Source: an uncultured Gammaproteobacteria bacterium (GTDB taxonomy: Bacteria > Pseudomonadota > Gammaproteobacteria > Pseudomonadales > Pseudohongiellaceae). From it: DNA of 64,000 nucleotides. Under the pieces are notes generated by a model that saw nothing but the letters and a program-made list of their open reading frames with translations, was not told the origin of the DNA and did not search any database. Location of the stretch: positions 1-64,000 of the forward strand of contig CAINTJ010000069.1 in NCBI GenBank assembly GCA_903853385.1, written 5' to 3'. A program made the translations under genes and the position numbers. How positions within the stretch are numbered: position 1 is the first letter of the stretch; every line of letters starts with the position of its first letter. This document shows, one piece after another, positions 1 to 64,000 of the stretch.

Positions 1-1086
1 CACCACAATGATTTCGGCAATCACCACAGCAAACAAGGGCAGCAAGGGCAGCGTATAGCGCACCACCACCCAGGAAGTCAGCGATACCATCAGCATGTAC
101 GGTAGTAGTCCACCCAGCAACAGCCAGTCGCTCTGCTGCCGCCGACGCAACAACAACACCAGGCCACCGATAGCAAAAAAGTACAGCGGATAACCCAGGG
201 CCTGATGCAACATGCCCCACCAATACTGGAATGCAATGGGCCCGCGCCCTATGGCGTCCGGATACGGACTGGACTGAAAGTCCCACTGCACCTTCATGCC
301 CGCCTTGAATACATCGAAATAGCTGAAAGTCTGGGGGGAACCAATGGCGTAGCCCAGCACGATCAGCACGAGACACCACGGCACGATTGTAGGAACGATG
401 CGACGCACTGCCTGTTGCCAGAAGCCGGTTTTGACTCGCAACAACCACGCCAGCATTGGCATGCCGGTAAACAGCAGCAGTGGAAACCGGAATGCCAGCA
501 TGAGGCCGCCGGTGATCGCCGCCAGCCACAACAAGGTGCGGGCTGAACGCTCATTGCCAAGCTTGAAAATTTTGGCCGCCAAAAAATACTGCAAGGCCAC
601 CAGCAAGGCTCCAATCTCGTCCGGACGCATCTGCTGGGCAATAATCACATGCGCCGGCATGATTGCCAGCATGAAGGTGGCGAGCAGTGCGAGGGTTTCA
701 TTACGCAGGATGCGAGTGCCTTCATATACCAGCAGCAAGGTCAACAGCGACACCACCACCATGAAGTAGCGGGCAGCCAGCAAGGCATCGGCAGCAAAAT
801 TGTACTGATGCAGCATCGGTGAGAACTCGTCACCCAACTGCAGGAAAGCGCGTACGGTTCTGAAATACAAGGTGCCGCCATAGACAAACTGCTGGGGCAG
901 ATAGAGTCCTTCTCCGAACCATTCTGCCTGCAGCATCGTGGGTAATTCATCCGGGTGATAACTGGCAATCGGGTGCGAGGCATCGGGCAGGCCCCATTCA
1001 ATGCCGTAGAAGCGCAGCGAGGTAGCCAGCAGCAGACACAACACCAGCAAAGCCATGGATAGAGCCACTTTTTTGGTTGTCGGCAT
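1..1086 (-). CDS. GT-C (PMT/ArnT-like) membrane glycosyltransferase, C-terminus cut by window edge
   Basis: Reading leftwards from an ATG at 1086, 362 codons run to the window edge without a stop, so the gene is incomplete. Its N-terminus (MPTTKKVALSMALL) is a basic stretch followed by a hydrophobic segment. The next loop carries HPDE at residues 44-47, the acidic first-loop motif seen in GT39/PMT and ArnT-type glycosyltransferases. At least seven further hydrophobic segments follow, including a late one rich in VVRYTLPLLPLF. Such enzymes sit in the inner membrane and move a sugar from a polyprenyl-phosphate carrier to a protein or glycan. Neither donor nor acceptor can be told from this part. 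The gene starts 50 nt after the cysB stop on the same strand and may be cotranscribed with it. Confidence 0.7.
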   Translation of the reverse strand, partial: MPTTKKVALSMALLVLCLLLATSLRFYGIEWGLPDASHPIASYHPDELPTMLQAEWFGEGLYLPQQFVYGGTLYFRTVRAFLQLGDEFSPMLHQYNFAADALLAARYFMVVVSLLTLLLVYEGTRILRNETLALLATFMLAIMPAHVIIAQQMRPDEIGALLVALQYFLAAKIFKLGNERSARTLLWLAAITGGLMLAFRFPLLLFTGMPMLAWLLRVKTGFWQQAVRRIVPTIVPWCLVLIVLGYAIGSPQTFSYFDVFKAGMKVQWDFQSSPYPDAIGRGPIAFQYWWGMLHQALGYPLYFFAIGGLVLLLRRRQQSDWLLLGGLLPYMLMVSLTSWVVVRYTLPLLPLFAVVIAEIIVV

Positions 1087-1136
1087 AACTTCTTATTACC
1101 TGGAAAAACGGAAAGCGTGAACGTGTATTGCCTGGC

Positions 1137-2066
1137 TTAGTGGCCAGCGCTGGCCAGCCCGGCATCAAGGGCCTTGCGAGTGAGCCCTGGCACCAGCCGC
1201 TGGATGAAATCCGCCATGAATTTACGCAGGAAAACCTGGCGCCGTAATCCTACATAAGTTGTATTGGCCGGGAATAGATGGCTGGCATCCCGCATTGCGA
1301 GACCCTCATCACGTTTCGCATCATAAGCCATCGCTGCCACCAGCCCGACACCCAAACCCAGCTTCACATAGGTCTTGATGACATCAGCGTCGATCGCAGT
1401 CAGCACGATGTTCGGCCTTAGCCCCGTCTGTTCAAACTGACGCAAAACCTGCCCACCGCCCGCAAACGCGAAATCGTAGGTGATCAATGGGTACTGTGCC
1501 AGCTTCTCCAGCGTCAGTGCCCGCTCTTTCAGCAAGGGATGCCGCTTCGGCATCACCACGCAACGATTCCACTGGTAACACGGCAAACTCAACAAGCCGG
1601 GCATCTTGCTGATCGCTTCGGTGGCGATGCCCAGATCAGCGCTGCCATTGGCCACCTGCTCTGCCACCTGGGTAGGATTGCCCTGATGGATGGTCAACTG
1701 CACATCCGGCCATTCGCTGCTGAAGGCCTTCACTATGGCCGGCAGGAAATAGCGGGCCTGGGTATGGGTGGTGGCGATACTGAGCTGGCCACGCTGCTGG
1801 TGGCGGGATTCCTCCCCAGCCAGTTTCAGGTTGTCGACATCCCGCAACACCTTGGCTGCCAGCAACACGATCTGCTGCCCCGGCATCGTCAAGCCGGTCA
1901 GACGCTTGCCGTTACGTTCGAAAATCTGCAGGCCCAACTCCTGTTCCAGCAAGGCTACCTGCCGGCTGATCCCGGATTGCGAGGTATGCAGCGCGGTAGC
2001 CGCCTGCGAAATACTCAGCCCTTGCCGCACGATTTCGCCGAGATATTGCAATTGCTGCAATTTCAT
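1137..2066 (-). CDS. cysB: CysB-type LysR regulator of sulfur assimilation
   Basis: The 309-residue protein starts MKLQQLQYL, as CysB does; a GTG one codon upstream is a less likely start. Residues 1-60 are the winged HTH with the TSQSGISRQV recognition helix. The effector domain keeps CysB hallmarks such as IATTHTQARY, LPCYQWNR, QYPLITY and DADVIKTYVKLGLGVG. CysB is known to bind N-acetylserine or sulfate-type ligands and to activate cysteine biosynthesis and sulfonate genes. Divergent transcription from a TauE/SafE permease fits a sulfur role. It is slightly shorter than the E. coli protein (324 aa), mainly at the C-terminus. Confidence 0.93.
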   Translation of the reverse strand: MKLQQLQYLGEIVRQGLSISQAATALHTSQSGISRQVALLEQELGLQIFERNGKRLTGLTMPGQQIVLLAAKVLRDVDNLKLAGEESRHQQRGQLSIATTHTQARYFLPAIVKAFSSEWPDVQLTIHQGNPTQVAEQVANGSADLGIATEAISKMPGLLSLPCYQWNRCVVMPKRHPLLKERALTLEKLAQYPLITYDFAFAGGGQVLRQFEQTGLRPNIVLTAIDADVIKTYVKLGLGVGLVAAMAYDAKRDEGLAMRDASHLFPANTTYVGLRRQVFLRKFMADFIQRLVPGLTRKALDAGLASAGH

Positions 2067-2096
2067 CACGATTTCCTATATCTTTATTTAACATAT

Positions 2097-2114
2097 TGAT
2101 ATGTAAATATATCA
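2097..2114. promoter_or_regulatory. dyad in the cysB/tauE-like divergent intergenic region
   Basis: The 100-bp gap between cysB and the permease is AT-rich and holds the perfect dyad TGATAT-N6-ATATCA. It lies between the two start codons and so is well placed for a regulator of one or both genes. CysB sites are poorly conserved, so assignment to CysB is inference. The permease has a strong ribosome site (AGGAGG) 6-7 nt before its ATG. Confidence 0.35.
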
Positions 2115-2167
2115 CTAATTTGTGAAATAGCTTGCTGCTATAGTGCGCGTCCCTGCAGGAGGACCTT

Positions 2168-2971
2168 ATGGGACTGACGTATTCGATTTCCGGCTTTGTG
2201 GTCGGCATGCTGGTGGGTGTAACGGGTGTTGGCGGCGGCTCGCTGATGACGCCACTACTGGTGTTCCTGTTCGGTTTCAATCCCTCGGTGGCTGTGGGAA
2301 CCGACCTGCTCTATGCCGCCATCACCAAGACCGGCGGTGTGGCCGTGCATCATGGCAAGCATCAGTCGGTGGACTGGCGTGTAGTGGGTTTGCTGGCCAT
2401 AGGTAGTTTGCCGCTGGCAATTGCCACCTTGCTAACGATCCGTTATCTGACCTCGATCGGCACCGAAATCACCGGCACCATTTCATTTTCACTCGGGCTG
2501 GCGCTGATACTGACGGCAAGCGCACTGCTGGTGCGGGCCGCATTGTTGCATGGCAGTGTCCGGGTGGCCGACCATGATGCCAGCATGAAAAGTGCGGCAC
2601 GCTTCAGCCATGGCTGGGAAATACCAGCTACGATTTTGACCGGCACCGTGCTGGGAATTCTGGTGACGCTGTCATCAGTAGGCGCCGGTGCACTCGGCAC
2701 CGTAGCCTTGCTGTTTCTCTACCCACGCTCAAGCACGCTTAAAATTGTCGGTACCGATCTGGCGCACGCCATCCCCCTCACTGCGGTGGCCGGCCTGGGC
2801 CATTGGTGGCTGGGCAATGTGAATTTTCTGTTGCTGGGCAGCCTGCTGATCGGCTCACTGCCTGGCATCTGGGCCGGCAGCCTGCTCAGTGCCAAAATTC
2901 CTGAGCAGTGGCTGCGTCCTGTGCTGGCGGTAGTGCTGATGGTGATCGGCGTGAAGTTTGTATTTAGCTAG
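2168..2971 (+). CDS. TauE/SafE-family membrane permease (sulfite/organosulfonate export type)
   Basis: 267 residues with about eight hydrophobic segments arranged as two repeats, typical of TauE/SafE (formerly DUF81). The first helix contains GMLVGVTGVGGGSLMTP and the second half has the matching VTLSSVGAGALGT, the paired Gly-rich motif of the family. The ATG follows a near-perfect AGGAGG. Members move sulfite, sulfoacetate or other anions across the inner membrane. Divergence from cysB supports a sulfur-linked substrate, but the sequence does not show which. Confidence 0.85.
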   Translation: MGLTYSISGFVVGMLVGVTGVGGGSLMTPLLVFLFGFNPSVAVGTDLLYAAITKTGGVAVHHGKHQSVDWRVVGLLAIGSLPLAIATLLTIRYLTSIGTEITGTISFSLGLALILTASALLVRAALLHGSVRVADHDASMKSAARFSHGWEIPATILTGTVLGILVTLSSVGAGALGTVALLFLYPRSSTLKIVGTDLAHAIPLTAVAGLGHWWLGNVNFLLLGSLLIGSLPGIWAGSLLSAKIPEQWLRPVLAVVLMVIGVKFVFS

Positions 2972-2978
2972 GGGCGCG

Positions 2979-3250
2979 TTACTTGGCCTGCTGCTGTTGC
3001 ATCACTGCCAGCAGCTCACCTTTGGCCGCCGCGTCCCAATGTTCGATCAAGCGTCCATCAGCAAGGCGGAACAAATCAAACCAGGCGACCTTGTATTCGG
3101 CGCCAGGGTGATTGAGGTCAGGTCGCACTTCTTCCAGTACCTGCATCACCACATTGCCCCCGGCCACATAGGGCATCAAACCATAGTGAATACTTCCGGC
3201 AAAACTAAAGGAAAAAAAGCCTTGTCGCTCGGGCCGCACTTGACTGCAAT
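2979..3250 (-). pseudogene. 3' remnant of a SnoaL-like (NTF2-fold) gene
   Basis: The frame ending at 2979 contains VAWFDLFRLADGRLIEHWD, which closely resembles the conserved end of SnoaL-like aldol-condensing NTF2-fold proteins. The usual N-terminal half (YIQHNP-type motifs) is absent. The reading frame upstream of about 3250 turns into low-complexity, Cys-rich sequence unlike the family. It ends 7 nt from the stop of the convergent permease gene. I read it as a truncated gene. The left boundary is the stop codon; the right boundary is approximate. Confidence 0.55.
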
Positions 3251-3455
3251 TGCTACATGTTGAATCCTGTTGCCAATGGTAGTATGCATGCCGTGCATAT
3301 CCCAATGGCCATCCCACCCGAGAGCATGCAGATCATCGTAATCCAGGCTGCCGCCTATAAGGAAACCACAGCAAAGGAATTGATCCGCAAGTCCGCGGGC
3401 CCGATGCTGGCCACAGTGCTGCTGGCGATGGCCAGCCCGATGGCAGCTTGCGCTG

Positions 3456-4271
3456 ATGGCCGGCAGCACAGTTGAGGCTGTGCACAACGACAATGTTACG
3501 CATTCACCACTGCCCGAAGATGTGCTGAGTGACAACAGTGTGGAAGTTGCGTTGTGGCGCAGCCTGCATGTGCAGCTCGCCGATTACACTTCATTGCAGC
3601 TGCAAGGGACCTTGACGCGTCACCAGTTCCAGCATTTTGCCGGCCTCTCCAGCACCAGCCTGTCCGGCAGTGCCGAGTTCAGTCACAAGTTCGGCGTGGG
3701 AGCCGAAATCCCAGTACTGTCCTTTACCACGCTCATTGAGCGCAGCCTGTTCAATGACTCCAATCGAAACCGCTCACTTTACAGTGGCGGACTGGCCTTG
3801 CGTCAGCGCATCCAGGATGAATGGCAATGGTCAGTTACCGCTGTCTATGAACGCCAGGCTGGAGACTACGGCCCCGCCGCTGCGGTTTACACCCCGGCTG
3901 GACCCAAGCCAGGCAATGTGTGGGATCTGGCATCCTGGCAACTGGCGCTCAAAGCTGAGTGGGATCTGAGTGCCTCCAGCTGGCTGGCTGCCACCGTGTC
4001 CTACCGGGATGGTGACATTGTGGCTACCACCCACCCTTATCTCGAAGTATTGGAAGTATCCAGCGATGTTGCCATGGATGCGACTTTTGGTAACGGCATG
4101 ATTGCCTACCGGCTCAAGGCCACCAGCTACAGTTTTGCACTCGACTGGAATCACGCCCTCGGAGCAAGCTCTACCCTGTATCTGGGCGCCGAGCGGCAAT
4201 GGAGCCGCGGCGCCAATGACCTCGTGTATCAGACAGGTATAATCCGGGGCGGATTTCTGCACAATTTCTGA
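3456..4271 (+). CDS. beta-barrel-like outer-membrane protein, export signal in another frame
   Basis: 271 codons whose product alternates polar and aromatic/hydrophobic residues (strands such as WQLALKAEWDLSASSWLAATVSYRDGD and TLYLGAERQW), as in outer-membrane barrels. The family is not recognised. The ATG at 3456 gives no signal peptide. The overlapping +1-related frame at 3404-3475 encodes MLATVLLAMASPMAACADG, a convincing signal peptide that meets a stop at 3473-3475. A one-base shift near 3460-3470 would join the two. The gene is therefore probably frameshifted here, or the assembly has an indel. It is followed 12 nt later by the cupredoxin gene, so the three genes to 6918 look like one operon. 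Confidence 0.55.
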   Translation: MAGSTVEAVHNDNVTHSPLPEDVLSDNSVEVALWRSLHVQLADYTSLQLQGTLTRHQFQHFAGLSSTSLSGSAEFSHKFGVGAEIPVLSFTTLIERSLFNDSNRNRSLYSGGLALRQRIQDEWQWSVTAVYERQAGDYGPAAAVYTPAGPKPGNVWDLASWQLALKAEWDLSASSWLAATVSYRDGDIVATTHPYLEVLEVSSDVAMDATFGNGMIAYRLKATSYSFALDWNHALGASSTLYLGAERQWSRGANDLVYQTGIIRGGFLHNF

Positions 4272-4304
4272 CACGCCAACCTCATGCCTGTTCCGGAAGC
4301 TGCC

Positions 4305-4973
4305 ATGCCACATTCAGTCAATGCCAGAGTACCTGCTTTCATCTTTTCCTTTCTGGTAATGCAGTTATGGTGCGGCTCAGCCGTCCTCGCCGCCTCACTG
4401 ACACTGACACTGACTGACCAGAACAATGCGGCCCTTGATGATGCAATAATCTATATCAGCAACATCAATGGCAAACATGCTGCGACTACGCCACAAAATG
4501 TCATTGTCGATCAGCTCAATGAAATGTTCGTCCCCCATGTGCGAGCAATTCCGGTCGGTTCACGCGTCAGCTTCCCGAATTCTGACCATATCCGTCATCA
4601 TGTCTATTCATTCTCGGAAACCAAGACTTTTGAATTGCCACTCTATACCGGCGTGCCGACTACACCTGTACAGTTTGACAAGGCCGGACTGGTGACACTG
4701 GGCTGCAACATCCATGATCACATGCTGGGCTACATCCTGGTCGTGGATACGCCGTGGTACGCTGAAGTGCATGATGGCAAAGCCACTATCTCCAATCTGC
4801 CAGCCGGCCAGTTGGCGGTGGTGGTTTGGCATCCCCGCATGGCGCAGGAACAAGTGCTGCAATTGAACCTTACCGTAACTGCTGATCAAAACGCCTCGCT
4901 CGCCCAGCAACTCGAACTGCGTCCTGAACGCATGGTCCGTCGCGCCCCCCGGCGTGGTGGCAACCGTTACTGA
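4305..4973 (+). CDS. exported cupredoxin-domain protein (methylamine-utilization-like)
   Basis: The chosen ATG (4305) follows GGAAG at good spacing; an in-frame ATG exists at 4284. A signal peptide (VMQLWCGSAVLAA) covers residues about 12-30. The rest is a plastocyanin-like fold with probable type-1 copper ligands: His98/His99 in the DHIRHHVYSF stretch and the C134-x2-H137-x-H139-M140 cluster in LGCNIHDHMLGY. Proteins of this type are often named 'methylamine utilization protein' although methylamine oxidation is rarely shown. It is probably a periplasmic electron carrier or copper sensor. Its end overlaps the cyclase start by 20 nt, so the two are likely translated together. Confidence 0.75.
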   Translation: MPHSVNARVPAFIFSFLVMQLWCGSAVLAASLTLTLTDQNNAALDDAIIYISNINGKHAATTPQNVIVDQLNEMFVPHVRAIPVGSRVSFPNSDHIRHHVYSFSETKTFELPLYTGVPTTPVQFDKAGLVTLGCNIHDHMLGYILVVDTPWYAEVHDGKATISNLPAGQLAVVVWHPRMAQEQVLQLNLTVTADQNASLAQQLELRPERMVRRAPRRGGNRY

Positions 4974-6918
4974 ACGCCCTGTGATCAGCCTGCAATTCCA
5001 GCATTTTCAAACCCGGCTGCTGGCCTATCTGTTGTTGCCGATGCTGCTGGTGCTGGGCGCCATCTACCTGGCCATCGACCATGCCAACACCAACAATGCC
5101 GCCGCCATCATCAAGCGTGACCTTGAAATCGGTGTAAACAACTTCAACGCTGCGATCAATGATCGCAATGACAATCTGGCCATCGCCAGTGATGCTCTCA
5201 CCGGTGACTACGCATTCCGGCAGGCCTATAACACTGACCATCTGACCTTGCTGTCAGCAATGAAAAATTTGCTGGGCAGACTGGCCACCGCCGACTTCAT
5301 TGCAATGGTGGATGCCAACACCCATCAACTGCGTGTTGATACCCGTCGCCCGGATTTACAGGGCGTGGTGCCGGAATGGTTGCCACTGATTACCGCAGCA
5401 GAAGCACTCGACAACCGCGGTCAATATCCGGAAGCCAGCAGTGTCAGCCTGCTGGATGGTCACCCCTATCATATTACCGTGCTGCCGTTCCTGAACCCGG
5501 ATCTCACCGGCTGGATCGCCATTGGTTTTGATATTGGCGGCAGCTTTACCGAAGACTTCAAAAAAACAGTTTCAGCAGATGTCAGTGTATTGTTCAACGA
5601 CAATAGCAGCTGGCAAATCAGCGGCTCAACGCTACCGGAACTGTTGCAGCCACAATTGACCTCTGCGTTCCAGCACGGCAGCGGGCCCTACTCGCTGCTC
5701 AGACTGGGTGATGAAGACTATGTCAGCCTCGCCAATCCCTTGAACGAAGCAGGCTCCGTGCAGGTGCTGCTGCAGCGTTCACTCGCAGCGCAACTGCAAC
5801 CGTTCAACGAACTGCAACAGCGCCTGTTCACGATCTTTGCCATCGGGGTATTCGTACTGCTGATCGCGTTGACGCTGATGTCGCGCAATGTGACAAGACC
5901 TCTGGAATTGCTGACACATGGTGCCCGTCGCATCGCCTCCGGCGATTACCAGCAGCAAGTTAATATTCCTGACCAGGATGAAATCGGCGAGCTCGCTGCG
6001 GCTTTCAACGGGATGGCCACCGGCTTGGCGGAAAAGGAGAAAGTGCGCGCACTGCTTGGCAAGGTGGTATCGCCAGAGATTGCCAATGAACTGCTTAACA
6101 ACCAGATGGAACTGGGCGGTGAGGAACGCGAAATAACGATCATGTTCACGGATATCCGCGGCTTCACCCCTTTTTGCGAAGGCAAGTCTCCCAGGCAGAT
6201 CCTGGCGTTGTTGAATGATTATTTTACGATGCTGGCCAGTGTAATCGAAGCCCATAACGGCGTGGTGGACAAATACATTGGCGATGCCGTAATGGCGCTT
6301 TTCGGTGCGCCCGTCCCCGATGCGGCTGCGCCGACCCAGGCAGTAAGAGCAGCTCTTGCCGTCAAAAACGCACTGGCAGAACTCAACAAGACCTTCATTG
6401 CACGGGGCTTGCAACCGCTGGTCATGGGCATCGGCATCAACACCGATCGCGTGGTGGTCGGCAATATGGGTTCGCAATCACGACTGAACTACACAGCCAT
6501 CGGTGATGGCGTCAATCTGGCGTCACGACTGGAGGGCCTGCAAAAACGCTATGGCAGCGCTGTCATCGTCAGTGCCAGCACTGCCGTGGCTGCGCCACAA
6601 TTTCTCTATCTGCCGCTGGATCAGGTGCGCGTCAAGGGCAAGCACTTGTCTGTGGAAATTTTCGAACCCCTGTGCGAACTCGGGCATGCATCAGCCGCCC
6701 TGATGGAATCAGCGACACTGTTCAAGGGTTTCCTGCAGCAATGGCGACAAGGCGCCTGGCAAGCGGCAGCACAAACACTTGAACTCTATGCCAGTACTGC
6801 TGCCACAGTGCCCGAACTCAACAACAACCTGATCATGCTGTATCGCCAGCGCCTGCATCAATGCATCCAGTCGCCACCGGCAGACTGGGATGGCGTTTGT
6901 GCTTTTGATGAAAAATAG
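4954..6918 (+). CDS. membrane class III adenylate/guanylate cyclase with HAMP domain
   Basis: 654 residues. A first membrane segment spans about 20-41, a periplasmic sensor region about 42-285, and a second segment about 290-309. Then come a HAMP linker (about 310-362) and a class III cyclase catalytic domain (about 385-575). Metal-binding aspartates are D400 (FTDIRGF) and D444 (YIGDAVMALFG). K440 and the NYTAIGD stretch sit at the purine-selecting positions, and N521/R525 (VNLASRLE) are the transition-state pair. All catalytic residues are present, so it should make a cyclic nucleotide, most likely cAMP. A C-terminal helical tail of about 70 residues is unassigned. Its sensor faces the periplasm, where the cotranscribed cupredoxin should be. 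Confidence 0.88.
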   Translation: MVATVTERPVISLQFQHFQTRLLAYLLLPMLLVLGAIYLAIDHANTNNAAAIIKRDLEIGVNNFNAAINDRNDNLAIASDALTGDYAFRQAYNTDHLTLLSAMKNLLGRLATADFIAMVDANTHQLRVDTRRPDLQGVVPEWLPLITAAEALDNRGQYPEASSVSLLDGHPYHITVLPFLNPDLTGWIAIGFDIGGSFTEDFKKTVSADVSVLFNDNSSWQISGSTLPELLQPQLTSAFQHGSGPYSLLRLGDEDYVSLANPLNEAGSVQVLLQRSLAAQLQPFNELQQRLFTIFAIGVFVLLIALTLMSRNVTRPLELLTHGARRIASGDYQQQVNIPDQDEIGELAAAFNGMATGLAEKEKVRALLGKVVSPEIANELLNNQMELGGEEREITIMFTDIRGFTPFCEGKSPRQILALLNDYFTMLASVIEAHNGVVDKYIGDAVMALFGAPVPDAAAPTQAVRAALAVKNALAELNKTFIARGLQPLVMGIGINTDRVVVGNMGSQSRLNYTAIGDGVNLASRLEGLQKRYGSAVIVSASTAVAAPQFLYLPLDQVRVKGKHLSVEIFEPLCELGHASAALMESATLFKGFLQQWRQGAWQAAAQTLELYASTAATVPELNNNLIMLYRQRLHQCIQSPPADWDGVCAFDEK

Positions 6919-6926
6919 GTGCTGCG

Positions 6927-7997
6927 ATGACTGCGGCATCCCCAAGTAAATTCATCCACTGTGATTGTGATTGTTTCTATGCTGCCATTGAGATGCGGGA
7001 CGATCCGGCCCTGCGCGGCTTGCCCGTTGCAGTAGGCGGGGATGAAAGCCGGCGTGGCGTGATCGCTACCTGCAATTATGAAGCCCGCAAATTTGGCGTG
7101 CATTCGGCGATGGCCTCCGCCACGGCACGACGTTTGTGCAGTGACCTCATTATCATTCCTCCCAACATGGACAAGTACAAACTGGCTTCGCGGCAAATCC
7201 AGCTCATCTACCAGGATTACACTGACCTGGTTGAACCGTTGTCACTGGATGAAGCCTTCCTTGATGTTACCCACAGCACGATGCTGCAAGGCAGTGGCCA
7301 GCTGATTGCCCAGGACATCCGGCGACGGGTGCGGGAAACCATTGGCATCACGCTGTCAGCAGGCATAGCGCCCAACAAATTACTTGCCAAAATCGCCAGC
7401 GAATGGAACAAGCCGGACGGCCAGTTTGTGATAACTCCGGCCCAGGTACTGGCGTTCATGCATAAACTGCCAGTGAATAAAATTCATGGGGTTGGCAAAG
7501 TGACGGCCCGCAAGATGCAGCTGATGAGCATCGATACTTGCGCCGACTTGCAACGCTACAGCAAAATCCAGCTGCTTGAACACTTCGGCAGTTTCGGCGA
7601 ACGCCTTCATGCGCTGTGTCGAGGCGAAGACGACCGCAAAATAGCACACGACCACCAACCCAGGTCGATCAGTGTCGAAACCACCTTTGAGGTCGACCTG
7701 CTTACGCTGGAACAATGCCTGAACATGCTGCCGGACTTGCTGGGCCAGCTGCAACGTCGACTCGGCAGCCGCAACGTAAAACACGCCATCAACAAACAGT
7801 TCATCAAACTCAAATTCAACAACTTCATATCTACTACTGTGGAGCAGCTTGCACCGGCTCCTGAACTGGATGGCTATATCGCCCTGTGTCGCACTGGTTA
7901 CCAACGCGGCGACTTGCCTGTACGCTTGCTGGGACTGGGCGTGCGTTTCCGCCAGCAAGGCAGTTTCACACAACTAGAATTGCCTTTACTGTCGTAA
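6927..7997 (+). CDS. dinB: DNA polymerase IV (translesion)
   Basis: 356 residues, normal length for DinB. Catalytic metal ligands are D13 (HCDCDCFYAAIE) and D108/E109 (SLDEAFLDV). The steric-gate aromatic, the helix-hairpin-helix (VNKIHGVGKVTARKM) and the little-finger domain are all in place. The C-terminus (QLELPLLS) resembles the beta-clamp binding motif. It extends past lesions and mismatched ends with low fidelity. It starts 8 nt after the cyclase stop. No clear LexA box was seen in the short gap, so SOS control would have to act further upstream. Confidence 0.96.
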   Translation: MTAASPSKFIHCDCDCFYAAIEMRDDPALRGLPVAVGGDESRRGVIATCNYEARKFGVHSAMASATARRLCSDLIIIPPNMDKYKLASRQIQLIYQDYTDLVEPLSLDEAFLDVTHSTMLQGSGQLIAQDIRRRVRETIGITLSAGIAPNKLLAKIASEWNKPDGQFVITPAQVLAFMHKLPVNKIHGVGKVTARKMQLMSIDTCADLQRYSKIQLLEHFGSFGERLHALCRGEDDRKIAHDHQPRSISVETTFEVDLLTLEQCLNMLPDLLGQLQRRLGSRNVKHAINKQFIKLKFNNFISTTVEQLAPAPELDGYIALCRTGYQRGDLPVRLLGLGVRFRQQGSFTQLELPLLS

Positions 7998-8045
7998 TGT
8001 CGACAATGGGCGCCTGGCCACTCTCATTACTCAAGTCCACCGTCC

Positions 8046-8561
8046 ATGTCCCGCTATCGCCCACCCTCCCCGCCCATGGCTCCCTACATCACAGTTGAAG
8101 GGGAACAAGCCCTGCGTGATGAACTTGAACAATTGTGGCGGTTTGAACGTCCGCAAGTGACACAGTCTGTCACCGAGGCGGCGGCCCAGGGCGATCGTTC
8201 CGAAAACGCCGAATACATCTATGGCAAAAAACGCCTGCGGGAAATCGACAGCCGGGTGCGTTTTCTGCGCAAGCGGCTCGAAGTGTTGAAAGTGGTACGT
8301 GAGCTCCCTACCGACATCAACAAAGTCTATTTCGGAGCCTGGGTGGAACTGGAGGACGAGAGCGGCGCTGGCTGCCGTTACCGCATGGTCGGCCCTGACG
8401 AACTCAATCCGGTGCTGGGCTATATCAGTATCGATTCAGTACTGGGGCGCGCCTTGCTCGGCAAACCGCTTGCTACTGAAATCAACATCGAAACACCCAA
8501 GGGCAAGCGCTGCTATGTCATTACCGCAATTTCCTACCAAAACCCTGACACCCAGAGTTGA
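8046..8561 (+). CDS. greB: transcription elongation factor GreB
   Basis: 171 residues. The N-terminal coiled coil carries the GreB signature LWRFERPQVTQSV and the acidic tip GDRSENAEYIYGKKRLREID. The C-terminal FKBP-like domain has FGAWVELEDE and YISIDSVLGRALLGK. GreB rescues backtracked RNA polymerase by stimulating transcript cleavage. The first ten residues (MSRYRPPSPP) are extra relative to E. coli GreB, so an internal start at MAPYITVEG is possible. The downstream regulator gene begins 4 nt after the stop. Confidence 0.95.
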   Translation: MSRYRPPSPPMAPYITVEGEQALRDELEQLWRFERPQVTQSVTEAAAQGDRSENAEYIYGKKRLREIDSRVRFLRKRLEVLKVVRELPTDINKVYFGAWVELEDESGAGCRYRMVGPDELNPVLGYISIDSVLGRALLGKPLATEINIETPKGKRCYVITAISYQNPDTQS

Positions 8562-8565
8562 CTGA

Positions 8566-9549
8566 ATGCAGCATGTAACCATCATCGGTTTTCGCAAAGT
8601 GCTGGGCACCAGTGTAACAATACCAATGGAAATGCTGAATGCGGCGGATCTTATCAAGCGCATCAAGGGTGGCCATAGTCAGCGCTTGCAACTGCAGCTG
8701 GTGCATCCGGCCGGCGGCAACATCCAGCTTACAGCCGGACTGGAGCTGGTCTGCCACCACACCCTCGAGGATGTCGGCCAGACCGACCTTATTATCGTGC
8801 CGGCTCTGTGGGGAAATCCCCAAGGTGTGGCGCGCCAATATCCGCAGTTGCTGAAATGGCTGCAGCAACACGCCGACACCCCGATCTGTGCGGTGGGTAC
8901 TGGCAGTTTCTTTCTGGCGGAAGCCGGGCTGCTCAACCACAAGGTAGCCACCACCCACTGGTATTACTTCGACCAGTTTGCCGCCAATTACCCTGAGGTG
9001 ATATTGCAGCGCGACCGCTTCATCACCCGCGCCGGCAATCTCTACTGTGCCGGCAGCGTCAACTCGGTGCGCGACGTGATACTGCATTTCATTGAAGTGC
9101 ACTACGGCCAGGACATTGCCAATGAAGTATCACGTCATTTCACGCACGAGTTGAAACGCAGTTACACCGGCAGCTTCCTCAACCAGACTCAACAGCATTA
9201 CCATCAGGATGAAACCATTGTGGAAATCCAGGATTGGCTGCACAACGCCTATCATGAACCCTTGACCTTGCGCACTATCGCCGGCAAATACCGCCTCAGC
9301 ATCCGCACCCTCAATCGCCGCTTCAAACTCGCCACCGACAAAAGCCCGATGCAGTATCTGCAACAGATCCGGCTCGACAATGCCAAGGAACTGCTGCGCA
9401 GCAGCAATCTGCCCATTGCTGAAATTGCGTTCAGTACCGGCTATGGCGACAGCAGCCAGTTTGCGGCGCAATTTCGCAAGCACATGTCAGTTTCGCCCAG
9501 CGCCTATCGCGATCTGGTAAGAAAGAAATTGTTTCAGGTGAACAAATAA
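8566..9549 (+). CDS. GlxA-type AraC transcription regulator (DJ-1/PfpI plus HTH)
   Basis: 327 residues. The first ~190 form a class I amidotransferase-like (DJ-1/PfpI) fold with DLIIVPALWGNPQG and ICAVGTGSFFLAEAGLL. The usual nucleophile cysteine position reads as Gly-Thr-Gly, so the domain is probably a non-catalytic sensor. Residues about 225-325 are an AraC/XylS HTH pair (LRTIAGKYRLSIRTLNRRFK and IAEIAFSTGYGDSSQFAAQFRK). The target and ligand are unknown. It lies 4 nt after greB but need not be functionally linked to it. Confidence 0.88.
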   Translation: MQHVTIIGFRKVLGTSVTIPMEMLNAADLIKRIKGGHSQRLQLQLVHPAGGNIQLTAGLELVCHHTLEDVGQTDLIIVPALWGNPQGVARQYPQLLKWLQQHADTPICAVGTGSFFLAEAGLLNHKVATTHWYYFDQFAANYPEVILQRDRFITRAGNLYCAGSVNSVRDVILHFIEVHYGQDIANEVSRHFTHELKRSYTGSFLNQTQQHYHQDETIVEIQDWLHNAYHEPLTLRTIAGKYRLSIRTLNRRFKLATDKSPMQYLQQIRLDNAKELLRSSNLPIAEIAFSTGYGDSSQFAAQFRKHMSVSPSAYRDLVRKKLFQVNK

Positions 9550-9600
9550 CAGATGCGGGTGCGCGCAGACTTTAATAAGTTGTCGCGGGCATCAGAGTAA

Positions 9601-9632
9601 CCAGCCCTCACCAGCACCGGTGAGGTTGCTGG
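9601..9632. terminator. hairpin between convergent genes
   Basis: CCAGC and CTCACC pair with GGTGAG and GCTGG, giving an 11-bp interrupted stem around a short loop. It lies between the end of the AraC-type gene and the end of the convergent HPF-like gene. No T-run follows on either strand, so intrinsic termination is uncertain. Confidence 0.35.
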
Positions 9633-9742
9633 CGGGCGGTTAATCTGACACCTCTGGCAGTTTGAATGGTTGATAGAAATGTTGACTGGTTTGTTGTTCA
9701 GGAAGTTGTTGGAGAAGCTGATGGCAGCTCAGTAACTGCCGG

Positions 9743-10126
9743 TCACACTTGTTCCTGTACTTCACCGATGGTGAGCGGCTCACCACCACGCTTGCCACGC
9801 TGCGGGCGATCTTTGCCGGTTACTGTTTTCAAACGCCGCTCCACGGCATTGAAGGCATCACGGATCGCCACATAGATGTCTTCATGGGCATGATTGTCGT
9901 GGTGGTCATGGGCAACAACGATATCGTGATTGGGCATCAATGCTTCCACTCCTACGTGGTAAACCCGGCCCTTGTGATGGTTGTTATGGGGAGCTTCAAG
10001 TATGACTTTGAGACTCTGGATTTTGTCGCTGTACCTTTCCAGTTTTTCCAGGCGTTTCTGGACTGCTTCTTCAACAGCACCACTATATTCAATACCGCGG
10101 AACAGCACTTGTGCATTACTAATCAT
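9743..10126 (-). CDS. HPF/RaiA-like ribosome-associated protein
   Basis: 127 residues. The N-terminal ~105 match the sigma-54 modulation/HPF fold: an FRGIEYSGAVEEAVQKRLEKLERY helix, VILEAPHNNHHKGRVYHV strands and an EDIYVAIRDAFNAVERRL helix. Such proteins bind the 30S decoding region and inactivate or dimerise ribosomes in stationary phase. The short basic tail (DRPQRGKRGG) lacks the long-HPF dimerisation domain. The ATG follows AGGAGG by 7 nt. A good promoter lies about 140 bp upstream. Confidence 0.85.
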   Translation of the reverse strand: MISNAQVLFRGIEYSGAVEEAVQKRLEKLERYSDKIQSLKVILEAPHNNHHKGRVYHVGVEALMPNHDIVVAHDHHDNHAHEDIYVAIRDAFNAVERRLKTVTGKDRPQRGKRGGEPLTIGEVQEQV

Positions 10127-10428
10127 CGGAGCGCCTCCTGTACGCTGTGGATTGATTAAGGGAAGTCATTTCGTTGCGGAAACATCCTTGCCCTCGCATT
10201 CGATACTACGCCCGGCACTTCGACTGTCAAACGCTTTTGCCGGCAAAAATGACCCGCAACAAATTTTGTTATATGCCGGCAGTTTTCCCTTGTCAGGCTT
10301 CACAGGCAGTGCTTAGATATTGCATCTTTTTTTAGGTCTGCCGGTATATTTCCGGTTCCCCATTGTTTACAGACACTGCTTGCCGCGAATTTATCCCCAC
10401 TCCGGAAAATTCCTTCCCTCCCAACTCT
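10127..10428. other. 302-bp gap between two minus-strand genes
   Basis: Apart from the promoter at 10268-10296 and the AGGAGG site of the HPF-like gene, I see no coding sequence or RNA gene. It includes a run of seven T at 10328-10334. Confidence 0.6.
10268..10296 (-). promoter_or_regulatory. sigma-70 promoter for the HPF-like gene
   Basis: On the minus strand CTGACA (-35, 10291-10296) and TATAAC (-10, 10268-10273) are separated by exactly 17 bp, each one mismatch from consensus. It points towards the HPF-like gene, giving a leader of about 135 nt. Confidence 0.6.
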
Positions 10429-10965
10429 TCACACCCCGATGTAGTACCAGTGCCAGGGTTCATACAGTACCCCAAAGGGATTGTGGCGCGGGAATGACAG
10501 CCTGAACCCGAATTCACCGGCATGTTGCTGCAGCCATGCAAAGGCCGGGCTTGATTCAAAACTCTCTTCCAGATGCTGGAAATCGGGGCAGCCGAGATCA
10601 AGCGCGCGACCGCTGTGATGCTCACTGAAGCCGGGGGCAACGTTCACCTGCAGGATGGAGCTGATGTCGAGCCCGCGATCCAGTTTGCGCTGGATCAGCT
10701 GCCGCTGGTAATCAACACTGCGGTAAGCCGATACCAGCTGCAGCTTAATCCCTTCTATCGCTGCGGCCATTTGCATGCGGTTCCACGCCAGCGCGGCTTG
10801 TGCTTCCAGCCTGGCTGGCCGGCCCAGTATGTCGTTGCCTACTGGTACCAGCGAGTTACATTCCTGATGCTCGGGCATGCCGCAGGTTTGCCGGTAGTCG
10901 GCTGGAATACCGAGTTGTTGATGAATATCGTGCAACAAATTACACCCTCCCAGGCTTTGCGCCAT
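10429..10965 (-). CDS. M15B (VanY-like) D-Ala-D-Ala carboxypeptidase
   Basis: 178 residues. It carries the M15 zinc-site signature SEHHSGRALDLG (SxHxxGxAxD) and the second half EPWHWYYIG near the C-terminus, plus the upstream SAYRS motif of VanY/DdpX enzymes. These peptidases cut the terminal D-alanine from peptidoglycan stem peptides. No signal peptide is visible from this start, so either the N-terminus lies elsewhere or the enzyme is cytoplasmic, perhaps recycling muropeptides. It is divergent from fabY. Confidence 0.8.
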   Translation of the reverse strand: MAQSLGGCNLLHDIHQQLGIPADYRQTCGMPEHQECNSLVPVGNDILGRPARLEAQAALAWNRMQMAAAIEGIKLQLVSAYRSVDYQRQLIQRKLDRGLDISSILQVNVAPGFSEHHSGRALDLGCPDFQHLEESFESSPAFAWLQQHAGEFGFRLSFPRHNPFGVLYEPWHWYYIGV

Positions 10966-11019
10966 GATGCCACGCCGGCAGCCGGCTGACTGCCCCGTTT
11001 CGCTGGCTTCCAGCAGCCA

Positions 11020-11054
11020 ATAATGGCTACTATTCTATATATTTTGGCCATTAT
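11020..11054. promoter_or_regulatory. long dyad overlapping the putative fabY -10 region
   Basis: The arms ATAATGGC (11020-11027) and GCCATTAT (11047-11054) are exact inverted repeats 19 bp apart. They flank an AT-rich core and abut a TATAAT hexamer (11054-11059) pointing towards fabY. The arrangement suggests an operator, but no regulator is identified and no good -35 was found. Confidence 0.4.
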
Positions 11055-11114
11055 ATAATTATTCACTCAGCAAGCCCTGTCTATGATGAGCCGACTCTCA
11101 AGGAATCCCGCTTC

Positions 11115-13034
11115 ATGTCCCGACTTCCCGTCATAGTAGGTTTTGGTGGCATCAGCCCGGCTGGCCGCAGTGCCATGCATTACGGCTATCGGCGCCTGAT
11201 ATTCGACCAACTGAGCCGTGCCGAACAACTGCAAACCCTGCAAAACCTGGCCGTACTGACCGGCCTGCTGCGGCACGAGGGCCACCACTGGGTGCATGGC
11301 GACGGCCATGTTGTGGAAGTGTCCACCTTTCTGGCCGGGCACCAGCAACAACTACTCAACCACACCCTCATCCGCAAACTGGAAAACAATTTGTTCGACC
11401 CGGCCCGCTTGCCGATGCATGCGCCACTGACACTGGAATCCATGCCTGGCGATACCCCGCTGCGCTTCGCGCTTTCTGCCCGCAAATTACCGGCTGTATT
11501 GCCGGCCGGTTGGCAGGTATTGCACAACGATGGCAAGGTTTGTCATGTGCAGGTGAATGGCACGCTCGATGTCATGGTAAAAGATTCATTCGCCAGCCCC
11601 GTCAATACCGCCGGACAATTACCCAGTGGCTTTGCGCCGGAATCCTTGTATCCGGCCCGCAGTCATCCACGCGGCTTGCAGATGACCCTTTATGCTGCTT
11701 CCGATGCCTTGTTTTCATTAGGCCTTGACTGGGAGTTGATTCAGTCGAAAGTCGCCCCCGACCAGATCAGTGTCTACGCCGGCAGCAGCCTCAACCAGCT
11801 CGATTACGATGGCTACGGTGGCCTGCTGAAAGCACGTCTGCTCGGCAAGAAGATCACCTCTAAACAATTGCCACTCGGCTTCGGTGAAATGCCGGCTGAT
11901 TTCATCAATGCCTACATGCTTGGCAGCGTGGGCAATACCGGCACCAATCTGGGCGCCTGCGCCTCCTTTCACTACAACCTCAACCAGGCCATCAATGACA
12001 TCCGTCGCGGCACCCATCGGGTGGCTATTGTCGGCGCCAGTGAAGCCCCGATTACACCCGACATCATCGAGGCTTTTGCCAACATGGGGGCACTGGCTGA
12101 TGACCATGGCTTGCTGCAACTGGATGCACACCTCGGCCGCACCAGTGCCGACCATCAGCGTGCCTGCCGGCCGTTCGGCAACAATATCGGCTTCACTCTG
12201 GCAGAATCAGCCCAATTCTTCGTGCTGTTTGACGATGAGCTGGCAATGGAGCTGGGGGCCACCCTTCACGGTGCCGTCAATGACGTGTTCATCAACGCTG
12301 ACGGCTACAAGAAATCCATCGCCGGTCCTGGCATTGGCAACTATCTGACCATGGCCAAGGCTGCTGCCGCTACGCAAGCCGTGCTGGGCGCACAAAGCCT
12401 GCAGCAACGCACGTTTGTACAGGCACACGGTACTGGCACACCGCAGAACCGTACTACTGAATCCGCTATTTTTTCTGATGTTGCACGCCACTTCGGCATC
12501 AGCAATTGGCCGGTTACAGCGATGAAATCCTACCTGGGTCACTCCATCGCTTGCGCTGGCGGTGATCAGCTGGCGATGACGCTGGGGGTATGGAAACATG
12601 GCGTGATCCCCGGCATTCTCACCACCCAGCAATTGGCAGATGATGTGCGTAAAGACCATCTGGATTTTCTGCTGCAGCATCGGGAAGTTGACCCATTGTT
12701 GCTTGATGCTGCGCTGCTGAACTCGAAAGGCTTTGGTGGCAACAATGCAACAGCTTCGATCTTGTCGCCCACGGTTACGACGCGCATGCTGGCGAAAAAA
12801 CACGGCGCGGCAGCCATCAAGCAATGGCAGCAGCGCAATGAGGCAGTACAAGCCAAAACCGCCGCTTACGAACAACGCACCTTGCGTGAACAGATCGCGC
12901 CGCTCTATCGCTATGATCATGATGTGAAGGACGGCAGCAAGGATCTGCGCTTCAGCGATGGCAAGTTGCATCTGCGGGGCTATGCACAGGCGGTCGATTT
13001 GGATCTGCAGAATCCTTACAAGGATATGGTGTAG
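11115..13034 (+). CDS. fabY: FabY-type beta-ketoacyl-ACP synthase (fatty acid initiation)
   Basis: 639 residues, far longer than FabB/FabF and matching the FabY class of Pseudomonas. It starts with the family signature MSRLPVIVGFGG. The thiolase-fold active site is complete: C282 (GACASFHYN), H438 (AHGTGTPQN) and H476 (SYLGHSIACAG). The C-terminus keeps the FabY GFGGNNA and LRKRHG-like segments. FabY condenses acetyl-CoA with malonyl-ACP to start fatty acid synthesis, replacing FabH. AAGGA lies about 10 nt before the ATG. Confidence 0.9.
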   Translation: MSRLPVIVGFGGISPAGRSAMHYGYRRLIFDQLSRAEQLQTLQNLAVLTGLLRHEGHHWVHGDGHVVEVSTFLAGHQQQLLNHTLIRKLENNLFDPARLPMHAPLTLESMPGDTPLRFALSARKLPAVLPAGWQVLHNDGKVCHVQVNGTLDVMVKDSFASPVNTAGQLPSGFAPESLYPARSHPRGLQMTLYAASDALFSLGLDWELIQSKVAPDQISVYAGSSLNQLDYDGYGGLLKARLLGKKITSKQLPLGFGEMPADFINAYMLGSVGNTGTNLGACASFHYNLNQAINDIRRGTHRVAIVGASEAPITPDIIEAFANMGALADDHGLLQLDAHLGRTSADHQRACRPFGNNIGFTLAESAQFFVLFDDELAMELGATLHGAVNDVFINADGYKKSIAGPGIGNYLTMAKAAAATQAVLGAQSLQQRTFVQAHGTGTPQNRTTESAIFSDVARHFGISNWPVTAMKSYLGHSIACAGGDQLAMTLGVWKHGVIPGILTTQQLADDVRKDHLDFLLQHREVDPLLLDAALLNSKGFGGNNATASILSPTVTTRMLAKKHGAAAIKQWQQRNEAVQAKTAAYEQRTLREQIAPLYRYDHDVKDGSKDLRFSDGKLHLRGYAQAVDLDLQNPYKDMV

Positions 13035-13146
13035 CTATTTGTGCGGAATGCAAAATTGAATTAACAGCCCTGTGGCTGCAGTAGCTGCACGCTATTTTAC
13101 TGACGCAAGACTGAGCCGCGCCATGCAGGTACACGGCGACGGCAGG

Positions 13147-14670
13147 CTATTTGACGGTCAGTGCATGCGCTTCAATGCGTTGCTTCCACTCGATCGGCCC
13201 GGTGTTGTGCACGGAAGTCCCGTTTACATCAACCGCTACCGACACCGGCATGTCCGCCACCACGAATTCGTGGATTGCTTCCATGCCGAGATCTTCGAAC
13301 GCGACAATGCGGGCTTGCTTGATGGCTTTCGAGACCAGATAGGCCGCACCACCGACCGCCATCAGGTACACCGCCTTGTGCTGCTTGATGGCTGCAATCC
13401 CGGCCGGCCCACGCTCGGCCTTGCCGATCATGCCGTACAGACCCGAGTAGGCCAGCAAATCTTCGGTGAACTTGTCCATGCGGGTCGCAGTGGTAGGACC
13501 GGCCGGGCCCACTACTTCATCCCGCACCGGATCCACCGGCCCCACGTAATAGATGAACTTGCCTTTGAGGTCGACGCCGGCAGGCAGGCCTTGGCCGCTC
13601 TTGTAGAGTTCAATCATGCGCTTGTGGGCCGCATCCCGTCCGGTCAGCATGGTGCCCGACAACAACAAGGTTTCGCCGGGCTTCCACCCGGCTATTTCTT
13701 CCCGCGTGACAGTGTCGAGGTTGACGCGACGGGCCGTGGGGCCGACGTCCCACTTTATGTCCGGATAGGCATCCAGGCTGGGCGCATGCTGTTCGGCCGG
13801 ACCGGAACCGTCCAGCACGAAATGGGCGTGACGAGTGGCGGCACAGTTGGGAATCATCGCCACCGGCAATGACGCCGCGTGAGTCGGATATTCCTTGATC
13901 ATCACATCCACCACCGTAGTGAGACCACCCAGCCCTTGCGCACCGATGCCGAGCGCATTCACCTTGTCCATCAGCTCGAGGCGCAGCTCTTCAATACGGC
14001 TGTTGGGGCCGCGCATACGCAGCTCATCGATATCGATGGTGCCCATCAACGCTTCTTTCGCCAGCAGCATGGCCTTTTCGGCGGTGCCACCGATGCCGAT
14101 GCCGAGGATGCCGGGCGGGCACCAGCCGGCACCCATGGTCGGCACGGTCTTGAGCACCCAGTCAACGATGCTGTCGCTGGGATTGAGCATCACCAGTTTG
14201 CTCTTGTTTTCGGAGCCGCCACCTTTGGCGGCGAGGCGTACCTCCACTTTGTCGCCGGGCACCAGCCGGGTGTGGATTACCGCCGGGGTATTGTCTTTGG
14301 TATTTTTGCGGGCACCGGCCGGGTCACCGACAATTGAGGCACGCAGCACGTTGTCGGGATGCATATAAGCCTTGCGTACCCCCTCGTTGATCATGTCTTC
14401 GAGGCTCATGCTGGCCTGCCACTGCACATTCATGCCGACGTCCACAAAAACACACACAATGCCGGTGTCCTGGCAGATGGGCCGTTTACCCTCGGCACAC
14501 ATGCGTGAGTTCAGCAGGATCTGCGCCATCGCATCCTTGGCTGCCGGACTTTCCTCGCGCAGCCAGGCGCGGTGCACGGCCTGGATGAAATCAACGGGGT
14601 GGTAATAGGAGATAAACTGCAGGGCATCGGCGACACTTTGAATTACATCGTCCTGGCGAATGATAGTCAT
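13147..14670 (-). CDS. class I (iron-sulfur) fumarate hydratase
   Basis: 507 residues with the complete class I fumarase layout: CQDTG, GAGWCPPGILG and PNCAATRH supply the three cysteines of the [4Fe-4S] cluster in the N-terminal half. The C-terminal half has LLLSGTMLTGRDAAHKR and YVGPVDPV. It interconverts fumarate and malate in the TCA cycle. It is transcribed towards fabY, with 112 bp between the two stop codons, and is divergent from tesA. Confidence 0.95.
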   Translation of the reverse strand: MTIIRQDDVIQSVADALQFISYYHPVDFIQAVHRAWLREESPAAKDAMAQILLNSRMCAEGKRPICQDTGIVCVFVDVGMNVQWQASMSLEDMINEGVRKAYMHPDNVLRASIVGDPAGARKNTKDNTPAVIHTRLVPGDKVEVRLAAKGGGSENKSKLVMLNPSDSIVDWVLKTVPTMGAGWCPPGILGIGIGGTAEKAMLLAKEALMGTIDIDELRMRGPNSRIEELRLELMDKVNALGIGAQGLGGLTTVVDVMIKEYPTHAASLPVAMIPNCAATRHAHFVLDGSGPAEQHAPSLDAYPDIKWDVGPTARRVNLDTVTREEIAGWKPGETLLLSGTMLTGRDAAHKRMIELYKSGQGLPAGVDLKGKFIYYVGPVDPVRDEVVGPAGPTTATRMDKFTEDLLAYSGLYGMIGKAERGPAGIAAIKQHKAVYLMAVGGAAYLVSKAIKQARIVAFEDLGMEAIHEFVVADMPVSVAVDVNGTSVHNTGPIEWKQRIEAHALTVK

Positions 14671-14812
14671 GAAACAAGGGTCTCTGGCTGGTATAGAATC
14701 AGGCGGAATGTTAGCAGGGTTTGCCGGGTTCGATCATCGTCGTGAGTCCGGCTAATTCATCGCGGTCTGGCCAGACACCCACGCGGTGACAGGTAGCAAG
14801 AGGAAAGGTTAA

Positions 14813-15433
14813 ATGTTGCGCAGTTTGTTAATAGTGCTGTTGCTGCTGACTGCAGGCACAACCACAGCAGCCGAAAAGCAATTCACCATCCTGTTTCTGG
14901 GGGATTCCCTTACGGAAGGCCTGGGATTGGACAGCGGACAAGCGTTTCCAGAGCTGATTGGCAAACGGCTGCAAGCAGCAGGTCGCAGCGACATCAAGGT
15001 GATCAACGGTGGCGTCAGCGGCTCCACTTCGGCCAGTGCGTTGAGCCGGCTGCAGTGGTATGTGCGTGCCAAGCCCGACCTGGTGGTGCTGTCGCTCGGT
15101 GCCAATGACGGATTGCGTGGTCTGCCGGTGGCGGAGCTGCGCACCCACTTGACCGAGACCATTGAATTTGCCCGTAAAAGCGGGCTCAAACTGGCGCTGG
15201 CCGGCATGATGATCCCGCCCAATTATGGCACTGACTACACGGCCAACTTTGCCAAAGTGTTCCCGGAGCTGGCGCAACTTTACCAGTTGCCGTTTTTGCC
15301 GTTCCTGCTCGAAGGGGTGGCGGCGAATCCGGCGTTGAACCAGGGCGATGGCATTCATCCGAATGCCGAAGGCGCCAAAATAGTTGCTGACCACGTCTAC
15401 ACTTTTCTGGCTCCCCTGCTGCCGGTTAAGTAG
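14813..15433 (+). CDS. tesA: TesA-type SGNH arylesterase/lysophospholipase
   Basis: 206 residues with a signal peptide (LLIVLLLLTAGTTTAA). It has the SGNH blocks FLGDSLTEG (nucleophile Ser), NGGVSGSTS (Gly), LGANDGLRG (Asn) and DGIHPNAEG (Asp/His). This matches TesA (acyl-CoA thioesterase I/protease I/lysophospholipase L1), a periplasmic esterase. In E. coli tesA neighbours ybbA-ybbP; here the same genes are near each other on one strand but a histidine kinase lies between. Confidence 0.9.
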   Translation: MLRSLLIVLLLLTAGTTTAAEKQFTILFLGDSLTEGLGLDSGQAFPELIGKRLQAAGRSDIKVINGGVSGSTSASALSRLQWYVRAKPDLVVLSLGANDGLRGLPVAELRTHLTETIEFARKSGLKLALAGMMIPPNYGTDYTANFAKVFPELAQLYQLPFLPFLLEGVAANPALNQGDGIHPNAEGAKIVADHVYTFLAPLLPVK

Positions 15434-15465
15434 ACTGCACGGCAGTTCCCCTTGCCGAGTTCCGG

Positions 15466-17418
15466 ATGACTACACCAGAAACAGCCACAGCACCCAAATT
15501 GGCGTTCAATGCCTCGCTCAGGCTGAAGTTTGTGCTGTTCATCACCTTTCCGGTGGCCCTGGTGTTCATTGCCCTGCAGAACTACCTGACCAGCACCGAG
15601 CTGGAGGAAACCGGCAGCAAAATTGAAGCCGACATGTTGCAGAGCACCGAGAACATGGCGCTGCAACTCGAACTGCGACTCAACCAGCTGGAAATGCTGG
15701 CCCGTTCCAACAGCCGCTATCTCGCCGGCAAACAGACCATCACACCGCCGGAACTGGAAACTCTCACGCGTGACACCGTGGCCGCCAACCGCGAAGTATT
15801 CGGCGCGGCCATTGCATTTGCGCCCCACAGCCTGTTACCCGAGCGTGAACTGTTTGCGCCCTACTCGTTCCGCCGGCAAGGCATCATCACCACTGTTGAT
15901 ATCGGTGATCCCGCGCCAGGTGTCGGCTATGACTACCGCCTGCATGATTGGTGGCAGCTGCCGCTGCAGCGTAATCAGGGGCTGTGGTCGCTGCCGTATT
16001 TCGATACCAGTGCCGGCAACATCCTGATGACCACCTATGGCGTGCCGTTTGTCTCTGCCAACAAGAATGTGAATGGCATTGCCACGGTCGATCTGGCCTT
16101 GCAGAACATGTTCCAGACGCTGGGCCTGCCCGAGAAACTTGGCAGCATCATCATCAATGACAAAGGCCGCTATCTGTACCACAAGGAAGCCGAGCTGGTG
16201 CTCAATGCCTCACTGCTGTCGAGCGGCCAGTATGCGTACAGCGATCTGCAAAACCTGCTGGCCCTCATCAAATCCGGCGGCACCGGCCTGGTGCGGCTGC
16301 CGCGTCAGGACATCAAGGATTTCACCTGGTTTGCCTATGCCCCGATCAAATCGGCCGGCTGGTATTACCTGGAGACCCGCTCCGAACAAACTGCACTGGA
16401 ACCGGTCGCGCAAAAACTCAAGCTGAGCAACCTGATCGAAACCACCGGCACTACCGCGATCATTCTGCTGATCTGGTTCCTGTCCGGTCTGCTCACCGCG
16501 CCGATCCGCCAGTTGTCGCTGGCGGCCGAAAAAATGGCCGGTGGCGATCTGAGCGCACGGGTCAAACAAACCAGCGGCGATGAAATGGGCAGCTTGATTG
16601 CTACTTTCAACACCATGGCTGAAGTCGTGAGCCGTCGCGAAGACGACCTCGCCAAAATGGTGGACCGACGCACGCGTGAACTGCGCGAAGCGCTCGACCG
16701 CGCCGAACAGGCCACCCGCTCCAAAGGCGAAGTGCTGGCAGTGGCCAGTCACGATCTCAAGAATCCGCTGGCCGCCATCAGCGGCCTGGCGGATGTGCTC
16801 GCCATGATGAAACGCGGCGATGTCGACACCGATCAGGCCCAGGAACTGGAAATGATCACCCACATCCACACCACCGCCCAGCACATGCTGGAAGTGGTAA
16901 GTGGCATCCTGCAGGGTGAGCGACTGGAACAGAAAGGTCTGGAATTTTCCGACTTTCCGGTTGACCTGTCTGAGCTGGCCCTGAGCGTGATCCGCTTGTG
17001 CGAGCCCACTGCCGCCAGGAAAGGCATCCAGTTGCAATGCAATATCCGCAGTGGTGTCGATGTGTTCGGCGATCCCACCCAGCTACGCGAAGCACTCGAT
17101 AATTACGTCAGCAACGGCGTCAAGTATTCCCCGCCCGGCGGCATTCTCAGAATTTCGTTGGAGCCTGATGAAAATGACCAGGTCGCCACCTTCAGCGTGC
17201 AAGACCAGGGCGAAGGCATCAGCGCCGACGACCAGGCCATGCTGTTCCAGAAATTCAAGAAACTCTCTGCACGCCCCACCGCCGGCGAATCTTCCACCGG
17301 GCTGGGACTGTCCATTGTGAAGACCATTGTGGAGCTGCATAACGGGCAGGTCGGTTGTGACAGCGAGCTTGGCAAGGGTGCGTGCTTCTGGCTGATGTTG
17401 CCGATTCAGCGTGGCTGA
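15466..17418 (+). CDS. membrane histidine kinase with periplasmic Cache-type sensor
   Basis: 650 residues: membrane segment about 20-40, a large periplasmic region (about 42-320) with the double-Cache-like DYRLHDWWQLPLQ and FDTSAGNILMTTYGVPF segments, a second membrane segment about 328-346, HAMP about 347-400, a coiled linker, HisKA with phospho-acceptor H429 (SHDLKNPL), then HATPase with the G2-box TGLGLSIVK. No response regulator is adjacent, so it is an orphan kinase. Its start is 32 nt after tesA, suggesting cotranscription. The ligand is unknown. Confidence 0.88.
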   Translation: MTTPETATAPKLAFNASLRLKFVLFITFPVALVFIALQNYLTSTELEETGSKIEADMLQSTENMALQLELRLNQLEMLARSNSRYLAGKQTITPPELETLTRDTVAANREVFGAAIAFAPHSLLPERELFAPYSFRRQGIITTVDIGDPAPGVGYDYRLHDWWQLPLQRNQGLWSLPYFDTSAGNILMTTYGVPFVSANKNVNGIATVDLALQNMFQTLGLPEKLGSIIINDKGRYLYHKEAELVLNASLLSSGQYAYSDLQNLLALIKSGGTGLVRLPRQDIKDFTWFAYAPIKSAGWYYLETRSEQTALEPVAQKLKLSNLIETTGTTAIILLIWFLSGLLTAPIRQLSLAAEKMAGGDLSARVKQTSGDEMGSLIATFNTMAEVVSRREDDLAKMVDRRTRELREALDRAEQATRSKGEVLAVASHDLKNPLAAISGLADVLAMMKRGDVDTDQAQELEMITHIHTTAQHMLEVVSGILQGERLEQKGLEFSDFPVDLSELALSVIRLCEPTAARKGIQLQCNIRSGVDVFGDPTQLREALDNYVSNGVKYSPPGGILRISLEPDENDQVATFSVQDQGEGISADDQAMLFQKFKKLSARPTAGESSTGLGLSIVKTIVELHNGQVGCDSELGKGACFWLMLPIQRG

Positions 17419-17576
17419 AATAGTGTGCACAAGTGTGCGCGGTCGGGCTTCACCATGAAGATCAAGCTGCTAATTCCACATGGAAAGAGAATCCGGGAAT
17501 TCAGGTCTTGCACCTTGTTGAGGGGCACTTTATCTTGCCATGGATTACCGCAGTTCAGCCTTGGAAGTCGCGCCTC

Positions 17577-18242
17577 ATGATTCTCGAAATCAACAACCTG
17601 TGTAAGACTTTTCCCGGCGCCGGCCATATCGAACCGGTGGAAGTGTTGAAGCATCTCAATCTGCAGATGGAGGTGGGCGATACGCTGGCGATTCTCGGCC
17701 AGAGTGGCAGCGGCAAATCCACGTTGCTGACCTTGCTGGCCGGGCTCGACAGTCCCACGTCCGGCAGCATCATTCTCAACGGCCAGGACATGCAGAAGCT
17801 CAGTGAAGAGCAGTTGTCAAAATTCCGCGCGCAGAACATCGGCATCATCTTCCAGCAATTCCATTTGATGTCGCATCTGACCGCGCTGGAAAACGTGTCA
17901 CTGCCGCTGGATCTGTTCAAGGACAATAATTCACTCAACAAAGCCCGCGAAGCCCTGGCGCAAGTCGGGCTCGACAAGCGCAAGGATCATTTCCCGCATC
18001 AGCTCAGCGGCGGCGAATGCCAGCGTGTCGCCATTGCGCGCGCGATGGTGGTACGCCCGGCCATCCTGCTGGCAGATGAACCCACCGGCAACCTCGACAA
18101 CACCACCGGCGCCTATGTGACCGACATGATTTTCAATCTGGTGAAGGAACACAAGATGACGCTGCTGTTTGTCACCCACAATGAACAACTGGCGCTGCGC
18201 TGTGGCCGCCAGCAAAGGTTGCTCAATGGCAGGTTTGTCTGA
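17577..18242 (+). CDS. ybbA: YbbA/LolD-type ABC transporter ATPase
   Basis: From the ATG at 17577 the protein is 221 residues and begins MILEINNLCKTFPG, like other YbbA/LolD ATPases; the longer upstream frame has no family similarity. Walker A is GQSGSGKST, the signature is LSGGE and Walker B is ILLADEPTGNLD. It overlaps the permease start by one base (TGATG). It powers a type VII (MacB-like) exporter or membrane mechanotransmission complex with the next gene. Confidence 0.9.
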   Translation: MILEINNLCKTFPGAGHIEPVEVLKHLNLQMEVGDTLAILGQSGSGKSTLLTLLAGLDSPTSGSIILNGQDMQKLSEEQLSKFRAQNIGIIFQQFHLMSHLTALENVSLPLDLFKDNNSLNKAREALAQVGLDKRKDHFPHQLSGGECQRVAIARAMVVRPAILLADEPTGNLDNTTGAYVTDMIFNLVKEHKMTLLFVTHNEQLALRCGRQQRLLNGRFV

Positions 18243-20791
18243 TGCTGTGGCTGCGACTCGCCTGGAAGGAAATCAGCAACAACTATAAATTCAGCCTGTT
18301 TTTCGTGCTGAATCTGGGCATTGGCCTGATCGGGTTTATTGCGCTCGATTCGTTCAAGCACTCCATCGACCAGCACCTGGCCAACAACTCCAAAGCCATC
18401 CTCACCGCCGATGTTGAAATCAGTTCCCGGTTTCCGCTGACTGCCAAGGAAACCGGTTTTGCCGAAGCGTTTCTCGATACCCGCTTCGAAGCTACCAACC
18501 AGATTTCGTTTTTATCGATGGTGGCGGCCAACAACAATTCCCGCATGAGCCAGCTGGTCGCGATCGAGGCCGGGTTCCCGCAATATGGCGATCTGGTGCT
18601 GCAGCAGCGTGGCTCGGTGCAGAAGACTTCAGCCCGCGCCGAACTGCTCAGTGGTGACAACATCTGGGTGGCGCGAGACCTGATGGTGCTGCTGGGCCTG
18701 CAGATCGGCGACCAGGTCAAAATCGGCGCACGCGAATTCAGGATCCTTGATGTCGTGCTCGACGACCCCACCACCAGCATCTCGGCGATGAACAACTTCC
18801 CTGGCATCTATATGGGCATTGCCCAGATCGAGAGTACCGGCCTGATCCAGCTTGGCAGCCGCATCAGCTACGCCCGTTTCTACAAGCTGCCACCGGCGTT
18901 TGAACTGAAAGGACTGCGGGAAAAATTCACCAAGGCTGCGCAAATCGAGTTCAAGGAACCCCGCCGCGTTACCCTTACCACCCACCTCGACCAAAGTGCC
19001 GACCTTGGTCGCATCCTCACCTACATGAACGACTATCTGGGCCTGATTGCACTGATTGCGCTGTTTCTGGCCGGCGTGGGCGCGGCCTACCTGTTCCGCA
19101 GCTTCTTCACCAGCCGCTTCAAGGACATGGCAATTTTGATGTGCTTGGGCGGCACTCCCCAACAAGCCTATTACATGACGCTGATGCAGATCGTGTTGCT
19201 CGGCACCATCAGTGCCGCCGCCGCCAGTCTGGCCGCGTATTTCGCACTGCCGGTGCTGCCGTCGCTGTTCACCAGCTTTCTGCCGCACGGCTTCACCAAC
19301 AGCATGGATGTCAATTCACTGATATTGGCACTGTTTATGGGCACCCTGGGCAGCGTCATCTGCTGCCTGCCGATCTTGTCGAAAATCTATTCACTGAATC
19401 CGGTCGGCCTGTTTCATGAAAAAGTGGAACCCAGTGCAATCGGCCCGCACTGGCTGCGCAATACCGCGAGCTATGCGCCGATCCTGCTGGTGTTCTGGGG
19501 TCTCGCCATCTGGCAGGCGCATTCGACCCGTATTGGTACCGTCTTCATTGCGGGCTTTCTGATAGCGATAGGCTTGCTCGCGGCCATCGGCTGGGCCATT
19601 TTGCGCGTGTGCGGGCTGCTGTCAGGCTCGGTGACGGTCATCCGCAAACTGGCACTACGTAATCTAGACCGCAACCGCATGGGCGCCTTGTCGTGTTTTC
19701 TGGCGATCGGGCTGGGCTCCTTGCTGATCAACCTGATCCCGCAGATCCAGAAAGGCCTGCAGCAGGAAATTGCCTCACCCGCGCGCTTCACGATGCCCGA
19801 CTTCTTCATGTACGACATCCAGCCCGAACAGATTGACCCCTTGCAGCAGCTGCTCAAGCAACAAGGCTATGCGCTGGCGTTCCAGTCACCGCAGGTCAGT
19901 GCCCGCCTGGATGTCATCAACGACAAACCGTTCGGGGCAGCACTGGAAACCGCCGACGAACAACGCATGCAGCGCCGCATGTACAACCTCACCTACCAGG
20001 ACCAGCTGAAAGCCTCGGAAGCCGTGCAGGAAGGCAAGGCCTGGGACGGCGCCTGGCTGCCCGACTCTACAGAACTGCCCGGCATTTCGGTGGAACAGAA
20101 TTTTGCCAAGCGCATGGGCCTGAAAATCGGCGACACCCTCACCTTTGATGTACAAGGCGTGCCGGTGCAAGGCCGCATCGTCAACACCCGCAAGGTCACC
20201 TGGAACAGCTTCCAGCCCAATTTCATGGTGTCGTTCCAGCCCGGCCCGCTCGACCCCGCCCCGAAAACCTTTGTGGCAGCCATAAGCAAAGTGGCAGCCA
20301 ATGAACGCCTGCATGTGCAGAACAGCATCGTCAACGCCTTCCCCAACATCTCCATCATCAATGTGCAACAGATCGTCGGCCGCGTGCTCGACATCACCGA
20401 CCAGATCAGCTGGGCCATCAAGGTGATGGCCTGGCTCGCCATCCTGGCCGGGCTGGTGGTGCTGTTCTCGATTGCGCGCTATGAAGTGAAATCGCGTTTC
20501 TGGGAAATCAACCTGCTCAAGATCCTTGGCGCCAGCTTTACCGACATCAAGGCCATCGTGCAGATCGAGTTCGGCATTCTCGGCTTCTGCGCCGCCTTTA
20601 CCGGCACCGCGCTCAGCCTGGCGATGAGCTACAGCCTGGCGTGGTTCGTGTTTGATCGCCTGTGGCGCTTCGACGCGCTGCTGACCGCCGGCAGCCTGGT
20701 GGCCATCACCGCGCTGAGCATGCTGACCGCGCTGATCGCCACGCTGTCGGTGCTGCGGCAAAAACCGCTGGAATTGCTGCGAGCGACTTGA
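18242..20791 (+). CDS. ybbP: YbbP-type FtsX/MacB-fold permease
   Basis: 849 residues with ten predicted membrane segments: one at about 20-40, three at about 260-370, two at about 410-450, one at about 480-500 and three near the C-terminus (about 725-845). The two FtsX domains flank large periplasmic domains, the YbbP layout. AAYLFRSFFTSRFKDMAILMCLG and VKSRFWEINLLKILG are the coupling regions facing the ATPase. YbbA-YbbP with TesA has been linked to handling of hydrophobic compounds in the envelope; the substrate is not settled. Confidence 0.88.
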   Translation: MLWLRLAWKEISNNYKFSLFFVLNLGIGLIGFIALDSFKHSIDQHLANNSKAILTADVEISSRFPLTAKETGFAEAFLDTRFEATNQISFLSMVAANNNSRMSQLVAIEAGFPQYGDLVLQQRGSVQKTSARAELLSGDNIWVARDLMVLLGLQIGDQVKIGAREFRILDVVLDDPTTSISAMNNFPGIYMGIAQIESTGLIQLGSRISYARFYKLPPAFELKGLREKFTKAAQIEFKEPRRVTLTTHLDQSADLGRILTYMNDYLGLIALIALFLAGVGAAYLFRSFFTSRFKDMAILMCLGGTPQQAYYMTLMQIVLLGTISAAAASLAAYFALPVLPSLFTSFLPHGFTNSMDVNSLILALFMGTLGSVICCLPILSKIYSLNPVGLFHEKVEPSAIGPHWLRNTASYAPILLVFWGLAIWQAHSTRIGTVFIAGFLIAIGLLAAIGWAILRVCGLLSGSVTVIRKLALRNLDRNRMGALSCFLAIGLGSLLINLIPQIQKGLQQEIASPARFTMPDFFMYDIQPEQIDPLQQLLKQQGYALAFQSPQVSARLDVINDKPFGAALETADEQRMQRRMYNLTYQDQLKASEAVQEGKAWDGAWLPDSTELPGISVEQNFAKRMGLKIGDTLTFDVQGVPVQGRIVNTRKVTWNSFQPNFMVSFQPGPLDPAPKTFVAAISKVAANERLHVQNSIVNAFPNISIINVQQIVGRVLDITDQISWAIKVMAWLAILAGLVVLFSIARYEVKSRFWEINLLKILGASFTDIKAIVQIEFGILGFCAAFTGTALSLAMSYSLAWFVFDRLWRFDALLTAGSLVAITALSMLTALIATLSVLRQKPLELLRAT

Positions 20792-20834
20792 TTTGAATCG
20801 CAGTTAAGGCTGGTTCCGCGGCAGATTACTTGGT

Positions 20835-20840
20835 TATAAT
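20835..20840 (+). promoter_or_regulatory. -10 element of tRNA-Gln
   Basis: A perfect TATAAT lies 13 nt before the tRNA 5' end, in the expected place for a stable-RNA promoter. No good -35 is visible at 16-18 bp. Confidence 0.5.
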
Positions 20841-20852
20841 CGCCGCCCTTAC

Positions 20853-20927
20853 TGGGGTGTCGCCAAGCGGTAAGGCAACGGATTCTGATTCCGTCATGCG
20901 TTGGTTCAAATCCAGCCACCCCAGCCA
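20853..20927 (+). tRNA. tRNA-Gln (anticodon CUG), CCA encoded
   Basis: 75 nt fold into a full cloverleaf. The acceptor arm TGGGGTG pairs with CACCCCA, the anticodon stem ACGGA/TCCGT encloses the loop TTCTGAT (anticodon CTG), and the T arm contains GGTTCAAATCC. GCCA follows at the 3' end. Its 3' part, from the anticodon stem onward, is duplicated at 22171, which marks it as the attachment site of an integrated element. Confidence 0.95.
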
Positions 20928-20937
20928 GTTTCCCTGC
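20881..20937 (+). repeat. attL-like copy of a 57-bp direct repeat in tRNA-Gln
   Basis: This segment runs from the anticodon stem of tRNA-Gln to 10 nt past the CCA and is identical over all 57 bases to 22171-22227. tRNA 3' halves beginning at the anticodon arm are classic cores for tyrosine-integrase attachment. Confidence 0.8.
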
Positions 20938-21234
20938 AAAATCAAGCCGCTATAAAAACGCGTGACGGACTCATAGTTTTCGGAATCCGTTATGCGTTTC
21001 AGCGCCCCTCGCCAAACTGTCGGCATCCACATTCACTGCCAGCGCCCCCGGCAGTTGGACAGCAAATCCTTGTGCTACTCAATTACGGGGGGACGTCGTC
21101 AGCCCCGCCTTTTGCTTGTTATAAATTTTGGGGAAAGGTCAAGACGAAAAAACTCATGGCGAGCGTCATTCAGAAGAAGAACGACGGTTTGAATCGGAGC
21201 GTGGACAAGAAGCTTGCTGCTGTATTCGAAATGA

Positions 21235-21627
21235 TCAATGCAACACACAATCCAGAAAGATGACTTTTGCTGCAGGTGTCGGATCGAGCACAAGCCTGTG
21301 CCAGACAAACCGGGTTTCCGAGCTGGCCAGCAACGTGTCATGTTCCGATTTGGTCTCCCAATAAAATGGGCCTGCATAGGACAAGGCGTCCATGCCGGCT
21401 TTCTCTTGCGCATAACTTATTTCGTATTTTCCTGAGCCATCCTCTTGCAACTTTTGTGGCGCCATCCGGAATTGCACGGTGTCAGACACTTTGTTGCAAG
21501 CGCCTTCCGCATCACAGACTTGCCTGACCTGGCAATCCAGCGTGCGCACGGCGCCTTCTGCCAATGCAAGAGAAGGCAACACGGCCAACAGCAAGAACCC
21601 AAGAGCGCGCATTGGCAGCTTTTCCAT
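21235..21627 (-). CDS. small exported protein of unknown function
   Basis: From the ATG at 21627 the product is 130 residues with a clear signal peptide (MRALGFLLLAVLPSLALAEG; a second in-frame ATG at 21612 starts exactly there). The mature part holds four cysteines (LDCQVRQVCDAEGAC and a C-terminal LDCVLH), probably two disulfides, and no recognised domain. Its ATG overlaps the stop of the TIR fragment (TGATG), so it would be translationally coupled to that frame. It lies inside the tRNA-flanked element. Confidence 0.6.
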   Translation of the reverse strand: MEKLPMRALGFLLLAVLPSLALAEGAVRTLDCQVRQVCDAEGACNKVSDTVQFRMAPQKLQEDGSGKYEISYAQEKAGMDALSYAGPFYWETKSEHDTLLASSETRFVWHRLVLDPTPAAKVIFLDCVLH

Positions 21628-21797
21628 CAGCGTATCCACTTGTCGTTCAGCGCCCTTTCGGTGACCTCGTCGTAGGCTTTGCCCGGATTGAGCGTGGCGT
21701 CCCACCACACGCTGAAGCCTTTGCGCTCGAAGCCTTCGGCGAACAGGCGGGCAGTGGCCTGGTCAGTGCGGCTATAGGAAAGAAAGATGTCGGGCAC
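21627..21797 (-). pseudogene. truncated TIR-domain gene
   Basis: From a GTG at 21797 the frame encodes 56 residues beginning VPDIFLSYSRTDQ and continuing EGFERKGFSVWWDATLNPGK and VTERAL, the box 1 to alpha-A part of a bacterial TIR_2 domain. The frame ends after NDKWIR, well short of the ~130 residues of a complete TIR domain. The catalytic glutamate region and any effector domain are missing. The fragment probably arose by deletion. Intact relatives are immune or signalling NADases or adaptors. Confidence 0.7.
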
Positions 21798-21983
21798 GCA
21801 TGGACTCTTGTTGTTATGTGTGGGGCAAGTGCAAGGATTGAGCCGGGTATTGCAAGCATACTACACAGACCCTGACCCGTTGGCTGCCAAGCGCCAACTG
21901 CCCGTATTCAATTTTGCTTACCTGACTTTTACCCCGCAATTGGTCCCTTCCCTAGCAGGGGTTTTATCGCCCCACCTCAACCT

Positions 21984-22102
21984 GTTCGGCTAAAGGTCGG
22001 TGTTCGGTGGAGAAAACTCGTTACGACTCTTCGGCTTACCAGTTCGGTCAGCAACCGGGTCAGAGGACAGGTTCGGAATAGGCTCGTTTTCGGTGAGTTC
22101 GG
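21984..22102 (+). repeat. cluster of five GTTCGG hexamers
   Basis: GTTCGG occurs at 21984, 22002, 22042, 22071 and 22097, with a near copy CTTCGG at 22030. It lies in non-coding DNA just inside the right attachment repeat. Such iterated short sites can be arm-type integrase or excisionase sites; that assignment is inference. Confidence 0.45.
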
Positions 22103-22170
22103 CGCACTGGCCGCAGGGAAACTTGTTACTCTTCTCGAACTTACTGCTGGGCACGGCTCAACTTCTGTTT

Positions 22171-22227
22171 GATTCTGATTCCGTCATGCGTTGGTTCAAA
22201 TCCAGCCACCCCAGCCAGTTTCCCTGC
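22171..22227 (+). repeat. attR-like copy of the tRNA-Gln 57-bp repeat
   Basis: Exact second copy of 20881-20937. It lacks the 5' half of the tRNA, so it is not a functional tRNA gene. The 30-40 bases after each copy remain loosely similar, so an old tandem tRNA duplication is an alternative to integration. Confidence 0.8.
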
Positions 22228-22315
22228 CAAGCTCACGCACTTATATAAACGCAGCGAGCACTCATAAATTCAGCAGTCTTTAGCGCGTAAATTTCCCAAG
22301 CACTCCCTGAACCAC

Positions 22316-22330
22316 CACACAAATTGTGTG
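22316..22330. repeat. 15-nt palindrome CACACAA-A-TTGTGTG
   Basis: A perfect short inverted repeat 26 nt beyond the stop of the ThuA-like gene. A T-rich stretch (CCGGTTTTATTG) follows on the plus strand, so it could be a weak terminator reading rightward. Confidence 0.3.
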
Positions 22331-22355
22331 TCCGGTTTTATTGCATGAAGCAAAC

Positions 22356-23237
22356 CTAGTGTTTACCAAGCGGCTTGGTCTCTCCTTCTGCAAGACCCAA
22401 AGCCCAACGGATGGCATCCAGGAACATCTGCTGCACCAGCGGATTGTCCCAGGACTGGTCACTGTGCCCCAAGGTGGAATAGAACACCCGGCCTTTGCCG
22501 TACTGATGAGCCCAGGCGATGGGCACGTCACGATCTTCGGCCGGGTTGCGACCCAGCGCCGGATCGACCTGACTCAGGTCGAGTCGCGCCAGCACGCGCA
22601 CGTTGTCGCGCGCATAGGGCGCCTGATGCACGGCGGCTTCATCAAACACGGTGAAGGTGGCGGGCAGCGACTTCATCGCAGGAAACGACGGATCCTCAAC
22701 AATCACTGGCAGCGTGATTTCAAGATTTTCGGCCTTGCTCCACGGATGGTTCCACAAGCCACCAATCATTTCGCGGTATTGCGGAAACTGCTGGAAGGCA
22801 TTGTCGCCGGTGTGCGCCGCCACAAATCCCTTGCCATCTTCACGCACAAATTTGAGCAGGTCTTCCATCTGTTCTGGCCGCAGCGTGCCGGGACCGGCAC
22901 CGAAGAAAAATATCGCGTCAAAGAAATCCAGGTTTTTGGCGTTGAGTACCGGCGCAGTGCCGTTCATCACCAGCCCCTTGGTTATCAACTGGGTATCGGT
23001 ACGAATGATGGTGATGAACTGCCCGCTCTCGCGCCCAAGCCGTTCAATGGTGGCCAGGGCATGCGACACGGAATCGTGCTGGAAGGTGGTGGAACTTTCG
23101 CCTATTGCCAGTACTTTCTTGTGGCCAGGCCAGGGATCAGGCCGAGGGGCAGCCGGGGTTGGCTGGGCCAGTAACCAGCAGGGGGTCAGCAACACAAACG
23201 CCAGCACGGTGAGGATGCTTCTGCTTGTTCGGGGCAT
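22356..23237 (-). CDS. exported ThuA-domain protein
   Basis: The ATG at 23237 follows GGAG by 9 nt and gives a signal peptide (ILTVLAFVLLTPCWLLA). The mature part is a ThuA (trehalose-utilisation/GATase1-like) domain: FDAIFFFGAGPGTLRPEQ, GFVAAHTGDNAFQ, MIGGLWNHPW and RVFYSTLGHSDQSW are family hallmarks. In planctomycetes and other carbohydrate-degraders such proteins lie in saccharide-utilisation loci. Its reaction is not established. Confidence 0.82.
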   Translation of the reverse strand: MPRTSRSILTVLAFVLLTPCWLLAQPTPAAPRPDPWPGHKKVLAIGESSTTFQHDSVSHALATIERLGRESGQFITIIRTDTQLITKGLVMNGTAPVLNAKNLDFFDAIFFFGAGPGTLRPEQMEDLLKFVREDGKGFVAAHTGDNAFQQFPQYREMIGGLWNHPWSKAENLEITLPVIVEDPSFPAMKSLPATFTVFDEAAVHQAPYARDNVRVLARLDLSQVDPALGRNPAEDRDVPIAWAHQYGKGRVFYSTLGHSDQSWDNPLVQQMFLDAIRWALGLAEGETKPLGKH

Positions 23238-23351
23238 GGGTGAACTCCGTGAAGGGGTGTGACCCATACTAGGGGAATTCGGCGCGCCAAGGCTGCTTCC
23301 TTTTTATTTCCTCAAATAAAGTGACAAATTCAGTTGGGCGTTCTGTTACCT

Positions 23352-23390
23352 TCATTAATCCTTAATTAATACTTAATTAAACCTAAATTA
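23352..23390 (+). promoter_or_regulatory. helically phased AT repeats upstream of the TonB receptor
   Basis: CTTAATTAA occurs at 23361-23369 and 23372-23380, 11 bp apart, flanked by the degenerate copies TCATTAATC and CCTAAATTA at similar phase. The two TTAATTAA palindromes are striking in GC-moderate DNA. The block lies 50-85 bp before the receptor ATG and could be an operator array or UP-element-like curved DNA. Confidence 0.4.
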
Positions 23391-23436
23391 GTAAGTGCAA
23401 ATTTTTTAGCGATTGATTCTTGAGAGGGGGAACGTT

Positions 23437-26400
23437 ATGAAAACCACTACCAAAACAAACTTCAAATTTCGCAAATCAGTCCTTGCCGCATCAGTTGCTG
23501 CACTATCGTGTTCATTGAGCTGGCAGGCTTGGGCAGCTGACGCCACTGCCGTTGAAGAAGTCATCGTATCCGGTTCACGGCTGGCATCTACCAGTGGTTT
23601 TGAAACGCCAACACCCGTGACGACGATGAATGCAGATGAAATTGATCGCCTCGCCATTACCAACGTTGGCGCGGGCATCAGCCAGCTGCCCGCTTTTCGC
23701 CCCAGCAACACTCCCACTACCAACGGTTTTGGCAGTTTCAACGTGGGTGCGCAAATCGTGAATTTGCGCGGCCTCGGTGTTAACCGCAATCTGGTGCTGG
23801 TGGATAACCGCCGCTTTGCACCAGTAACCCGAGAAGGCACCGTCGATCTCAACCTTATTCCCAGCGGACTGGTTGAACGTATCGATGTGGTAACCGGCGG
23901 CGCTTCGGCTGCCTATGGTTCCGACGCGATCGCAGGCGCAGTCAACGTCATCCTCAACAAGAAGCTCACCGGTTTCAAAGGTCAGGCTGATGTCAGCCAG
24001 ACGCAGGAAGGTGATGGAAACAATACCCATCTTTCGCTGGCCACCGGTGCCGACTTCATGAATGGCCAGGGTCATTTCGTAGTGGGTGGCGAATACGACA
24101 AGCAGGACGGTATTGGCAGCTGTTTTGAACGCGATTGGTGCAAAGGCGGTGTAGTCATCACTAATGCGGGAGTAGGAGCCGTGGCAGGACAGCCTGCAAA
24201 TATTCGTTATCCGACTGGCGGCGGTTTCTTTGCCAATCAGGGTGGCGTCATCTCGCTGCTGAATAATGCAACCGCTGCCACCTTGCCGATCCGCAGCCTG
24301 CTCAACACCGGCGGTGTGTCATTCAACAAAAACGGTGATCCGATCCCATACACACTGGGTTCGCCTGCCTCGGGCAATACTGCCGCCAATGGCGATGTGT
24401 ATTCTGCATTCAATACCACGCAGTTGATGGTGCCGGTTGATCGTTACACCGGCTTCGGACACGCGGACTATGATTTCAACAGCAATTTGCGTGGTTTTGT
24501 CGAAGGTTCTTTTGGCCATGTTGCCGGTGAGACGCTGCAGTCCCGCTACTTCGGCGCGCCTATCGCGATTTATAACGACAACCCTTTCGTCCCTGCGCCA
24601 ATCCGCGCATTGTTGCCCGCTGCCACCGTAACCCCCAGCGGAACCCGCCCGGTTGCAACCGCTTTCAACCTTGCCGTGCTCGGCCAGCGCCAGGGGCATT
24701 CAGCCTCCGACGTGGATACCTACCGCATTACCTTCGGTCTTGATGGCAAGTTAAACGCAAACTGGTCGTGGGATACCTATTACCAGTATGCGAATACTGA
24801 CCGTTTCCAGAGTGTAGAAAACGATCTTGTCACTGGCGCATCACGGGTTATCGGCCGTCCGGGCAGTGGTGGTTTGAACAATGGCGATACCTATGCGTAC
24901 TGGCCGTGGGCAACCGACGCTGTTTACGACCCTGCTGATGCCGCATTGCCCGCGGCCCAAAGAAAGATTGTGTGCCGTGCCACCATCAGCAGTGATGCTG
25001 CGCTGCGCTCTGCTGCCGCAGGCTGCGTACCGTTCAATCCCTTCGGCGAAGGCCGGGCTTCGCAGACCGCGATGGACTATGTGTATCGCACACTGACCGA
25101 AGACATCAATATCGACCAGCATGTTGGCGCCGTTAACCTGCAAGGCAAACTGGCCAAACTGTGGGCAGGCGATCTGACGGTTGCAACAGGGCTGGAGTAC
25201 CGCCGCGATTCTACTGCGCTGGTACATGACAAGTTTTCCAATGTCTTTGCCTACTTCCAGAATTTTGGTGCGGACTACACTGCAGAACAAACCGTTAAAG
25301 AAGGTTATGCCGAGGCTGAGTTACCGCTGCTGGTGGGAAAACCACTGGCCGATAGTGTGGTGCTCAATGCCGCTGCTCGCCGTACCAAGTACGAAATTTC
25401 GGGTATCGGTGGTTTCAACCAAAGCGCCAGCATCAATAACATCGCTGCCACCAGCTGGAAGATTGGCATGCTGTGGGATCCGGTTGATTACCTGCGTGTT
25501 CGCGTGACGCGCTCACGCGATATTCGCGCACCCAACTTCAATGAACTGTTCCAGGCCAGTGCCAGCAGCTTCACGGCTGTGGTCAACCGGTTCGTGCCGG
25601 GCAATCCGTCGCAATTCCCCTCAGGTCTTGCCGGCGGCAACCCCCAGCTCGATGCTGAAAAATCCATTACCTCAACCGTGGGCATGATCCTGCAGCCAAG
25701 AAGCGGCTGGTTGTCTGGTCTGAAATTGTCGGCCGATTATTACGACATTCGTGTCGATGGCTATATTGGCACTCCCGGCGGCGCGCAAAACATCGTGGAC
25801 CGCTGTGCCAACTTCAACGATCCACTGACCTGTCCGTTGATCGTGTTCGGGGCTGATAAATCACTGGTTGAAATCCGCAACGTGAACGTCAACCTGCAAT
25901 CCCTGGTCTCGCATGGTGTTGACTATGAACTGTCGTACAACCTGGATGCCAGCAAACTGATCAGCAGTCTTTCCGGGGTATTCTCGCTCAGAATGCTTTC
26001 AAGCCACGTGTTGTCAAATGAAACCAATTTGTTCGGTGTGCTTACTGAACGTGCCGGTGAGACTGGCACCTCCGGTCTGCCCTCGTGGCTGACCAACGTC
26101 TACCTGACTTACAGCAATGACGCCTACAGCGCGACGCTGTCCGGACGCTACATCAGCAGCGGCAAATTCAATGCGCTGTGGACTGGCCCGGATGACCCGA
26201 GCTATTTGGCAAGCAATCCACTGACAGTCAATGACAACAGGGTTGACAGTGCGTTCTACCTTAATCTGAGTGGCAGCTACAATCTGAAGATCGCCGGCGC
26301 CAAGAGCATGCAGCTGTTTGGCGCAATCAGCAATCTTACCAACCACGAACCGCCGTCTGCACCAAGCCTGACCTATCCAACCAACCCGGTTTACTTTGAC

Positions 26401-26445
26401 CAGATTGGTCGCACTTATCGTGTTGGAGTACGCTTTAGCTACTAG
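23437..26445 (+). CDS. TonB-dependent outer-membrane receptor
   Basis: From the ATG at 23437 (after GAGAGGGGG) the protein has 1002 residues. A signal peptide ends at WQAWA; then comes the EEVIVSGSRLAS TonB-box/plug start, the plug core (NLRGLGVNRNLVLVDNRR, DVVTGGASAAYGSDAIAGAVN) and a 22-strand-type barrel ending in the aromatic FSY. It has the large-loop style of marine gammaproteobacterial receptors for organic substrates rather than a siderophore receptor. The following DUF6152 and lipoprotein genes, 33 and 11 nt apart, probably share its transcript. The ligand is unknown; genomic context suggests an aromatic or related hydrophobic compound. Confidence 0.92.
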   Translation: MKTTTKTNFKFRKSVLAASVAALSCSLSWQAWAADATAVEEVIVSGSRLASTSGFETPTPVTTMNADEIDRLAITNVGAGISQLPAFRPSNTPTTNGFGSFNVGAQIVNLRGLGVNRNLVLVDNRRFAPVTREGTVDLNLIPSGLVERIDVVTGGASAAYGSDAIAGAVNVILNKKLTGFKGQADVSQTQEGDGNNTHLSLATGADFMNGQGHFVVGGEYDKQDGIGSCFERDWCKGGVVITNAGVGAVAGQPANIRYPTGGGFFANQGGVISLLNNATAATLPIRSLLNTGGVSFNKNGDPIPYTLGSPASGNTAANGDVYSAFNTTQLMVPVDRYTGFGHADYDFNSNLRGFVEGSFGHVAGETLQSRYFGAPIAIYNDNPFVPAPIRALLPAATVTPSGTRPVATAFNLAVLGQRQGHSASDVDTYRITFGLDGKLNANWSWDTYYQYANTDRFQSVENDLVTGASRVIGRPGSGGLNNGDTYAYWPWATDAVYDPADAALPAAQRKIVCRATISSDAALRSAAAGCVPFNPFGEGRASQTAMDYVYRTLTEDINIDQHVGAVNLQGKLAKLWAGDLTVATGLEYRRDSTALVHDKFSNVFAYFQNFGADYTAEQTVKEGYAEAELPLLVGKPLADSVVLNAAARRTKYEISGIGGFNQSASINNIAATSWKIGMLWDPVDYLRVRVTRSRDIRAPNFNELFQASASSFTAVVNRFVPGNPSQFPSGLAGGNPQLDAEKSITSTVGMILQPRSGWLSGLKLSADYYDIRVDGYIGTPGGAQNIVDRCANFNDPLTCPLIVFGADKSLVEIRNVNVNLQSLVSHGVDYELSYNLDASKLISSLSGVFSLRMLSSHVLSNETNLFGVLTERAGETGTSGLPSWLTNVYLTYSNDAYSATLSGRYISSGKFNALWTGPDDPSYLASNPLTVNDNRVDSAFYLNLSGSYNLKIAGAKSMQLFGAISNLTNHEPPSAPSLTYPTNPVYFDQIGRTYRVGVRFSY

Positions 26446-26478
26446 TTGTTGGTAATTGCTAATCAGGAGGGAGAGCCC

Positions 26479-26877
26479 ATGTGGAAAAAAATTGTTGGTA
26501 GTCTGAACAAGCGAATGGTCATGCTGGGTCTGGTGACTTTCGCTGCGTCTTCGCAGGCGCATCATTCCACTGCCATCTATGACTCCGAACATCCGCTGGA
26601 GCTAGCTGGCAAAGTGGTGGAATGGAAGTTCACCAATCCGCACTGCATCATTATGCTTGATGTGGTGGGCGCCGATGGCAAGGTTGAACGCTGGGGCGTA
26701 GAGGGGGGTAATACCAGTGGATTGTTCCGCACTGGCTGGACACCGGCAACCCTCAAACCAGGTGATGAAATCATGCTCACGGTAAGGCCATTGCGCAGCG
26801 GCGCTCCAGGGGGCAATTACAGCAATCCCCGTTGGAAAAATGGCGACGCTATAACCCCCAAAACTGCTGGCCGTTGA
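26479..26877 (+). CDS. exported DUF6152-family protein
   Basis: From the ATG at 26479, which follows AGGAGGGAG, the product is 132 residues with a signal peptide ending SSQA. The mature N-terminus begins HHSTAIYD, the diagnostic start of DUF6152, followed by VVEWKFTNPHC and LKPGDEIMLTVRPLR. The N-terminal His pair would become the first mature residues, a plausible metal-binding terminus. The family has no known function; it frequently accompanies PQQ enzymes and TonB receptors. Confidence 0.78.
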   Translation: MWKKIVGSLNKRMVMLGLVTFAASSQAHHSTAIYDSEHPLELAGKVVEWKFTNPHCIIMLDVVGADGKVERWGVEGGNTSGLFRTGWTPATLKPGDEIMLTVRPLRSGAPGGNYSNPRWKNGDAITPKTAGR

Positions 26878-26888
26878 GGTATTTCTGC

Positions 26889-27740
26889 ATGGGCCCAAGT
26901 TGCAAGCCTTCGTCATTGTCGCTGGTGATCGTGGTGTCTATTTTGGCGGCATTGACGACGGCATGTACCAGCAACCTCGCGGCTCTAGCCAATGCTAATT
27001 CGTATCCCCACTACCCTGACTGGAGCGGCCAGTGGGAGCGTATTGGCAGTCTCAATTGGCCGCCGGAAGGCTATCAGGTGGCCGGCCCGGCCCCGCTGAC
27101 ACCGGAATACCAGGCCATTTACGAAAACAATCTCGCACTCAGGAAAAGCGGCGTGCTGGCGGGTGATCCACCGGCCACTTGCCTGCCACCGGGCATGCCA
27201 CGCGTGATGAAAATGAGTTTCCCGATGGAGATCATCATCACGCCCAAACTGACTTACATCTATGCCGATTGGGAAAGTCAGGTGCGGCGCGTCTATACCG
27301 ATGGCCGCTCATGGCCTGAATATATCCTGCCGGAGTTCAACGGTTATTCCCTTGGCACCTGGCACGATGAAAACAACGATGGCATCAACGACATGCTCGC
27401 AATCGAGACCCGCGGCATCAAAGGCCCGCGATCAATTGATTCCAGCGGTGTTGTGCTGCATGAAAACAATGAAACCGTGGTATTCGAGGAAATTCGTCAG
27501 CTGGATACCAAAACACTGGAGGACAAAATCACCACCATTGATGCTGCCTTCACACACCCTTGGACCATCAAGCAACACTACAACCATGTTACTGAAAACA
27601 TAATCTGGGTTGAGTATGTTTGTGCCGAAGGCAATCGCCATATAAAACTGGGCGACGAATGGTATTTTCTAAACGATGAAAAGGGGATTCTGGAACCTAC
27701 TCGTGAGGGACAACCGGCACTGGCTCCACAACAGCAGTGA
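26889..27740 (+). CDS. exported lipoprotein of unknown function
   Basis: From the ATG at 26889 the product has 283 residues with a lipoprotein signal (SILAALTTAC, Cys being the lipid-attachment residue). The mature protein has DPPATCLPPGMPRVMK, YADWESQVRRVYTDGRSWP and FNGYSLGTWHDEN blocks. I recognise these as recurring in a family of uncharacterised exported proteins beside TonB receptors, but I know no assigned activity. It is the third gene of the receptor operon. Confidence 0.65.
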   Translation: MGPSCKPSSLSLVIVVSILAALTTACTSNLAALANANSYPHYPDWSGQWERIGSLNWPPEGYQVAGPAPLTPEYQAIYENNLALRKSGVLAGDPPATCLPPGMPRVMKMSFPMEIIITPKLTYIYADWESQVRRVYTDGRSWPEYILPEFNGYSLGTWHDENNDGINDMLAIETRGIKGPRSIDSSGVVLHENNETVVFEEIRQLDTKTLEDKITTIDAAFTHPWTIKQHYNHVTENIIWVEYVCAEGNRHIKLGDEWYFLNDEKGILEPTREGQPALAPQQQ

Positions 27741-27839
27741 ATCGCCGCCAATCGGCCAGACAGCTGGTAGCGTCATGATCTAGACCAGCTTCAGGAAGTC
27801 GTTAACGTCGGCCTTAAACATTTCTCGTTGAGAATCACC

Positions 27840-29027
27840 CTACGCCCCGGCATTGGCAATTTTATATCCCCGCTCTCGAAATAGTTTCAAACAGGCATCT
27901 ACTACCGCTTCGTCATAAAGTACACCACGGCCGCGCACAATTTCAGCCAATGCACGATCAATGCCCAAGGCAGGTCGATAAGGGCGATGTGATGATATCG
28001 CTTCCACCACATCAGCTACTGACAGAATGCGACCTTCAATACTGATTTGATCGCCCTTTAAATGGTTTGGGTAGCCACTCCCATCCAAGCGTTCATGATG
28101 CTCCCAGACGGGGCGTGCAATAGGCCAAGGAAATACAACTTCCTCAAGTAGTTTATAGCCTGCTTGGACATGATTTTTAACCAAGCTGTATTCTTCTGGT
28201 GAGATCGGCCCGGGCTTGGACAAAATCTCTATGGGAACAATGATCTTTCCAATGTCATGCAAATAGCCCGCAATCATCAGCCCTTGTTGGCGGTGCATAT
28301 CAAAGCCCAATTGCTCTGCAATTGCTCTGGCTAAATCGCCCACATGCTGTTCGTGTCCTGCGGTATAGGGGTCTCGTAATTCAACCAATTGCCTTGCTAA
28401 TTCAATTGTCTGCATTAGGGATTCTTGCAGCTTTACATTAAGGATGACTAGCTGAACAGCACGCTTAGCTTTCTCTTCATTCTGGAAGGCCAGTTCTTGG
28501 TTGGCGATGACTAGCTCAGCAGCACGCTTTGCTTTCTCTTCATTCTGGAAGGCCAGTTCTTGGTTGGCGATGACTAATGCCTGTTGTGTTGTTATTTGAC
28601 TCGTAATATCCCAAGCAATATTGGATACCCCAATCACTTTGCCATTTGGATCAAAGATGGGAGAGGCTGTAGTCGACACAGAAATGTGACGACCATCCTT
28701 ACGGACCCGAATGGTCTCGAGATATCTGACGCGCTCGCCATTAAGGATCTTGTTTAAAATAAAAGACCCTTCCTGCAAACGCTCAGGGGGAAGCAGGAGT
28801 TCACTGGACTTACCAATTACCTCCTGGGCGGTATAACCGAAGATTATTTCAGCGCCCGGATTCCAAGCGGTAATTACACCCTGTATTTCTTCAAAAATAA
28901 TGGCAAAGTCAGAGCTAGCAACTACAGCGGCCAGCCTTGCAATTGCCTCTTGCCCTACAGCAGATGCAGTAGGGCCAACTGGTAAAGAAGAGGAAGATGG
29001 GGGCTTCATATGGCTTAGCTTAACCAT
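27840..29027 (-). CDS. PAS sensor with HD-GYP cyclic-di-GMP phosphodiesterase domain
   Basis: 395 residues. A PAS domain (about 30-140, with PEAEIIFGYTAQEVIGKS-like NPGAEIIFGYT) is followed by a repeated linker (ELAFQNEEKAKRA appears twice, about 155-195) and an HD-GYP domain (about 200-390). The latter has the metal-site HDIGK and HHERLDGSGYP. HD-GYP enzymes hydrolyse cyclic di-GMP to GMP. No membrane segment is evident, so it should sense a cytosolic signal. The DNA is visibly more AT-rich than its neighbours, suggesting recent acquisition. Confidence 0.88.
   Translation of the reverse strand: MVKLSHMKPPSSSSLPVGPTASAVGQEAIARLAAVVASSDFAIIFEEIQGVITAWNPGAEIIFGYTAQEVIGKSSELLLPPERLQEGSFILNKILNGERVRYLETIRVRKDGRHISVSTTASPIFDPNGKVIGVSNIAWDITSQITTQQALVIANQELAFQNEEKAKRAAELVIANQELAFQNEEKAKRAVQLVILNVKLQESLMQTIELARQLVELRDPYTAGHEQHVGDLARAIAEQLGFDMHRQQGLMIAGYLHDIGKIIVPIEILSKPGPISPEEYSLVKNHVQAGYKLLEEVVFPWPIARPVWEHHERLDGSGYPNHLKGDQISIEGRILSVADVVEAISSHRPYRPALGIDRALAEIVRGRGVLYDEAVVDACLKLFRERGYKIANAGA
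28443..28568 (-). repeat. tandem 63-bp in-frame repeat in the PAS/HD-GYP linker
   Basis: Two units (28443-28505 and 28506-28568) differ at only three positions and encode a 21-residue heptad-like segment with the core LVIANQELAFQNEEKAKRA. A third partial unit follows. High nucleotide identity points to a recent slip duplication that would lengthen a signalling coiled coil by three heptads. Confidence 0.8.
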
Positions 29028-29204
29028 TTAAAAACGCAAAGGGAATTACGGATTCATTTGCGCAGTGCATCAGTTATATCTGGCCAGACCCGCTGGCCTT
29101 ATGTGGCAATTGTCATTGCTTTGTTAAGGTGTCGTGTCGCTGTTTGGGCGCTCCCGGCCGCTCGTGATGCAGAGCTGGCGATGAAAAGCTCTGGCCATTT
29201 CTGA

Positions 29205-29726
29205 TCAGACAGCCTCTTCATCAACCACCCGTTCAAAGGCTTCGGCTACCGGCACACCGGCTTTGATGAGCGCCAGAATTTCTGCCCGGTACAAGGCTAT
29301 TTGTGACGGCAGCGAGGCTTTGTTGGCCATGTAATAGTCCGACAATGCCTGCCTGGCATCCTGCTCCAGGCGCTTTTTGGCGGTAGTGGTTTTGGGTTTG
29401 GGTTTGGCGTCAGTGCCGGCGAGCTTCTTGGGCTTTGCCGCTGCGGTGATGTTCAGCACCGAATAGGTGTCAATAAGTTTGCTTAACTGCGCCGGGGATT
29501 CACGCAAGACAGTCCTGCCCAGCTCTTTCTTCACCCAATTATCACCCGCAGCATTCACCTTGGCCCGCCCAAGATTAATGGAACATTCCGAGTAGATTCT
29601 GAACAGGCGGTCATTCTGCTCTATCGCCAGAAACACCTCATCAATAACATCGGCCGAGTGCGGTTTGGGCAGGGTTGCCAGGACTTCGGAGATGATTTTT
29701 TTCAGGTCGACAATTTTCATTAACAT
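29205..29726 (-). CDS. hypothetical cytoplasmic protein
   Basis: 173 residues (start at 29726 or MKIVD at 29720), no signal peptide or membrane segment. An N-terminal helical part (DLKKIISEVLATLPKPH, NLGRAKVNAAGDNWVKKELGR) is joined by a Lys/Pro/Thr-rich linker (AKPKPKTTTAKKRLEQ) to a helical C-terminus (AEILALIKAGVPVAEAFERV). I do not recognise the family. The basic linker would suit a nucleic-acid-associated protein, which is speculation. Confidence 0.55.
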   Translation of the reverse strand: MLMKIVDLKKIISEVLATLPKPHSADVIDEVFLAIEQNDRLFRIYSECSINLGRAKVNAAGDNWVKKELGRTVLRESPAQLSKLIDTYSVLNITAAAKPKKLAGTDAKPKPKTTTAKKRLEQDARQALSDYYMANKASLPSQIALYRAEILALIKAGVPVAEAFERVVDEEAV

Positions 29727-30017
29727 CCAGTTTTGAGTGCAGCGTTAGAAGAGATTCATTACAGCCGGAGAACTGCAATGCGTGCCTGAAGTGGCAGCAA
29801 ATTCAGAGGGGTACCAATTGTAGTCGTTTCTTGCCCGGTTTTTACAGAAAGGATTTGCGGTTTGTGCACGCTTGACGAGGGGGGGATTCGCCTCTTTAAT
29901 CTTGACATGCTAGGAATAGGGTCTACCGCCCATAGTCAGACACCTTTGCTGACATTTCAATTCGACCAGCAAGCCGAAACTCTTAAACAGCGTCATTGAT
30001 AAATTGGGAATGAAAAT

Positions 30018-31661
30018 ATGTCTATGCAGCAATCGCACCTCAGTAACGCCGGCCTTAAAGGCGTCCTGCGCACAGGATTAAGCTTGCTGGTTATTATCGC
30101 AGCTTCCGCTTGCTTTGAAGTGCATGCACAAGCACCGGTCACATCATGTGATGCCACTGGCATAGGCGCTGCCAGGTTGCAAGCCGATGGGCCGGGGGTC
30201 ACCATCACTGAGGTTGCCACCGGCACTGCCGGCAGTGTGCGGTACTGCCTCGTCAAAGTATTGGTACCACAGGCGATCAACATCTGGGTGGGGCTGCCCA
30301 TGGACGGCGCGTGGAACGGTCGCTGGCAATCCACCGGTGGTGGTGGCTTTGCCGGCAGTGTGGCAGCGCCCACCCCTGCCCTTGCTGCCGGTTATGCAGC
30401 GGCGGCCACTGACACCGGCCACACCGTGCAGGTGGGCGGCAGCTTCGGCATGCTCGAAGCAGGCAAGCCCGACATTGCACTGCAAACCGACTTCGCCAGC
30501 CGCTCCGAGCATTTGATGGCGGTGCTTGGCAAACAGCTGGTCGCAGCCTTCTATGGCCAAGCTCCCAAATATTCCTACTGGAACGGCTGCTCAACCGGTG
30601 GCCGTCAGGGCCTGCGCATGGCGCAGGATTATCCAGATGACTATGACGGCATACTCGCTGGTGCGCCGGCGATACATTGGGATCGTTTTCAGGCCGGGCA
30701 GTTGTGGTATCAGGTCGTGCAACTACGCGACAACGGCGGCCCCATCGGCGGCGGTAACCGCACGGTGCTGACTGCGAAAGAACAACTGGCTACCAGCCAA
30801 GCCATCGCCGCTTGCGATGCGCTTGATGGCGTAAGCGATGGCATCCTGGCCGATCCGCGCATATGCAAATACAGCGCAGCCGCTGACAAAACCATCACCA
30901 CCACCCAATGCAAGGCTACCGATGCGGCTTGCCTTACCCCCACCGAAGCCGCGGCCATCGACAAGATGTGGCAAGGGCCGATTGCCTGCACCAGTGATGA
31001 CGCCAGTTGCAGTGTTGCCGAGGTGGCCACGCGTGATCTCGACAGCAAGAACAACAAGCGCTTGTGGTATGCCAACACACGCGGCACCAATCTCACCGCG
31101 CTTGGCGGCGCTGCGCCAATCGGCATTGCAGTGGATCAGGGCAAATACTGGGTGTATTTTGATGCAGCCTGGAATTGGCAAGTGCTCGACTACAAAAACT
31201 ATTTGGACTTCTTCAAAGACACTGTTGCCAAAGTCGGGCCCATGATGGCTTCCGACAATCCTGATCTTTCAGCGTTTCGCAATCACGGTGGCAAGCTGGT
31301 GCTCTACCACGGCTGGTCCGACATGCTGATCGTGCCCGAAGGCACCATCGACTATTACAACGACGTCACGCAAAAACTCGGCGGCGGCAATTATGAGAAC
31401 ACGCAGAAGTTTGCGCGTCTGTTCATGGCGCCTGGCGTTGGGCACTGTGCCGGCGGTGACGGTCCGCAGCCGCAGGCAATGTTTGAATCAGTGGTCGCAT
31501 GGGTCGAAAAAGGCAAAGCACCCGAGACTGTGCTCGCCACCAAGAAAACTCCGACCGGCACGCAGTCGCGGCCGCTGTGCCCTTATCCCGCACAGGCGCG
31601 CTGGAATGGCAAAGGATCGAGTGATGATGCAGCAAACTTCGTTTGCGCTGCCGGCAACTAG
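30018..31661 (+). CDS. exported tannase/feruloyl-esterase-family hydrolase (MHETase relative)
   Basis: 547 residues with a signal peptide ending VHAQA. The tannase fold is clear: nucleophile S192 in GCSTGGRQG, D435 in HGWSD, and H476 in GVGHCAGG. C191 and C477, next to the nucleophile and the histidine, would form the family's CS-D-HC disulfide. A lid domain (about 240-420) with several Cys lies between. Members cleave gallate, ferulate or mono(hydroxyethyl) terephthalate esters. The substrate cannot be fixed, but the aromatic dioxygenases nearby fit an aromatic-acid ester. It is convergent with the PQQ dehydrogenase gene. Confidence 0.85.
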   Translation: MSMQQSHLSNAGLKGVLRTGLSLLVIIAASACFEVHAQAPVTSCDATGIGAARLQADGPGVTITEVATGTAGSVRYCLVKVLVPQAINIWVGLPMDGAWNGRWQSTGGGGFAGSVAAPTPALAAGYAAAATDTGHTVQVGGSFGMLEAGKPDIALQTDFASRSEHLMAVLGKQLVAAFYGQAPKYSYWNGCSTGGRQGLRMAQDYPDDYDGILAGAPAIHWDRFQAGQLWYQVVQLRDNGGPIGGGNRTVLTAKEQLATSQAIAACDALDGVSDGILADPRICKYSAAADKTITTTQCKATDAACLTPTEAAAIDKMWQGPIACTSDDASCSVAEVATRDLDSKNNKRLWYANTRGTNLTALGGAAPIGIAVDQGKYWVYFDAAWNWQVLDYKNYLDFFKDTVAKVGPMMASDNPDLSAFRNHGGKLVLYHGWSDMLIVPEGTIDYYNDVTQKLGGGNYENTQKFARLFMAPGVGHCAGGDGPQPQAMFESVVAWVEKGKAPETVLATKKTPTGTQSRPLCPYPAQARWNGKGSSDDAANFVCAAGN

Positions 31662-31716
31662 CGCCTGGCAGCGTAAACGAATTGCTGGAAGTGCATATCC
31701 AGCGCAGTAGCCAATC

Positions 31717-33840
31717 CTACTTGGCAGCGGCAGTGCGGGCAGCTATCGCCTTGTCAGTAAGGTAGGCCCGAATCACGTTGGTATCGTCTTCGCTAAATAA
31801 ATTGGCAAACGACACCATGCCGCGTTCAGTACGAACGCCCTGTAATACTACCGAATTGAAAGCCGCCGCACTTTGCAGCAGCGCTGAACGGCGCAGATCC
31901 GGGAACATGCTGCGGTTGGCGGCACCACCGCCACCGCCACCGACGGTGCCGTCGCCACTCTCGCCATGACAAGTGCCGCACACAGAGCCATACAACTTGC
32001 CGCCCTTGGCAATATCAGCCGCACTGGCAAACTGTTCCGGCGGATTGAACGCTGGCTGCGCGTAGGGCGCATTCGGCGGCAGTTGCGCGCCGCCGCCCAG
32101 CTTGAACACCAGCAGGCGTGCGTTGGTGGGTGCGTAGTAACCCTGCGGCGAATTGCCGCCCACTACCTGTGCCAGATATTGCTGACCGTCCAGTTCATAG
32201 GCAATGGAACCGGCTGACACACTGGCTTGAATCGGATAGGACCACACCTGCTCGCCGTTATCGGCGCGCAGTGCCAGCAACTCCTGCGTTGCCGGATTGC
32301 CGGTGAACACCAGATTGCCGGCCGTGGCCAGCATGCCCACTGAACCACCGGTTGGACGGCTGGCGCTCCACACTTCCTTGGCATTGACCGGATCCCAGGC
32401 AATGACCTTGGTCTGGCTGTTGCGCGACACCGTGTTGCCGGGTGCATCGTAAAGCGCTGCTGCACCGGGACCCCCCAGGTCAACTGCGCGGTTGTAGTCG
32501 CCTACCACTGCACCCGGATTGGAGGTGTAAGCCACGCTGCTTTCGCGCGCAGGAATGTACAGCAAACCGGTAAGCGGGCTAAACGCCATCGGATGCCAGG
32601 CATGCGCACCGGCTGGTCCCGGCTGCGCCAGGCGCGGGCCTTCCGCCTTGGAATATTGCGCGGCCGCGTTGATGACGGGACGGCCGGTTTTCATGTCGTA
32701 ACCGGTGGTCCAGTTAACAGGTACAAAGTTTTCTGCCACCAGTAACTCGCCAGTGGCAGCATCCAGCATGTAGTAATAACCGCCCTTGCTGGCCTGCATC
32801 GCCACATGTCGCTTGACGCCGTTGACGTCGAGGTCAGCCAGCATGATCTGTTGCACGGAATCAAGGTCCCACTCTTCTGCCGGAATTTCCTGGTAGTGCC
32901 ATTTGTATTCGCCGGTATCGGCATTGAGTGCCACCACAGAGACGGTAAACAGGTTGTCGCCGCCCTGAGGGCTGCGCACTTTGGCGTTCCACGGTGCCCC
33001 GTTGCCTACGCCGAACAGCACAAGGTTGGTTTCCTTGTCGTAGGTGATGGCATCCCAGGTGGCACCGCCACCGCCCTGCTCCCACCATTTACCGGTCCAG
33101 GTGGCAGCCGCCATGCGCATGGCATCGTTTTCAAAACCGTCGGCCGGATTGCCAGGCACGGTGTAAAAGCGCCACACCTGCTTGCCGGTTTCCGCATCGT
33201 AGGCAGAGATGTAGCCGCGATAATTGAACTCGCCACCGGAGTTGCCGATGATCACCTTGCCGTTGACTACTCGCGGCGCACCGGTGATCGTGTAGAACTT
33301 GCTCTGGTCAGCGGTCACAGTCGTCCACACTTCCTTGCCGGTGGCTGCATCCAGCGCAATCAAACGGCCGTCGTAAGCACCCAGATAGATCTTGCCATTC
33401 CACGCAGCGACACCACGGTTGACCACATCGCAGCAACCGCGGGCGCCGAAACTGCCTGACACTTTCGGATCGTAATGCCACAGCAGTGCGCCGCTGCGTG
33501 CATCAAAAGCGCTGACCTTGCTCCAGGATTCGGTGACGTACAGCACACCGTCGATCATCAGCGGCGTCGATTCCTGGCCGCGATTGGTTTCGAAATCGGC
33601 GAACCACTGCAGCCCGAGCTTGCTGACATTGTCAGGCGTTATCTGTGCCAGCTGGCTGTAGCGCTGTTCCTGGTAGGTGCCGCCATAGGTCATCCACTGG
33701 CCAGGTTCGCTGGCAGCATTTTTAAGCCTGTCCCCGGTAACCGCAGCTACACTGGCAGCTGGAGTTGGGTGGGTATCGCCACCACAAGCTGTCAGCAGCA
33801 CTGACAGCACAGACACAAACAGCAGGTGGAGCTTTAACAT
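31717..33840 (-). CDS. PQQ-dependent quinohaemoprotein alcohol dehydrogenase, lipoprotein
   Basis: From the ATG at 33840 the product is 707 residues; the longer upstream frame is not coding-like. The signal ends in a lipobox (LSVLLTAC). The eight-bladed propeller has the vicinal cysteine pair C136-C137 (GARGCCDVV) that stacks on PQQ and the catalytic-region EEWDLDSVQQ. A C-terminal cytochrome c domain has the haem site CGTCH (C621, C624, H625) and a Gly-rich linker. It should oxidise an alcohol or aldehyde in the periplasm and pass electrons to its own haem. It is divergent from the DUF1592 cassette. Confidence 0.9.
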   Translation of the reverse strand: MLKLHLLFVSVLSVLLTACGGDTHPTPAASVAAVTGDRLKNAASEPGQWMTYGGTYQEQRYSQLAQITPDNVSKLGLQWFADFETNRGQESTPLMIDGVLYVTESWSKVSAFDARSGALLWHYDPKVSGSFGARGCCDVVNRGVAAWNGKIYLGAYDGRLIALDAATGKEVWTTVTADQSKFYTITGAPRVVNGKVIIGNSGGEFNYRGYISAYDAETGKQVWRFYTVPGNPADGFENDAMRMAAATWTGKWWEQGGGGATWDAITYDKETNLVLFGVGNGAPWNAKVRSPQGGDNLFTVSVVALNADTGEYKWHYQEIPAEEWDLDSVQQIMLADLDVNGVKRHVAMQASKGGYYYMLDAATGELLVAENFVPVNWTTGYDMKTGRPVINAAAQYSKAEGPRLAQPGPAGAHAWHPMAFSPLTGLLYIPARESSVAYTSNPGAVVGDYNRAVDLGGPGAAALYDAPGNTVSRNSQTKVIAWDPVNAKEVWSASRPTGGSVGMLATAGNLVFTGNPATQELLALRADNGEQVWSYPIQASVSAGSIAYELDGQQYLAQVVGGNSPQGYYAPTNARLLVFKLGGGAQLPPNAPYAQPAFNPPEQFASAADIAKGGKLYGSVCGTCHGESGDGTVGGGGGGAANRSMFPDLRRSALLQSAAAFNSVVLQGVRTERGMVSFANLFSEDDTNVIRAYLTDKAIAARTAAAK

Positions 33841-34135
33841 AATGCTAACCTTGATAATTATTGAGGTGGGGAACCAGGGCACGAAATTCGCGCCGGGACT
33901 ATAAAGCACTTGTTCATCAGTAAACAACTCGGCATAACAACGAGCAGAAGTTGGTGGTCGTGCCAAGATCTGGCGGGGGGAGCCGAACCGAACCGAGCGG
34001 TCATGCTTGCGGCTGCCAGCATGCATTTGATCCGAATTTTCCCGGGTCGGAACCAATTTCCGTAATGAAAATAAAAATTTGGCTTGTAATAGCAAGGCCA
34101 CTACTTTAAATAAATAAACGCCAGGGACAAACCAC
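33841..34135. promoter_or_regulatory. 295-bp divergent control region
   Basis: Lies between the start codons of the PQQ dehydrogenase and the first DUF1592-type gene. It is AT-rich near the DUF1592-type gene side (TTTAAATAAATAAA) and should hold both promoters. AGGGA sits 8 nt before the DUF1592-type ATG. No clear operator was identified. Confidence 0.4.
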
Positions 34136-36499
34136 ATGCTTACACCAAGCCAATATACAGCAACACTCAGTACGCTGCTGATGCTTGCTGGCCTGGCCGT
34201 CAGTGGCGACATGCAAGCACAGACGCCTGCTATGCCGGATTGGTCCGTGCTCGACAAGTATTGTGTGGGGTGTCACAACGAAGAGGATTGGGCGGGGCAA
34301 ATCGCCTTTGACAGTACCGACCGCAACAACATGCACAAGGATGCGGACCTCTGGGAACGTACTTTACGCAAACTGCGCAGTGGCATGATGCCCCCGGCCG
34401 GCGAGTCGCGGCCAGCACGCGCCATCCTGGATAATTTCAGCAATACACTGGCATTGGCGCTTGATGCCAATGCAGCAACACACCCCGGCCACAAGTCCTT
34501 GTCCCGTCTGAACAAGAAAGAATACATCAATGCCGTGCGTGATCTGCTGGCCTTTGACTTGGGCCAACTTGCCGCCTCGTTGCCGGATGACACCCGGCTC
34601 GATGGCTTCGACAACATGGCAGAGACGCTCACGATGTCGCCAACCCTGCTTGATGCCTATCTATCGATTGCGATGGAAGTGAGCCGGCAGGCTGTCGGCA
34701 ACCCCGATATCGGCGCCACCGATGTGCACTTCTACCGCAACGGCAAGGGCCCGCAACTGGCCCACGTTGACGGGCAGGCATTGGGAACTCGAGGAGGCAT
34801 GCAGATAACACATCAGTTTCCGCTCGATGCCGAGTATGTGATCCGCGTGAAAGCCGACATGCTGGAAGCAGGTTGGGTGAATCCCACTCATCACATGTTC
34901 TGGTGCAATGGGCCGGCAGTAACAGTTTCCTTCAACGGTGTGCGCATCCCTGTGGAGGAATGGCAGCAGTTCCGCGTCAGTGTTCCTGCTGGCAAACAGC
35001 AGTTGTCAGTCGCTCTGCTCGACGACAAGCGCTGTGCCGGCGTGGGTGAAACCTACCTGGGCCAGGCGCTCGAATCACCCAACGGCGCGATCGAGGAGAT
35101 CGAGATCCAGGGCCCTTACAATGGCAAGCGCGATACCGGCAGTGCGAGCTACGCCGCCATTTTCGGTTGTCAGCCGCAAAAGGCCAGCGAGGAAGAACAC
35201 TGTGCGCGTGACATTCTGAGCTACCTCGCCACGCGTGGTTGGCGTCGACTGGTCACCCCCGATGACAGCGCGCTCGACCCCTTGCTGGCTCAATACCGCT
35301 ATGCGCGCGACACGGAACACGGTGATTTCCATCTCGGCATCCAGTATGCGCTGGCACGCCTGTTGGTCGACCCCCGCTTCCTCTATCGCTTCGAACAGGA
35401 GCCGGCAGGACTCAACGCAGGTGCAACTTATGCCATTGGCGACTTCGAATTGGCGTCGCGCCTGTCATTCTTCCTGTGGAGCAGCATTCCCGACGAAGCG
35501 CTGCTGCAAGCTGCCGCTGAAGGCAGGCTTTCCAAAGCAGACACCTTGCAAGTCGAAGTGACGCGCATGCTGGCTGATCCAAAGGCAAGAACATTGGTCG
35601 ACAATTTCGCGGGTCAGTGGCTGAAGTTGCGTGCGCTCGCCGACGCCGCGCCGATTGACAAAGAGTTCGACGAGGATCTGCGCCGCGCCATGATTGATGA
35701 AACCACGCTGTTCTTTGCCAGCATCGTGCAAGGCGGTGGCAGCATGCTGACCCTGCTTGATGCTGATTACACTTTTCTCAACGAACGGCTGGCCCGCCAT
35801 TACGGCATTGCCGGCATCAAGGGCAGTTTCATGCGCCGCGTGCAGTTGCCGCCGGACAGCCCGCGTCGCGGCTTGCTCGGACAGGCAAGCCTGCTCACTG
35901 CCAACTCGATTCCCAATCGCACCTCGCCGGTGGTGCGCGGCGTATGGATCGTGGAAAACCTGCTCGGGGCACCGATTCCCAATCCGCCACCCGGCGTTGA
36001 AGTCAATCTCGACAAACCCTCGGCGAGTTCAGGGCGCGTCGTCGACACCTTGCGCGCACGACTGCAGCAGCATCGCGCCGATCCCGTGTGCGGCAGTTGC
36101 CACGGCATCATGGACCCCATCGGACTCGCGCTTGAAAACTTCGATCTCACCGGACGCTGGCGCGACACCGACAACGGCAAACCGGTCGATCCGCATGCGG
36201 TGATGGCCGACGGCACCGCGCTTGACGGTGCCGTCGCCTTGCGTGGCGCCCTGCTCGCGCGCAGCGAAGCTTTCATCAACACCTTGAGCGGCAAGCTGCT
36301 CAGTTACGCGCTCGGTCGCGAACTGTCACTCGATGATGGTCCCAGCGTGCGCCGCATTGTGCGCACGGCAGAACAGAACAACTACAGTTTTGCGGCATTG
36401 ATCAGCGGCATCGTCAGTAGTGAGCCGTTCCGTTTGCGGGTGGCCGATGGTCACGTGAATGCCACACCTGGCAACCAGACCGCTTCGGCGCGGCCATGA
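34136..36499 (+). CDS. exported di-haem DUF1592-type (PSD-domain) protein, copy 1
   Basis: 787 residues with a signal peptide ending MQAQ. Haem c site CVGCH (C43, C46, H47) is followed by DUF1587 (SRLNKKEYINAVRDLL), a beta-rich insert with LGTRGGMQITHQFPLDAEYVI, then DUF1595, DUF1592 (LASRLSFFLWSSIPDEALL), DUF1588 (LLTANSIPNRTSPVVRGVW) and DUF1585 (LLSYALGRELSLDDG). A second site CGSCH (C652, C655, H656) precedes MDPIGLALENFD. Two haems and the full planctomycete-style domain set imply a periplasmic redox enzyme of unknown reaction. The DUF1552 gene follows after 13 nt. Confidence 0.85.
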   Translation: MLTPSQYTATLSTLLMLAGLAVSGDMQAQTPAMPDWSVLDKYCVGCHNEEDWAGQIAFDSTDRNNMHKDADLWERTLRKLRSGMMPPAGESRPARAILDNFSNTLALALDANAATHPGHKSLSRLNKKEYINAVRDLLAFDLGQLAASLPDDTRLDGFDNMAETLTMSPTLLDAYLSIAMEVSRQAVGNPDIGATDVHFYRNGKGPQLAHVDGQALGTRGGMQITHQFPLDAEYVIRVKADMLEAGWVNPTHHMFWCNGPAVTVSFNGVRIPVEEWQQFRVSVPAGKQQLSVALLDDKRCAGVGETYLGQALESPNGAIEEIEIQGPYNGKRDTGSASYAAIFGCQPQKASEEEHCARDILSYLATRGWRRLVTPDDSALDPLLAQYRYARDTEHGDFHLGIQYALARLLVDPRFLYRFEQEPAGLNAGATYAIGDFELASRLSFFLWSSIPDEALLQAAAEGRLSKADTLQVEVTRMLADPKARTLVDNFAGQWLKLRALADAAPIDKEFDEDLRRAMIDETTLFFASIVQGGGSMLTLLDADYTFLNERLARHYGIAGIKGSFMRRVQLPPDSPRRGLLGQASLLTANSIPNRTSPVVRGVWIVENLLGAPIPNPPPGVEVNLDKPSASSGRVVDTLRARLQQHRADPVCGSCHGIMDPIGLALENFDLTGRWRDTDNGKPVDPHAVMADGTALDGAVALRGALLARSEAFINTLSGKLLSYALGRELSLDDGPSVRRIVRTAEQNNYSFAALISGIVSSEPFRLRVADGHVNATPGNQTASARP

Positions 36500-36512
36500 T
36501 GAGGACTCCTCC

Positions 36513-37787
36513 ATGTTTTTTATGACACGCAAAGCTCTTTCACGTCGCACACTGTTGCGAGGTGCCGGCAGCGCGCTTGCCTTGCCGCTGCTCGACGCCA
36601 TGATTCCCGCAGGCGTGCATGCTGCACCCTTGCCGAAGCCGCGTGTGGCCTGCATGTACATGGCGCATGGCGCCATCATGAATCAGTGGACGCCGGCCGG
36701 TGAGGAGCGTGACTTCACCTTGTCGCCCACGCTGGCTTCCCTCGCCCGGCACCGCGACTATCTAACAGTGGTCAGCGATCTGGATTTGTCGGCCGCACGG
36801 GTCGGCCCGAATTCTGCTGGCGACAACCACAACCGTTCCTCTGCCTGCTGGCTCACTGCCTCACCGGTGCGCAAGGGACCAACGCCGTGTTCGTTCGACC
36901 AGCTGGTGGCGCAGCGCATCGGGCAACAGAATGCCTTGCCTTCACTCGAACTCGCACTCGACGGCGGTGTATCGATTTCATTCCTGACACCGACGACAGC
37001 ATTGCCGATGGAGCTGAATCCGCGGGTCGTGTTCGAGCGACTGTTTGGCACCGCCAGCAATGCCCAGGAACGTGCCATGCGAATGCGTCAATCTACCAGT
37101 CTGCTCGACTCGCTTGGCGGTCAGATTGCCGGATTGCAGAACCAGCTGCCCGCCTCCGATCGCGAACGGCTCGACCGTTATCTGCACGACCTGCGCGAGA
37201 TTGAGCGTCGTCTCGAACTGGGCAGCACCAAGTTGACCGATGGCATCGACATGCCGACCAAACCGGTCGGAATTCCCGACGATTTCGAGGCACATGCGCA
37301 CCTGATGATCGATTTGATTGCGTTGGCATGGCAAGCAGACCTCACGCGCGTTTCAACGTTGTTGCTGACGCGGGAACTGGGCAATACCGTGTTTCCCAAA
37401 AGCGGCATCAATGAACCCCACCATGCCTGTTCGCATCATTCCGAATCACCTGACAAGATCGCACTTTATGCGCGCATGAATGCCTATCACACACAGGCGC
37501 TGCTCGCTTACACCTTGGAACGCCTGCGCTCGTCACCGGATGGCGACGGCAACCTGCTCGACCATTCGCTGGTGCTCTATGGCAGTGGCATGAGCAATTC
37601 CAACAACCACGATCATGATCCCTTGCCGCTGGTACTGGCAGGCAAGGCCTCGGGTCGTGTGAAAGGCGGGCGCCACATTCGGGCCGGCCGCGGCACGCCG
37701 ATGGCCAACCTGCTGTTGGGCATGCTCGATGCACTCGACATACCGGCTGACTCTTTCGGTGAAAGCAGCGGGAGGATCATCCTGTGA
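36513..37787 (+). CDS. Tat-exported DUF1552 protein, copy 1
   Basis: 424 residues from the ATG at 36513. A twin-arginine signal (SRRTLLRGAGSALALPLLDA) precedes the DUF1552 domain. Conserved His clusters are N300-E-P-H-H-x3-H-H (NEPHHACSHH) and GSGMSNSNNHDHD near the C-terminus, matching copy 2. Tat export suggests a cofactor or metal acquired in the cytoplasm. DUF1552 resembles the DUF1501/alkaline-phosphatase-like superfamily, but no activity is known. It almost always accompanies a DUF1592-type protein. Its last bases overlap the GTG start of the ankyrin gene. Confidence 0.85.
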   Translation: MFFMTRKALSRRTLLRGAGSALALPLLDAMIPAGVHAAPLPKPRVACMYMAHGAIMNQWTPAGEERDFTLSPTLASLARHRDYLTVVSDLDLSAARVGPNSAGDNHNRSSACWLTASPVRKGPTPCSFDQLVAQRIGQQNALPSLELALDGGVSISFLTPTTALPMELNPRVVFERLFGTASNAQERAMRMRQSTSLLDSLGGQIAGLQNQLPASDRERLDRYLHDLREIERRLELGSTKLTDGIDMPTKPVGIPDDFEAHAHLMIDLIALAWQADLTRVSTLLLTRELGNTVFPKSGINEPHHACSHHSESPDKIALYARMNAYHTQALLAYTLERLRSSPDGDGNLLDHSLVLYGSGMSNSNNHDHDPLPLVLAGKASGRVKGGRHIRAGRGTPMANLLLGMLDALDIPADSFGESSGRIIL

Positions 37788-39436
37788 AGCGAAACTTTTG
37801 CCACGGTCCTTGCTATTGCCTACTGCTGTGTATGCTTGCCCAGGCGCAGGCAGCCGAAGTCACGACCATCCTCCGCGTGCCTGCCGCCGGCGCAGTGAAA
37901 GTGTCAGCGCTGGCCACTGCCACCATGCAGCGCGATGGCGCACGAGTAATGGCCTTGCTCAATGCTGAAGGCGCACTCGACGTCAATGCGCCCGGCCCCG
38001 AAGGCAGCAGCGCGTTGCATTGGGCAGTGCGCTACGGTGATCTTGGCACTGCCCGCCGCCTGGCCACAGCCGGAGCCAATCTCAATCTGGCCAATCCCTA
38101 TGGCGCACGGCCACTGCAACTGGCAATCGAAAACGGCCATGCGGAACTGGTTGGCTGGCTGCTGGATGCCGGTGCTGATCCCGCTGCACGCGATCTGGCC
38201 GGCGAGCCGGTGTTGTTCCTCGCGGCCGGTCTGGGCGATACCACAACCATCAAGGCCTTGCTGGCCCACGGAGCAACTGTAGATCAGGAAGACCTCGTCT
38301 ATGGTGAAACGGCATTGATGGTGGCGGTGCGCAGCGGACAGTACGCTGCTGCCGGGGTGTTGCTTGCCGCCGGTGCCAACGTCAATCGGCAGACGCGTAA
38401 CACCGATGTCATGCCCGGGCGCGACAGAAAATTCGTAGACCCTAGCGAGATCCCCGGCTCACTGACTACTGGCGTGGGCCTGATCCGTGGCGGCTGGCCG
38501 GAGCGTGGCGTGCGCCAGCCCTTGGCGGGAGCAAAAACTCCGCTGCACTACGCGACGCGCATGGGCGACCTGGCGCTGACCCAATTGCTGGTGAAGGCCG
38601 GCGCTGATCTCAACGCCCGCGATGCTAACGGCATGAGTCCACTGGTCAATGCCATCATCAATACCAACATCGTGGCGCTGCATCCTGAAGTGCAGGGTCA
38701 CCTGGGCGTGGCATCGTGGCTGGTGGAGGCCGGTGCCGATGTCAATGCCGAGGACTGGTATGGCGAGACACCACTGTGGGCGGCCATCGACATGCGTAAC
38801 CTCATCTATCGCAACGTCAGCACCACTGACAATAATGTGAATCGCAACACGGCCTTGGCACTGATCAAGCAGTTACTTGAACGTGGCGCCAACCCCAACA
38901 TGCGTGTGCGCGAATACCCGCCTTCCCGCCAATTCATTCTCGGCGTCGGCTCGGTGGAGTGGGTGGACATCAGCGGACAAACCGCCTTCATGCGCGCCGC
39001 CCGTGCCGGTGATCTCACAGTGCTGCACTTGTTGCTGGACAAGGGCGCTGACCCCAACCTCAGCACCTTCAACGGCACCAATGCCCTCATGCTGGCGGCC
39101 GGTGTCAACTTCGCTGCCGGTGAAACCTATACCGAAGGTGAAGCGGCATTATTGGAAACGGTGAAGCTGACACATGCACTTGGCAACGACATCAACGCAG
39201 TTAACACGCTGGGCTTGCAGGCCATGCATGGCGCTGCCAACCGGGGCGCCAATGACATCGTCCGCTACCTTGCCGAACACGGGGCCGAGCTGGATCGCGC
39301 GGACCAGCAGGGTCGCACACCGATCATCTGGTCGCAGGGCCAGTATCTGCCCTCGCGCCCGCTGATCCCCAAGCCTGAGACCACCGCACTGATCAGTTCC
39401 TACATGGCCAACAAAACAGTGCAGGTCCATCCTTGA
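37784..39436 (+). CDS. exported ankyrin-repeat protein, cassette 1
   Basis: 550 residues from a GTG that overlaps the DUF1552 stop (GTGA). A signal peptide ends AQAQAAE. At least eight ankyrin repeats are recognisable by the G-A-D/N-x-N turn (AGANLNLAN, AGADPAARD, AGANVNRQT, AGADLNARD, AGADVNAED, RGANPNMRV, KGADPNLST). Long insertions between repeats match those of the second ankyrin protein. An exported ankyrin solenoid is probably a scaffold for the cassette's haem and Tat proteins in the periplasm; that is inference. Confidence 0.88.
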   Translation: MKRNFCHGPCYCLLLCMLAQAQAAEVTTILRVPAAGAVKVSALATATMQRDGARVMALLNAEGALDVNAPGPEGSSALHWAVRYGDLGTARRLATAGANLNLANPYGARPLQLAIENGHAELVGWLLDAGADPAARDLAGEPVLFLAAGLGDTTTIKALLAHGATVDQEDLVYGETALMVAVRSGQYAAAGVLLAAGANVNRQTRNTDVMPGRDRKFVDPSEIPGSLTTGVGLIRGGWPERGVRQPLAGAKTPLHYATRMGDLALTQLLVKAGADLNARDANGMSPLVNAIINTNIVALHPEVQGHLGVASWLVEAGADVNAEDWYGETPLWAAIDMRNLIYRNVSTTDNNVNRNTALALIKQLLERGANPNMRVREYPPSRQFILGVGSVEWVDISGQTAFMRAARAGDLTVLHLLLDKGADPNLSTFNGTNALMLAAGVNFAAGETYTEGEAALLETVKLTHALGNDINAVNTLGLQAMHGAANRGANDIVRYLAEHGAELDRADQQGRTPIIWSQGQYLPSRPLIPKPETTALISSYMANKTVQVHP

Positions 39437-39588
39437 AGCAATGCCTGATACATGCAACGGCAACTAGAACATGACAAAGTTGATTTGCAAGCAGGCTTTC
39501 GGCTCGGCCTTGGGCAAATACAGCCCACATTCTTTCCATTTTTCAAAAATCGATTTGTGCTGTAATCATTGTTTGGACAACAGTGACT

Positions 39589-40719
39589 ATGCATATGCCG
39601 GTATTTTCCTCCCACACTTGCCAGTGCTTGCTGGCTTTGACTTTGCCGCTTTTTTGCATCGCCGAACCTGTGCTGGCGGAAGATAAACCAGCTCCACTCG
39701 ACAAAATGCTGTGGTCGCGCAGCATGGGGCAATCAGGATTGCGTCGTTTCTATTCGACGGACGCCGACCTTGGCGAAGTGCTAAACCGGCAGTCAAGCTA
39801 CCTGCTCGCCAACCGGCTGGAGACCAGCACCAAGGCCAGTACAAAAAGCAACTTTGTCGATCCGCAAGTTCTGGCTTCGTCGGTGGAAAGCTATGTGGGC
39901 CAATTCGATTCATTGCTACCGGTTGCCGGTAACCAGGAACATCTGTGGCTCCTGCGAACACTTGTCCGCACAGCGCAACGACTTGAAATAGACAAAGTGC
40001 AAAGCCGCAATAACCGTTACGATCTGGGCATGCTGTATGTCCCTGACCAGAACTCCTATTTTGGTCTTGGCCTTGCAATGGAGAACACTTCTGCAACTCT
40101 CAGATACACCACTGGCCAAACCGATGTGCAGGCTGTCGGACCACGTCTGGATGCGGGATTCAGAATCACACCGCTGCTGGCACTGGGATTGCGAATCGAG
40201 CAACTGCGTTTCACCGGTGACAACGCTGTTGCCGCGCGTGGCACGAGCGTCACCAGGCCGCTGGACTATCAGCGCAACTATATTCAGGTGGAGAGCATTT
40301 TGAGATTGTCCCCGCAGCAGTTGCACTGGTTGCCCGCAGGTTCCCAGTTGGGGGCATCGGCAGCCGTGTACCTGCTGGACTCGCGCTACCAACCAGAACT
40401 CAACAGTTTGGGGCAGGCAGTCACAGAGCCGTTCGGCAATCACGAACACCTGAAAATAATGCGGACGGGCATCTTCTACTCCACAACTTTGGCCGGCAAT
40501 ACAAAATGGAACCCTTATACCGAGCTGCTGCTGGATCGTGAATTTGACACCAACATGAGCCATCCACTCGACGATCGAACCGGTCTTATCTGGAAAGCAG
40601 GATTGGCGTGGCTGCCGGCACCTGGCAAGCGCATCTCGCTGGAATACCAGCGCTCACAAAGCCGCCATGATTTGCGTGAACGCGACAACTTCCTGGTTGT
40701 GGCAATTTTCGACTTCTGA
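39589..40719 (+). CDS. putative outer-membrane beta-barrel protein
   Basis: 376 residues from ATG 39589 (a GTG at 39583 and an ATG at 39595 are alternatives). A signal peptide (LLALTLPLFCIAEPVLA) is followed by a helical stretch (about 40-130) and then alternating strands (YFGLGLAMENTSATLRY, LLALGLRIEQLRFTG, RISLEYQRSQSRHD), ending VVAIFDF with a C-terminal Phe typical of BAM substrates. Not a family I recognise. The PQQ gene starts 8 nt later, so it may be the porin partner of that quinoprotein. Confidence 0.6.
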   Translation: MHMPVFSSHTCQCLLALTLPLFCIAEPVLAEDKPAPLDKMLWSRSMGQSGLRRFYSTDADLGEVLNRQSSYLLANRLETSTKASTKSNFVDPQVLASSVESYVGQFDSLLPVAGNQEHLWLLRTLVRTAQRLEIDKVQSRNNRYDLGMLYVPDQNSYFGLGLAMENTSATLRYTTGQTDVQAVGPRLDAGFRITPLLALGLRIEQLRFTGDNAVAARGTSVTRPLDYQRNYIQVESILRLSPQQLHWLPAGSQLGASAAVYLLDSRYQPELNSLGQAVTEPFGNHEHLKIMRTGIFYSTTLAGNTKWNPYTELLLDREFDTNMSHPLDDRTGLIWKAGLAWLPAPGKRISLEYQRSQSRHDLRERDNFLVVAIFDF

Positions 40720-40727
40720 AGACATCT

Positions 40728-42956
40728 ATGAAAACAATATTGGTGGTGATGGCATTCTATTCGGGTTTGGTGCTGGCGCAGACCGGAGATTCCGAGCGTG
40801 GCGCGCTGGTGTTCCAGGCATATTGCACCCGCTGCCATATCCCGATAGAAATTGAAAACCGGCTACGCAATGACTGGTTGGGCCACACTGGTGCACAATT
40901 GCTGCAACGTATCAGTGCCACCATGCCAGGGGAAAACGCCGGCTCACTGACTGCGCAGCAATACCTGGATGTCACGGCTTTTGTGCTTGCCATTGGCAAG
41001 GTTGAACTGCCGGCGACTGCACTCACGCCCAAGGCGCTGGCTGACTTGACGCTGGCACGCACGGTTGCTGCTACTGCCACTGCGGCGGTGCCCTCCACAC
41101 CCTGGCTGACACTCAACGGCGATCTTGCTTCTACCCGCTATACCGCACTTGCTCAAATCAATGCATCCAACGTAAAGGATGTGAAGGTCACCTGGCGCCT
41201 CAATCTGGACAGGTTTGGCCCCACCACTGAAGGCTCGAACGTCACCACACCCTTGATGGTCAATGGCACCTTGTATGCCACAGCCGGTGTCACGCGCGAC
41301 GTCATAGCGCTTGATCCTGCTACCGGTCAGTTGCTGTGGTTGTGGCGCGCGCAGGAAGGTGAGCGCTTCACCAACGCGCCGCGCAAAGGTTCCGGCAAGG
41401 GCCTGGCGTTCTGGACTGATGGCGTGCAGGACATCGTGCTGACAGTAACGCCTGGTTATTACCTGGTTGCCCTGAATGGCAAAACCGGATTGCCGGTGAA
41501 AAACTTTGGTGCGGGTGGCTGGGTTGATCTGCAGGCAGGCTTGCGACTCGGCCCCGGCCGCCAGGACCTCGATATCGGCCTGTCGTTTCCGCCACTGGTA
41601 GTTGACGATGTCGTGGTGGTCGGTGCGTCAATGGCACTGTCAACACGCCCGCTTTCTGCCGCCAACGTCAAGGGCGACATACGCGGCTATGACATCCACA
41701 GCGGCAAACTGCTGTGGACCTATCACACCATTCCCGAGCGCAACGAATTCGGTTCGGAAACCTGGCAAGGCAATTCTGCTTCCTACACTGGCAATGCCGG
41801 CGTGTGGGCGCCCATGTCGGCCGATCCAAAACTCGGGTTGGTCTATCTGCCGGTGGAAACACCGACTGGCGACTATTACGGCGGTGATCGTCACGGCAAC
41901 AATTTGTTTGGCAACTCGCTGGTGGCACTCGACTACCACACCGGCAAAATGAAATGGTATTTCCAGCTGACTCATCACGACATCTGGGACTGGGATCTGC
42001 CGGCAGCCCCCATCCTGGCTGATTTGCCCAACGGCCGAAAAGTGGTGGTGCAGCTCACCAAGCAGGCCATGGCTTATGTGTTTGACCGTGCCACCGGCGA
42101 GCCCGTATGGGATATTGTCGAAACAAAAGTTCCCCAATCCGACATTCCCGGCGAACAAACATCACCAACCCAACCCATCCCCAGCAAACCGGCGCCGTTT
42201 GATCGTCAGGGATTAACGGAAAATGACCTGATCAATTACACGCCGGAGCTGTTTGCCAAAGCGAAGCAGGCGGTAAAACCCTATCGCATGAGTCAACTGT
42301 TTTCGCCGCCGTCGCTGGCCGATGCACCCGATGGCACGCATGGCACGCTGCATTTGCCGAATGCCACCGGTGGCGCCAACTGGCAAGGTGGTGCCTATGA
42401 TCCCGATACCGGCATCCTGTATGTGCCGTCACGCACTGCGCTTACCCTGCTGGGACTGGTACCCGGTGGCACGGCCTCGTCTGTCCGCTATATCCAGGGA
42501 TTGCGCACCAGCCTCGATGTAGAGGGCCTGCCGATCATGCGACCACCTTATGGCCGCATCACTGCCATCGATTTGCAAAGTGGCAATCATTTGTGGTGGA
42601 TTCCCAATGGCGATACGCCCGCCAATATTCGTAATCATCCTGCGTTGGCGGGTGTGGAGTTGCCGCGTACCGGAGTCCCTAATCAGTCGGGGATCATGCT
42701 GACCAAGACCCTGCTGTTTTCAGGCGAAGGTCCTGGCGGCAAGCCGGTGTTGCGGGCGCACGACAAAAGTTCCGGCGACATCATCGCCGAGCTTGCGTTG
42801 CCGGGTGCGCAGACTGGCACGCCTTCAAGTTTCATGCATGAAGGTTCGCAGTACATCGTGCTGACGGTAAGCACCAAGGGCAGTAGTGAGCTGGTGGCAT
42901 TGAAACTGGCAGGTTCTGCTGCCAAAACTCAAACACCTGCTGCCGCAGCGGAATAA
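40728..42956 (+). CDS. PQQ quinoprotein with N-terminal cytochrome c domain
   Basis: 742 residues. The signal peptide ends VLAQ; a cytochrome c domain at about 20-95 has CTRCH (C33, C36, H37). A PQQ beta-propeller follows (about 120-725) with tryptophan-docking repeats (VIALDPATGQLLW, VALDYHTGKMKW) and the HHDIWDWDLPAAP motif of membrane-glucose-dehydrogenase-like quinoproteins. It lacks the vicinal Cys pair seen in the other PQQ enzyme. The haem domain is at the opposite end from that enzyme. It is a probable periplasmic dehydrogenase for a polyol, sugar or aromatic alcohol. Confidence 0.83.
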   Translation: MKTILVVMAFYSGLVLAQTGDSERGALVFQAYCTRCHIPIEIENRLRNDWLGHTGAQLLQRISATMPGENAGSLTAQQYLDVTAFVLAIGKVELPATALTPKALADLTLARTVAATATAAVPSTPWLTLNGDLASTRYTALAQINASNVKDVKVTWRLNLDRFGPTTEGSNVTTPLMVNGTLYATAGVTRDVIALDPATGQLLWLWRAQEGERFTNAPRKGSGKGLAFWTDGVQDIVLTVTPGYYLVALNGKTGLPVKNFGAGGWVDLQAGLRLGPGRQDLDIGLSFPPLVVDDVVVVGASMALSTRPLSAANVKGDIRGYDIHSGKLLWTYHTIPERNEFGSETWQGNSASYTGNAGVWAPMSADPKLGLVYLPVETPTGDYYGGDRHGNNLFGNSLVALDYHTGKMKWYFQLTHHDIWDWDLPAAPILADLPNGRKVVVQLTKQAMAYVFDRATGEPVWDIVETKVPQSDIPGEQTSPTQPIPSKPAPFDRQGLTENDLINYTPELFAKAKQAVKPYRMSQLFSPPSLADAPDGTHGTLHLPNATGGANWQGGAYDPDTGILYVPSRTALTLLGLVPGGTASSVRYIQGLRTSLDVEGLPIMRPPYGRITAIDLQSGNHLWWIPNGDTPANIRNHPALAGVELPRTGVPNQSGIMLTKTLLFSGEGPGGKPVLRAHDKSSGDIIAELALPGAQTGTPSSFMHEGSQYIVLTVSTKGSSELVALKLAGSAAKTQTPAAAAE

Positions 42957-43154
42957 AAGGGCTGGGGCGGTCTGGCAGTAAAACAGGAAATCGATGCAGT
43001 GATATTGGGCCAGGGCTTTGGCACCCAGATGCAGATGATGTTTGAGAAGGATTTGCTGGTATCCAATTCAGTTGACCTTGCACAGTGACGCAAACATCCG
43101 CTGAACAAACGCGTCAAGGAATTTTTCGCGCTGCTGTGTGCGCGATTTCTATGA
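42957..43154 (+). pseudogene. C-terminal remnant of a phospholipase D/cardiolipin-synthase-like gene
   Basis: Immediately after the PQQ gene stop, and in the same frame, the DNA encodes KQEIDAVILGQGFGTQMQ and MFEKDLLVSNSVDLAQ, then a TGA (43086-43088), then HPLNKRVKEFFALLCARFL and a stop. This is the typical end of cardiolipin synthases (DLAQW-x-x-RP-L-x-x-R); the TGA replaces the expected Trp codon. No HKD motif remains. A remnant of a lost neighbour. Confidence 0.65.
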
Positions 43155-43865
43155 GTCAAGCCAGGCCAGCAATGCCGCCGCAACCGCTGCCGGCCTTTCC
43201 ATGGTGCTCATGTGGCCGCACTCAGGAACCGCCACCAGCTGACTGCCTGCTATCAGTCTTGCCATGTCGTCATGACGTGCCAGCGGGCTCCAGCTGTCGT
43301 TGCTTCCGCATAACAACAAGGTGGGCAGATGCAGGTTTGCCAGCAAGTCGGTGCGGTCGGGCCGCTCCAGCAGCGCGCGGATTTGCGCTGCAAATTGCTC
43401 CACGCTTGCACGTGCAATCATCGCGTTGATCGCGTGCATCAGCGGCACGTCGGCCAGCCGTGGCGGCCACACCATGCCGTGCGACCACTCTTGTGCCATG
43501 GCCAGCATGCCGTGCTGCTTAGCGATCTCCAGCAGGCGATAACGACCTGTCTGCTCACGCTCGCCGGCCTCCCCTGGCGCCAGTGCCTGATAGCCGGTAT
43601 CCAGCAGTGCCAGTTTCGTCACGCGTTGCGGTGCACGCGCCATCACTTCCAGCGCAACGCGCCCGCCCATGGAATGGCCGGCCAACGCGAAGCGGGCGGG
43701 CGCACGTGCGAGAATGCGTTCTGCCATCGCGCCCAGCGAATCGCACAATTCATGCTTGGCTACCTGGATCTCGCTCACCGCACTCAAGGTAGCAAGCTGG
43801 TGTTGCCAGACTGCGTCGTCACACAACAATCCTGGCACTAGCACGAGGGCTTGGGTTGGTTTCAT
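43149..43865 (-). CDS. alpha/beta-fold hydrolase
   Basis: 238 residues from MKPTQALVLVPG at 43865. The oxyanion-loop region is VLVPGLLCDDAVW, the nucleophile Ser is in GHSMGGRVAL, the acid is probably the Asp in CGSNDSWSP, and the His is in PECGHMSTMERP. It has no signal peptide. It is similar in size to carboxylesterases and to enol-lactone or meta-cleavage-product hydrolases. The aromatic-cleavage genes next door make a pathway role possible but unproven. Confidence 0.82.
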   Translation of the reverse strand: MKPTQALVLVPGLLCDDAVWQHQLATLSAVSEIQVAKHELCDSLGAMAERILARAPARFALAGHSMGGRVALEVMARAPQRVTKLALLDTGYQALAPGEAGEREQTGRYRLLEIAKQHGMLAMAQEWSHGMVWPPRLADVPLMHAINAMIARASVEQFAAQIRALLERPDRTDLLANLHLPTLLLCGSNDSWSPLARHDDMARLIAGSQLVAVPECGHMSTMERPAAVAAALLAWLDS

Positions 43866-43987
43866 GGCCTCAACAACTATGCAATGGTGGGAAAAATTCG
43901 CCAACGTGATGTTAGCTGATTGGCGGCCATGACAGCGAGGCCGGGAACGCTATAGTATGGCTACACACATCCCGGAGCTTCCAGGCC

Positions 43988-45231
<1,244 letters not shown>

Positions 45232-45266
45232 GTTCACCACGTTCCCAAAACCACCAGGAGAATGTT

Positions 45267-45943
45267 ATGAGACTGTTTCGATTTTTGACCCGCTCATGGT
45301 GCAGCGCTACTGCGGCAGTGCTGGTTGTTTCCCTTGCCTGACTGCAAACGCCCAGCAGTTGCCAGCCGATATCAATGCCAATTCGCTGGCGCGTTTGCCC
45401 TACGTGCAGCGCAAAGACGCCGACGCTGGCGCCAAACGCTTGTTCGAAACTTTTGTGCGTGACAGCAATGCGCCCACTGACGTGATCAAGGGGCCGCTCG
45501 CGTTTGCAGCCTATAACAGCGCGGTGGCGACCGCGCTGCTCGATTTGCATGACGGCGCGGTGGTCAAGGGCAGCTTGAGCGCGCATGTGCGCGAGCTGGC
45601 CATTCTGGTGGCCTGTCGCGAGACCAATTTCGACCTTGAGTGGAACGGTCATGAACCCGCGGCGGTAAAAGCCGGTGTCGATCCCAAGGTCATCGAGCTA
45701 GTGCGCAACAAGGGATCGCTGACCGATGTCAATGACAACGATGCCGCCGTGATCCGTTTCGGTCGTGAAATGTTGAGCGATCGCAAGATGAGTGCCGCCA
45801 CGTTTGCCAAAGCCAGGACTTTATTCGGTGATCGCGCTGCGATGGATCTGGTTGCTGTCATGAGCACCTATGCAGTGAGCGGGTTCTACGCGATTGCTGT
45901 CGATGAACAGGTGCCCGCTGGCAAGCCACGGCTGCCCCGCTAA
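45267..45943 (+). pseudogene. exported carboxymuconolactone-decarboxylase-family gene with a frameshift
   Basis: The ATG at 45267 follows AGGAG by 8 nt and encodes 24 residues of signal peptide (MRLFRFLTRSW, then AAVLVVSLA) before a TGA at 45339-45341. The mature protein continues in the -1 frame as LTANAQQLPADINA to a stop at 45943. It includes the AhpD-like CMD core (SAHVRELAILVACRETNFDLEWNGHEPAA). Restoring one C in GCC(C)TGA would give a perfect signal peptide with an ANA cleavage site. It is therefore a one-base deletion or an assembly indel. A start at ATG 45296 would give a signal-less protein without a ribosome site. Decarboxylase versus peroxidase function is open; the CMD-motif cysteines are mostly absent. 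Confidence 0.75.
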
Positions 45944-46267
45944 CACCGCGTGCCGGTGCCAGCCGGCCACGCACCGGCATACCCTGCTGCCAGGCGTCAA
46001 ACCGGCGACCTGACTATCCTGATACCCCGCCCGGCTGAGACTCTGCTAGACAGCTTCCCTTACCACGACTATCCTCCCTCACAAGCAACAGTCAGAGTTG
46101 CATTAGTTCAAGCATTTTTGGGGAAATTTCCAGTCTGTATATCCGCCTCTGCGGATAATTGAAATTACCAACTTCAGTAAGTCGCACTACCCGTAGCAAG
46201 CATCGTTATGCATTGCTGCAGTACCCAGGCATCCAGCATGCCAATAAAAACAAAGGGGGGAGTTCGT
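45944..46267. other. 324-bp gap upstream of cassette 2
   Basis: No credible gene or RNA. It should carry the promoter of the ankyrin/DUF1592/DUF1552 operon; a GGGGGG run at 46255-46260 serves as ribosome site for the ATG at 46268. Confidence 0.5.
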
Positions 46268-47854
46268 ATGAGAGTTTCAGGTAGCAGAGTTTTACCAGCG
46301 ACGTTCGCCATGACAGTGGCGATAGTGGCCACCATATTTTTTGCACCATTGGCCCATGCTGCTGGCTCCATCGCCGCGGCGGCCCGTGCGGATGATTTGG
46401 CACAAGCACGCCAATTGATCAGTACCGGCGCCAACGTCAATGTGCCCGAGCCGGATGGCACCAGTGGACTGCTGTGGGCCGTCTACAACGGTTCACCGCC
46501 ACTCGTGCAGCTGCTGCTTGATGCCGGTGCCGATCCCAACCTGCCTAATTCCCTCGCCATCACACCCTTGCTGCAGGCCAGCCGTAATGGCAACGCCAGC
46601 ATGATCAGCGCGTTGCTGACCCATGGCGCCAAACTTGAAGACGGGCAACTTCGCACCGAACCAGCGCTGATGGCAGCCGCGCGAGCGGGCAACGTTGACG
46701 CAGTAACAGTGCTGCTCAAAGCCGGTGCCAACCCCAATGCCACCGAGCCGCTCGACCAGCAAACGGCGTTGATGTGGGCGGTGGCCGAAGGCCATCTGGC
46801 AGTTGCCACTGCGCTGCTCAACGCCGGCGCCAACCCCAACCTGCAGGCGCGCGTGTCCGAACTGACCAAACGCAAAAATGCCGACTTTCCGTCGGGTGGT
46901 TTTGCGGCGTTGCACTGGGCTGCACGCAACGGCGATGAGGCCATGATCAAGTTGTTGGTGCAGCACAAGGTCAACCTCAATGCCCGGAACGGCGATGGCT
47001 CTACCCCGATGATGCTGGCGATAGTCAATGACCGCTTCGACACCGCCAAGCTGCTGCTTGATCTCAAAGCCGATCCTGATGACGGCTCGCTTTATTTCAT
47101 CACTGAAATGCGTGATGCCACCACCGATTGGCGCGCGCGCGATGGAACCGTCTATCGGGCTGTCCACCCCAACCAACTGCGCGCACTGGATCTCACCCGC
47201 ATCCTGCTCGAAGCCGGCGCCTCTCCCAACACGCCTTTCATCGGGCAAATGCATAACGCATCCATGTGTTGCGACACCAACGTCTTTGCGACGGCGTTCT
47301 ATCGGGCTGCCATCGCCGCCGATGCAGATGGGTTGAAGTTGATGTTGGCGCACGGAGCCGATACCACCTGGAAACCCTCCAAAGTAGCCAAGGCCGACGA
47401 CCCGGTGGCAGGGGCGGCAACCACCATGAAACCCGAAGTCACCAAGACTGCACTGATGATGGCCATCACCGGCGGCAAAGGAGTTGGCGTTGCCGGCGGG
47501 CCCAACGATCTGCGCGAAGGTTTGCCCAAATTCCGCGAAAGCGGTGACCGCGAACCCCTGGATGCAGTCAACCTGTTGCTGCAAGCCGGTGCCGATGTAA
47601 ACGCACGCGGCCCCGATGATGAAACGGCACTGCATGTGGCGGCAAAAGCGCTGCATCCCGGCATTGTGAAAGCGCTGGTCGCGCGCGGCGCCGCACTGGA
47701 TGCCAAAGACAAAAACGGTCTGACTGCGCAGCAAGCAGTCGAGAAAATGGAAGCACCCAAGCCGAAAGAGGGTTTTTACTTCCAGGCGCCACCGGCGCAA
47801 CCCGCTGAAATAGCCGCACTGCTGAAGTCATTGTCCGGGGAGCACGCACAATGA
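46268..47854 (+). CDS. exported ankyrin-repeat protein, cassette 2
   Basis: 528 residues from ATG 46268. The signal peptide ends APLAHAAG. Ankyrin repeats run to the C-terminus (TGANVNVPE, AGADPNLPN, AGANPNATE, AGANPNLQA, KVNLNARNGDG, AGASPNTPF, HGADTTWKP, AGADVNARG, RGAALDAKD), interrupted by the same kinds of insert as the cassette 1 protein (a long QMHNASMCCDTNVFATAF segment). Its stop overlaps the DUF1592-type ATG (ATGA). The solenoid is probably a periplasmic scaffold. Confidence 0.88.
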   Translation: MRVSGSRVLPATFAMTVAIVATIFFAPLAHAAGSIAAAARADDLAQARQLISTGANVNVPEPDGTSGLLWAVYNGSPPLVQLLLDAGADPNLPNSLAITPLLQASRNGNASMISALLTHGAKLEDGQLRTEPALMAAARAGNVDAVTVLLKAGANPNATEPLDQQTALMWAVAEGHLAVATALLNAGANPNLQARVSELTKRKNADFPSGGFAALHWAARNGDEAMIKLLVQHKVNLNARNGDGSTPMMLAIVNDRFDTAKLLLDLKADPDDGSLYFITEMRDATTDWRARDGTVYRAVHPNQLRALDLTRILLEAGASPNTPFIGQMHNASMCCDTNVFATAFYRAAIAADADGLKLMLAHGADTTWKPSKVAKADDPVAGAATTMKPEVTKTALMMAITGGKGVGVAGGPNDLREGLPKFRESGDREPLDAVNLLLQAGADVNARGPDDETALHVAAKALHPGIVKALVARGAALDAKDKNGLTAQQAVEKMEAPKPKEGFYFQAPPAQPAEIAALLKSLSGEHAQ

Positions 47855-50295
47855 CTGTGCCGAAACATTGGGCGCTGGTCACTGGCATAGCCTTGACCGT
47901 ACTGGAACTGACTGCCAGCGCGGCCGACCAGCAAGCTCTACTGCGCAAGGAATTGGCAGATCAGTGGCCCATGCTCGACAAATATTGCATGAAGTGCCAC
48001 AACTACGATGACTTCAGTGGCGAACTCGCACTCGAAGGCATGAATCCCGACGATGTGTTCAAGAAACCGGCGGTGTTTGAACGCGTGCTGCGCAAACTCA
48101 AAATAAGTGCGATGCCGCCGCGCAAGCAACCACAACCAAGTGTTGATGAACGCAAGCACTTTGTCTCTGCACTTGAGCACAACCTGGATGCCGCTGCGAT
48201 GGCGCATCCTTATGCCGGCACCACGACGATCCATCGGTTGAACCGGGCTGAATATGCCAATTCGATACGTGATTTGCTGGGAGTTGATGTTGACCTCACC
48301 GAAATGTTGCCCAGCGATGGCGGCGATTATGGCTTCGACAACATCGCCGAGTTGTTACGCTCGTCACCGCTCTTGCTCGACCGCTACATGACCGTGGGTT
48401 TACGGGTGGCCGATCTGGCTTTGGGTAATCCGGAGGCGTCGGTGAGCGTCACCAACTACCGCATTCCGTTTGACACCACCCAGAACAAGCACCTCGCCGG
48501 TTTTCCACTCGGCACCCGCGGCGGCGTACGCGCTACCCACAATTTTCCGGCTGATGGCGAATACGTCTTTTCCGCTCGCCCCTTGCAAGGAATCGCGGAA
48601 GGCTATTTCGGCATTGAAGGCCATGATCGCCCGCATGAATTCATGGTCTATGTCGACGGCAAGATTGTCTACACCAGCGAGATCGGCGGCGCCGAGCAGC
48701 ACAAGATCAGCGTCGAACAGGGTTTCTATGATGTGATGCCGGTGGTGGACCAGCAACTGACCTCACCCAGAATTCCAGTGACTGCCGGGCCGCACGAAGT
48801 GGTTTTCTCCTGGCGCGAACGAGTGAGTGCAGAGCAAAATTCATGGCAACCAACCCTGCGGGACTCGCTGGAAATACATAACCCCTCCGGCATGCCACGC
48901 CTGGAAAAAGCCATGATTGCCGGCCCTTATGCCGCCACTGGCGTGAGTAACATGGCGCCGCGTGAACGCATCATGGTGTGTGAGCCGCAAGCAGCTGCCG
49001 AAGAAGAGTCGTGCGCGAAAGCAGTGCTGACCAATCTGGCACGGCGTGCCTTCCGTCGGCCTGCCACTGCCGACGACATCACAGCGCCGCTGGCGTTTTA
49101 CAACAACGAACGTGCCAGCGGTGCCGATTTTAATCAGGGCATGCGTGTTGCCGTCGCCCGAATGGTGGTGAGTCCGTTCTTCCTGTTTCGGGTAGAGACG
49201 GATGCCAAAGACGGGGCCCCCGGCGCCGATCATGCGGTCGACGGAGTGGCGCTGGCATCGAGGCTGTCATTCTTCCTGTGGTCTTCTGCCCCTGACGACG
49301 AACTGATGGCGCTGGCTCAAGCTGGCAAGCTGGAAGACGCTACTGTGCGTGAATCACAGGTACGCCGCCTGCTGGCCGACTCGCGCTCCAACTCCTTTGT
49401 CGACAATTTCGTCGGTCAGTGGTTGCAATTGCGCAACCTGGATATGCGCGCCCGTCCCGATCTTTTGATGTTCCCGGATTTTGATGACAACCTGCGGCAG
49501 TCATTCCGCAAGGAAACAGAAATGTTGTTTGCGTATGTGTTGCGGGAAAACCGCCCCGTGCATGAACTGCTGACCGCCAATTACACCTTTGCCGATGAAC
49601 GGCTGGCGCGCCACTATGGCATAGCCGGCGTCACCGGCGCCCGTTTCCGCAAGGTGGCTGTGACCGATCCGAACCGGTGGGGTCTGTTTGGTCATGGCAG
49701 CTTGCTGTCGCTGACTTCGGCGACCAGCCGTACCTCGCCCATCATGCGAGGCAAGTTCATCCTTAGTGAATTCTGGAACAACCCGCCGCCAGCGCCACCG
49801 CCCAATGTGCCGGCGCTGGAGGCGAGCGCGCCGCAGGACCGGCCCTCGACAGTGCGTGAACAATTTGAACGCCATCGCAAGGATCCGGCCTGCGCCAAGT
49901 GTCATGACGTGATTGATCCGGTCGGTTTTGCGCTGGAAAATTTTGATGCCGACGGCTCCTGGCGCAAACGTACCCGCGAAGGCCTTGCAATTGATGCCAC
50001 CGGCGTACTGCTCGATGGCACTGTCGTTGATGGTCCACAGGCGTTGCGGACAGCGCTGCTCAAGGACCCTGAGCTGTTTGCCAGCACGGTGACCGAGAAG
50101 ATGCTGGTTTACTCGCTCGGGCGCGGCCTGGATCCGCACGACATGCCAGTGGTGCGCAGCATTGTTCACAATGCGGCCCGGCACAACTACAGTTTGCTAT
50201 CGATTGTGCTGGGCATTGTCGACAGCTACCCCTTCCTCATGCGCACCAACAGTTCGTCTTCCGGCATCAATGCGGTCGCCACCGCAGGAGAATGA
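47851..50295 (+). CDS. exported di-haem DUF1592-type (PSD-domain) protein, copy 2
   Basis: 814 residues, same architecture as copy 1: a signal peptide ending TASAA, haem site CMKCH (C46, C49, H50), DUF1587 (HRLNRAEYANSIRDLLGVDVDL), the LGTRGGVRATHNFPADGEYVF insert, DUF1595, DUF1592 (LASRLSFFLWSSAPDDELM), DUF1588 (SLTSATSRTSPIMRGKF) and DUF1585 (MLVYSLGRGLDPHD). The second haem site CAKCH (C681, C684, H685) precedes DPVGFALENFD. The two copies clearly diverged long ago, so they may act on different substrates. The start and stop overlap both neighbours by ATGA. Confidence 0.87.
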   Translation: MTVPKHWALVTGIALTVLELTASAADQQALLRKELADQWPMLDKYCMKCHNYDDFSGELALEGMNPDDVFKKPAVFERVLRKLKISAMPPRKQPQPSVDERKHFVSALEHNLDAAAMAHPYAGTTTIHRLNRAEYANSIRDLLGVDVDLTEMLPSDGGDYGFDNIAELLRSSPLLLDRYMTVGLRVADLALGNPEASVSVTNYRIPFDTTQNKHLAGFPLGTRGGVRATHNFPADGEYVFSARPLQGIAEGYFGIEGHDRPHEFMVYVDGKIVYTSEIGGAEQHKISVEQGFYDVMPVVDQQLTSPRIPVTAGPHEVVFSWRERVSAEQNSWQPTLRDSLEIHNPSGMPRLEKAMIAGPYAATGVSNMAPRERIMVCEPQAAAEEESCAKAVLTNLARRAFRRPATADDITAPLAFYNNERASGADFNQGMRVAVARMVVSPFFLFRVETDAKDGAPGADHAVDGVALASRLSFFLWSSAPDDELMALAQAGKLEDATVRESQVRRLLADSRSNSFVDNFVGQWLQLRNLDMRARPDLLMFPDFDDNLRQSFRKETEMLFAYVLRENRPVHELLTANYTFADERLARHYGIAGVTGARFRKVAVTDPNRWGLFGHGSLLSLTSATSRTSPIMRGKFILSEFWNNPPPAPPPNVPALEASAPQDRPSTVREQFERHRKDPACAKCHDVIDPVGFALENFDADGSWRKRTREGLAIDATGVLLDGTVVDGPQALRTALLKDPELFASTVTEKMLVYSLGRGLDPHDMPVVRSIVHNAARHNYSLLSIVLGIVDSYPFLMRTNSSSSGINAVATAGE

Positions 50296-51638
50296 AAATG
50301 TTCATTTCCAAAAAGCACCTGAATCGCCGCCTGCTGCTCAAAGGCGCCGGCGTTGCCATTGCCTTGCCTTTGCTGGATGCGATGGTGCCGGCGCTTACCG
50401 CGCAAGCGGCCACTGCGGCTGGCGCTGGCGCCAGACTGCGCTTTGGCACTGTCTACGTGCCCAACGGCATTTACCCGGCTGACTGGCATCCGGACAAGAC
50501 CGGCAAAGATTTCGAATTCAAGCGCGTGATGAAACCGATTGAAGCCAATCGCAGCTACGTCACCACCATCAGCGGTCTGAAATCACCGGAAGGGCGGCAA
50601 GACATGGGGGGAATTCATATGGGCGCCAGTGCGGCGTTCCTGAACGGCGCCGGTCCGCTTAGCCAAAACGGCAATTTCAACCAGATCAAGTCCAAAAAGT
50701 CGGTCGATCAATACATCGCCGATGCGATTGCCGGCGACACGCCGATCCGCTCGCTGGAAGTGGGTACTGAAGACATGGGCACCGCCGCGGGTGCCTGTGA
50801 TAACTATCCCTGCATTTTTTATAATGCCATGGCCTGGTACGACGACGAAAGCCCGTTGCCGATTTCCATCAGCCCGCAAGTGACCTTTGAACGCATGTTC
50901 GGCGATCCTGGCACTGCTCAACAGCGTCTGCGCCGCCTGCAAACCAAGCAGAGCATGCTGGATTCGGTGCTGGATGAATCCAAGCGACTCGATCGCATGC
51001 TGGGCGCGGGTGATCGCACGCTGCTCGACGAATACCTGACCAACATCCGCCGCACTGAAAGCCAGATCCAGCGCCTGTCCTCACGCGCGGGCGTGATTGC
51101 CAACGCCAGCGACGGGCCGGTCGGCATTCCGGCCAATTTCGATGACCACATGACCCTCACCTACGACTTGCTGCATCTGGCCTGGCAGGGCGACATGACG
51201 CGTGTGTTCAGCTTTATGGTGGGCCACGAAGCCAGCGGTCGCAGCTATGCACACATTGGCGTGAACGAACCCCACCACAACGTATCGCATCACAAGAATA
51301 CGCCGGAGAGCATCGACCGCTATTCCCGCATCACCGGCTACCACATGCAGAAATTTGCCGCCTTTGTGGAAAAACTCCGCTCCACGCCGGAAGCTGACGG
51401 CAACCTGCTGGACTCCGCGTTGCTGTATTTCGGTGCCGGCATGAGCAATGGCCTGTTGCACGACCGCCATAACGTCCCCGCCTTGCTGGTGGGTCGTGCC
51501 GGTGGCCGCCTGCAAGGCAATCGCCATCTCAAAGCCAAGGAAGACGAGCCCACTTCCAACCTGCTGCTGGGCATGGCCGACCTGATGGGAGCTGAAGTCA
51601 AGACCATTGGCATAGCGACCGGTCGCATGGTCATCTAG
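50292..51638 (+). CDS. Tat-exported DUF1552 protein, copy 2
   Basis: 448 residues. The Tat signal NRRLLLKGAGVAIALPLLDA is followed by the DUF1552 domain. The conserved His cluster is N325-E-P-H-H-x3-H-H (NEPHHNVSHH), then an aligned TGYH and GAGMSNGLLHDRH near the C-terminus. Compared with copy 1 it has an extra stretch in the first half (about 95-160). Its translation is coupled to the DUF1592-type gene. Confidence 0.86.
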   Translation: MKMFISKKHLNRRLLLKGAGVAIALPLLDAMVPALTAQAATAAGAGARLRFGTVYVPNGIYPADWHPDKTGKDFEFKRVMKPIEANRSYVTTISGLKSPEGRQDMGGIHMGASAAFLNGAGPLSQNGNFNQIKSKKSVDQYIADAIAGDTPIRSLEVGTEDMGTAAGACDNYPCIFYNAMAWYDDESPLPISISPQVTFERMFGDPGTAQQRLRRLQTKQSMLDSVLDESKRLDRMLGAGDRTLLDEYLTNIRRTESQIQRLSSRAGVIANASDGPVGIPANFDDHMTLTYDLLHLAWQGDMTRVFSFMVGHEASGRSYAHIGVNEPHHNVSHHKNTPESIDRYSRITGYHMQKFAAFVEKLRSTPEADGNLLDSALLYFGAGMSNGLLHDRHNVPALLVGRAGGRLQGNRHLKAKEDEPTSNLLLGMADLMGAEVKTIGIATGRMVI

Positions 51639-51717
51639 CACCGGCAGTCATGGCAGTGGGCAGCCCGGAATAATCGCGGAGCTGTTCAATTACGGGGTTC
51701 ATTGGCGTGGCGGCAGT

Positions 51718-51723
51718 TATAAT
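51718..51723 (+). promoter_or_regulatory. -10 hexamer upstream of the VF530-like gene
   Basis: TATAAT in a GC-rich setting, 38 nt before the ATG. No matching -35 was recognised, so this is a weak call. Confidence 0.35.
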
Positions 51724-51760
51724 GCCGCCCTTTTGCGCTCGCGCCTGACCGGAATCCAGC

Positions 51761-52288
51761 ATGGACAATGACATCAACTACAAAAGCAACCCGCTGCACG
51801 GGGTAAGCCTGAAAACCATGCTGACCGAGCTGGTTGATCATTACGGTTTTGAAATCCTTTATGCTTACTTGTATATCAACTGCTTCAAGACCAATGCGAG
51901 CATCGCCTCCAGCGTCAAGTTTCTGAACAAGACTGACTGGGCGCGTGAAAACGTGGAAGCGTTTTACCTGTATCAGTTCAAGAGCTTGCCGAGAGCGTCA
52001 GCCGATCAATATTTGCTGCCGCCGCGCGACCGGGTTATTCCGGCCAGTCAGCTACCGGGCACGCCGGCAGAGCTCAGCCTCGAAGATGCTGAAAAGCTGC
52101 GCGCCAAGCGTGCGCTGAAAGCCGATGGCTTTCGTTCGGGCCCCGGCCGCAGCACTGCGGCTCAACGCGGCCGTAACGCCGCCCCTCGTGAAAACAAATA
52201 CGAGCGCAAAGCAGCTGACGAAATTGTGAAAACACCAGGCTCTCCGGTCTGGGGTGATGCTGATCCCTGGGGCAATTTCAAGAAGTAA
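51761..52288 (+). CDS. VF530-like (DUF2132) DNA-binding protein with basic tail
   Basis: 175 residues. The first ~75 match the VF530 family ([50 protein letters not shown]-like). The remaining ~100 are a Pro/Arg/Ala-rich, probably disordered basic extension ([19 protein letters not shown]) absent from the compact family members. VF530 folds as a helical double-stranded-DNA-binding domain. Probably a housekeeping gene unrelated to the catabolic neighbours. Confidence 0.8.
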
Positions 52289-52369
52289 CCGGTGTTTACA
52301 AGGCCTGGCAACTCCAGTGGCTGGCCGGGATGGCGGCCGGCGCCTTGCCCCCTGCTTGAGCAGCTTTGG

Positions 52370-52846
52370 TCAAAGCGGAATCACCAATAAAGTATCGGTC
52401 TGGCGCGAGTCAGTGATCACGGTACGTTCGGCAAAGCGAAGTGTGCCATCTTCATCCTGCACCACCACATCCAGATAGATACCGCTTGCAAACAACATGC
52501 TGGCACCGGTATGCATGATTCTCACCACCAGAAAATTGGAAATACAGCGAAAACCGCCGGCAGGCTGCGCTGAAATTTCCAGCGCACTGATCTGGTGACT
52601 ATAGCGATGGGGTTCGTACACATTGATTTTGCGCAAGCCGGTAATGCGGTCCAGCATCATGCCCCGGCCCTTGCACGACATCAGTGCCAGCGGGAAGCCC
52701 CGCTCGTGATTCTCACGGGTAGTCACCTGATAATTGCCGCCGGCTGTAAACAGTTGTGGCCACTGCTCCAGCTGGTCGTCGTCGATAACCCGCACATAGC
52801 GATTGTGTAAGTGCTGGATGCGCCGATGCGTTTCTGAATCAATCAC
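52370..52846 (-). CDS. tphA3: aromatic-ring-hydroxylating dioxygenase beta subunit (TphA3-like)
   Basis: 158 residues with the NTF2-like beta-subunit fold: DDDQLEQWPQLFTAGGNYQVTT, GMMLDRITGLRKINVYEPHRYSH, LVVRIMHTGASMLFASGIYLD and the TDSRQTDTLLVIPL end. These blocks resemble the terephthalate dioxygenase small subunit as I remember it, including the IMHTG and FASGxYLD elements. The subunit is structural for the alpha3beta3 oxygenase. Its start overlaps the alpha gene by 8 nt. Anthranilate- or salicylate-type oxygenases are alternatives. Confidence 0.75.
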   Translation of the reverse strand: MIDSETHRRIQHLHNRYVRVIDDDQLEQWPQLFTAGGNYQVTTRENHERGFPLALMSCKGRGMMLDRITGLRKINVYEPHRYSHQISALEISAQPAGGFRCISNFLVVRIMHTGASMLFASGIYLDVVVQDEDGTLRFAERTVITDSRQTDTLLVIPL

Positions 52847-54086
52847 TGCGCTGCCCCATCAAGGTTCGGTAGCCCTGCCAGAAACCACGAACGGTGGTTT
52901 CATTGGCACGGCTGTCTTTGACAGTTTCGATAGCACTGCCGCCCATTTGCAACAAGGCTGAGCTGCCGGCAGATTCACCAGCCGTGCCGCGTTGCACGTA
53001 TTCGCCTATTACCCCGTCCTCCATCGATACATAGCCGGCCGGGCCAATCAGGTTGGCTTGTTGCAGCCGCAATTGCCGTAGCTCGGCATCATCATCGGCA
53101 TAGCCAAAAAATGTCCAATGCAATTCAGCCTGGTCGGGCCCCTGCGGCACCACCTGTCGCATTGCCAGCGTGTTGTAGATCTGCTGGTGCACACAGGTGG
53201 GGAAAATCGATTGAATCGCGATGGTGATGCCGTCGGCAAACTCCTGGCGGTGATTGAGCAGCGATGGATCCGCCAGCCCGACATCCGCCATGACCGCGCG
53301 CAATTCCTGCGGGTCATAATGGCCGTCCTGCACACTTGCGCCAATCGAATAATTCATCGTGTTCCAGCCGTCATGGTTGACCACCAGGCCACCGCCCATA
53401 GTGAGGCGGTTCAGTTTGAAGGTGGCATAGAACGCATGCAGGATGGTGGCATGGTAGGAATCGCGCGCGTTTTCCATGTACAGCTTCCAGTTGCTGTGCA
53501 TGACCTGGTGGTAATAGCCCAGCACTACCACTGGCTTGTGGAAAACCCGCGTGATATGCGCGCACATGTCCGGGCCCAGATAGGTTTCCAGAGCTTCCAC
53601 ATCATTGCTGAGCGAACCAAATACCAGCCCCTGGTATACATCCAGACGAATGCGCGTCAAGCCATGTTCGGCTTTGACAAAACCAGCTGGCATGCCGCCC
53701 TTGCCTTCGATGCCTTTTTCAAACGGCACCATGCGCAGATCACCATTGAGGTGATAGCTCCAGCCATGATAGAGACAACGCAGGGTGCTGGCGCGCCCGC
53801 AACTCTCCACCGCCACCAATGCACCCTTGTGCTGACAGCGATTGATAAGACCATGCAGCTCACCCTTGTCATCGCGACTTACAATGATGGGAGTCTCACC
53901 AATAAACGTGGTGAGGTAGCTGCCGGGATCCGGCACTTCCACCGCAAGGGCAAGGTAGTGCCAGGTCGGGCCCTGGAAAATCAGCCGCTGTTCCTGCCGA
54001 TAGATTTCATCATCATGGATGAGGCGATAAGGAATGCGGGTGTTGTCGGCGCCAGGCCAACATTGGTCCGGTTTTTCTCTACTCAT
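52839..54086 (-). CDS. tphA2: Rieske dioxygenase alpha subunit (terephthalate dioxygenase-like)
   Basis: 415 residues. The Rieske [2Fe-2S] ligands are C84/H86 (NRCQHKGAL) and C104/H107 (RCLYHGWSY). D209 (ENARDSYHATILH) bridges to the mononuclear iron, held by H212, H217 and probably D357 in SMEDGVIGEYVQ. The start (WPGADNTRIPYRL), FEKGIEGKGGMPAGF, ETYLGP and IGPAGYVSMEDG strongly recall TphA2, which makes a cis-diol of terephthalate. The ferredoxin reductase and the diol dehydrogenase are not nearby. Substrate assignment is family-based inference. Confidence 0.78.
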   Translation of the reverse strand: MSREKPDQCWPGADNTRIPYRLIHDDEIYRQEQRLIFQGPTWHYLALAVEVPDPGSYLTTFIGETPIIVSRDDKGELHGLINRCQHKGALVAVESCGRASTLRCLYHGWSYHLNGDLRMVPFEKGIEGKGGMPAGFVKAEHGLTRIRLDVYQGLVFGSLSNDVEALETYLGPDMCAHITRVFHKPVVVLGYYHQVMHSNWKLYMENARDSYHATILHAFYATFKLNRLTMGGGLVVNHDGWNTMNYSIGASVQDGHYDPQELRAVMADVGLADPSLLNHRQEFADGITIAIQSIFPTCVHQQIYNTLAMRQVVPQGPDQAELHWTFFGYADDDAELRQLRLQQANLIGPAGYVSMEDGVIGEYVQRGTAGESAGSSALLQMGGSAIETVKDSRANETTVRGFWQGYRTLMGQRSD

Positions 54087-55423
54087 TTGCTACGGCCTTG
54101 TGCGTGGCTCGAATAATAAAGCCCCATTACATAAATCATCAGCGCCGCCAGCAGCATCGGAAGCGCAGCCAACTGTAACAAGCTGGCCGTCGTCCAGCCC
54201 CAGCTCAGCAACCCGCCGGCCAGCACCGGGCCAAGGATGGAACCAAAGCGGCCAATTCCCAGGGCCCAGCCCACACCGGTGGACCGCACTTGCGTCGGGT
54301 AAAAAATGACTGCCAGCGCGTTGATACTTTTCTGGCCACCACTGACACAAAAGCCGGCTCCGAACGTTACCCATGCCAGTGCAGCGGGCCCTGCCACCCC
54401 GATGGCGGCCACCAACAAGCTGCCACCCAGATACAACAGGGCCATCACTTTATAAGCGTTGTAACGATCCATCAGCGGGCCCGACACAATGCCGGCCACA
54501 ATGCCGCCAACCGAGATGAGCGTGGACATCAACACCGCGCTCTGCTGGCTGAGCCCGGTATCGGCAAACAACGTGGGCAGCCAGCTTTGCAGAAAATAGA
54601 ACACCATCAGGTTCATGAAGAACACCACCCACAACATCAGGGTGCCCCTGGTTCTGCCCGCGCTGAACAGATCTGTCACAGGTACTTTTGCCACCGGTTC
54701 CAATTGCACCTGTAATTCGACGCTGCCAGCCAGTTGCGGATTTATTTTCTGCAAAATCCCCAACGCCCTGCGCACGCGCGGGGCGCGGCTGCGGGATGCC
54801 AGCAGCAGAAATTGCAGCGACTCCGGCAACTTCACTATCAAAACCGGCAACAGCAACATCGGCAAGATGGCGCCAATCAGGAATACCGCGCGCCAGCCCA
54901 GACTGTCCAGCAGCGTTGCTGCTAACACCCCGCCCACGATGGAACCCAGTGAAAATCCGCAGAACATGATGATCACCAGCGTGGCACGCAGGCGTTTGGG
55001 GCAATATTCGCCGGTGAGTGCGAGCGCATTGGGCATGGCACCGCCCAGACCAATGCCTGCCAGCAGCCGATACACCATCAGATCCGTTACGCCCTGCGCA
55101 AAAGCGGTCAGCAGCGTGAAAAATCCAAACAGCACCACCGAAACGATGATGCTCAGGCGCCGGCCGATGCGGTCCGAGATGGCACCAATCACCAACAGTC
55201 CTGCCACCAGACCTACCTGCGACGCCGAAAACACCGGACCCAACTGTGCACGCGGAATGTTCCACTCGGCGCTCAAGGCCGGCCCCAGATAGCCAATCAC
55301 CTGGGTATCAAGACCATCCAGCAGCACAACCAGGCCACACAGGATAATGACAAGATATTGCAGACGGCTTAGTGGCTGCGAATCTATAAAAGTTGCGACA
55401 TCTGTGTACGGGGCGAGGCTCAT
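54083..55423 (-). CDS. AAHS-family aromatic acid:proton symporter (MFS)
   Basis: 446 residues from ATG 55423 (a GTG at 55441 is possible). Twelve hydrophobic segments. The first helix has the LLDGLDTQVIGYLGPAL signature (DGxD) of PcaK/MhpT-type aromatic-acid carriers. The loop 2-3 motif is GAISDRIGRR, and SGPLMDRYNAYK is the matching loop in the second half. Its stop overlaps the oxygenase alpha start (ATGA), so the transporter and oxygenase form one operon, implying that it imports the oxygenase substrate. Confidence 0.87.
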   Translation of the reverse strand: MSLAPYTDVATFIDSQPLSRLQYLVIILCGLVVLLDGLDTQVIGYLGPALSAEWNIPRAQLGPVFSASQVGLVAGLLVIGAISDRIGRRLSIIVSVVLFGFFTLLTAFAQGVTDLMVYRLLAGIGLGGAMPNALALTGEYCPKRLRATLVIIMFCGFSLGSIVGGVLAATLLDSLGWRAVFLIGAILPMLLLPVLIVKLPESLQFLLLASRSRAPRVRRALGILQKINPQLAGSVELQVQLEPVAKVPVTDLFSAGRTRGTLMLWVVFFMNLMVFYFLQSWLPTLFADTGLSQQSAVLMSTLISVGGIVAGIVSGPLMDRYNAYKVMALLYLGGSLLVAAIGVAGPAALAWVTFGAGFCVSGGQKSINALAVIFYPTQVRSTGVGWALGIGRFGSILGPVLAGGLLSWGWTTASLLQLAALPMLLAALMIYVMGLYYSSHAQGRSK

Positions 55424-55625
55424 GGCCGCCAGTGTACGCACAGGGTGCTGCGCAAGTACATTGTGTTGTTGAAGTTCTCAGTCGTGGAATATCACAAAAT
55501 AATGCATAATTTGACGACAATCCCTTGGTCACCACTTTTCCCAATCTCCGCATTTATGCAGACTGCCCCTTGATTACTGACAACTAAGGGGGGGTGTTGC
55601 CCTACCATTCCAGAGAGCGCCGACC

Positions 55626-56993
55626 ATGATGTTTGCCCGCAAGTTGCTCGTTACCTCCATCCTGTGTGCCGTTTCGATTAATGCCTACGCCACCAATGGC
55701 TATTTCACCCATGGCCTCGGTGTCATCAACAAGGGCATGGCCGGTGCCGGTACTGCCACTCCCGAGGAAGCAATGGCGATTGCCAGCAATCCGGCTTCAG
55801 CAGTATTGCTGGGAGATTCATTCGAGGTGGGCATGTCCATCTTTTCGCCGCGCCGCGACTATAGCGCCTCCAACAGTCTTGCCAATGGCAACGGTGGCGC
55901 CTTTACCATCGCACCCGGCACTGTCACCAGCGGCAGCAACTATTTCCCAATTCCTTATATCGCCAAGACCTGGGCACTGGCGGATGAACGCGCGATTGGT
56001 TTGAGCTTGTATGGCCGCGGTGGCATGAACACCAATTACAGCGGCGGTGCCGCGCTGTTTGATCCCGATGGCCCCGGCCCGGCACCGGTGATGCGACTGG
56101 CCGGCCCCTATGGTGCCGGTCCGGCCGGCGTCGACCTGACACAGCTGTTTGCCGAAGTGGCCTATGCCGGCAAATTCAATGACAAACTGGCGTGGGGCGT
56201 CAGCGGCATCTTTGCCGCCCAAGCGTTCGCAGCCAAAGGCGTCAGCAGTTTCGCCCCCTATAGCATCACCTTTGCTGCCAGTGGCGGCCATACCATGCCG
56301 ACCCACATGAGCAACAATGGCCACGACCTGTCGAGCGGCTACGGCGCCAAAGTTGGTGTGCAGTGGCAACCACTCGATCACGTGCGTCTGGGGCTGAGCT
56401 ACCAGAGCCGCATCTTCATGTCGAAATTTGACGACTACAGTGACCTGTTTGCGACACAAGGCGGCTTCAACATTCCGGAAAACATCCGCTTCGGCCTCAG
56501 CTGGGATTACAACACGCGCGTGACCCTGCATTACGACATGGATCACACCAACTACAGCAACGTTGAATCGGTCGGCAACCCGATCAGCAACATCTTCGGC
56601 TGCCCCACCGCCGGTGCCGGCGGCACCAACCTTGGCAACTGCCTGGGCGCCAACAATGGTGCCGGCTTCGGCTGGAACGATGTGACTGTGCACAAAATCG
56701 GCGTGTCCTGGCAGCCAGAGAGTTTGCCGCAGTGGACCCTGCGCGCCGGCTTCAGTCACGGCCAGCAGCCGATTGCTCCCTCGGAAGTGCTGTTCAATAT
56801 GCTGGCACCCGGCACAATCGAACGTCACTTCACGGTGGGCGGCACCTATAAAATGAACAGTGGTAAAAAATTCAGCATGATGCTGATGGTGGCGCCTGAA
56901 GGCAAAGTCAGTGGTGCCAACACCTTCGATCCCACCCAGCGCATTGAACTGAAAATGCATCAGTTCGAACTGGAATTTGCGCTGTCCTGGTAA
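55626..56993 (+). CDS. FadL/TodX-family outer-membrane channel
   Basis: 455 residues; a signal peptide ends NAYA and the mature N-terminus TNGYFTHGLGVINKGMAGAGTA is the FadL hatch region (NG-x-F and KGMAGAG). The barrel ends FELEFALSW with a terminal aromatic. These channels let fatty acids or aromatic hydrocarbons enter through a lateral opening. Divergent transcription from the AAHS-dioxygenase operon suggests that it is the outer-membrane step for the same aromatic compound. Confidence 0.88.
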   Translation: MMFARKLLVTSILCAVSINAYATNGYFTHGLGVINKGMAGAGTATPEEAMAIASNPASAVLLGDSFEVGMSIFSPRRDYSASNSLANGNGGAFTIAPGTVTSGSNYFPIPYIAKTWALADERAIGLSLYGRGGMNTNYSGGAALFDPDGPGPAPVMRLAGPYGAGPAGVDLTQLFAEVAYAGKFNDKLAWGVSGIFAAQAFAAKGVSSFAPYSITFAASGGHTMPTHMSNNGHDLSSGYGAKVGVQWQPLDHVRLGLSYQSRIFMSKFDDYSDLFATQGGFNIPENIRFGLSWDYNTRVTLHYDMDHTNYSNVESVGNPISNIFGCPTAGAGGTNLGNCLGANNGAGFGWNDVTVHKIGVSWQPESLPQWTLRAGFSHGQQPIAPSEVLFNMLAPGTIERHFTVGGTYKMNSGKKFSMMLMVAPEGKVSGANTFDPTQRIELKMHQFELEFALSW

Positions 56994-57039
56994 TGGCACT
57001 CATGCTGCCACGGATGGCGCCACTGCAAGCGCTCAGTGC

Positions 57040-58080
57040 CTAGCGCACCGTCACTTGCGCCGGCCCGGCCTGCAGCGAGCCGATCACGGCAGCCTGGTGG
57101 AAACCATCCGCCGTGAACGCCGCCAGTACTGCCTCTACACTGGCCGGCGCACAGCTCACCAGCAAGCCACCGCTGGTTTGCGGATCGCATAACAGCTGGC
57201 GCTGCCACAGGGCGATACCGGCATCCAGCATGATCACCTCGGCAAAGCTGGACCAATTGCGCTCTGCGGCCCCGGTCGCATAGCCGGCTTGTGCCAATTG
57301 CCACGCGCTGTCGATGAACGGTATCCGGTTGAACGCGAGCTGGGCCTGCAAGTGTGAGCCCCGACAGATTTCCAGCAAGTGACCGAGCAATGCAAAACCA
57401 GTGACGTCAGTCATGGCGTGGACGCCGGCGAGGCCGGCCAGCGCGGTGCCGGTGCGGTTGAGTTGCGTGGTGATATCGATCATCTGCCGGTAGCCGGCCT
57501 CTCCCAGTGCGCCTTGCTTGAGCGCCGCACTCATGACACCGATGCCTAGCGGTTTACTCAAGACCAGAACATCGCCCGCCTGCGCCTGATTGTTGCGTTT
57601 CACCTGATCAGGATGCACAAGGCCGAGCGCCACCAGGCCGTAAATGGGTTCCGGTGAGTCAATGGAATGGCCGCCGGCAATCGGTATGCCCACGGCTGTA
57701 CACACGGCCGCACCACCTGCCAGTATTTGCTGGATGGTGGTGACCGGCAGCTTGTTGATCGGCATGCCGACCACAGCCAGTGCCAGGATAGGCTGCCCGC
57801 CCATCGCGTAAATATCGGAGAGGGCATTGGTGGCAGCAATGCGGCCAAAGTCATAAGCGTCATCAACGATCGGCATAAAAAAATCGGTGGTCGCGATAAT
57901 GGCCTGGCTGTCATTCAAGCGGTACACCGCGGCATCGTCACTGGATTCCACCCCCACCAGCAAATTTGGAAACAGGCCGGCCTGCGGCAGCTCCGCCAAA
58001 ATCTGTGACAGCAGCTTGGGTGAGATTTTGCAGCCGCAGCCGCCGCCATGGGCGTACTGGGTAAGACGAATTTCACTCAT
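57040..58080 (-). CDS. selD: selenophosphate synthase
   Basis: 346 residues from ATG 58080 (AAAGG 7 nt before it). Residues GGGCGCK hold C15/C17, the catalytic Cys-Lys region; the usual Sec position is a Cys, so no selenocysteine is needed. ATTDFFMPIVDDAYDFGRIAATNALSDIYAMGG and the AIRS-like C-terminal half are complete. It makes selenophosphate from selenide and ATP. It sits 4 nt after mnmH in the same operon, so tRNA modification is one clear use. Confidence 0.95.
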   Translation of the reverse strand: MSEIRLTQYAHGGGCGCKISPKLLSQILAELPQAGLFPNLLVGVESSDDAAVYRLNDSQAIIATTDFFMPIVDDAYDFGRIAATNALSDIYAMGGQPILALAVVGMPINKLPVTTIQQILAGGAAVCTAVGIPIAGGHSIDSPEPIYGLVALGLVHPDQVKRNNQAQAGDVLVLSKPLGIGVMSAALKQGALGEAGYRQMIDITTQLNRTGTALAGLAGVHAMTDVTGFALLGHLLEICRGSHLQAQLAFNRIPFIDSAWQLAQAGYATGAAERNWSSFAEVIMLDAGIALWQRQLLCDPQTSGGLLVSCAPASVEAVLAAFTADGFHQAAVIGSLQAGPAQVTVR

Positions 58081-58084
58081 GGTT

Positions 58085-59140
58085 TTACCTTTCGTTACCA
58101 ATCAGGTTGGCCGCAGCTTGCTGCAGCGTGTCTGCATCCAGTGCAGGCAACTGCAGCACCTGCGCCTGCGGCAGCTGCGCAAAGCCGGCATCCGCCGAAC
58201 GCTGGTAGGCTGGATCATAATGCTGGGTTAACAGCGCTGCTACCAAGGGCTCCCACTCGCGCTGACTGGCCATCTCACACCAGCGCTCGATGACCACACG
58301 CCCGTGCAACGCGGTCAGCAGTGATAGCCGCTCACTCAACAGCTGCGGATTTTGCAGAAAATGCGCATAGTCATGCATCAGCAGGGCGACTCGCGCCTGC
58401 TGGGGCGCTTCAAGGCGTACACAAGCCGACGCACGCATGCGCTCATGCAAAGCGGCTGGCACATCCACAGCACCGATTTTGCGACTTTCCGCTTCAATAT
58501 AAACCGGGCGCTGTGGTGTAAAGCTGCTCAGTGCCTTCCACAGCCGCGTTTCAAAAGTCTTTTGTGAGGGTTGTGGCTGGCCTGGCAATTTGCCCAGCAG
58601 TGAGCCGCGATGCTGCGCCAGCTGTTCCAGATCCAGCACCTGCGCGCCTTGCACAGCCAGTGCTGCCAATAGACTGGTTTTGCCTGAACCGGTCGCCCCA
58701 TTGAGTACGCAAAACTCGAACTGAGCAGGCAAGATCGCCAGCGCAGCCAGCACCGAGCGGCGATAGCTTTGGTAACCGCCGTCCAGTTGGCTGGTTTTCC
58801 AGCCGATTTGCGCCAGAATGTGCGCCATGGCACCACTGCGCATGCCACCGCGCCAGCAATAGACCAACGGCCGCCAGCTTTTGGGCCGGTCACTGAACAC
58901 GGTTTCCACATGGTGGGCAATATTGCGCGCAATCAAGGCCGCGCCCTGTTTCTTGGCCGCAAATGGTGAGACTTGCTTGAACAAAGTGCCGACCCGCGCA
59001 CGCTCGTCATCGTTCAGCACCGGCACACTGATCGCAGCGGGCAGATGGTCATCGGCATATTCAGCTGGTGAGCGGACATCCAGGAGCTCGTCAAACGCGT
59101 TAAACGCTTGTGAAATTGCTATGGTGCTATAGGCAGGCAT
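58085..59140 (-). CDS. mnmH: tRNA 2-selenouridine synthase
   Basis: 351 residues from MPAYSTIAIS at 59140. The rhodanese domain (about 15-125) has the catalytic Cys in YCWRGGMRS. The P-loop domain has NGATGSGKTSLL. MnmH geranylates and then selenates the wobble 2-thiouridine of tRNAs for Lys, Glu and Gln, using the selenophosphate made by the next gene. Neither selA nor selB is in the window, so use of selenocysteine by this genome is not shown. Confidence 0.93.
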   Translation of the reverse strand: MPAYSTIAISQAFNAFDELLDVRSPAEYADDHLPAAISVPVLNDDERARVGTLFKQVSPFAAKKQGAALIARNIAHHVETVFSDRPKSWRPLVYCWRGGMRSGAMAHILAQIGWKTSQLDGGYQSYRRSVLAALAILPAQFEFCVLNGATGSGKTSLLAALAVQGAQVLDLEQLAQHRGSLLGKLPGQPQPSQKTFETRLWKALSSFTPQRPVYIEAESRKIGAVDVPAALHERMRASACVRLEAPQQARVALLMHDYAHFLQNPQLLSERLSLLTALHGRVVIERWCEMASQREWEPLVAALLTQHYDPAYQRSADAGFAQLPQAQVLQLPALDADTLQQAAANLIGNER

Positions 59141-59336
59141 CAGTATTGCAACGAAATCAGTTTGCACATGTTGTTAATCCGGACCTGGCAGTATGCTGGC
59201 GATCTGCGCCATGCTACCACCGCGCAGCCGGGAGTGATCCACACCGGTTGCGCTGCCAGTCCAGCTATGCTCCCATCCTGCCTGCTGTTTGCACTGAACC
59301 CTGCGGGGTTCGCCACAATGGATGCCGTAACTTTCC

Positions 59337-61874
59337 ATGATTGACAATGCCCTGCTCCGCCGCCTTCCTGCCACTGCCGATTGTTCAGGAGCAGAACTGC
59401 TTGACCGTTTTCTCGACTATGTCGCCGAACGCAAGCTTGCGCTGTATGCGGCACAGGAAGAGGCCATTCTGGAGCTGTTTGATGACAGAAACCTGATCCT
59501 CAATACGCCCACCGGCTCCGGCAAATCGCTGGTCGCCACCGCGCTGCATTTCAAATCGATGGCCCGCGGCCACCGCAGCGTTTATACCTGCCCGATCAAG
59601 GCACTGGTCAATGAAAAGTTTCTCGCGCTGTGCCGCGATTTCGGCCCCCACAATGTCGGCATCGCCACCGGTGATGCTACCGTCAACCGCGATGCGCCGA
59701 TCCTGTGCTGCACCGCCGAGATCCTCGCCAACGTGGCATTGGCACAGGGCGCCGACGCGCCGTTTCATGACGTCATCATGGATGAATTTCACTACTACTC
59801 CGACCATTCACGCGGTGTGGCCTGGCAGGTGCCGCTGCTGACAATGAGCAAAGCGCGCTTCCTGCTGATGTCCGCCACGCTGGGCTCGACTGCGCTGTTC
59901 GAACGCGAACTGACCCGGGTGACTGGCGCGGTGACGACGGTGGTAGCCTCCAGCACACGGCCAGTGCCCTTGCAGTTTCGCTACGAGGAAAAAGTCCCGC
60001 TGGAAACCACGGTCATGGAGCTGGTGGAAGCCAGACAAAGTCCCGTCTACGTCGTGCACTTTACGCAAAATGATGCGGCGGAAACCACCCAGAACCTGAT
60101 GAGCCAAAACTATTGCAATGCCGAAGAGAAAGCTGCGCTGGCCGAGGCATTGATCGGCGTGAAATTCAGCAGCCCCTATGGCAAGGATTTCAAACGCTTC
60201 CTGCGTCATGGCATTGGCCTGCATCATGCCGGCCTGTTGCCGAAATACCGGGTGCTGGTCGAACAACTGGCACAAAAAGGCTTGCTCAAAATCATCTGCG
60301 GCACCGACACACTCGGGGTCGGCGTCAACGTGCCCATTCGCACGGTGCTGCTGACCCGTTTGAGCAAATACAGCGGCGCCAAGGTGGCCACACTCACTGC
60401 CCGCGATTTCCATCAGATCAGCGGCCGCGCCGGCCGCAAGGGTTTTGACGACATCGGCTATGTCGTGTGCATGGCACCTGAGCATGTTATCGAAAATGCC
60501 AGGCTGGAAGCCAAGGCCGCCGGCGATCCCAAAAAAATGAAGAAGCTCGTCAAGCGCAAGCCACCCGACAAATTTGTCAGTTGGTCGGCAGAGACCTTTA
60601 CCAGATTGCAAACGGCACCGCCGGAGCCGCTGGTGTCACGCTTCGAAGTCAGCCATAGCATGCTGCTGCAGGTGCTGAGCCGCAAGGGCGACGGCTGCCG
60701 CGCGATGCAGCAGCTGGTCCGCGACAGCCATGAAACACCAACCCGCAAGAAAGCGCATGGCAAACGCGCCTGGCAACTGTTTCGCTCGCTGCTGGAACGC
60801 AGGATCATCGAAATAATTCCAAAAGCTGAGCGTATGCACGGCGGCAAGCTGCGCCTGAACATTGATCTGCAGCAGGACTTCTCGCTTAACCACGCCCTGT
60901 CGCTCTACCTGATTGATACGCTGGCGCTGCTGGAGGCCGACAGCCCCACCTATCCACTGGATGTGCTCACGCTGATCGAGGCCATCCTGGAAAATCCCGA
61001 CATTATTCTGCGCCGGCAACTGGACGCGCTCAAAACCGAGAAGATGGCCGAGATGAAACAGCAAGGCCTCGAGTATGAAGAGCGCATCGCCAAGCTGGAC
61101 GAGCTGGAATATCCCAAGCCGCAGAAAGAATTCATCTACAACACCTTCAATGCCTTCTCGCTACTGCACCCGTGGGTGGGCCAGGAGAACATCCGCCCCA
61201 AGAGCATCGTGCGCGAGATGGTAGAGAACTATGTGGACTTCGCCGGCTACATCAAACTCTATGAGCTGGAGCGCAGTGAAGGCGTGCTGCTTCGCCACAT
61301 CGCCAGCGTGCATAAAGTGCTGGCGCAAACGGTGCCGCCCGCCTGCAAGAACGAAGACCTGCAGGAAATTGAAGACTGGCTGGCCGGCCTGTTGCGCGGC
61401 ACTGACAGCAGTTTGCTGGATGAATGGGAGCGCATGAAGAATCCCGACTGGCAGCCGGCACAGGACGACCTTGCGGCCGACCAGGCGCTGGCAGAAATCG
61501 ACATCACCAAAAACAAACGCGAGTTTACCGCGCTCATCCGTACCGAAATTTTCCACTTGCTGCGCTCACTGGCGGCTGGCAGATACGAGGCGGCGGCCGC
61601 GCTGGTGCCGCCGTGGACTGAAACCGAGCTTTTGCATTTGACTGAAGCGTATTACCAGGCACACGCGCGCATCTTGCTGGATCCGGAAGCGCGCAATCAC
61701 AAGCACACCTACATCACCCCCGACGATGACACCGGCGTGTGGACCATTGCGCAAGTGCTGGTGGATCCGGAAGGTCTCAACGACTGGCAAGCAAGCTTCA
61801 CGGTGGATAAAACGCTGGCCCGCCAAGAGGGCAAGCCAACCCTGCAGCTGATCAGTCTGGCGCCGATTGTTTGA
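59337..61874 (+). CDS. DUF3516 DEAD/DEAH-box helicase (Ski2-like)
   Basis: 845 residues. Walker A is [12 protein letters not shown], motif Ib region is CTAEILAN, Walker B is DEFH in [11 protein letters not shown], motif III is LMSATLG, and motif VI is [14 protein letters not shown]. The second RecA domain has [11 protein letters not shown] and [12 protein letters not shown]. The C-terminal ~400 residues are the DUF3516 extension. It resembles Ski2/Lhr-type RNA or DNA helicases; a bacterial role is not well defined. The gene has its own ~170-bp upstream gap and is divergent from mnmH. Confidence 0.9.
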
Positions 61875-61924
61875 CCCCCGCGGGTTGCCTCTTGGTATTG
61901 CGGTCCGCTTGCTTACAGTTGTGA

Positions 61925-61996
61925 CTGGCCAGTGATGGCGCCAGCTATGTCACCGGAGAAACCTTGCTGGTGGACGGCGGTCTGACACAGGCGTAA
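61925..61996 (+). pseudogene. 3' remnant of a short-chain dehydrogenase (SDR) gene
   Basis: 23 codons encode LASDGASYVTGETLLVDGGL plus TQA and a stop, the diagnostic C-terminus of SDR oxidoreductases (SYVTGxxLxVDGG). A TGA lies directly upstream in frame and no further SDR sequence is found. The gene has been deleted down to its last 70 bases. Confidence 0.8.
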
Positions 61997-62115
61997 CGTC
62001 TGGCATGCTGCTGCCTGGCGCTAGTGCAGCTGGCATCAGCGCGCCCTCCAGGGATTTGTCGTAGTATCCACCAACCATATATGCACTCACTTTTACCACT
62101 GAGGGAGAAGTATCA

Positions 62116-63759
62116 ATGACGGCTGACCACAACTTTAAAGCTGCGCTGGATCGACGCGCCTTGATTCGAACTGCCGCCAGCGGCAGTGCTCTGCTGTGGT
62201 TAAGCAGCCTGTCGAGCGGACTATTGGCCCAGGATCTGCACCTGACCCAGCCTGGCAAGACCGTGAAAACAAAGTACGGCGGAGTGCGAGGCGTGCTGCG
62301 GGATGGTGTACAGCAGTTCTGGAACCTGCAATATGGCGCACCTACCTCTGGCATTCGCCGTTTCCAGCCACCACAAGCACCCACTGCCTGGACTGGCGTA
62401 CAGGATCATTTCCAGGTTGGCACCCGCTGTTTCCAGCAGCCGGGCGCAGGTGAACCTGCGCCGGTAGTGTTGGCGATGAATCGGCTGGAGCCGGAAAGTG
62501 AAGATTGCTTGCGGCTTAACGTCTTCACGCCCGGCACCGACAACAAAGCGCGACCGGTGATGGTGTGGATGCATGGCGGCGGCTTCACGTCCGGCTCCGG
62601 CAACTACCTGATTTACGATGGCACTTACCTGGCCAAAAAAGAAGACGTGGTGGTGGTGTCGGTGACCCATCGCCTCAACATCTTCGGTTTTCTGCATCTG
62701 GCTGACCTGGGTGGCGAGCAATGGGCGGGAGCCACCAACGCTGGCATGCAGGATCTGGTGGCGGCCTTGCAGTGGGTTAAAGACAACATCGCCCAGTTCG
62801 GTGGCGACCCCGATCGCGTTACCATTTTTGGCCAATCGGGTGGCGGCAGCAAAACCACTACCTTGATGGCAATGCCTGCAGCCAAAGGCTTGTTTCATCG
62901 TGCCATCGCCCAAAGTGGCGCAGCGCTCAGAGGCATTACCGCATCGGATGCCAGCGCCGCTACCGAACGCTGGCTGGCCAGACTCAATATCAACAGCAAG
63001 CAACTGGAGCGCTTGCAGAGCCTGACACCGCAACAGATCCAGGAAGCACTCTATGCCCAGCCGGCTATTCCGGGCCTGGGTAGTGGGCCGGTGATTGATG
63101 GCAAGGTCATTCCCCGCCATCAGTGGGATCCGGCCGCGCCGGACTTCTCGGCCTCGGTGCCGCTGCTGGCCGGCTCGGTTGCTACCGAAAACGGCTGGCT
63201 GGGCCCGCCGCCGTTTGAACTGACGGACACCGAGTTGCTGTCGCTGTTCACGTCCGGCCTCGCCAACAAGGATACGAGCCAGGGCCAGCGCTTGCTCGAT
63301 CTTTATCGCAGCCACTATCCCCAATTGCGCAATCGTATGCTTTGGCTGACCGCTGAAGCGGACAATAGCCGGCGCCGCAACGCGCAACAGCTGAACACGC
63401 TGAAACATGCACAAGGCAAGGCCCCCTCGTGGCTTTATTACTTCAACTGGTTTTCCCCGGTGCACGACAACCGCATGGGTTCCTACCACACGCTTGATAT
63501 CCCGTTCGTGTTCAACAACGTGGATGTCGGCGCTTCGATGACCGGTGCCGGTAAGGAGCGGTACCAGCTGGCCCATGTAATGAGTGCCGCCTGGGCCGCC
63601 TTCGCCCGCACCGGCAATCCTGATCATGCCGACATGCCGCACTGGCCAGCCTTCAACCCGACCGACTATCCGACCATGGTGTTTGGCAATGAAGTGGCCT
63701 TGCGCCTGGATCCTAACCGGGACGAACGGCTGGCGCTGGCAGCTTTGCCCAAAGCATAA
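62116..63759 (+). CDS. exported type-B carboxylesterase
   Basis: 547 residues after a good GGGAGAAG site. The N-terminus (DRRALIRTAASGSALLWL) is a Tat-like signal. The esterase domain has VMVWMHGGGFTSGSG (oxyanion hole), SEDCLRLNVFTP, the nucleophile Ser in IFGQSGGGSK, and the His near GSYHTLDIPFVFNN. Relatives hydrolyse p-nitrobenzyl, cocaine-like and phthalate-type esters. With the aromatic genes upstream it could release an aromatic acid or alcohol outside the cell, but it is 8 kb away and need not be coregulated. Confidence 0.9.
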   Translation: MTADHNFKAALDRRALIRTAASGSALLWLSSLSSGLLAQDLHLTQPGKTVKTKYGGVRGVLRDGVQQFWNLQYGAPTSGIRRFQPPQAPTAWTGVQDHFQVGTRCFQQPGAGEPAPVVLAMNRLEPESEDCLRLNVFTPGTDNKARPVMVWMHGGGFTSGSGNYLIYDGTYLAKKEDVVVVSVTHRLNIFGFLHLADLGGEQWAGATNAGMQDLVAALQWVKDNIAQFGGDPDRVTIFGQSGGGSKTTTLMAMPAAKGLFHRAIAQSGAALRGITASDASAATERWLARLNINSKQLERLQSLTPQQIQEALYAQPAIPGLGSGPVIDGKVIPRHQWDPAAPDFSASVPLLAGSVATENGWLGPPPFELTDTELLSLFTSGLANKDTSQGQRLLDLYRSHYPQLRNRMLWLTAEADNSRRRNAQQLNTLKHAQGKAPSWLYYFNWFSPVHDNRMGSYHTLDIPFVFNNVDVGASMTGAGKERYQLAHVMSAAWAAFARTGNPDHADMPHWPAFNPTDYPTMVFGNEVALRLDPNRDERLALAALPKA

Positions 63760-63840
63760 CAGCAGGGCAGGAAGCAATGGCCAAGCCCTGTTGTGGGGTG
63801 TTATAAGTGGAACGTCAAGGTCAACATACCGGGAACCTGG

Positions 63841-64000
63841 ATGAAAATAACAATTAAAAACTTCAAGTTCGCGCGTCTGGCCATGGCGACGGCATGCTTG
63901 CTAAGTGCGTCCGTGCTTGCGCAAAAAAATCCGCAGATTGATTTTGTCAGCGTGGGCCGGGGTGCACCGATGGCCGCCGACATCAACCAGTATGCATTTA
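63841..64000 (+). CDS. exported protein, 5' part only
   Basis: The ATG at 63841 opens a frame that runs off the window. It encodes a signal peptide (FARLAMATACLLSASVLAQ) and a mature start PQIDFVSVGRGAPMAADINQY. The fragment is too short to assign. It lies 81 nt after the carboxylesterase, on the same strand. Confidence 0.65.
   Translation, partial: MKITIKNFKFARLAMATACLLSASVLAQKNPQIDFVSVGRGAPMAADINQYAF

Follow-up and report, generated by a model that had tools for sequence, protein, structure and literature searches.

Diverged gene trios for haem, DUF1552 and ankyrin-repeat proteins in a gammaproteobacterial genome

Genes and predicted folds of the window cassettes

The window, a 64,000-nt stretch of DNA from an uncultured gammaproteobacterium, carries two cassettes on its forward strand, copy 1 at 34136-39436 and copy 2 at 46268-51638, each encoding the same three types of protein:

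34136..36499, + strand: copy 1 DUF1592-type protein (Pfam, ORFs, CxxCH motifs)
36513..37787, + strand: copy 1 DUF1552 (HXXSHH) protein with a twin-arginine signal (Pfam, predicted fold; ORF opens at 36459)
37784..39436, + strand: copy 1 ankyrin-repeat protein with a signal-like N-terminus (Pfam Ank; GTG start)
46268..47854, + strand: copy 2 ankyrin-repeat protein with a signal-like N-terminus (Pfam Ank; ORF opens at 46208)
47851..50295, + strand: copy 2 DUF1592-type protein with two haem-c sites (Pfam, CxxCH motifs)
50292..51638, + strand: copy 2 DUF1552 (HXXSHH) protein with a twin-arginine signal (Pfam)

Pfam searches identified DUF1587, DUF1595, DUF1592, DUF1588 and DUF1585, DUF1552 (HXXSHH) and Ank in both copies and, together with a re-check of the ORFs, confirmed the two trios, their gene order and their strand as originally predicted. 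The predicted tight coupling was also found: in copy 2 both the ankyrin/DUF1592 and the DUF1592/DUF1552 junctions are 4-nt overlaps, and in copy 1 the DUF1552 stop and the GTG start of the ankyrin gene share 4 nt (GTGA). The copy 1 DUF1552 gene probably starts 13 nt past the DUF1592 stop, at 36513, a start chosen downstream of that stop. ORFs were called by length alone and start positions are uncertain; for the copy 2 ankyrin gene, a G-rich stretch lies upstream of the ATG at 46268, where a clean signal-like peptide begins.

In the DUF1592-type proteins of both copies, the five PSCyt/PSD domains (DUF1587-DUF1595-DUF1592-DUF1588-DUF1585) occur in this order above the Pfam cut-offs. Copy 1 opens with CVGCH at residue 43, followed by DUF1587, a CBM35-like region (approximately residues 194-330), DUF1595, DUF1592, DUF1588 with CGSCH at residue 652, and DUF1585, and copy 2 has CMKCH at residue 46 and CAKCH at residue 681; two CxxCH sites per protein had been predicted, and by motif the protein is exported and haem-bearing, as proposed. 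In the N-terminal haem region, PSCyt1 in copy 1 scored just over its threshold (24.7 bits, cut-off 22), and the corresponding region of copy 2 gave a sub-threshold CBB3-type match alone, with the CxxCH present in both. For the N-terminal domain of copy 1, no cytochrome turned up in the PDB even at E values as high as 10. A profile of the DUF1592 family found no sequence relative among solved structures. In the predicted model, residues 194-330 resembled CBM35 (Z 8.8, rmsd 3.1 over 100), a moderate match that carries no information on the ligand; the fold search was effective for residues 191-330 and barely covered the helical remainder. Rotavirus and similar top Foldseek rows were set aside as chance matches (E above 0.02).

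DUF1592 modules are also found in fusions that include starch- or cellulose-binding modules, with CBM26 modules, a glucose/sorbosone dehydrogenase and cytochrome c in Pseudoalteromonas and one other genome, and with three CBM2 and cytochrome domains in two genomes. The fusions occur in distant, ankyrin-less members of the family. One of the CBM2 fusions was compared with solved structures; its cytochrome domain, adjacent to DUF1587, matched 7b21 (Cbp2D; E 4e-6) and 8q1v (a 'putative lipoprotein', probably a Teredinibacter domain; E 1e-10). In Sphingobium herbicidovorans, the N-terminal haem site is missing from the DUF1592 protein, whose gene is followed by those for cytochrome c' and cytochrome b561.

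Both DUF1552 proteins match PF07586, at 272 and 273 bits, and carry the H-x-x-[ST]-H-H motif. The predicted model has an alkaline-phosphatase/sulfatase-superfamily fold: it resembles VIA (Z 17.0, rmsd 3.1 over 232), 462 of 980 chains scored Z 8 or more against it, and the rows that we recognised among the Foldseek matches listed are members of this superfamily. By its predicted fold DUF1552 is therefore not a redox protein, contrary to the original assignment. The likeness to alkaline phosphatases and formylglycine sulfatases is one of predicted fold (Z up to 17.0); a profile search of solved structures gave four weak matches, all with E values of at least 1, and none was accepted as a relative. 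As far as sequence shows, no acidic residue is conserved in the first strand region across the 39 aligned sequences; histidines are conserved instead, with H304 and H308 invariant, S or T at position 307 and H309 in 37 of the 39.

Copies and neighbours across the genome

The two window cassettes belong to a much larger set than was first described: the genome has 22 cassette places, of which 17 show all three genes and five are cut by contig ends. The identity of the copies elsewhere to copy 1 or to copy 2 is only approximately 28-57%; they are therefore old paralogues rather than the products of recent duplication. Both CxxCH sites are present in all 17 DUF1592 proteins of the genome with both ends visible. 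Ank_2 matches (92, in 19 ORFs) are confined to the cassettes, 18 of the ORFs adjoining DUF1592 or DUF1552 and one lying at a contig end, and none was found outside cassette places in this genome. Among 16 complete trios of this one genome, the three families co-diverge cognately (Mantel r 0.74-0.76; 0 of 2000 permutations; DUF1592 ORFs shorter than 600 aa left out), a pattern for which co-duplication alone could account.

In the window, the cassettes adjoin aromatic-type genes and not glycoside hydrolases, the neighbours including a tannase/feruloyl esterase family gene, a LigB-type ring-opening dioxygenase, a Rieske oxygenase, a FadL/TodX-type channel and PQQ dehydrogenases. This setting would fit an extracytoplasmic oxidation of aromatics or phenolics, in which the cassettes would take part in the breakdown of tannins, lignin or quinate and the quinoproteins nearby would feed them. 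Aromatic-type genes recur at a minority of other cassettes, with tannase at L023 and L024, a Rieske/vanillate-demethylase-like neighbour at L019 and an RPE65-type neighbour at L020, and tannase-family genes are weakly associated with cassettes (three of seven places within 4 kb, one of the seven being a sub-threshold fragment; P about 0.02, uncorrected). Against this reading, the scanned neighbours at most other cassettes are non-aromatic, being mixed or housekeeping, and no common substrate emerges from them. The argument from adjacent quinoproteins, part of the original prediction, fails genome-wide: after 40 quinoprotein matches had been merged by hand into 25 places, five lay within 8 kb of a cassette, against up to 3.9 expected, and we dropped quinoproteins as functional partners. 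With the DUF1592 module fusions also pointing to sugars, we regard oxidation of aromatics as unlikely.

Neighbour clustering revealed no universal fourth gene among the cassette neighbours. The clusters may mark candidate subtypes, possibly defined by a metallo-beta-lactamase-fold gene, a DUF6152-type gene or PQQ proteins; the greedy choice of ORFs may have missed or invented neighbours, and cluster 0 mixes DUF6152 proteins with others. A small gene lies beside DUF1552 in four cassettes, and the one member scanned was weakly cytochrome-like, below the Pfam cut-off. In a planctomycete, the DUF1592-DUF1552 pair is followed by a 3-keto-disaccharide hydrolase. A 3-keto-sugar route suggested by that neighbour was not borne out here, as the genome has no PF06439 match; it also has none to the AA10 lytic polysaccharide monooxygenases (LPMOs; PF03067). 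Two known carbohydrate links therefore do not extend to this genome.

Linkage of the three families in other bacteria

A co-occurrence survey had been set beforehand as the test of whether the three products belong together, and the families were found to co-occur in several bacterial groups, the trio being present in Acidobacteriota, Gammaproteobacteria and Alphaproteobacteria; the prediction passed this test. Novosphingobium sp. KACC 22771 is a culturable strain that carries a trio. An ankyrin gene was found in 69 of 79 related outside loci, and seven of the ten exceptions run out of contig; this fraction overstates the general rate, because the search profile was built from DUF1592 proteins chosen for a linked ankyrin gene or an adjacent contig end. 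Searches with Pfam models gave 17/20 and 15/20 places with ankyrin, picked by hand among the matches listed, and two of the five places without it in the latter set run out of contig; ankyrin was present in one of five plasmid stretches examined. Across 29 genomes including this one, which are not independent of each other, counts per genome correlate (Spearman 0.92); a crude chance figure of approximately 1e-22 ignores gene-neighbourhood structure and carries no weight. On the DUF1592 tree, the ankyrin linkage survives approximately 20 gene-order changes (trees were made with FastTree, proteins longer than 1100 aa being trimmed to their last 830 residues and plasmid ones to their last 800). 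Co-occurrence across groups, co-divergence and linkage that persists through changes of order support the three products as an evolutionary unit. In this respect the original prediction stands; its redox role for DUF1552, its count of two copies and its quinoprotein argument do not.

The DUF1592-DUF1552 pair is the wider core of the family, and ankyrin is absent from more distant pairs: it is missing beside the pair in the planctomycete, Sphingobium, Pseudoalteromonas and some acidobacterial loci. These loci would suit an ankyrin protein that is a linked passenger, acting elsewhere in the envelope while the pair works alone. A passenger would hardly be expected to stay linked through so many rearrangements or to match in divergence its own DUF1592-DUF1552 pair, and the confinement of Ank_2 matches to cassettes in this genome also argues against it; we consider this quite improbable.

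Known systems and a possible function

Several described systems share parts of this arrangement. The PSCyt/PSD systems of Verrucomicrobia and Planctomycetes resemble the trio, here found in Proteobacteria and Acidobacteriota, in their combinations of haem-protein domains, high copy number in some genomes and carbohydrate-binding modules in some members (PMC5615132, in the parts available). PSCyt3 genes in those phyla usually adjoin a conserved family of no assigned function (He et al. 2017, PMC5615132), which we infer to be DUF1552. The available parts of that paper mention no ankyrin partner, whereas in the sampled part of the trio family an ankyrin gene is seldom missing.

Cbp2D and the Teredinibacter turnerae proteins TERTU_2913/TERTU_3803 (X183 - DUF1587 - X132) are likewise described, in the sections drawn on, as exported, with a cytochrome c domain, DUF1587 and a C-terminal second CxxCH, and are linked to polysaccharide use (PMC8981238, PMC12542752, PMC10916295); Cbp2D plays an important part in growth on insoluble cellulose (PMC12542752, from the part consulted). 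X132 would correspond to the DUF1595-1592-1588-1585 stretch. Unlike Cbp2D, the window proteins lack CBM2, X158 (YceI-like) and FN3 in Pfam searches, and the X183 domain of Cbp2D is matched by the CBM2-fused relative, while the PDB search with the N-terminal domain of window copy 1 gave no cytochrome at E values up to 10.

Bacterial ankyrin proteins that serve a haem enzyme are known from KatB-AnkB of Pseudomonas aeruginosa, in which AnkB is called periplasmic, and from Cj1386, which acts with catalase in Campylobacter jejuni (PMC3091734 and PMC3349705, in the parts available, citing Howell 2000 and Flint 2012). By analogy the haem protein of the cassette would deal with peroxide and the ankyrin protein would help to assemble it, and at L023 a dihaem cytochrome c peroxidase/MauG-family gene lies within about 7 kb. 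The partner in the known cases is a catalase, with no DUF1552 mentioned in those parts, whereas the trio partner has DUF1592-type domains; moreover, the fold search with the DUF1592 model, effectively over residues 191-330, gave no peroxidase or catalase fold, approximately 20 diverged copies are unlike stress defence, and DUF1552 would be left without a role, all of which makes a peroxide function very improbable. Least probable of all is that the trio donates electrons to LPMOs as proposed for Cbp2D of Cellvibrio japonicus, with which it has the cytochrome - DUF1587 - second CxxCH layout in common and whose isolated cytochrome domain can reduce LPMOs (PMC8981238, part seen), given that the search covering the AA10 family found none in this genome and that the Teredinibacter cytochrome domains are reported to have given no electrons to their LPMO (PMC10916295, part seen).

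The observed linkage, co-divergence, export-like signals, haem-binding motifs, predicted folds and module fusions lead us to propose, tentatively, that the trio is a cognate exported unit for carbohydrate-directed redox chemistry with its own ankyrin partner, a reading that may well be right and may well be wrong. Its substrate class, electron direction, catalysis and ankyrin role can be pictured as follows. The DUF1592 protein would use its CBM35-like domain to bind its substrate, a carbohydrate or a glycosylated compound, and would pass electrons between cytochromes, either soluble or in the membrane, and this substrate or a sugar dehydrogenase acting as partner. DUF1552, with its unusual histidine-rich conserved set, would perform or assist a non-redox step on the same substrate, perhaps the removal or handling of an ester or an oxidised sugar. 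In one large part of the family, the ankyrin protein would work specifically with its own haem protein, to hold it or to mature it, and a scaffold role is plausible. The many diverged copies may represent parallel substrate specificities, as in polysaccharide-utilisation loci.

A bolder and unlikely extension is that the approximately 20 parallel, mutually specific trios represent a new class of envelope machine, combining a carbohydrate-directed dihaem oxidoreductase, an alkaline-phosphatase-fold enzyme with a changed metal site and a cognate ankyrin solenoid, that would replace glycoside hydrolases by oxidative breakdown of glycans or glycosides without an LPMO and would have reached Acidobacteriota and Proteobacteria in the form of subtypes that had already diversified.

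Our search of the open-access literature, with subscription papers and preprints outside its scope, found no paper with DUF1592 and DUF1552 or with DUF1592 and ankyrin, and none on the trio by title among the matches listed. In one survey, as far as its accessible part shows, bacterial strains with at least 20 ankyrin proteins are mostly host-associated, with one free-living (PMC3932732); the 19 ankyrin ORFs found here belong to an exported haem-protein cassette, a quite different use of ankyrin proteins. Together, the fusions and predicted folds join two puzzles, as these appear in the parts of the papers drawn on, namely the PSCyt3/conserved-family pairs (PMC5615132) and the mechanism of Cbp2D (PMC12542752), and they name a predicted alkaline-phosphatase-like protein as partner for haem proteins of the PSCyt3/Cbp2D type.

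Cassette copies in the window and in the genome

Both three-gene cassettes of the original prediction were recovered as open reading frames with matches to the expected Pfam families: a DUF1592-type protein with haem motifs, a DUF1552 protein and an ankyrin protein.

34136-39436, copy 1: DUF1592-DUF1552-ankyrin
46268-51638, copy 2: ankyrin-DUF1592-DUF1552

The tight coupling reported for these genes was also found, with 4-nt overlaps at three of the four junctions and, at the fourth, a 13-nt gap in copy 1 that holds if the DUF1552 gene starts at 36513. Profile searches of the whole genome (2.95 Mb, 143 contigs) found 20 places for PF07631 (DUF1592), 19 for PF07586 (DUF1552) and 92 for the ankyrin profile Ank_2, and mapping to open reading frames gave 22 cassette places, with all three genes visible in 17 (in one, DUF1592 is truncated by a contig end) and members missing at contig ends in 5. 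The 92 Ank_2 matches fall in 19 reading frames, 18 adjoining DUF1592 or DUF1552 and the remaining one at a contig end. The cassette is real and more extensive than reported: two copies were an undercount, since the genome has 22 such places. In the complete trios of this genome the ankyrin gene comes last 13 times and first three times, one of the three being window copy 2.

A twin-arginine signal pattern was matched in all 18 of the genome's DUF1552 proteins with a visible start, the displayed string being an earlier RR in two of the 18. A crude hydrophobic-stretch test found export-like signals in 16/17 DUF1592, 15/18 DUF1552 and 18/19 ankyrin proteins. Between the copy 1 ankyrin gene and a PQQ dehydrogenase, positions 39583-40719 encode a 378-aa protein without a family, whose only match, of FadL/TodX type, is weak (E 0.03).

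Linkage, co-divergence and the ankyrin gene

The claim that the three products form a unit holds, as their linkage survives reordering and the families co-diverge. Pairwise distance matrices for the three protein families are correlated, at 0.74, 0.75 and 0.76 across the genome's 16 complete trios (reached by 0 of 2,000 permutations), and at 0.72 to 0.77 across 108 trios overall. For the 16 trios within one genome shared species history is ruled out as the cause; block co-duplication can explain the co-divergence. Gene order changes about 20 times on the DUF1592 tree (shuffled 23 to 31), indicating that the block was reordered many times yet kept.

The co-occurrence survey that had been proposed bore the association out: among 79 loci obtained from the best 80 of 575 matches in a genome-collection scan, DUF1552 lies nearby in 75 and an ankyrin protein in 69. 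By title, most of these loci belong to Acidobacteriota and Gammaproteobacteria; the few others include Alphaproteobacteria and one Gemmatimonadaceae. The ankyrin gene is last in 50 of the 69, first in 10, upstream on the opposite strand in 7 and otherwise placed in 2; the contig ends just downstream in 7 of the 10 ankyrin-less loci. Neither ankyrin nor DUF1552 is present at L034 and L035, and L075 has the pair alone. Two samples less tied to the DUF1592 query had ankyrin in 17/20 and 15/20 loci. Sixteen of the genomes that hold these loci carry 2 to 43 PF07631 places each, with 43 in G316 (source of L075) and 33 in G312 (source of L098). Three loci (L051, L142 and L146) have a single DUF1592-DUF1552 pair followed by two tandem ankyrin genes.

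In a set of 29 genomes drawn from this genome's own genus, family and order and including it, which as kin are non-independent evidence, the counts of DUF1592, DUF1552 and ankyrin matches covary (Spearman 0.96 and 0.92), the correlation dropping to 0.51 (p 0.04) in the 16 genomes outside two expanded genera. Mean Ank_2 density is 25 matches per Mb in 14 genomes with at least 4 DUF1592 places versus 0.35 in 14 with at most one, a genome with two places falling in neither group. The relatives G013 and G026 each have one DUF1592 and one DUF1552 match, with 0 and 3 ankyrin matches, respectively. Any PF07631 match occurs in 8 of 274 sampled genomes of the class, our genome counted.

No ankyrin gene accompanies the pair in the stretches fetched from Planctomyces SH-PL62, Sphingobium herbicidovorans, Novosphingobium RL4 and Pseudoalteromonas Bsw20308; the Novosphingobium KACC 22771 stretch holds all three genes. 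Ankyrin is also missing at L120 and L121 (acidobacterial, with lower-scoring DUF1592), at L122 and at L138-L140, which encode three large fused proteins. On a DUF1592 tree of 149 rows (ankyrin present in 126, absent in 11, unscored in 12), ankyrin presence changes 5 times versus 9 to 11 when shuffled, and the eight distant negatives share one branch with three rows that have ankyrin and one that is unscored. The DUF1592-DUF1552 pair is thus the wider core; ankyrin was either added across a clade or lost by lineage, and the tree fits both. A TonB receptor gene lies upstream of a Sphingobium plasmid cluster (L109:6776-10922, L152:5929-10119) that encodes DUF1592, DUF1552, cytochrome c' and cytochrome b561, the DUF labels in L152 being putative since its first two genes are annotated "hypothetical".

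With close relatives excluded, the genome's 19 DUF1592 copies of at least 600 aa are dispersed through the sequences of other organisms (16 changes against 15 to 19 when shuffled), and 16 of the 19 have their closest sequence in a different genome. For the most part, then, the copies are pre-existing subtypes. A gene with a metallo-beta-lactamase fold was seen near 12 of the 101 places scored. Loci with it include:

Own genome: L010, L018, L021, L022, L023, L025
Elsewhere: L062, L089, L090, L102, L106

Its clustering on the tree (5 changes versus 9 to 12 shuffled) marks a preferred fourth gene in at least one cassette subtype.

Neighbouring genes and substrate

The window cassettes have aromatic-type neighbours; around copy 2 (43149-57000) lie genes for an alpha/beta hydrolase, a LigB-type dioxygenase, a Rieske oxygenase, an MFS transporter and a FadL/TodX-type channel. 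The substrate proposed from quinoprotein neighbours fails as a general rule: genome-wide, PQQ-type places are not nearer to cassettes than expected, with 4/25 within 4 kb against an expected 2.4 at most, and 5/25 within 8 kb against 3.9 at most. Tannase-family places are slightly nearer, at 3/7 within 4 kb, where no more than 0.7 would be expected (uncorrected P 0.02), and 3/7 within 8 kb (P 0.08). Among 40 neighbours scanned at cassettes other than the window's, aromatic-type genes are tannases (L023, L024), a Rieske/vanillate-demethylase-like gene (L019) and an RPE65-type gene (L020). The others include a dihaem cytochrome c peroxidase/MauG-family gene (L023:1098-2381), pyruvate dehydrogenase, malic enzyme, arginine decarboxylase, RecJ, FapA, MFS and TonB-type proteins. 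An aromatic substrate is possible for some cassette copies.

A chained cluster (cluster 0) comprises 37 neighbour proteins at 23 loci (including L016:12458-12937 and L014:3109-4308), with DUF6152 in two of three scanned members. A small gene lies beside DUF1552 at L011:7806-8450, L015:6342-6917, L017:3202-3756 and L095:5543-6136, and in L011 and L015 it adjoins ankyrin as well. The L011 product has a weak cytochrome c match below the Pfam cut-off.

Predicted folds and fused proteins

The DUF1552 model (39-sequence alignment, mean pLDDT 84.7) resembles the alkaline-phosphatase superfamily (top match VIA, Z 17.0, rmsd 3.1 over 232), with matches including sulfatases, nucleotide pyrophosphatases, phosphoethanolamine transferase domains and YejM. 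Residues conserved in the alignment include H106, H304, H308, H309, H366, H388, D129, D199, D216 and D350, kinds of residue that can bind metals; a conserved acid was sought in the first strand region of the same alignment and none was found. The DUF1592 model (34-sequence alignment, mean pLDDT 85.0) has a single recognizable insert, residues ~194-330, resembling CBM35/CBM36/CBM6 (Z 8.8, rmsd 3.1 over 100).

In other genomes the DUF1592 module is part of giant proteins with starch- or cellulose-binding modules and extra cytochromes:

L110:1763-8236, giant DUF1592 fusion
L140:7459-14157, giant DUF1592 fusion
L138:7547-11617, giant DUF1592 fusion
L139:7831-11595, giant DUF1592 fusion

In Pseudoalteromonas Bsw20308 and one other genome it is fused with starch-binding CBM26 modules, cytochrome c and a glucose/sorbosone-dehydrogenase propeller, and in two genomes with three CBM2 and cytochrome domains, with four CxxCH per protein; a DUF1552 gene follows each. 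The cytochrome beside DUF1587 in L138, the CBM2 fusion tested, matches a solved domain of the Cellvibrio japonicus protein Cbp2D (7b21), and also 8q1v, a 'putative lipoprotein' presumably from Teredinibacter. Cbp2D resembles the L138 fusion in having both a cytochrome domain and DUF1587. Its modules are given in PMC8981238 as CBM2, X158, FN3, X183, DUF1587 and X132; we infer that X132 is the DUF1595-1592-1588-1585 stretch. PMC12542752 describes Cbp2D as important for growth on insoluble cellulose.

The redox role originally proposed for the whole system is upheld for one of the three proteins, the DUF1592 type, by its haem motif. Our best reading, which we put a little short of an even chance and which draws on the folds and fusions, is that the cassette may encode an exported redox unit directed at carbohydrates, with the ankyrin protein as its cognate partner.
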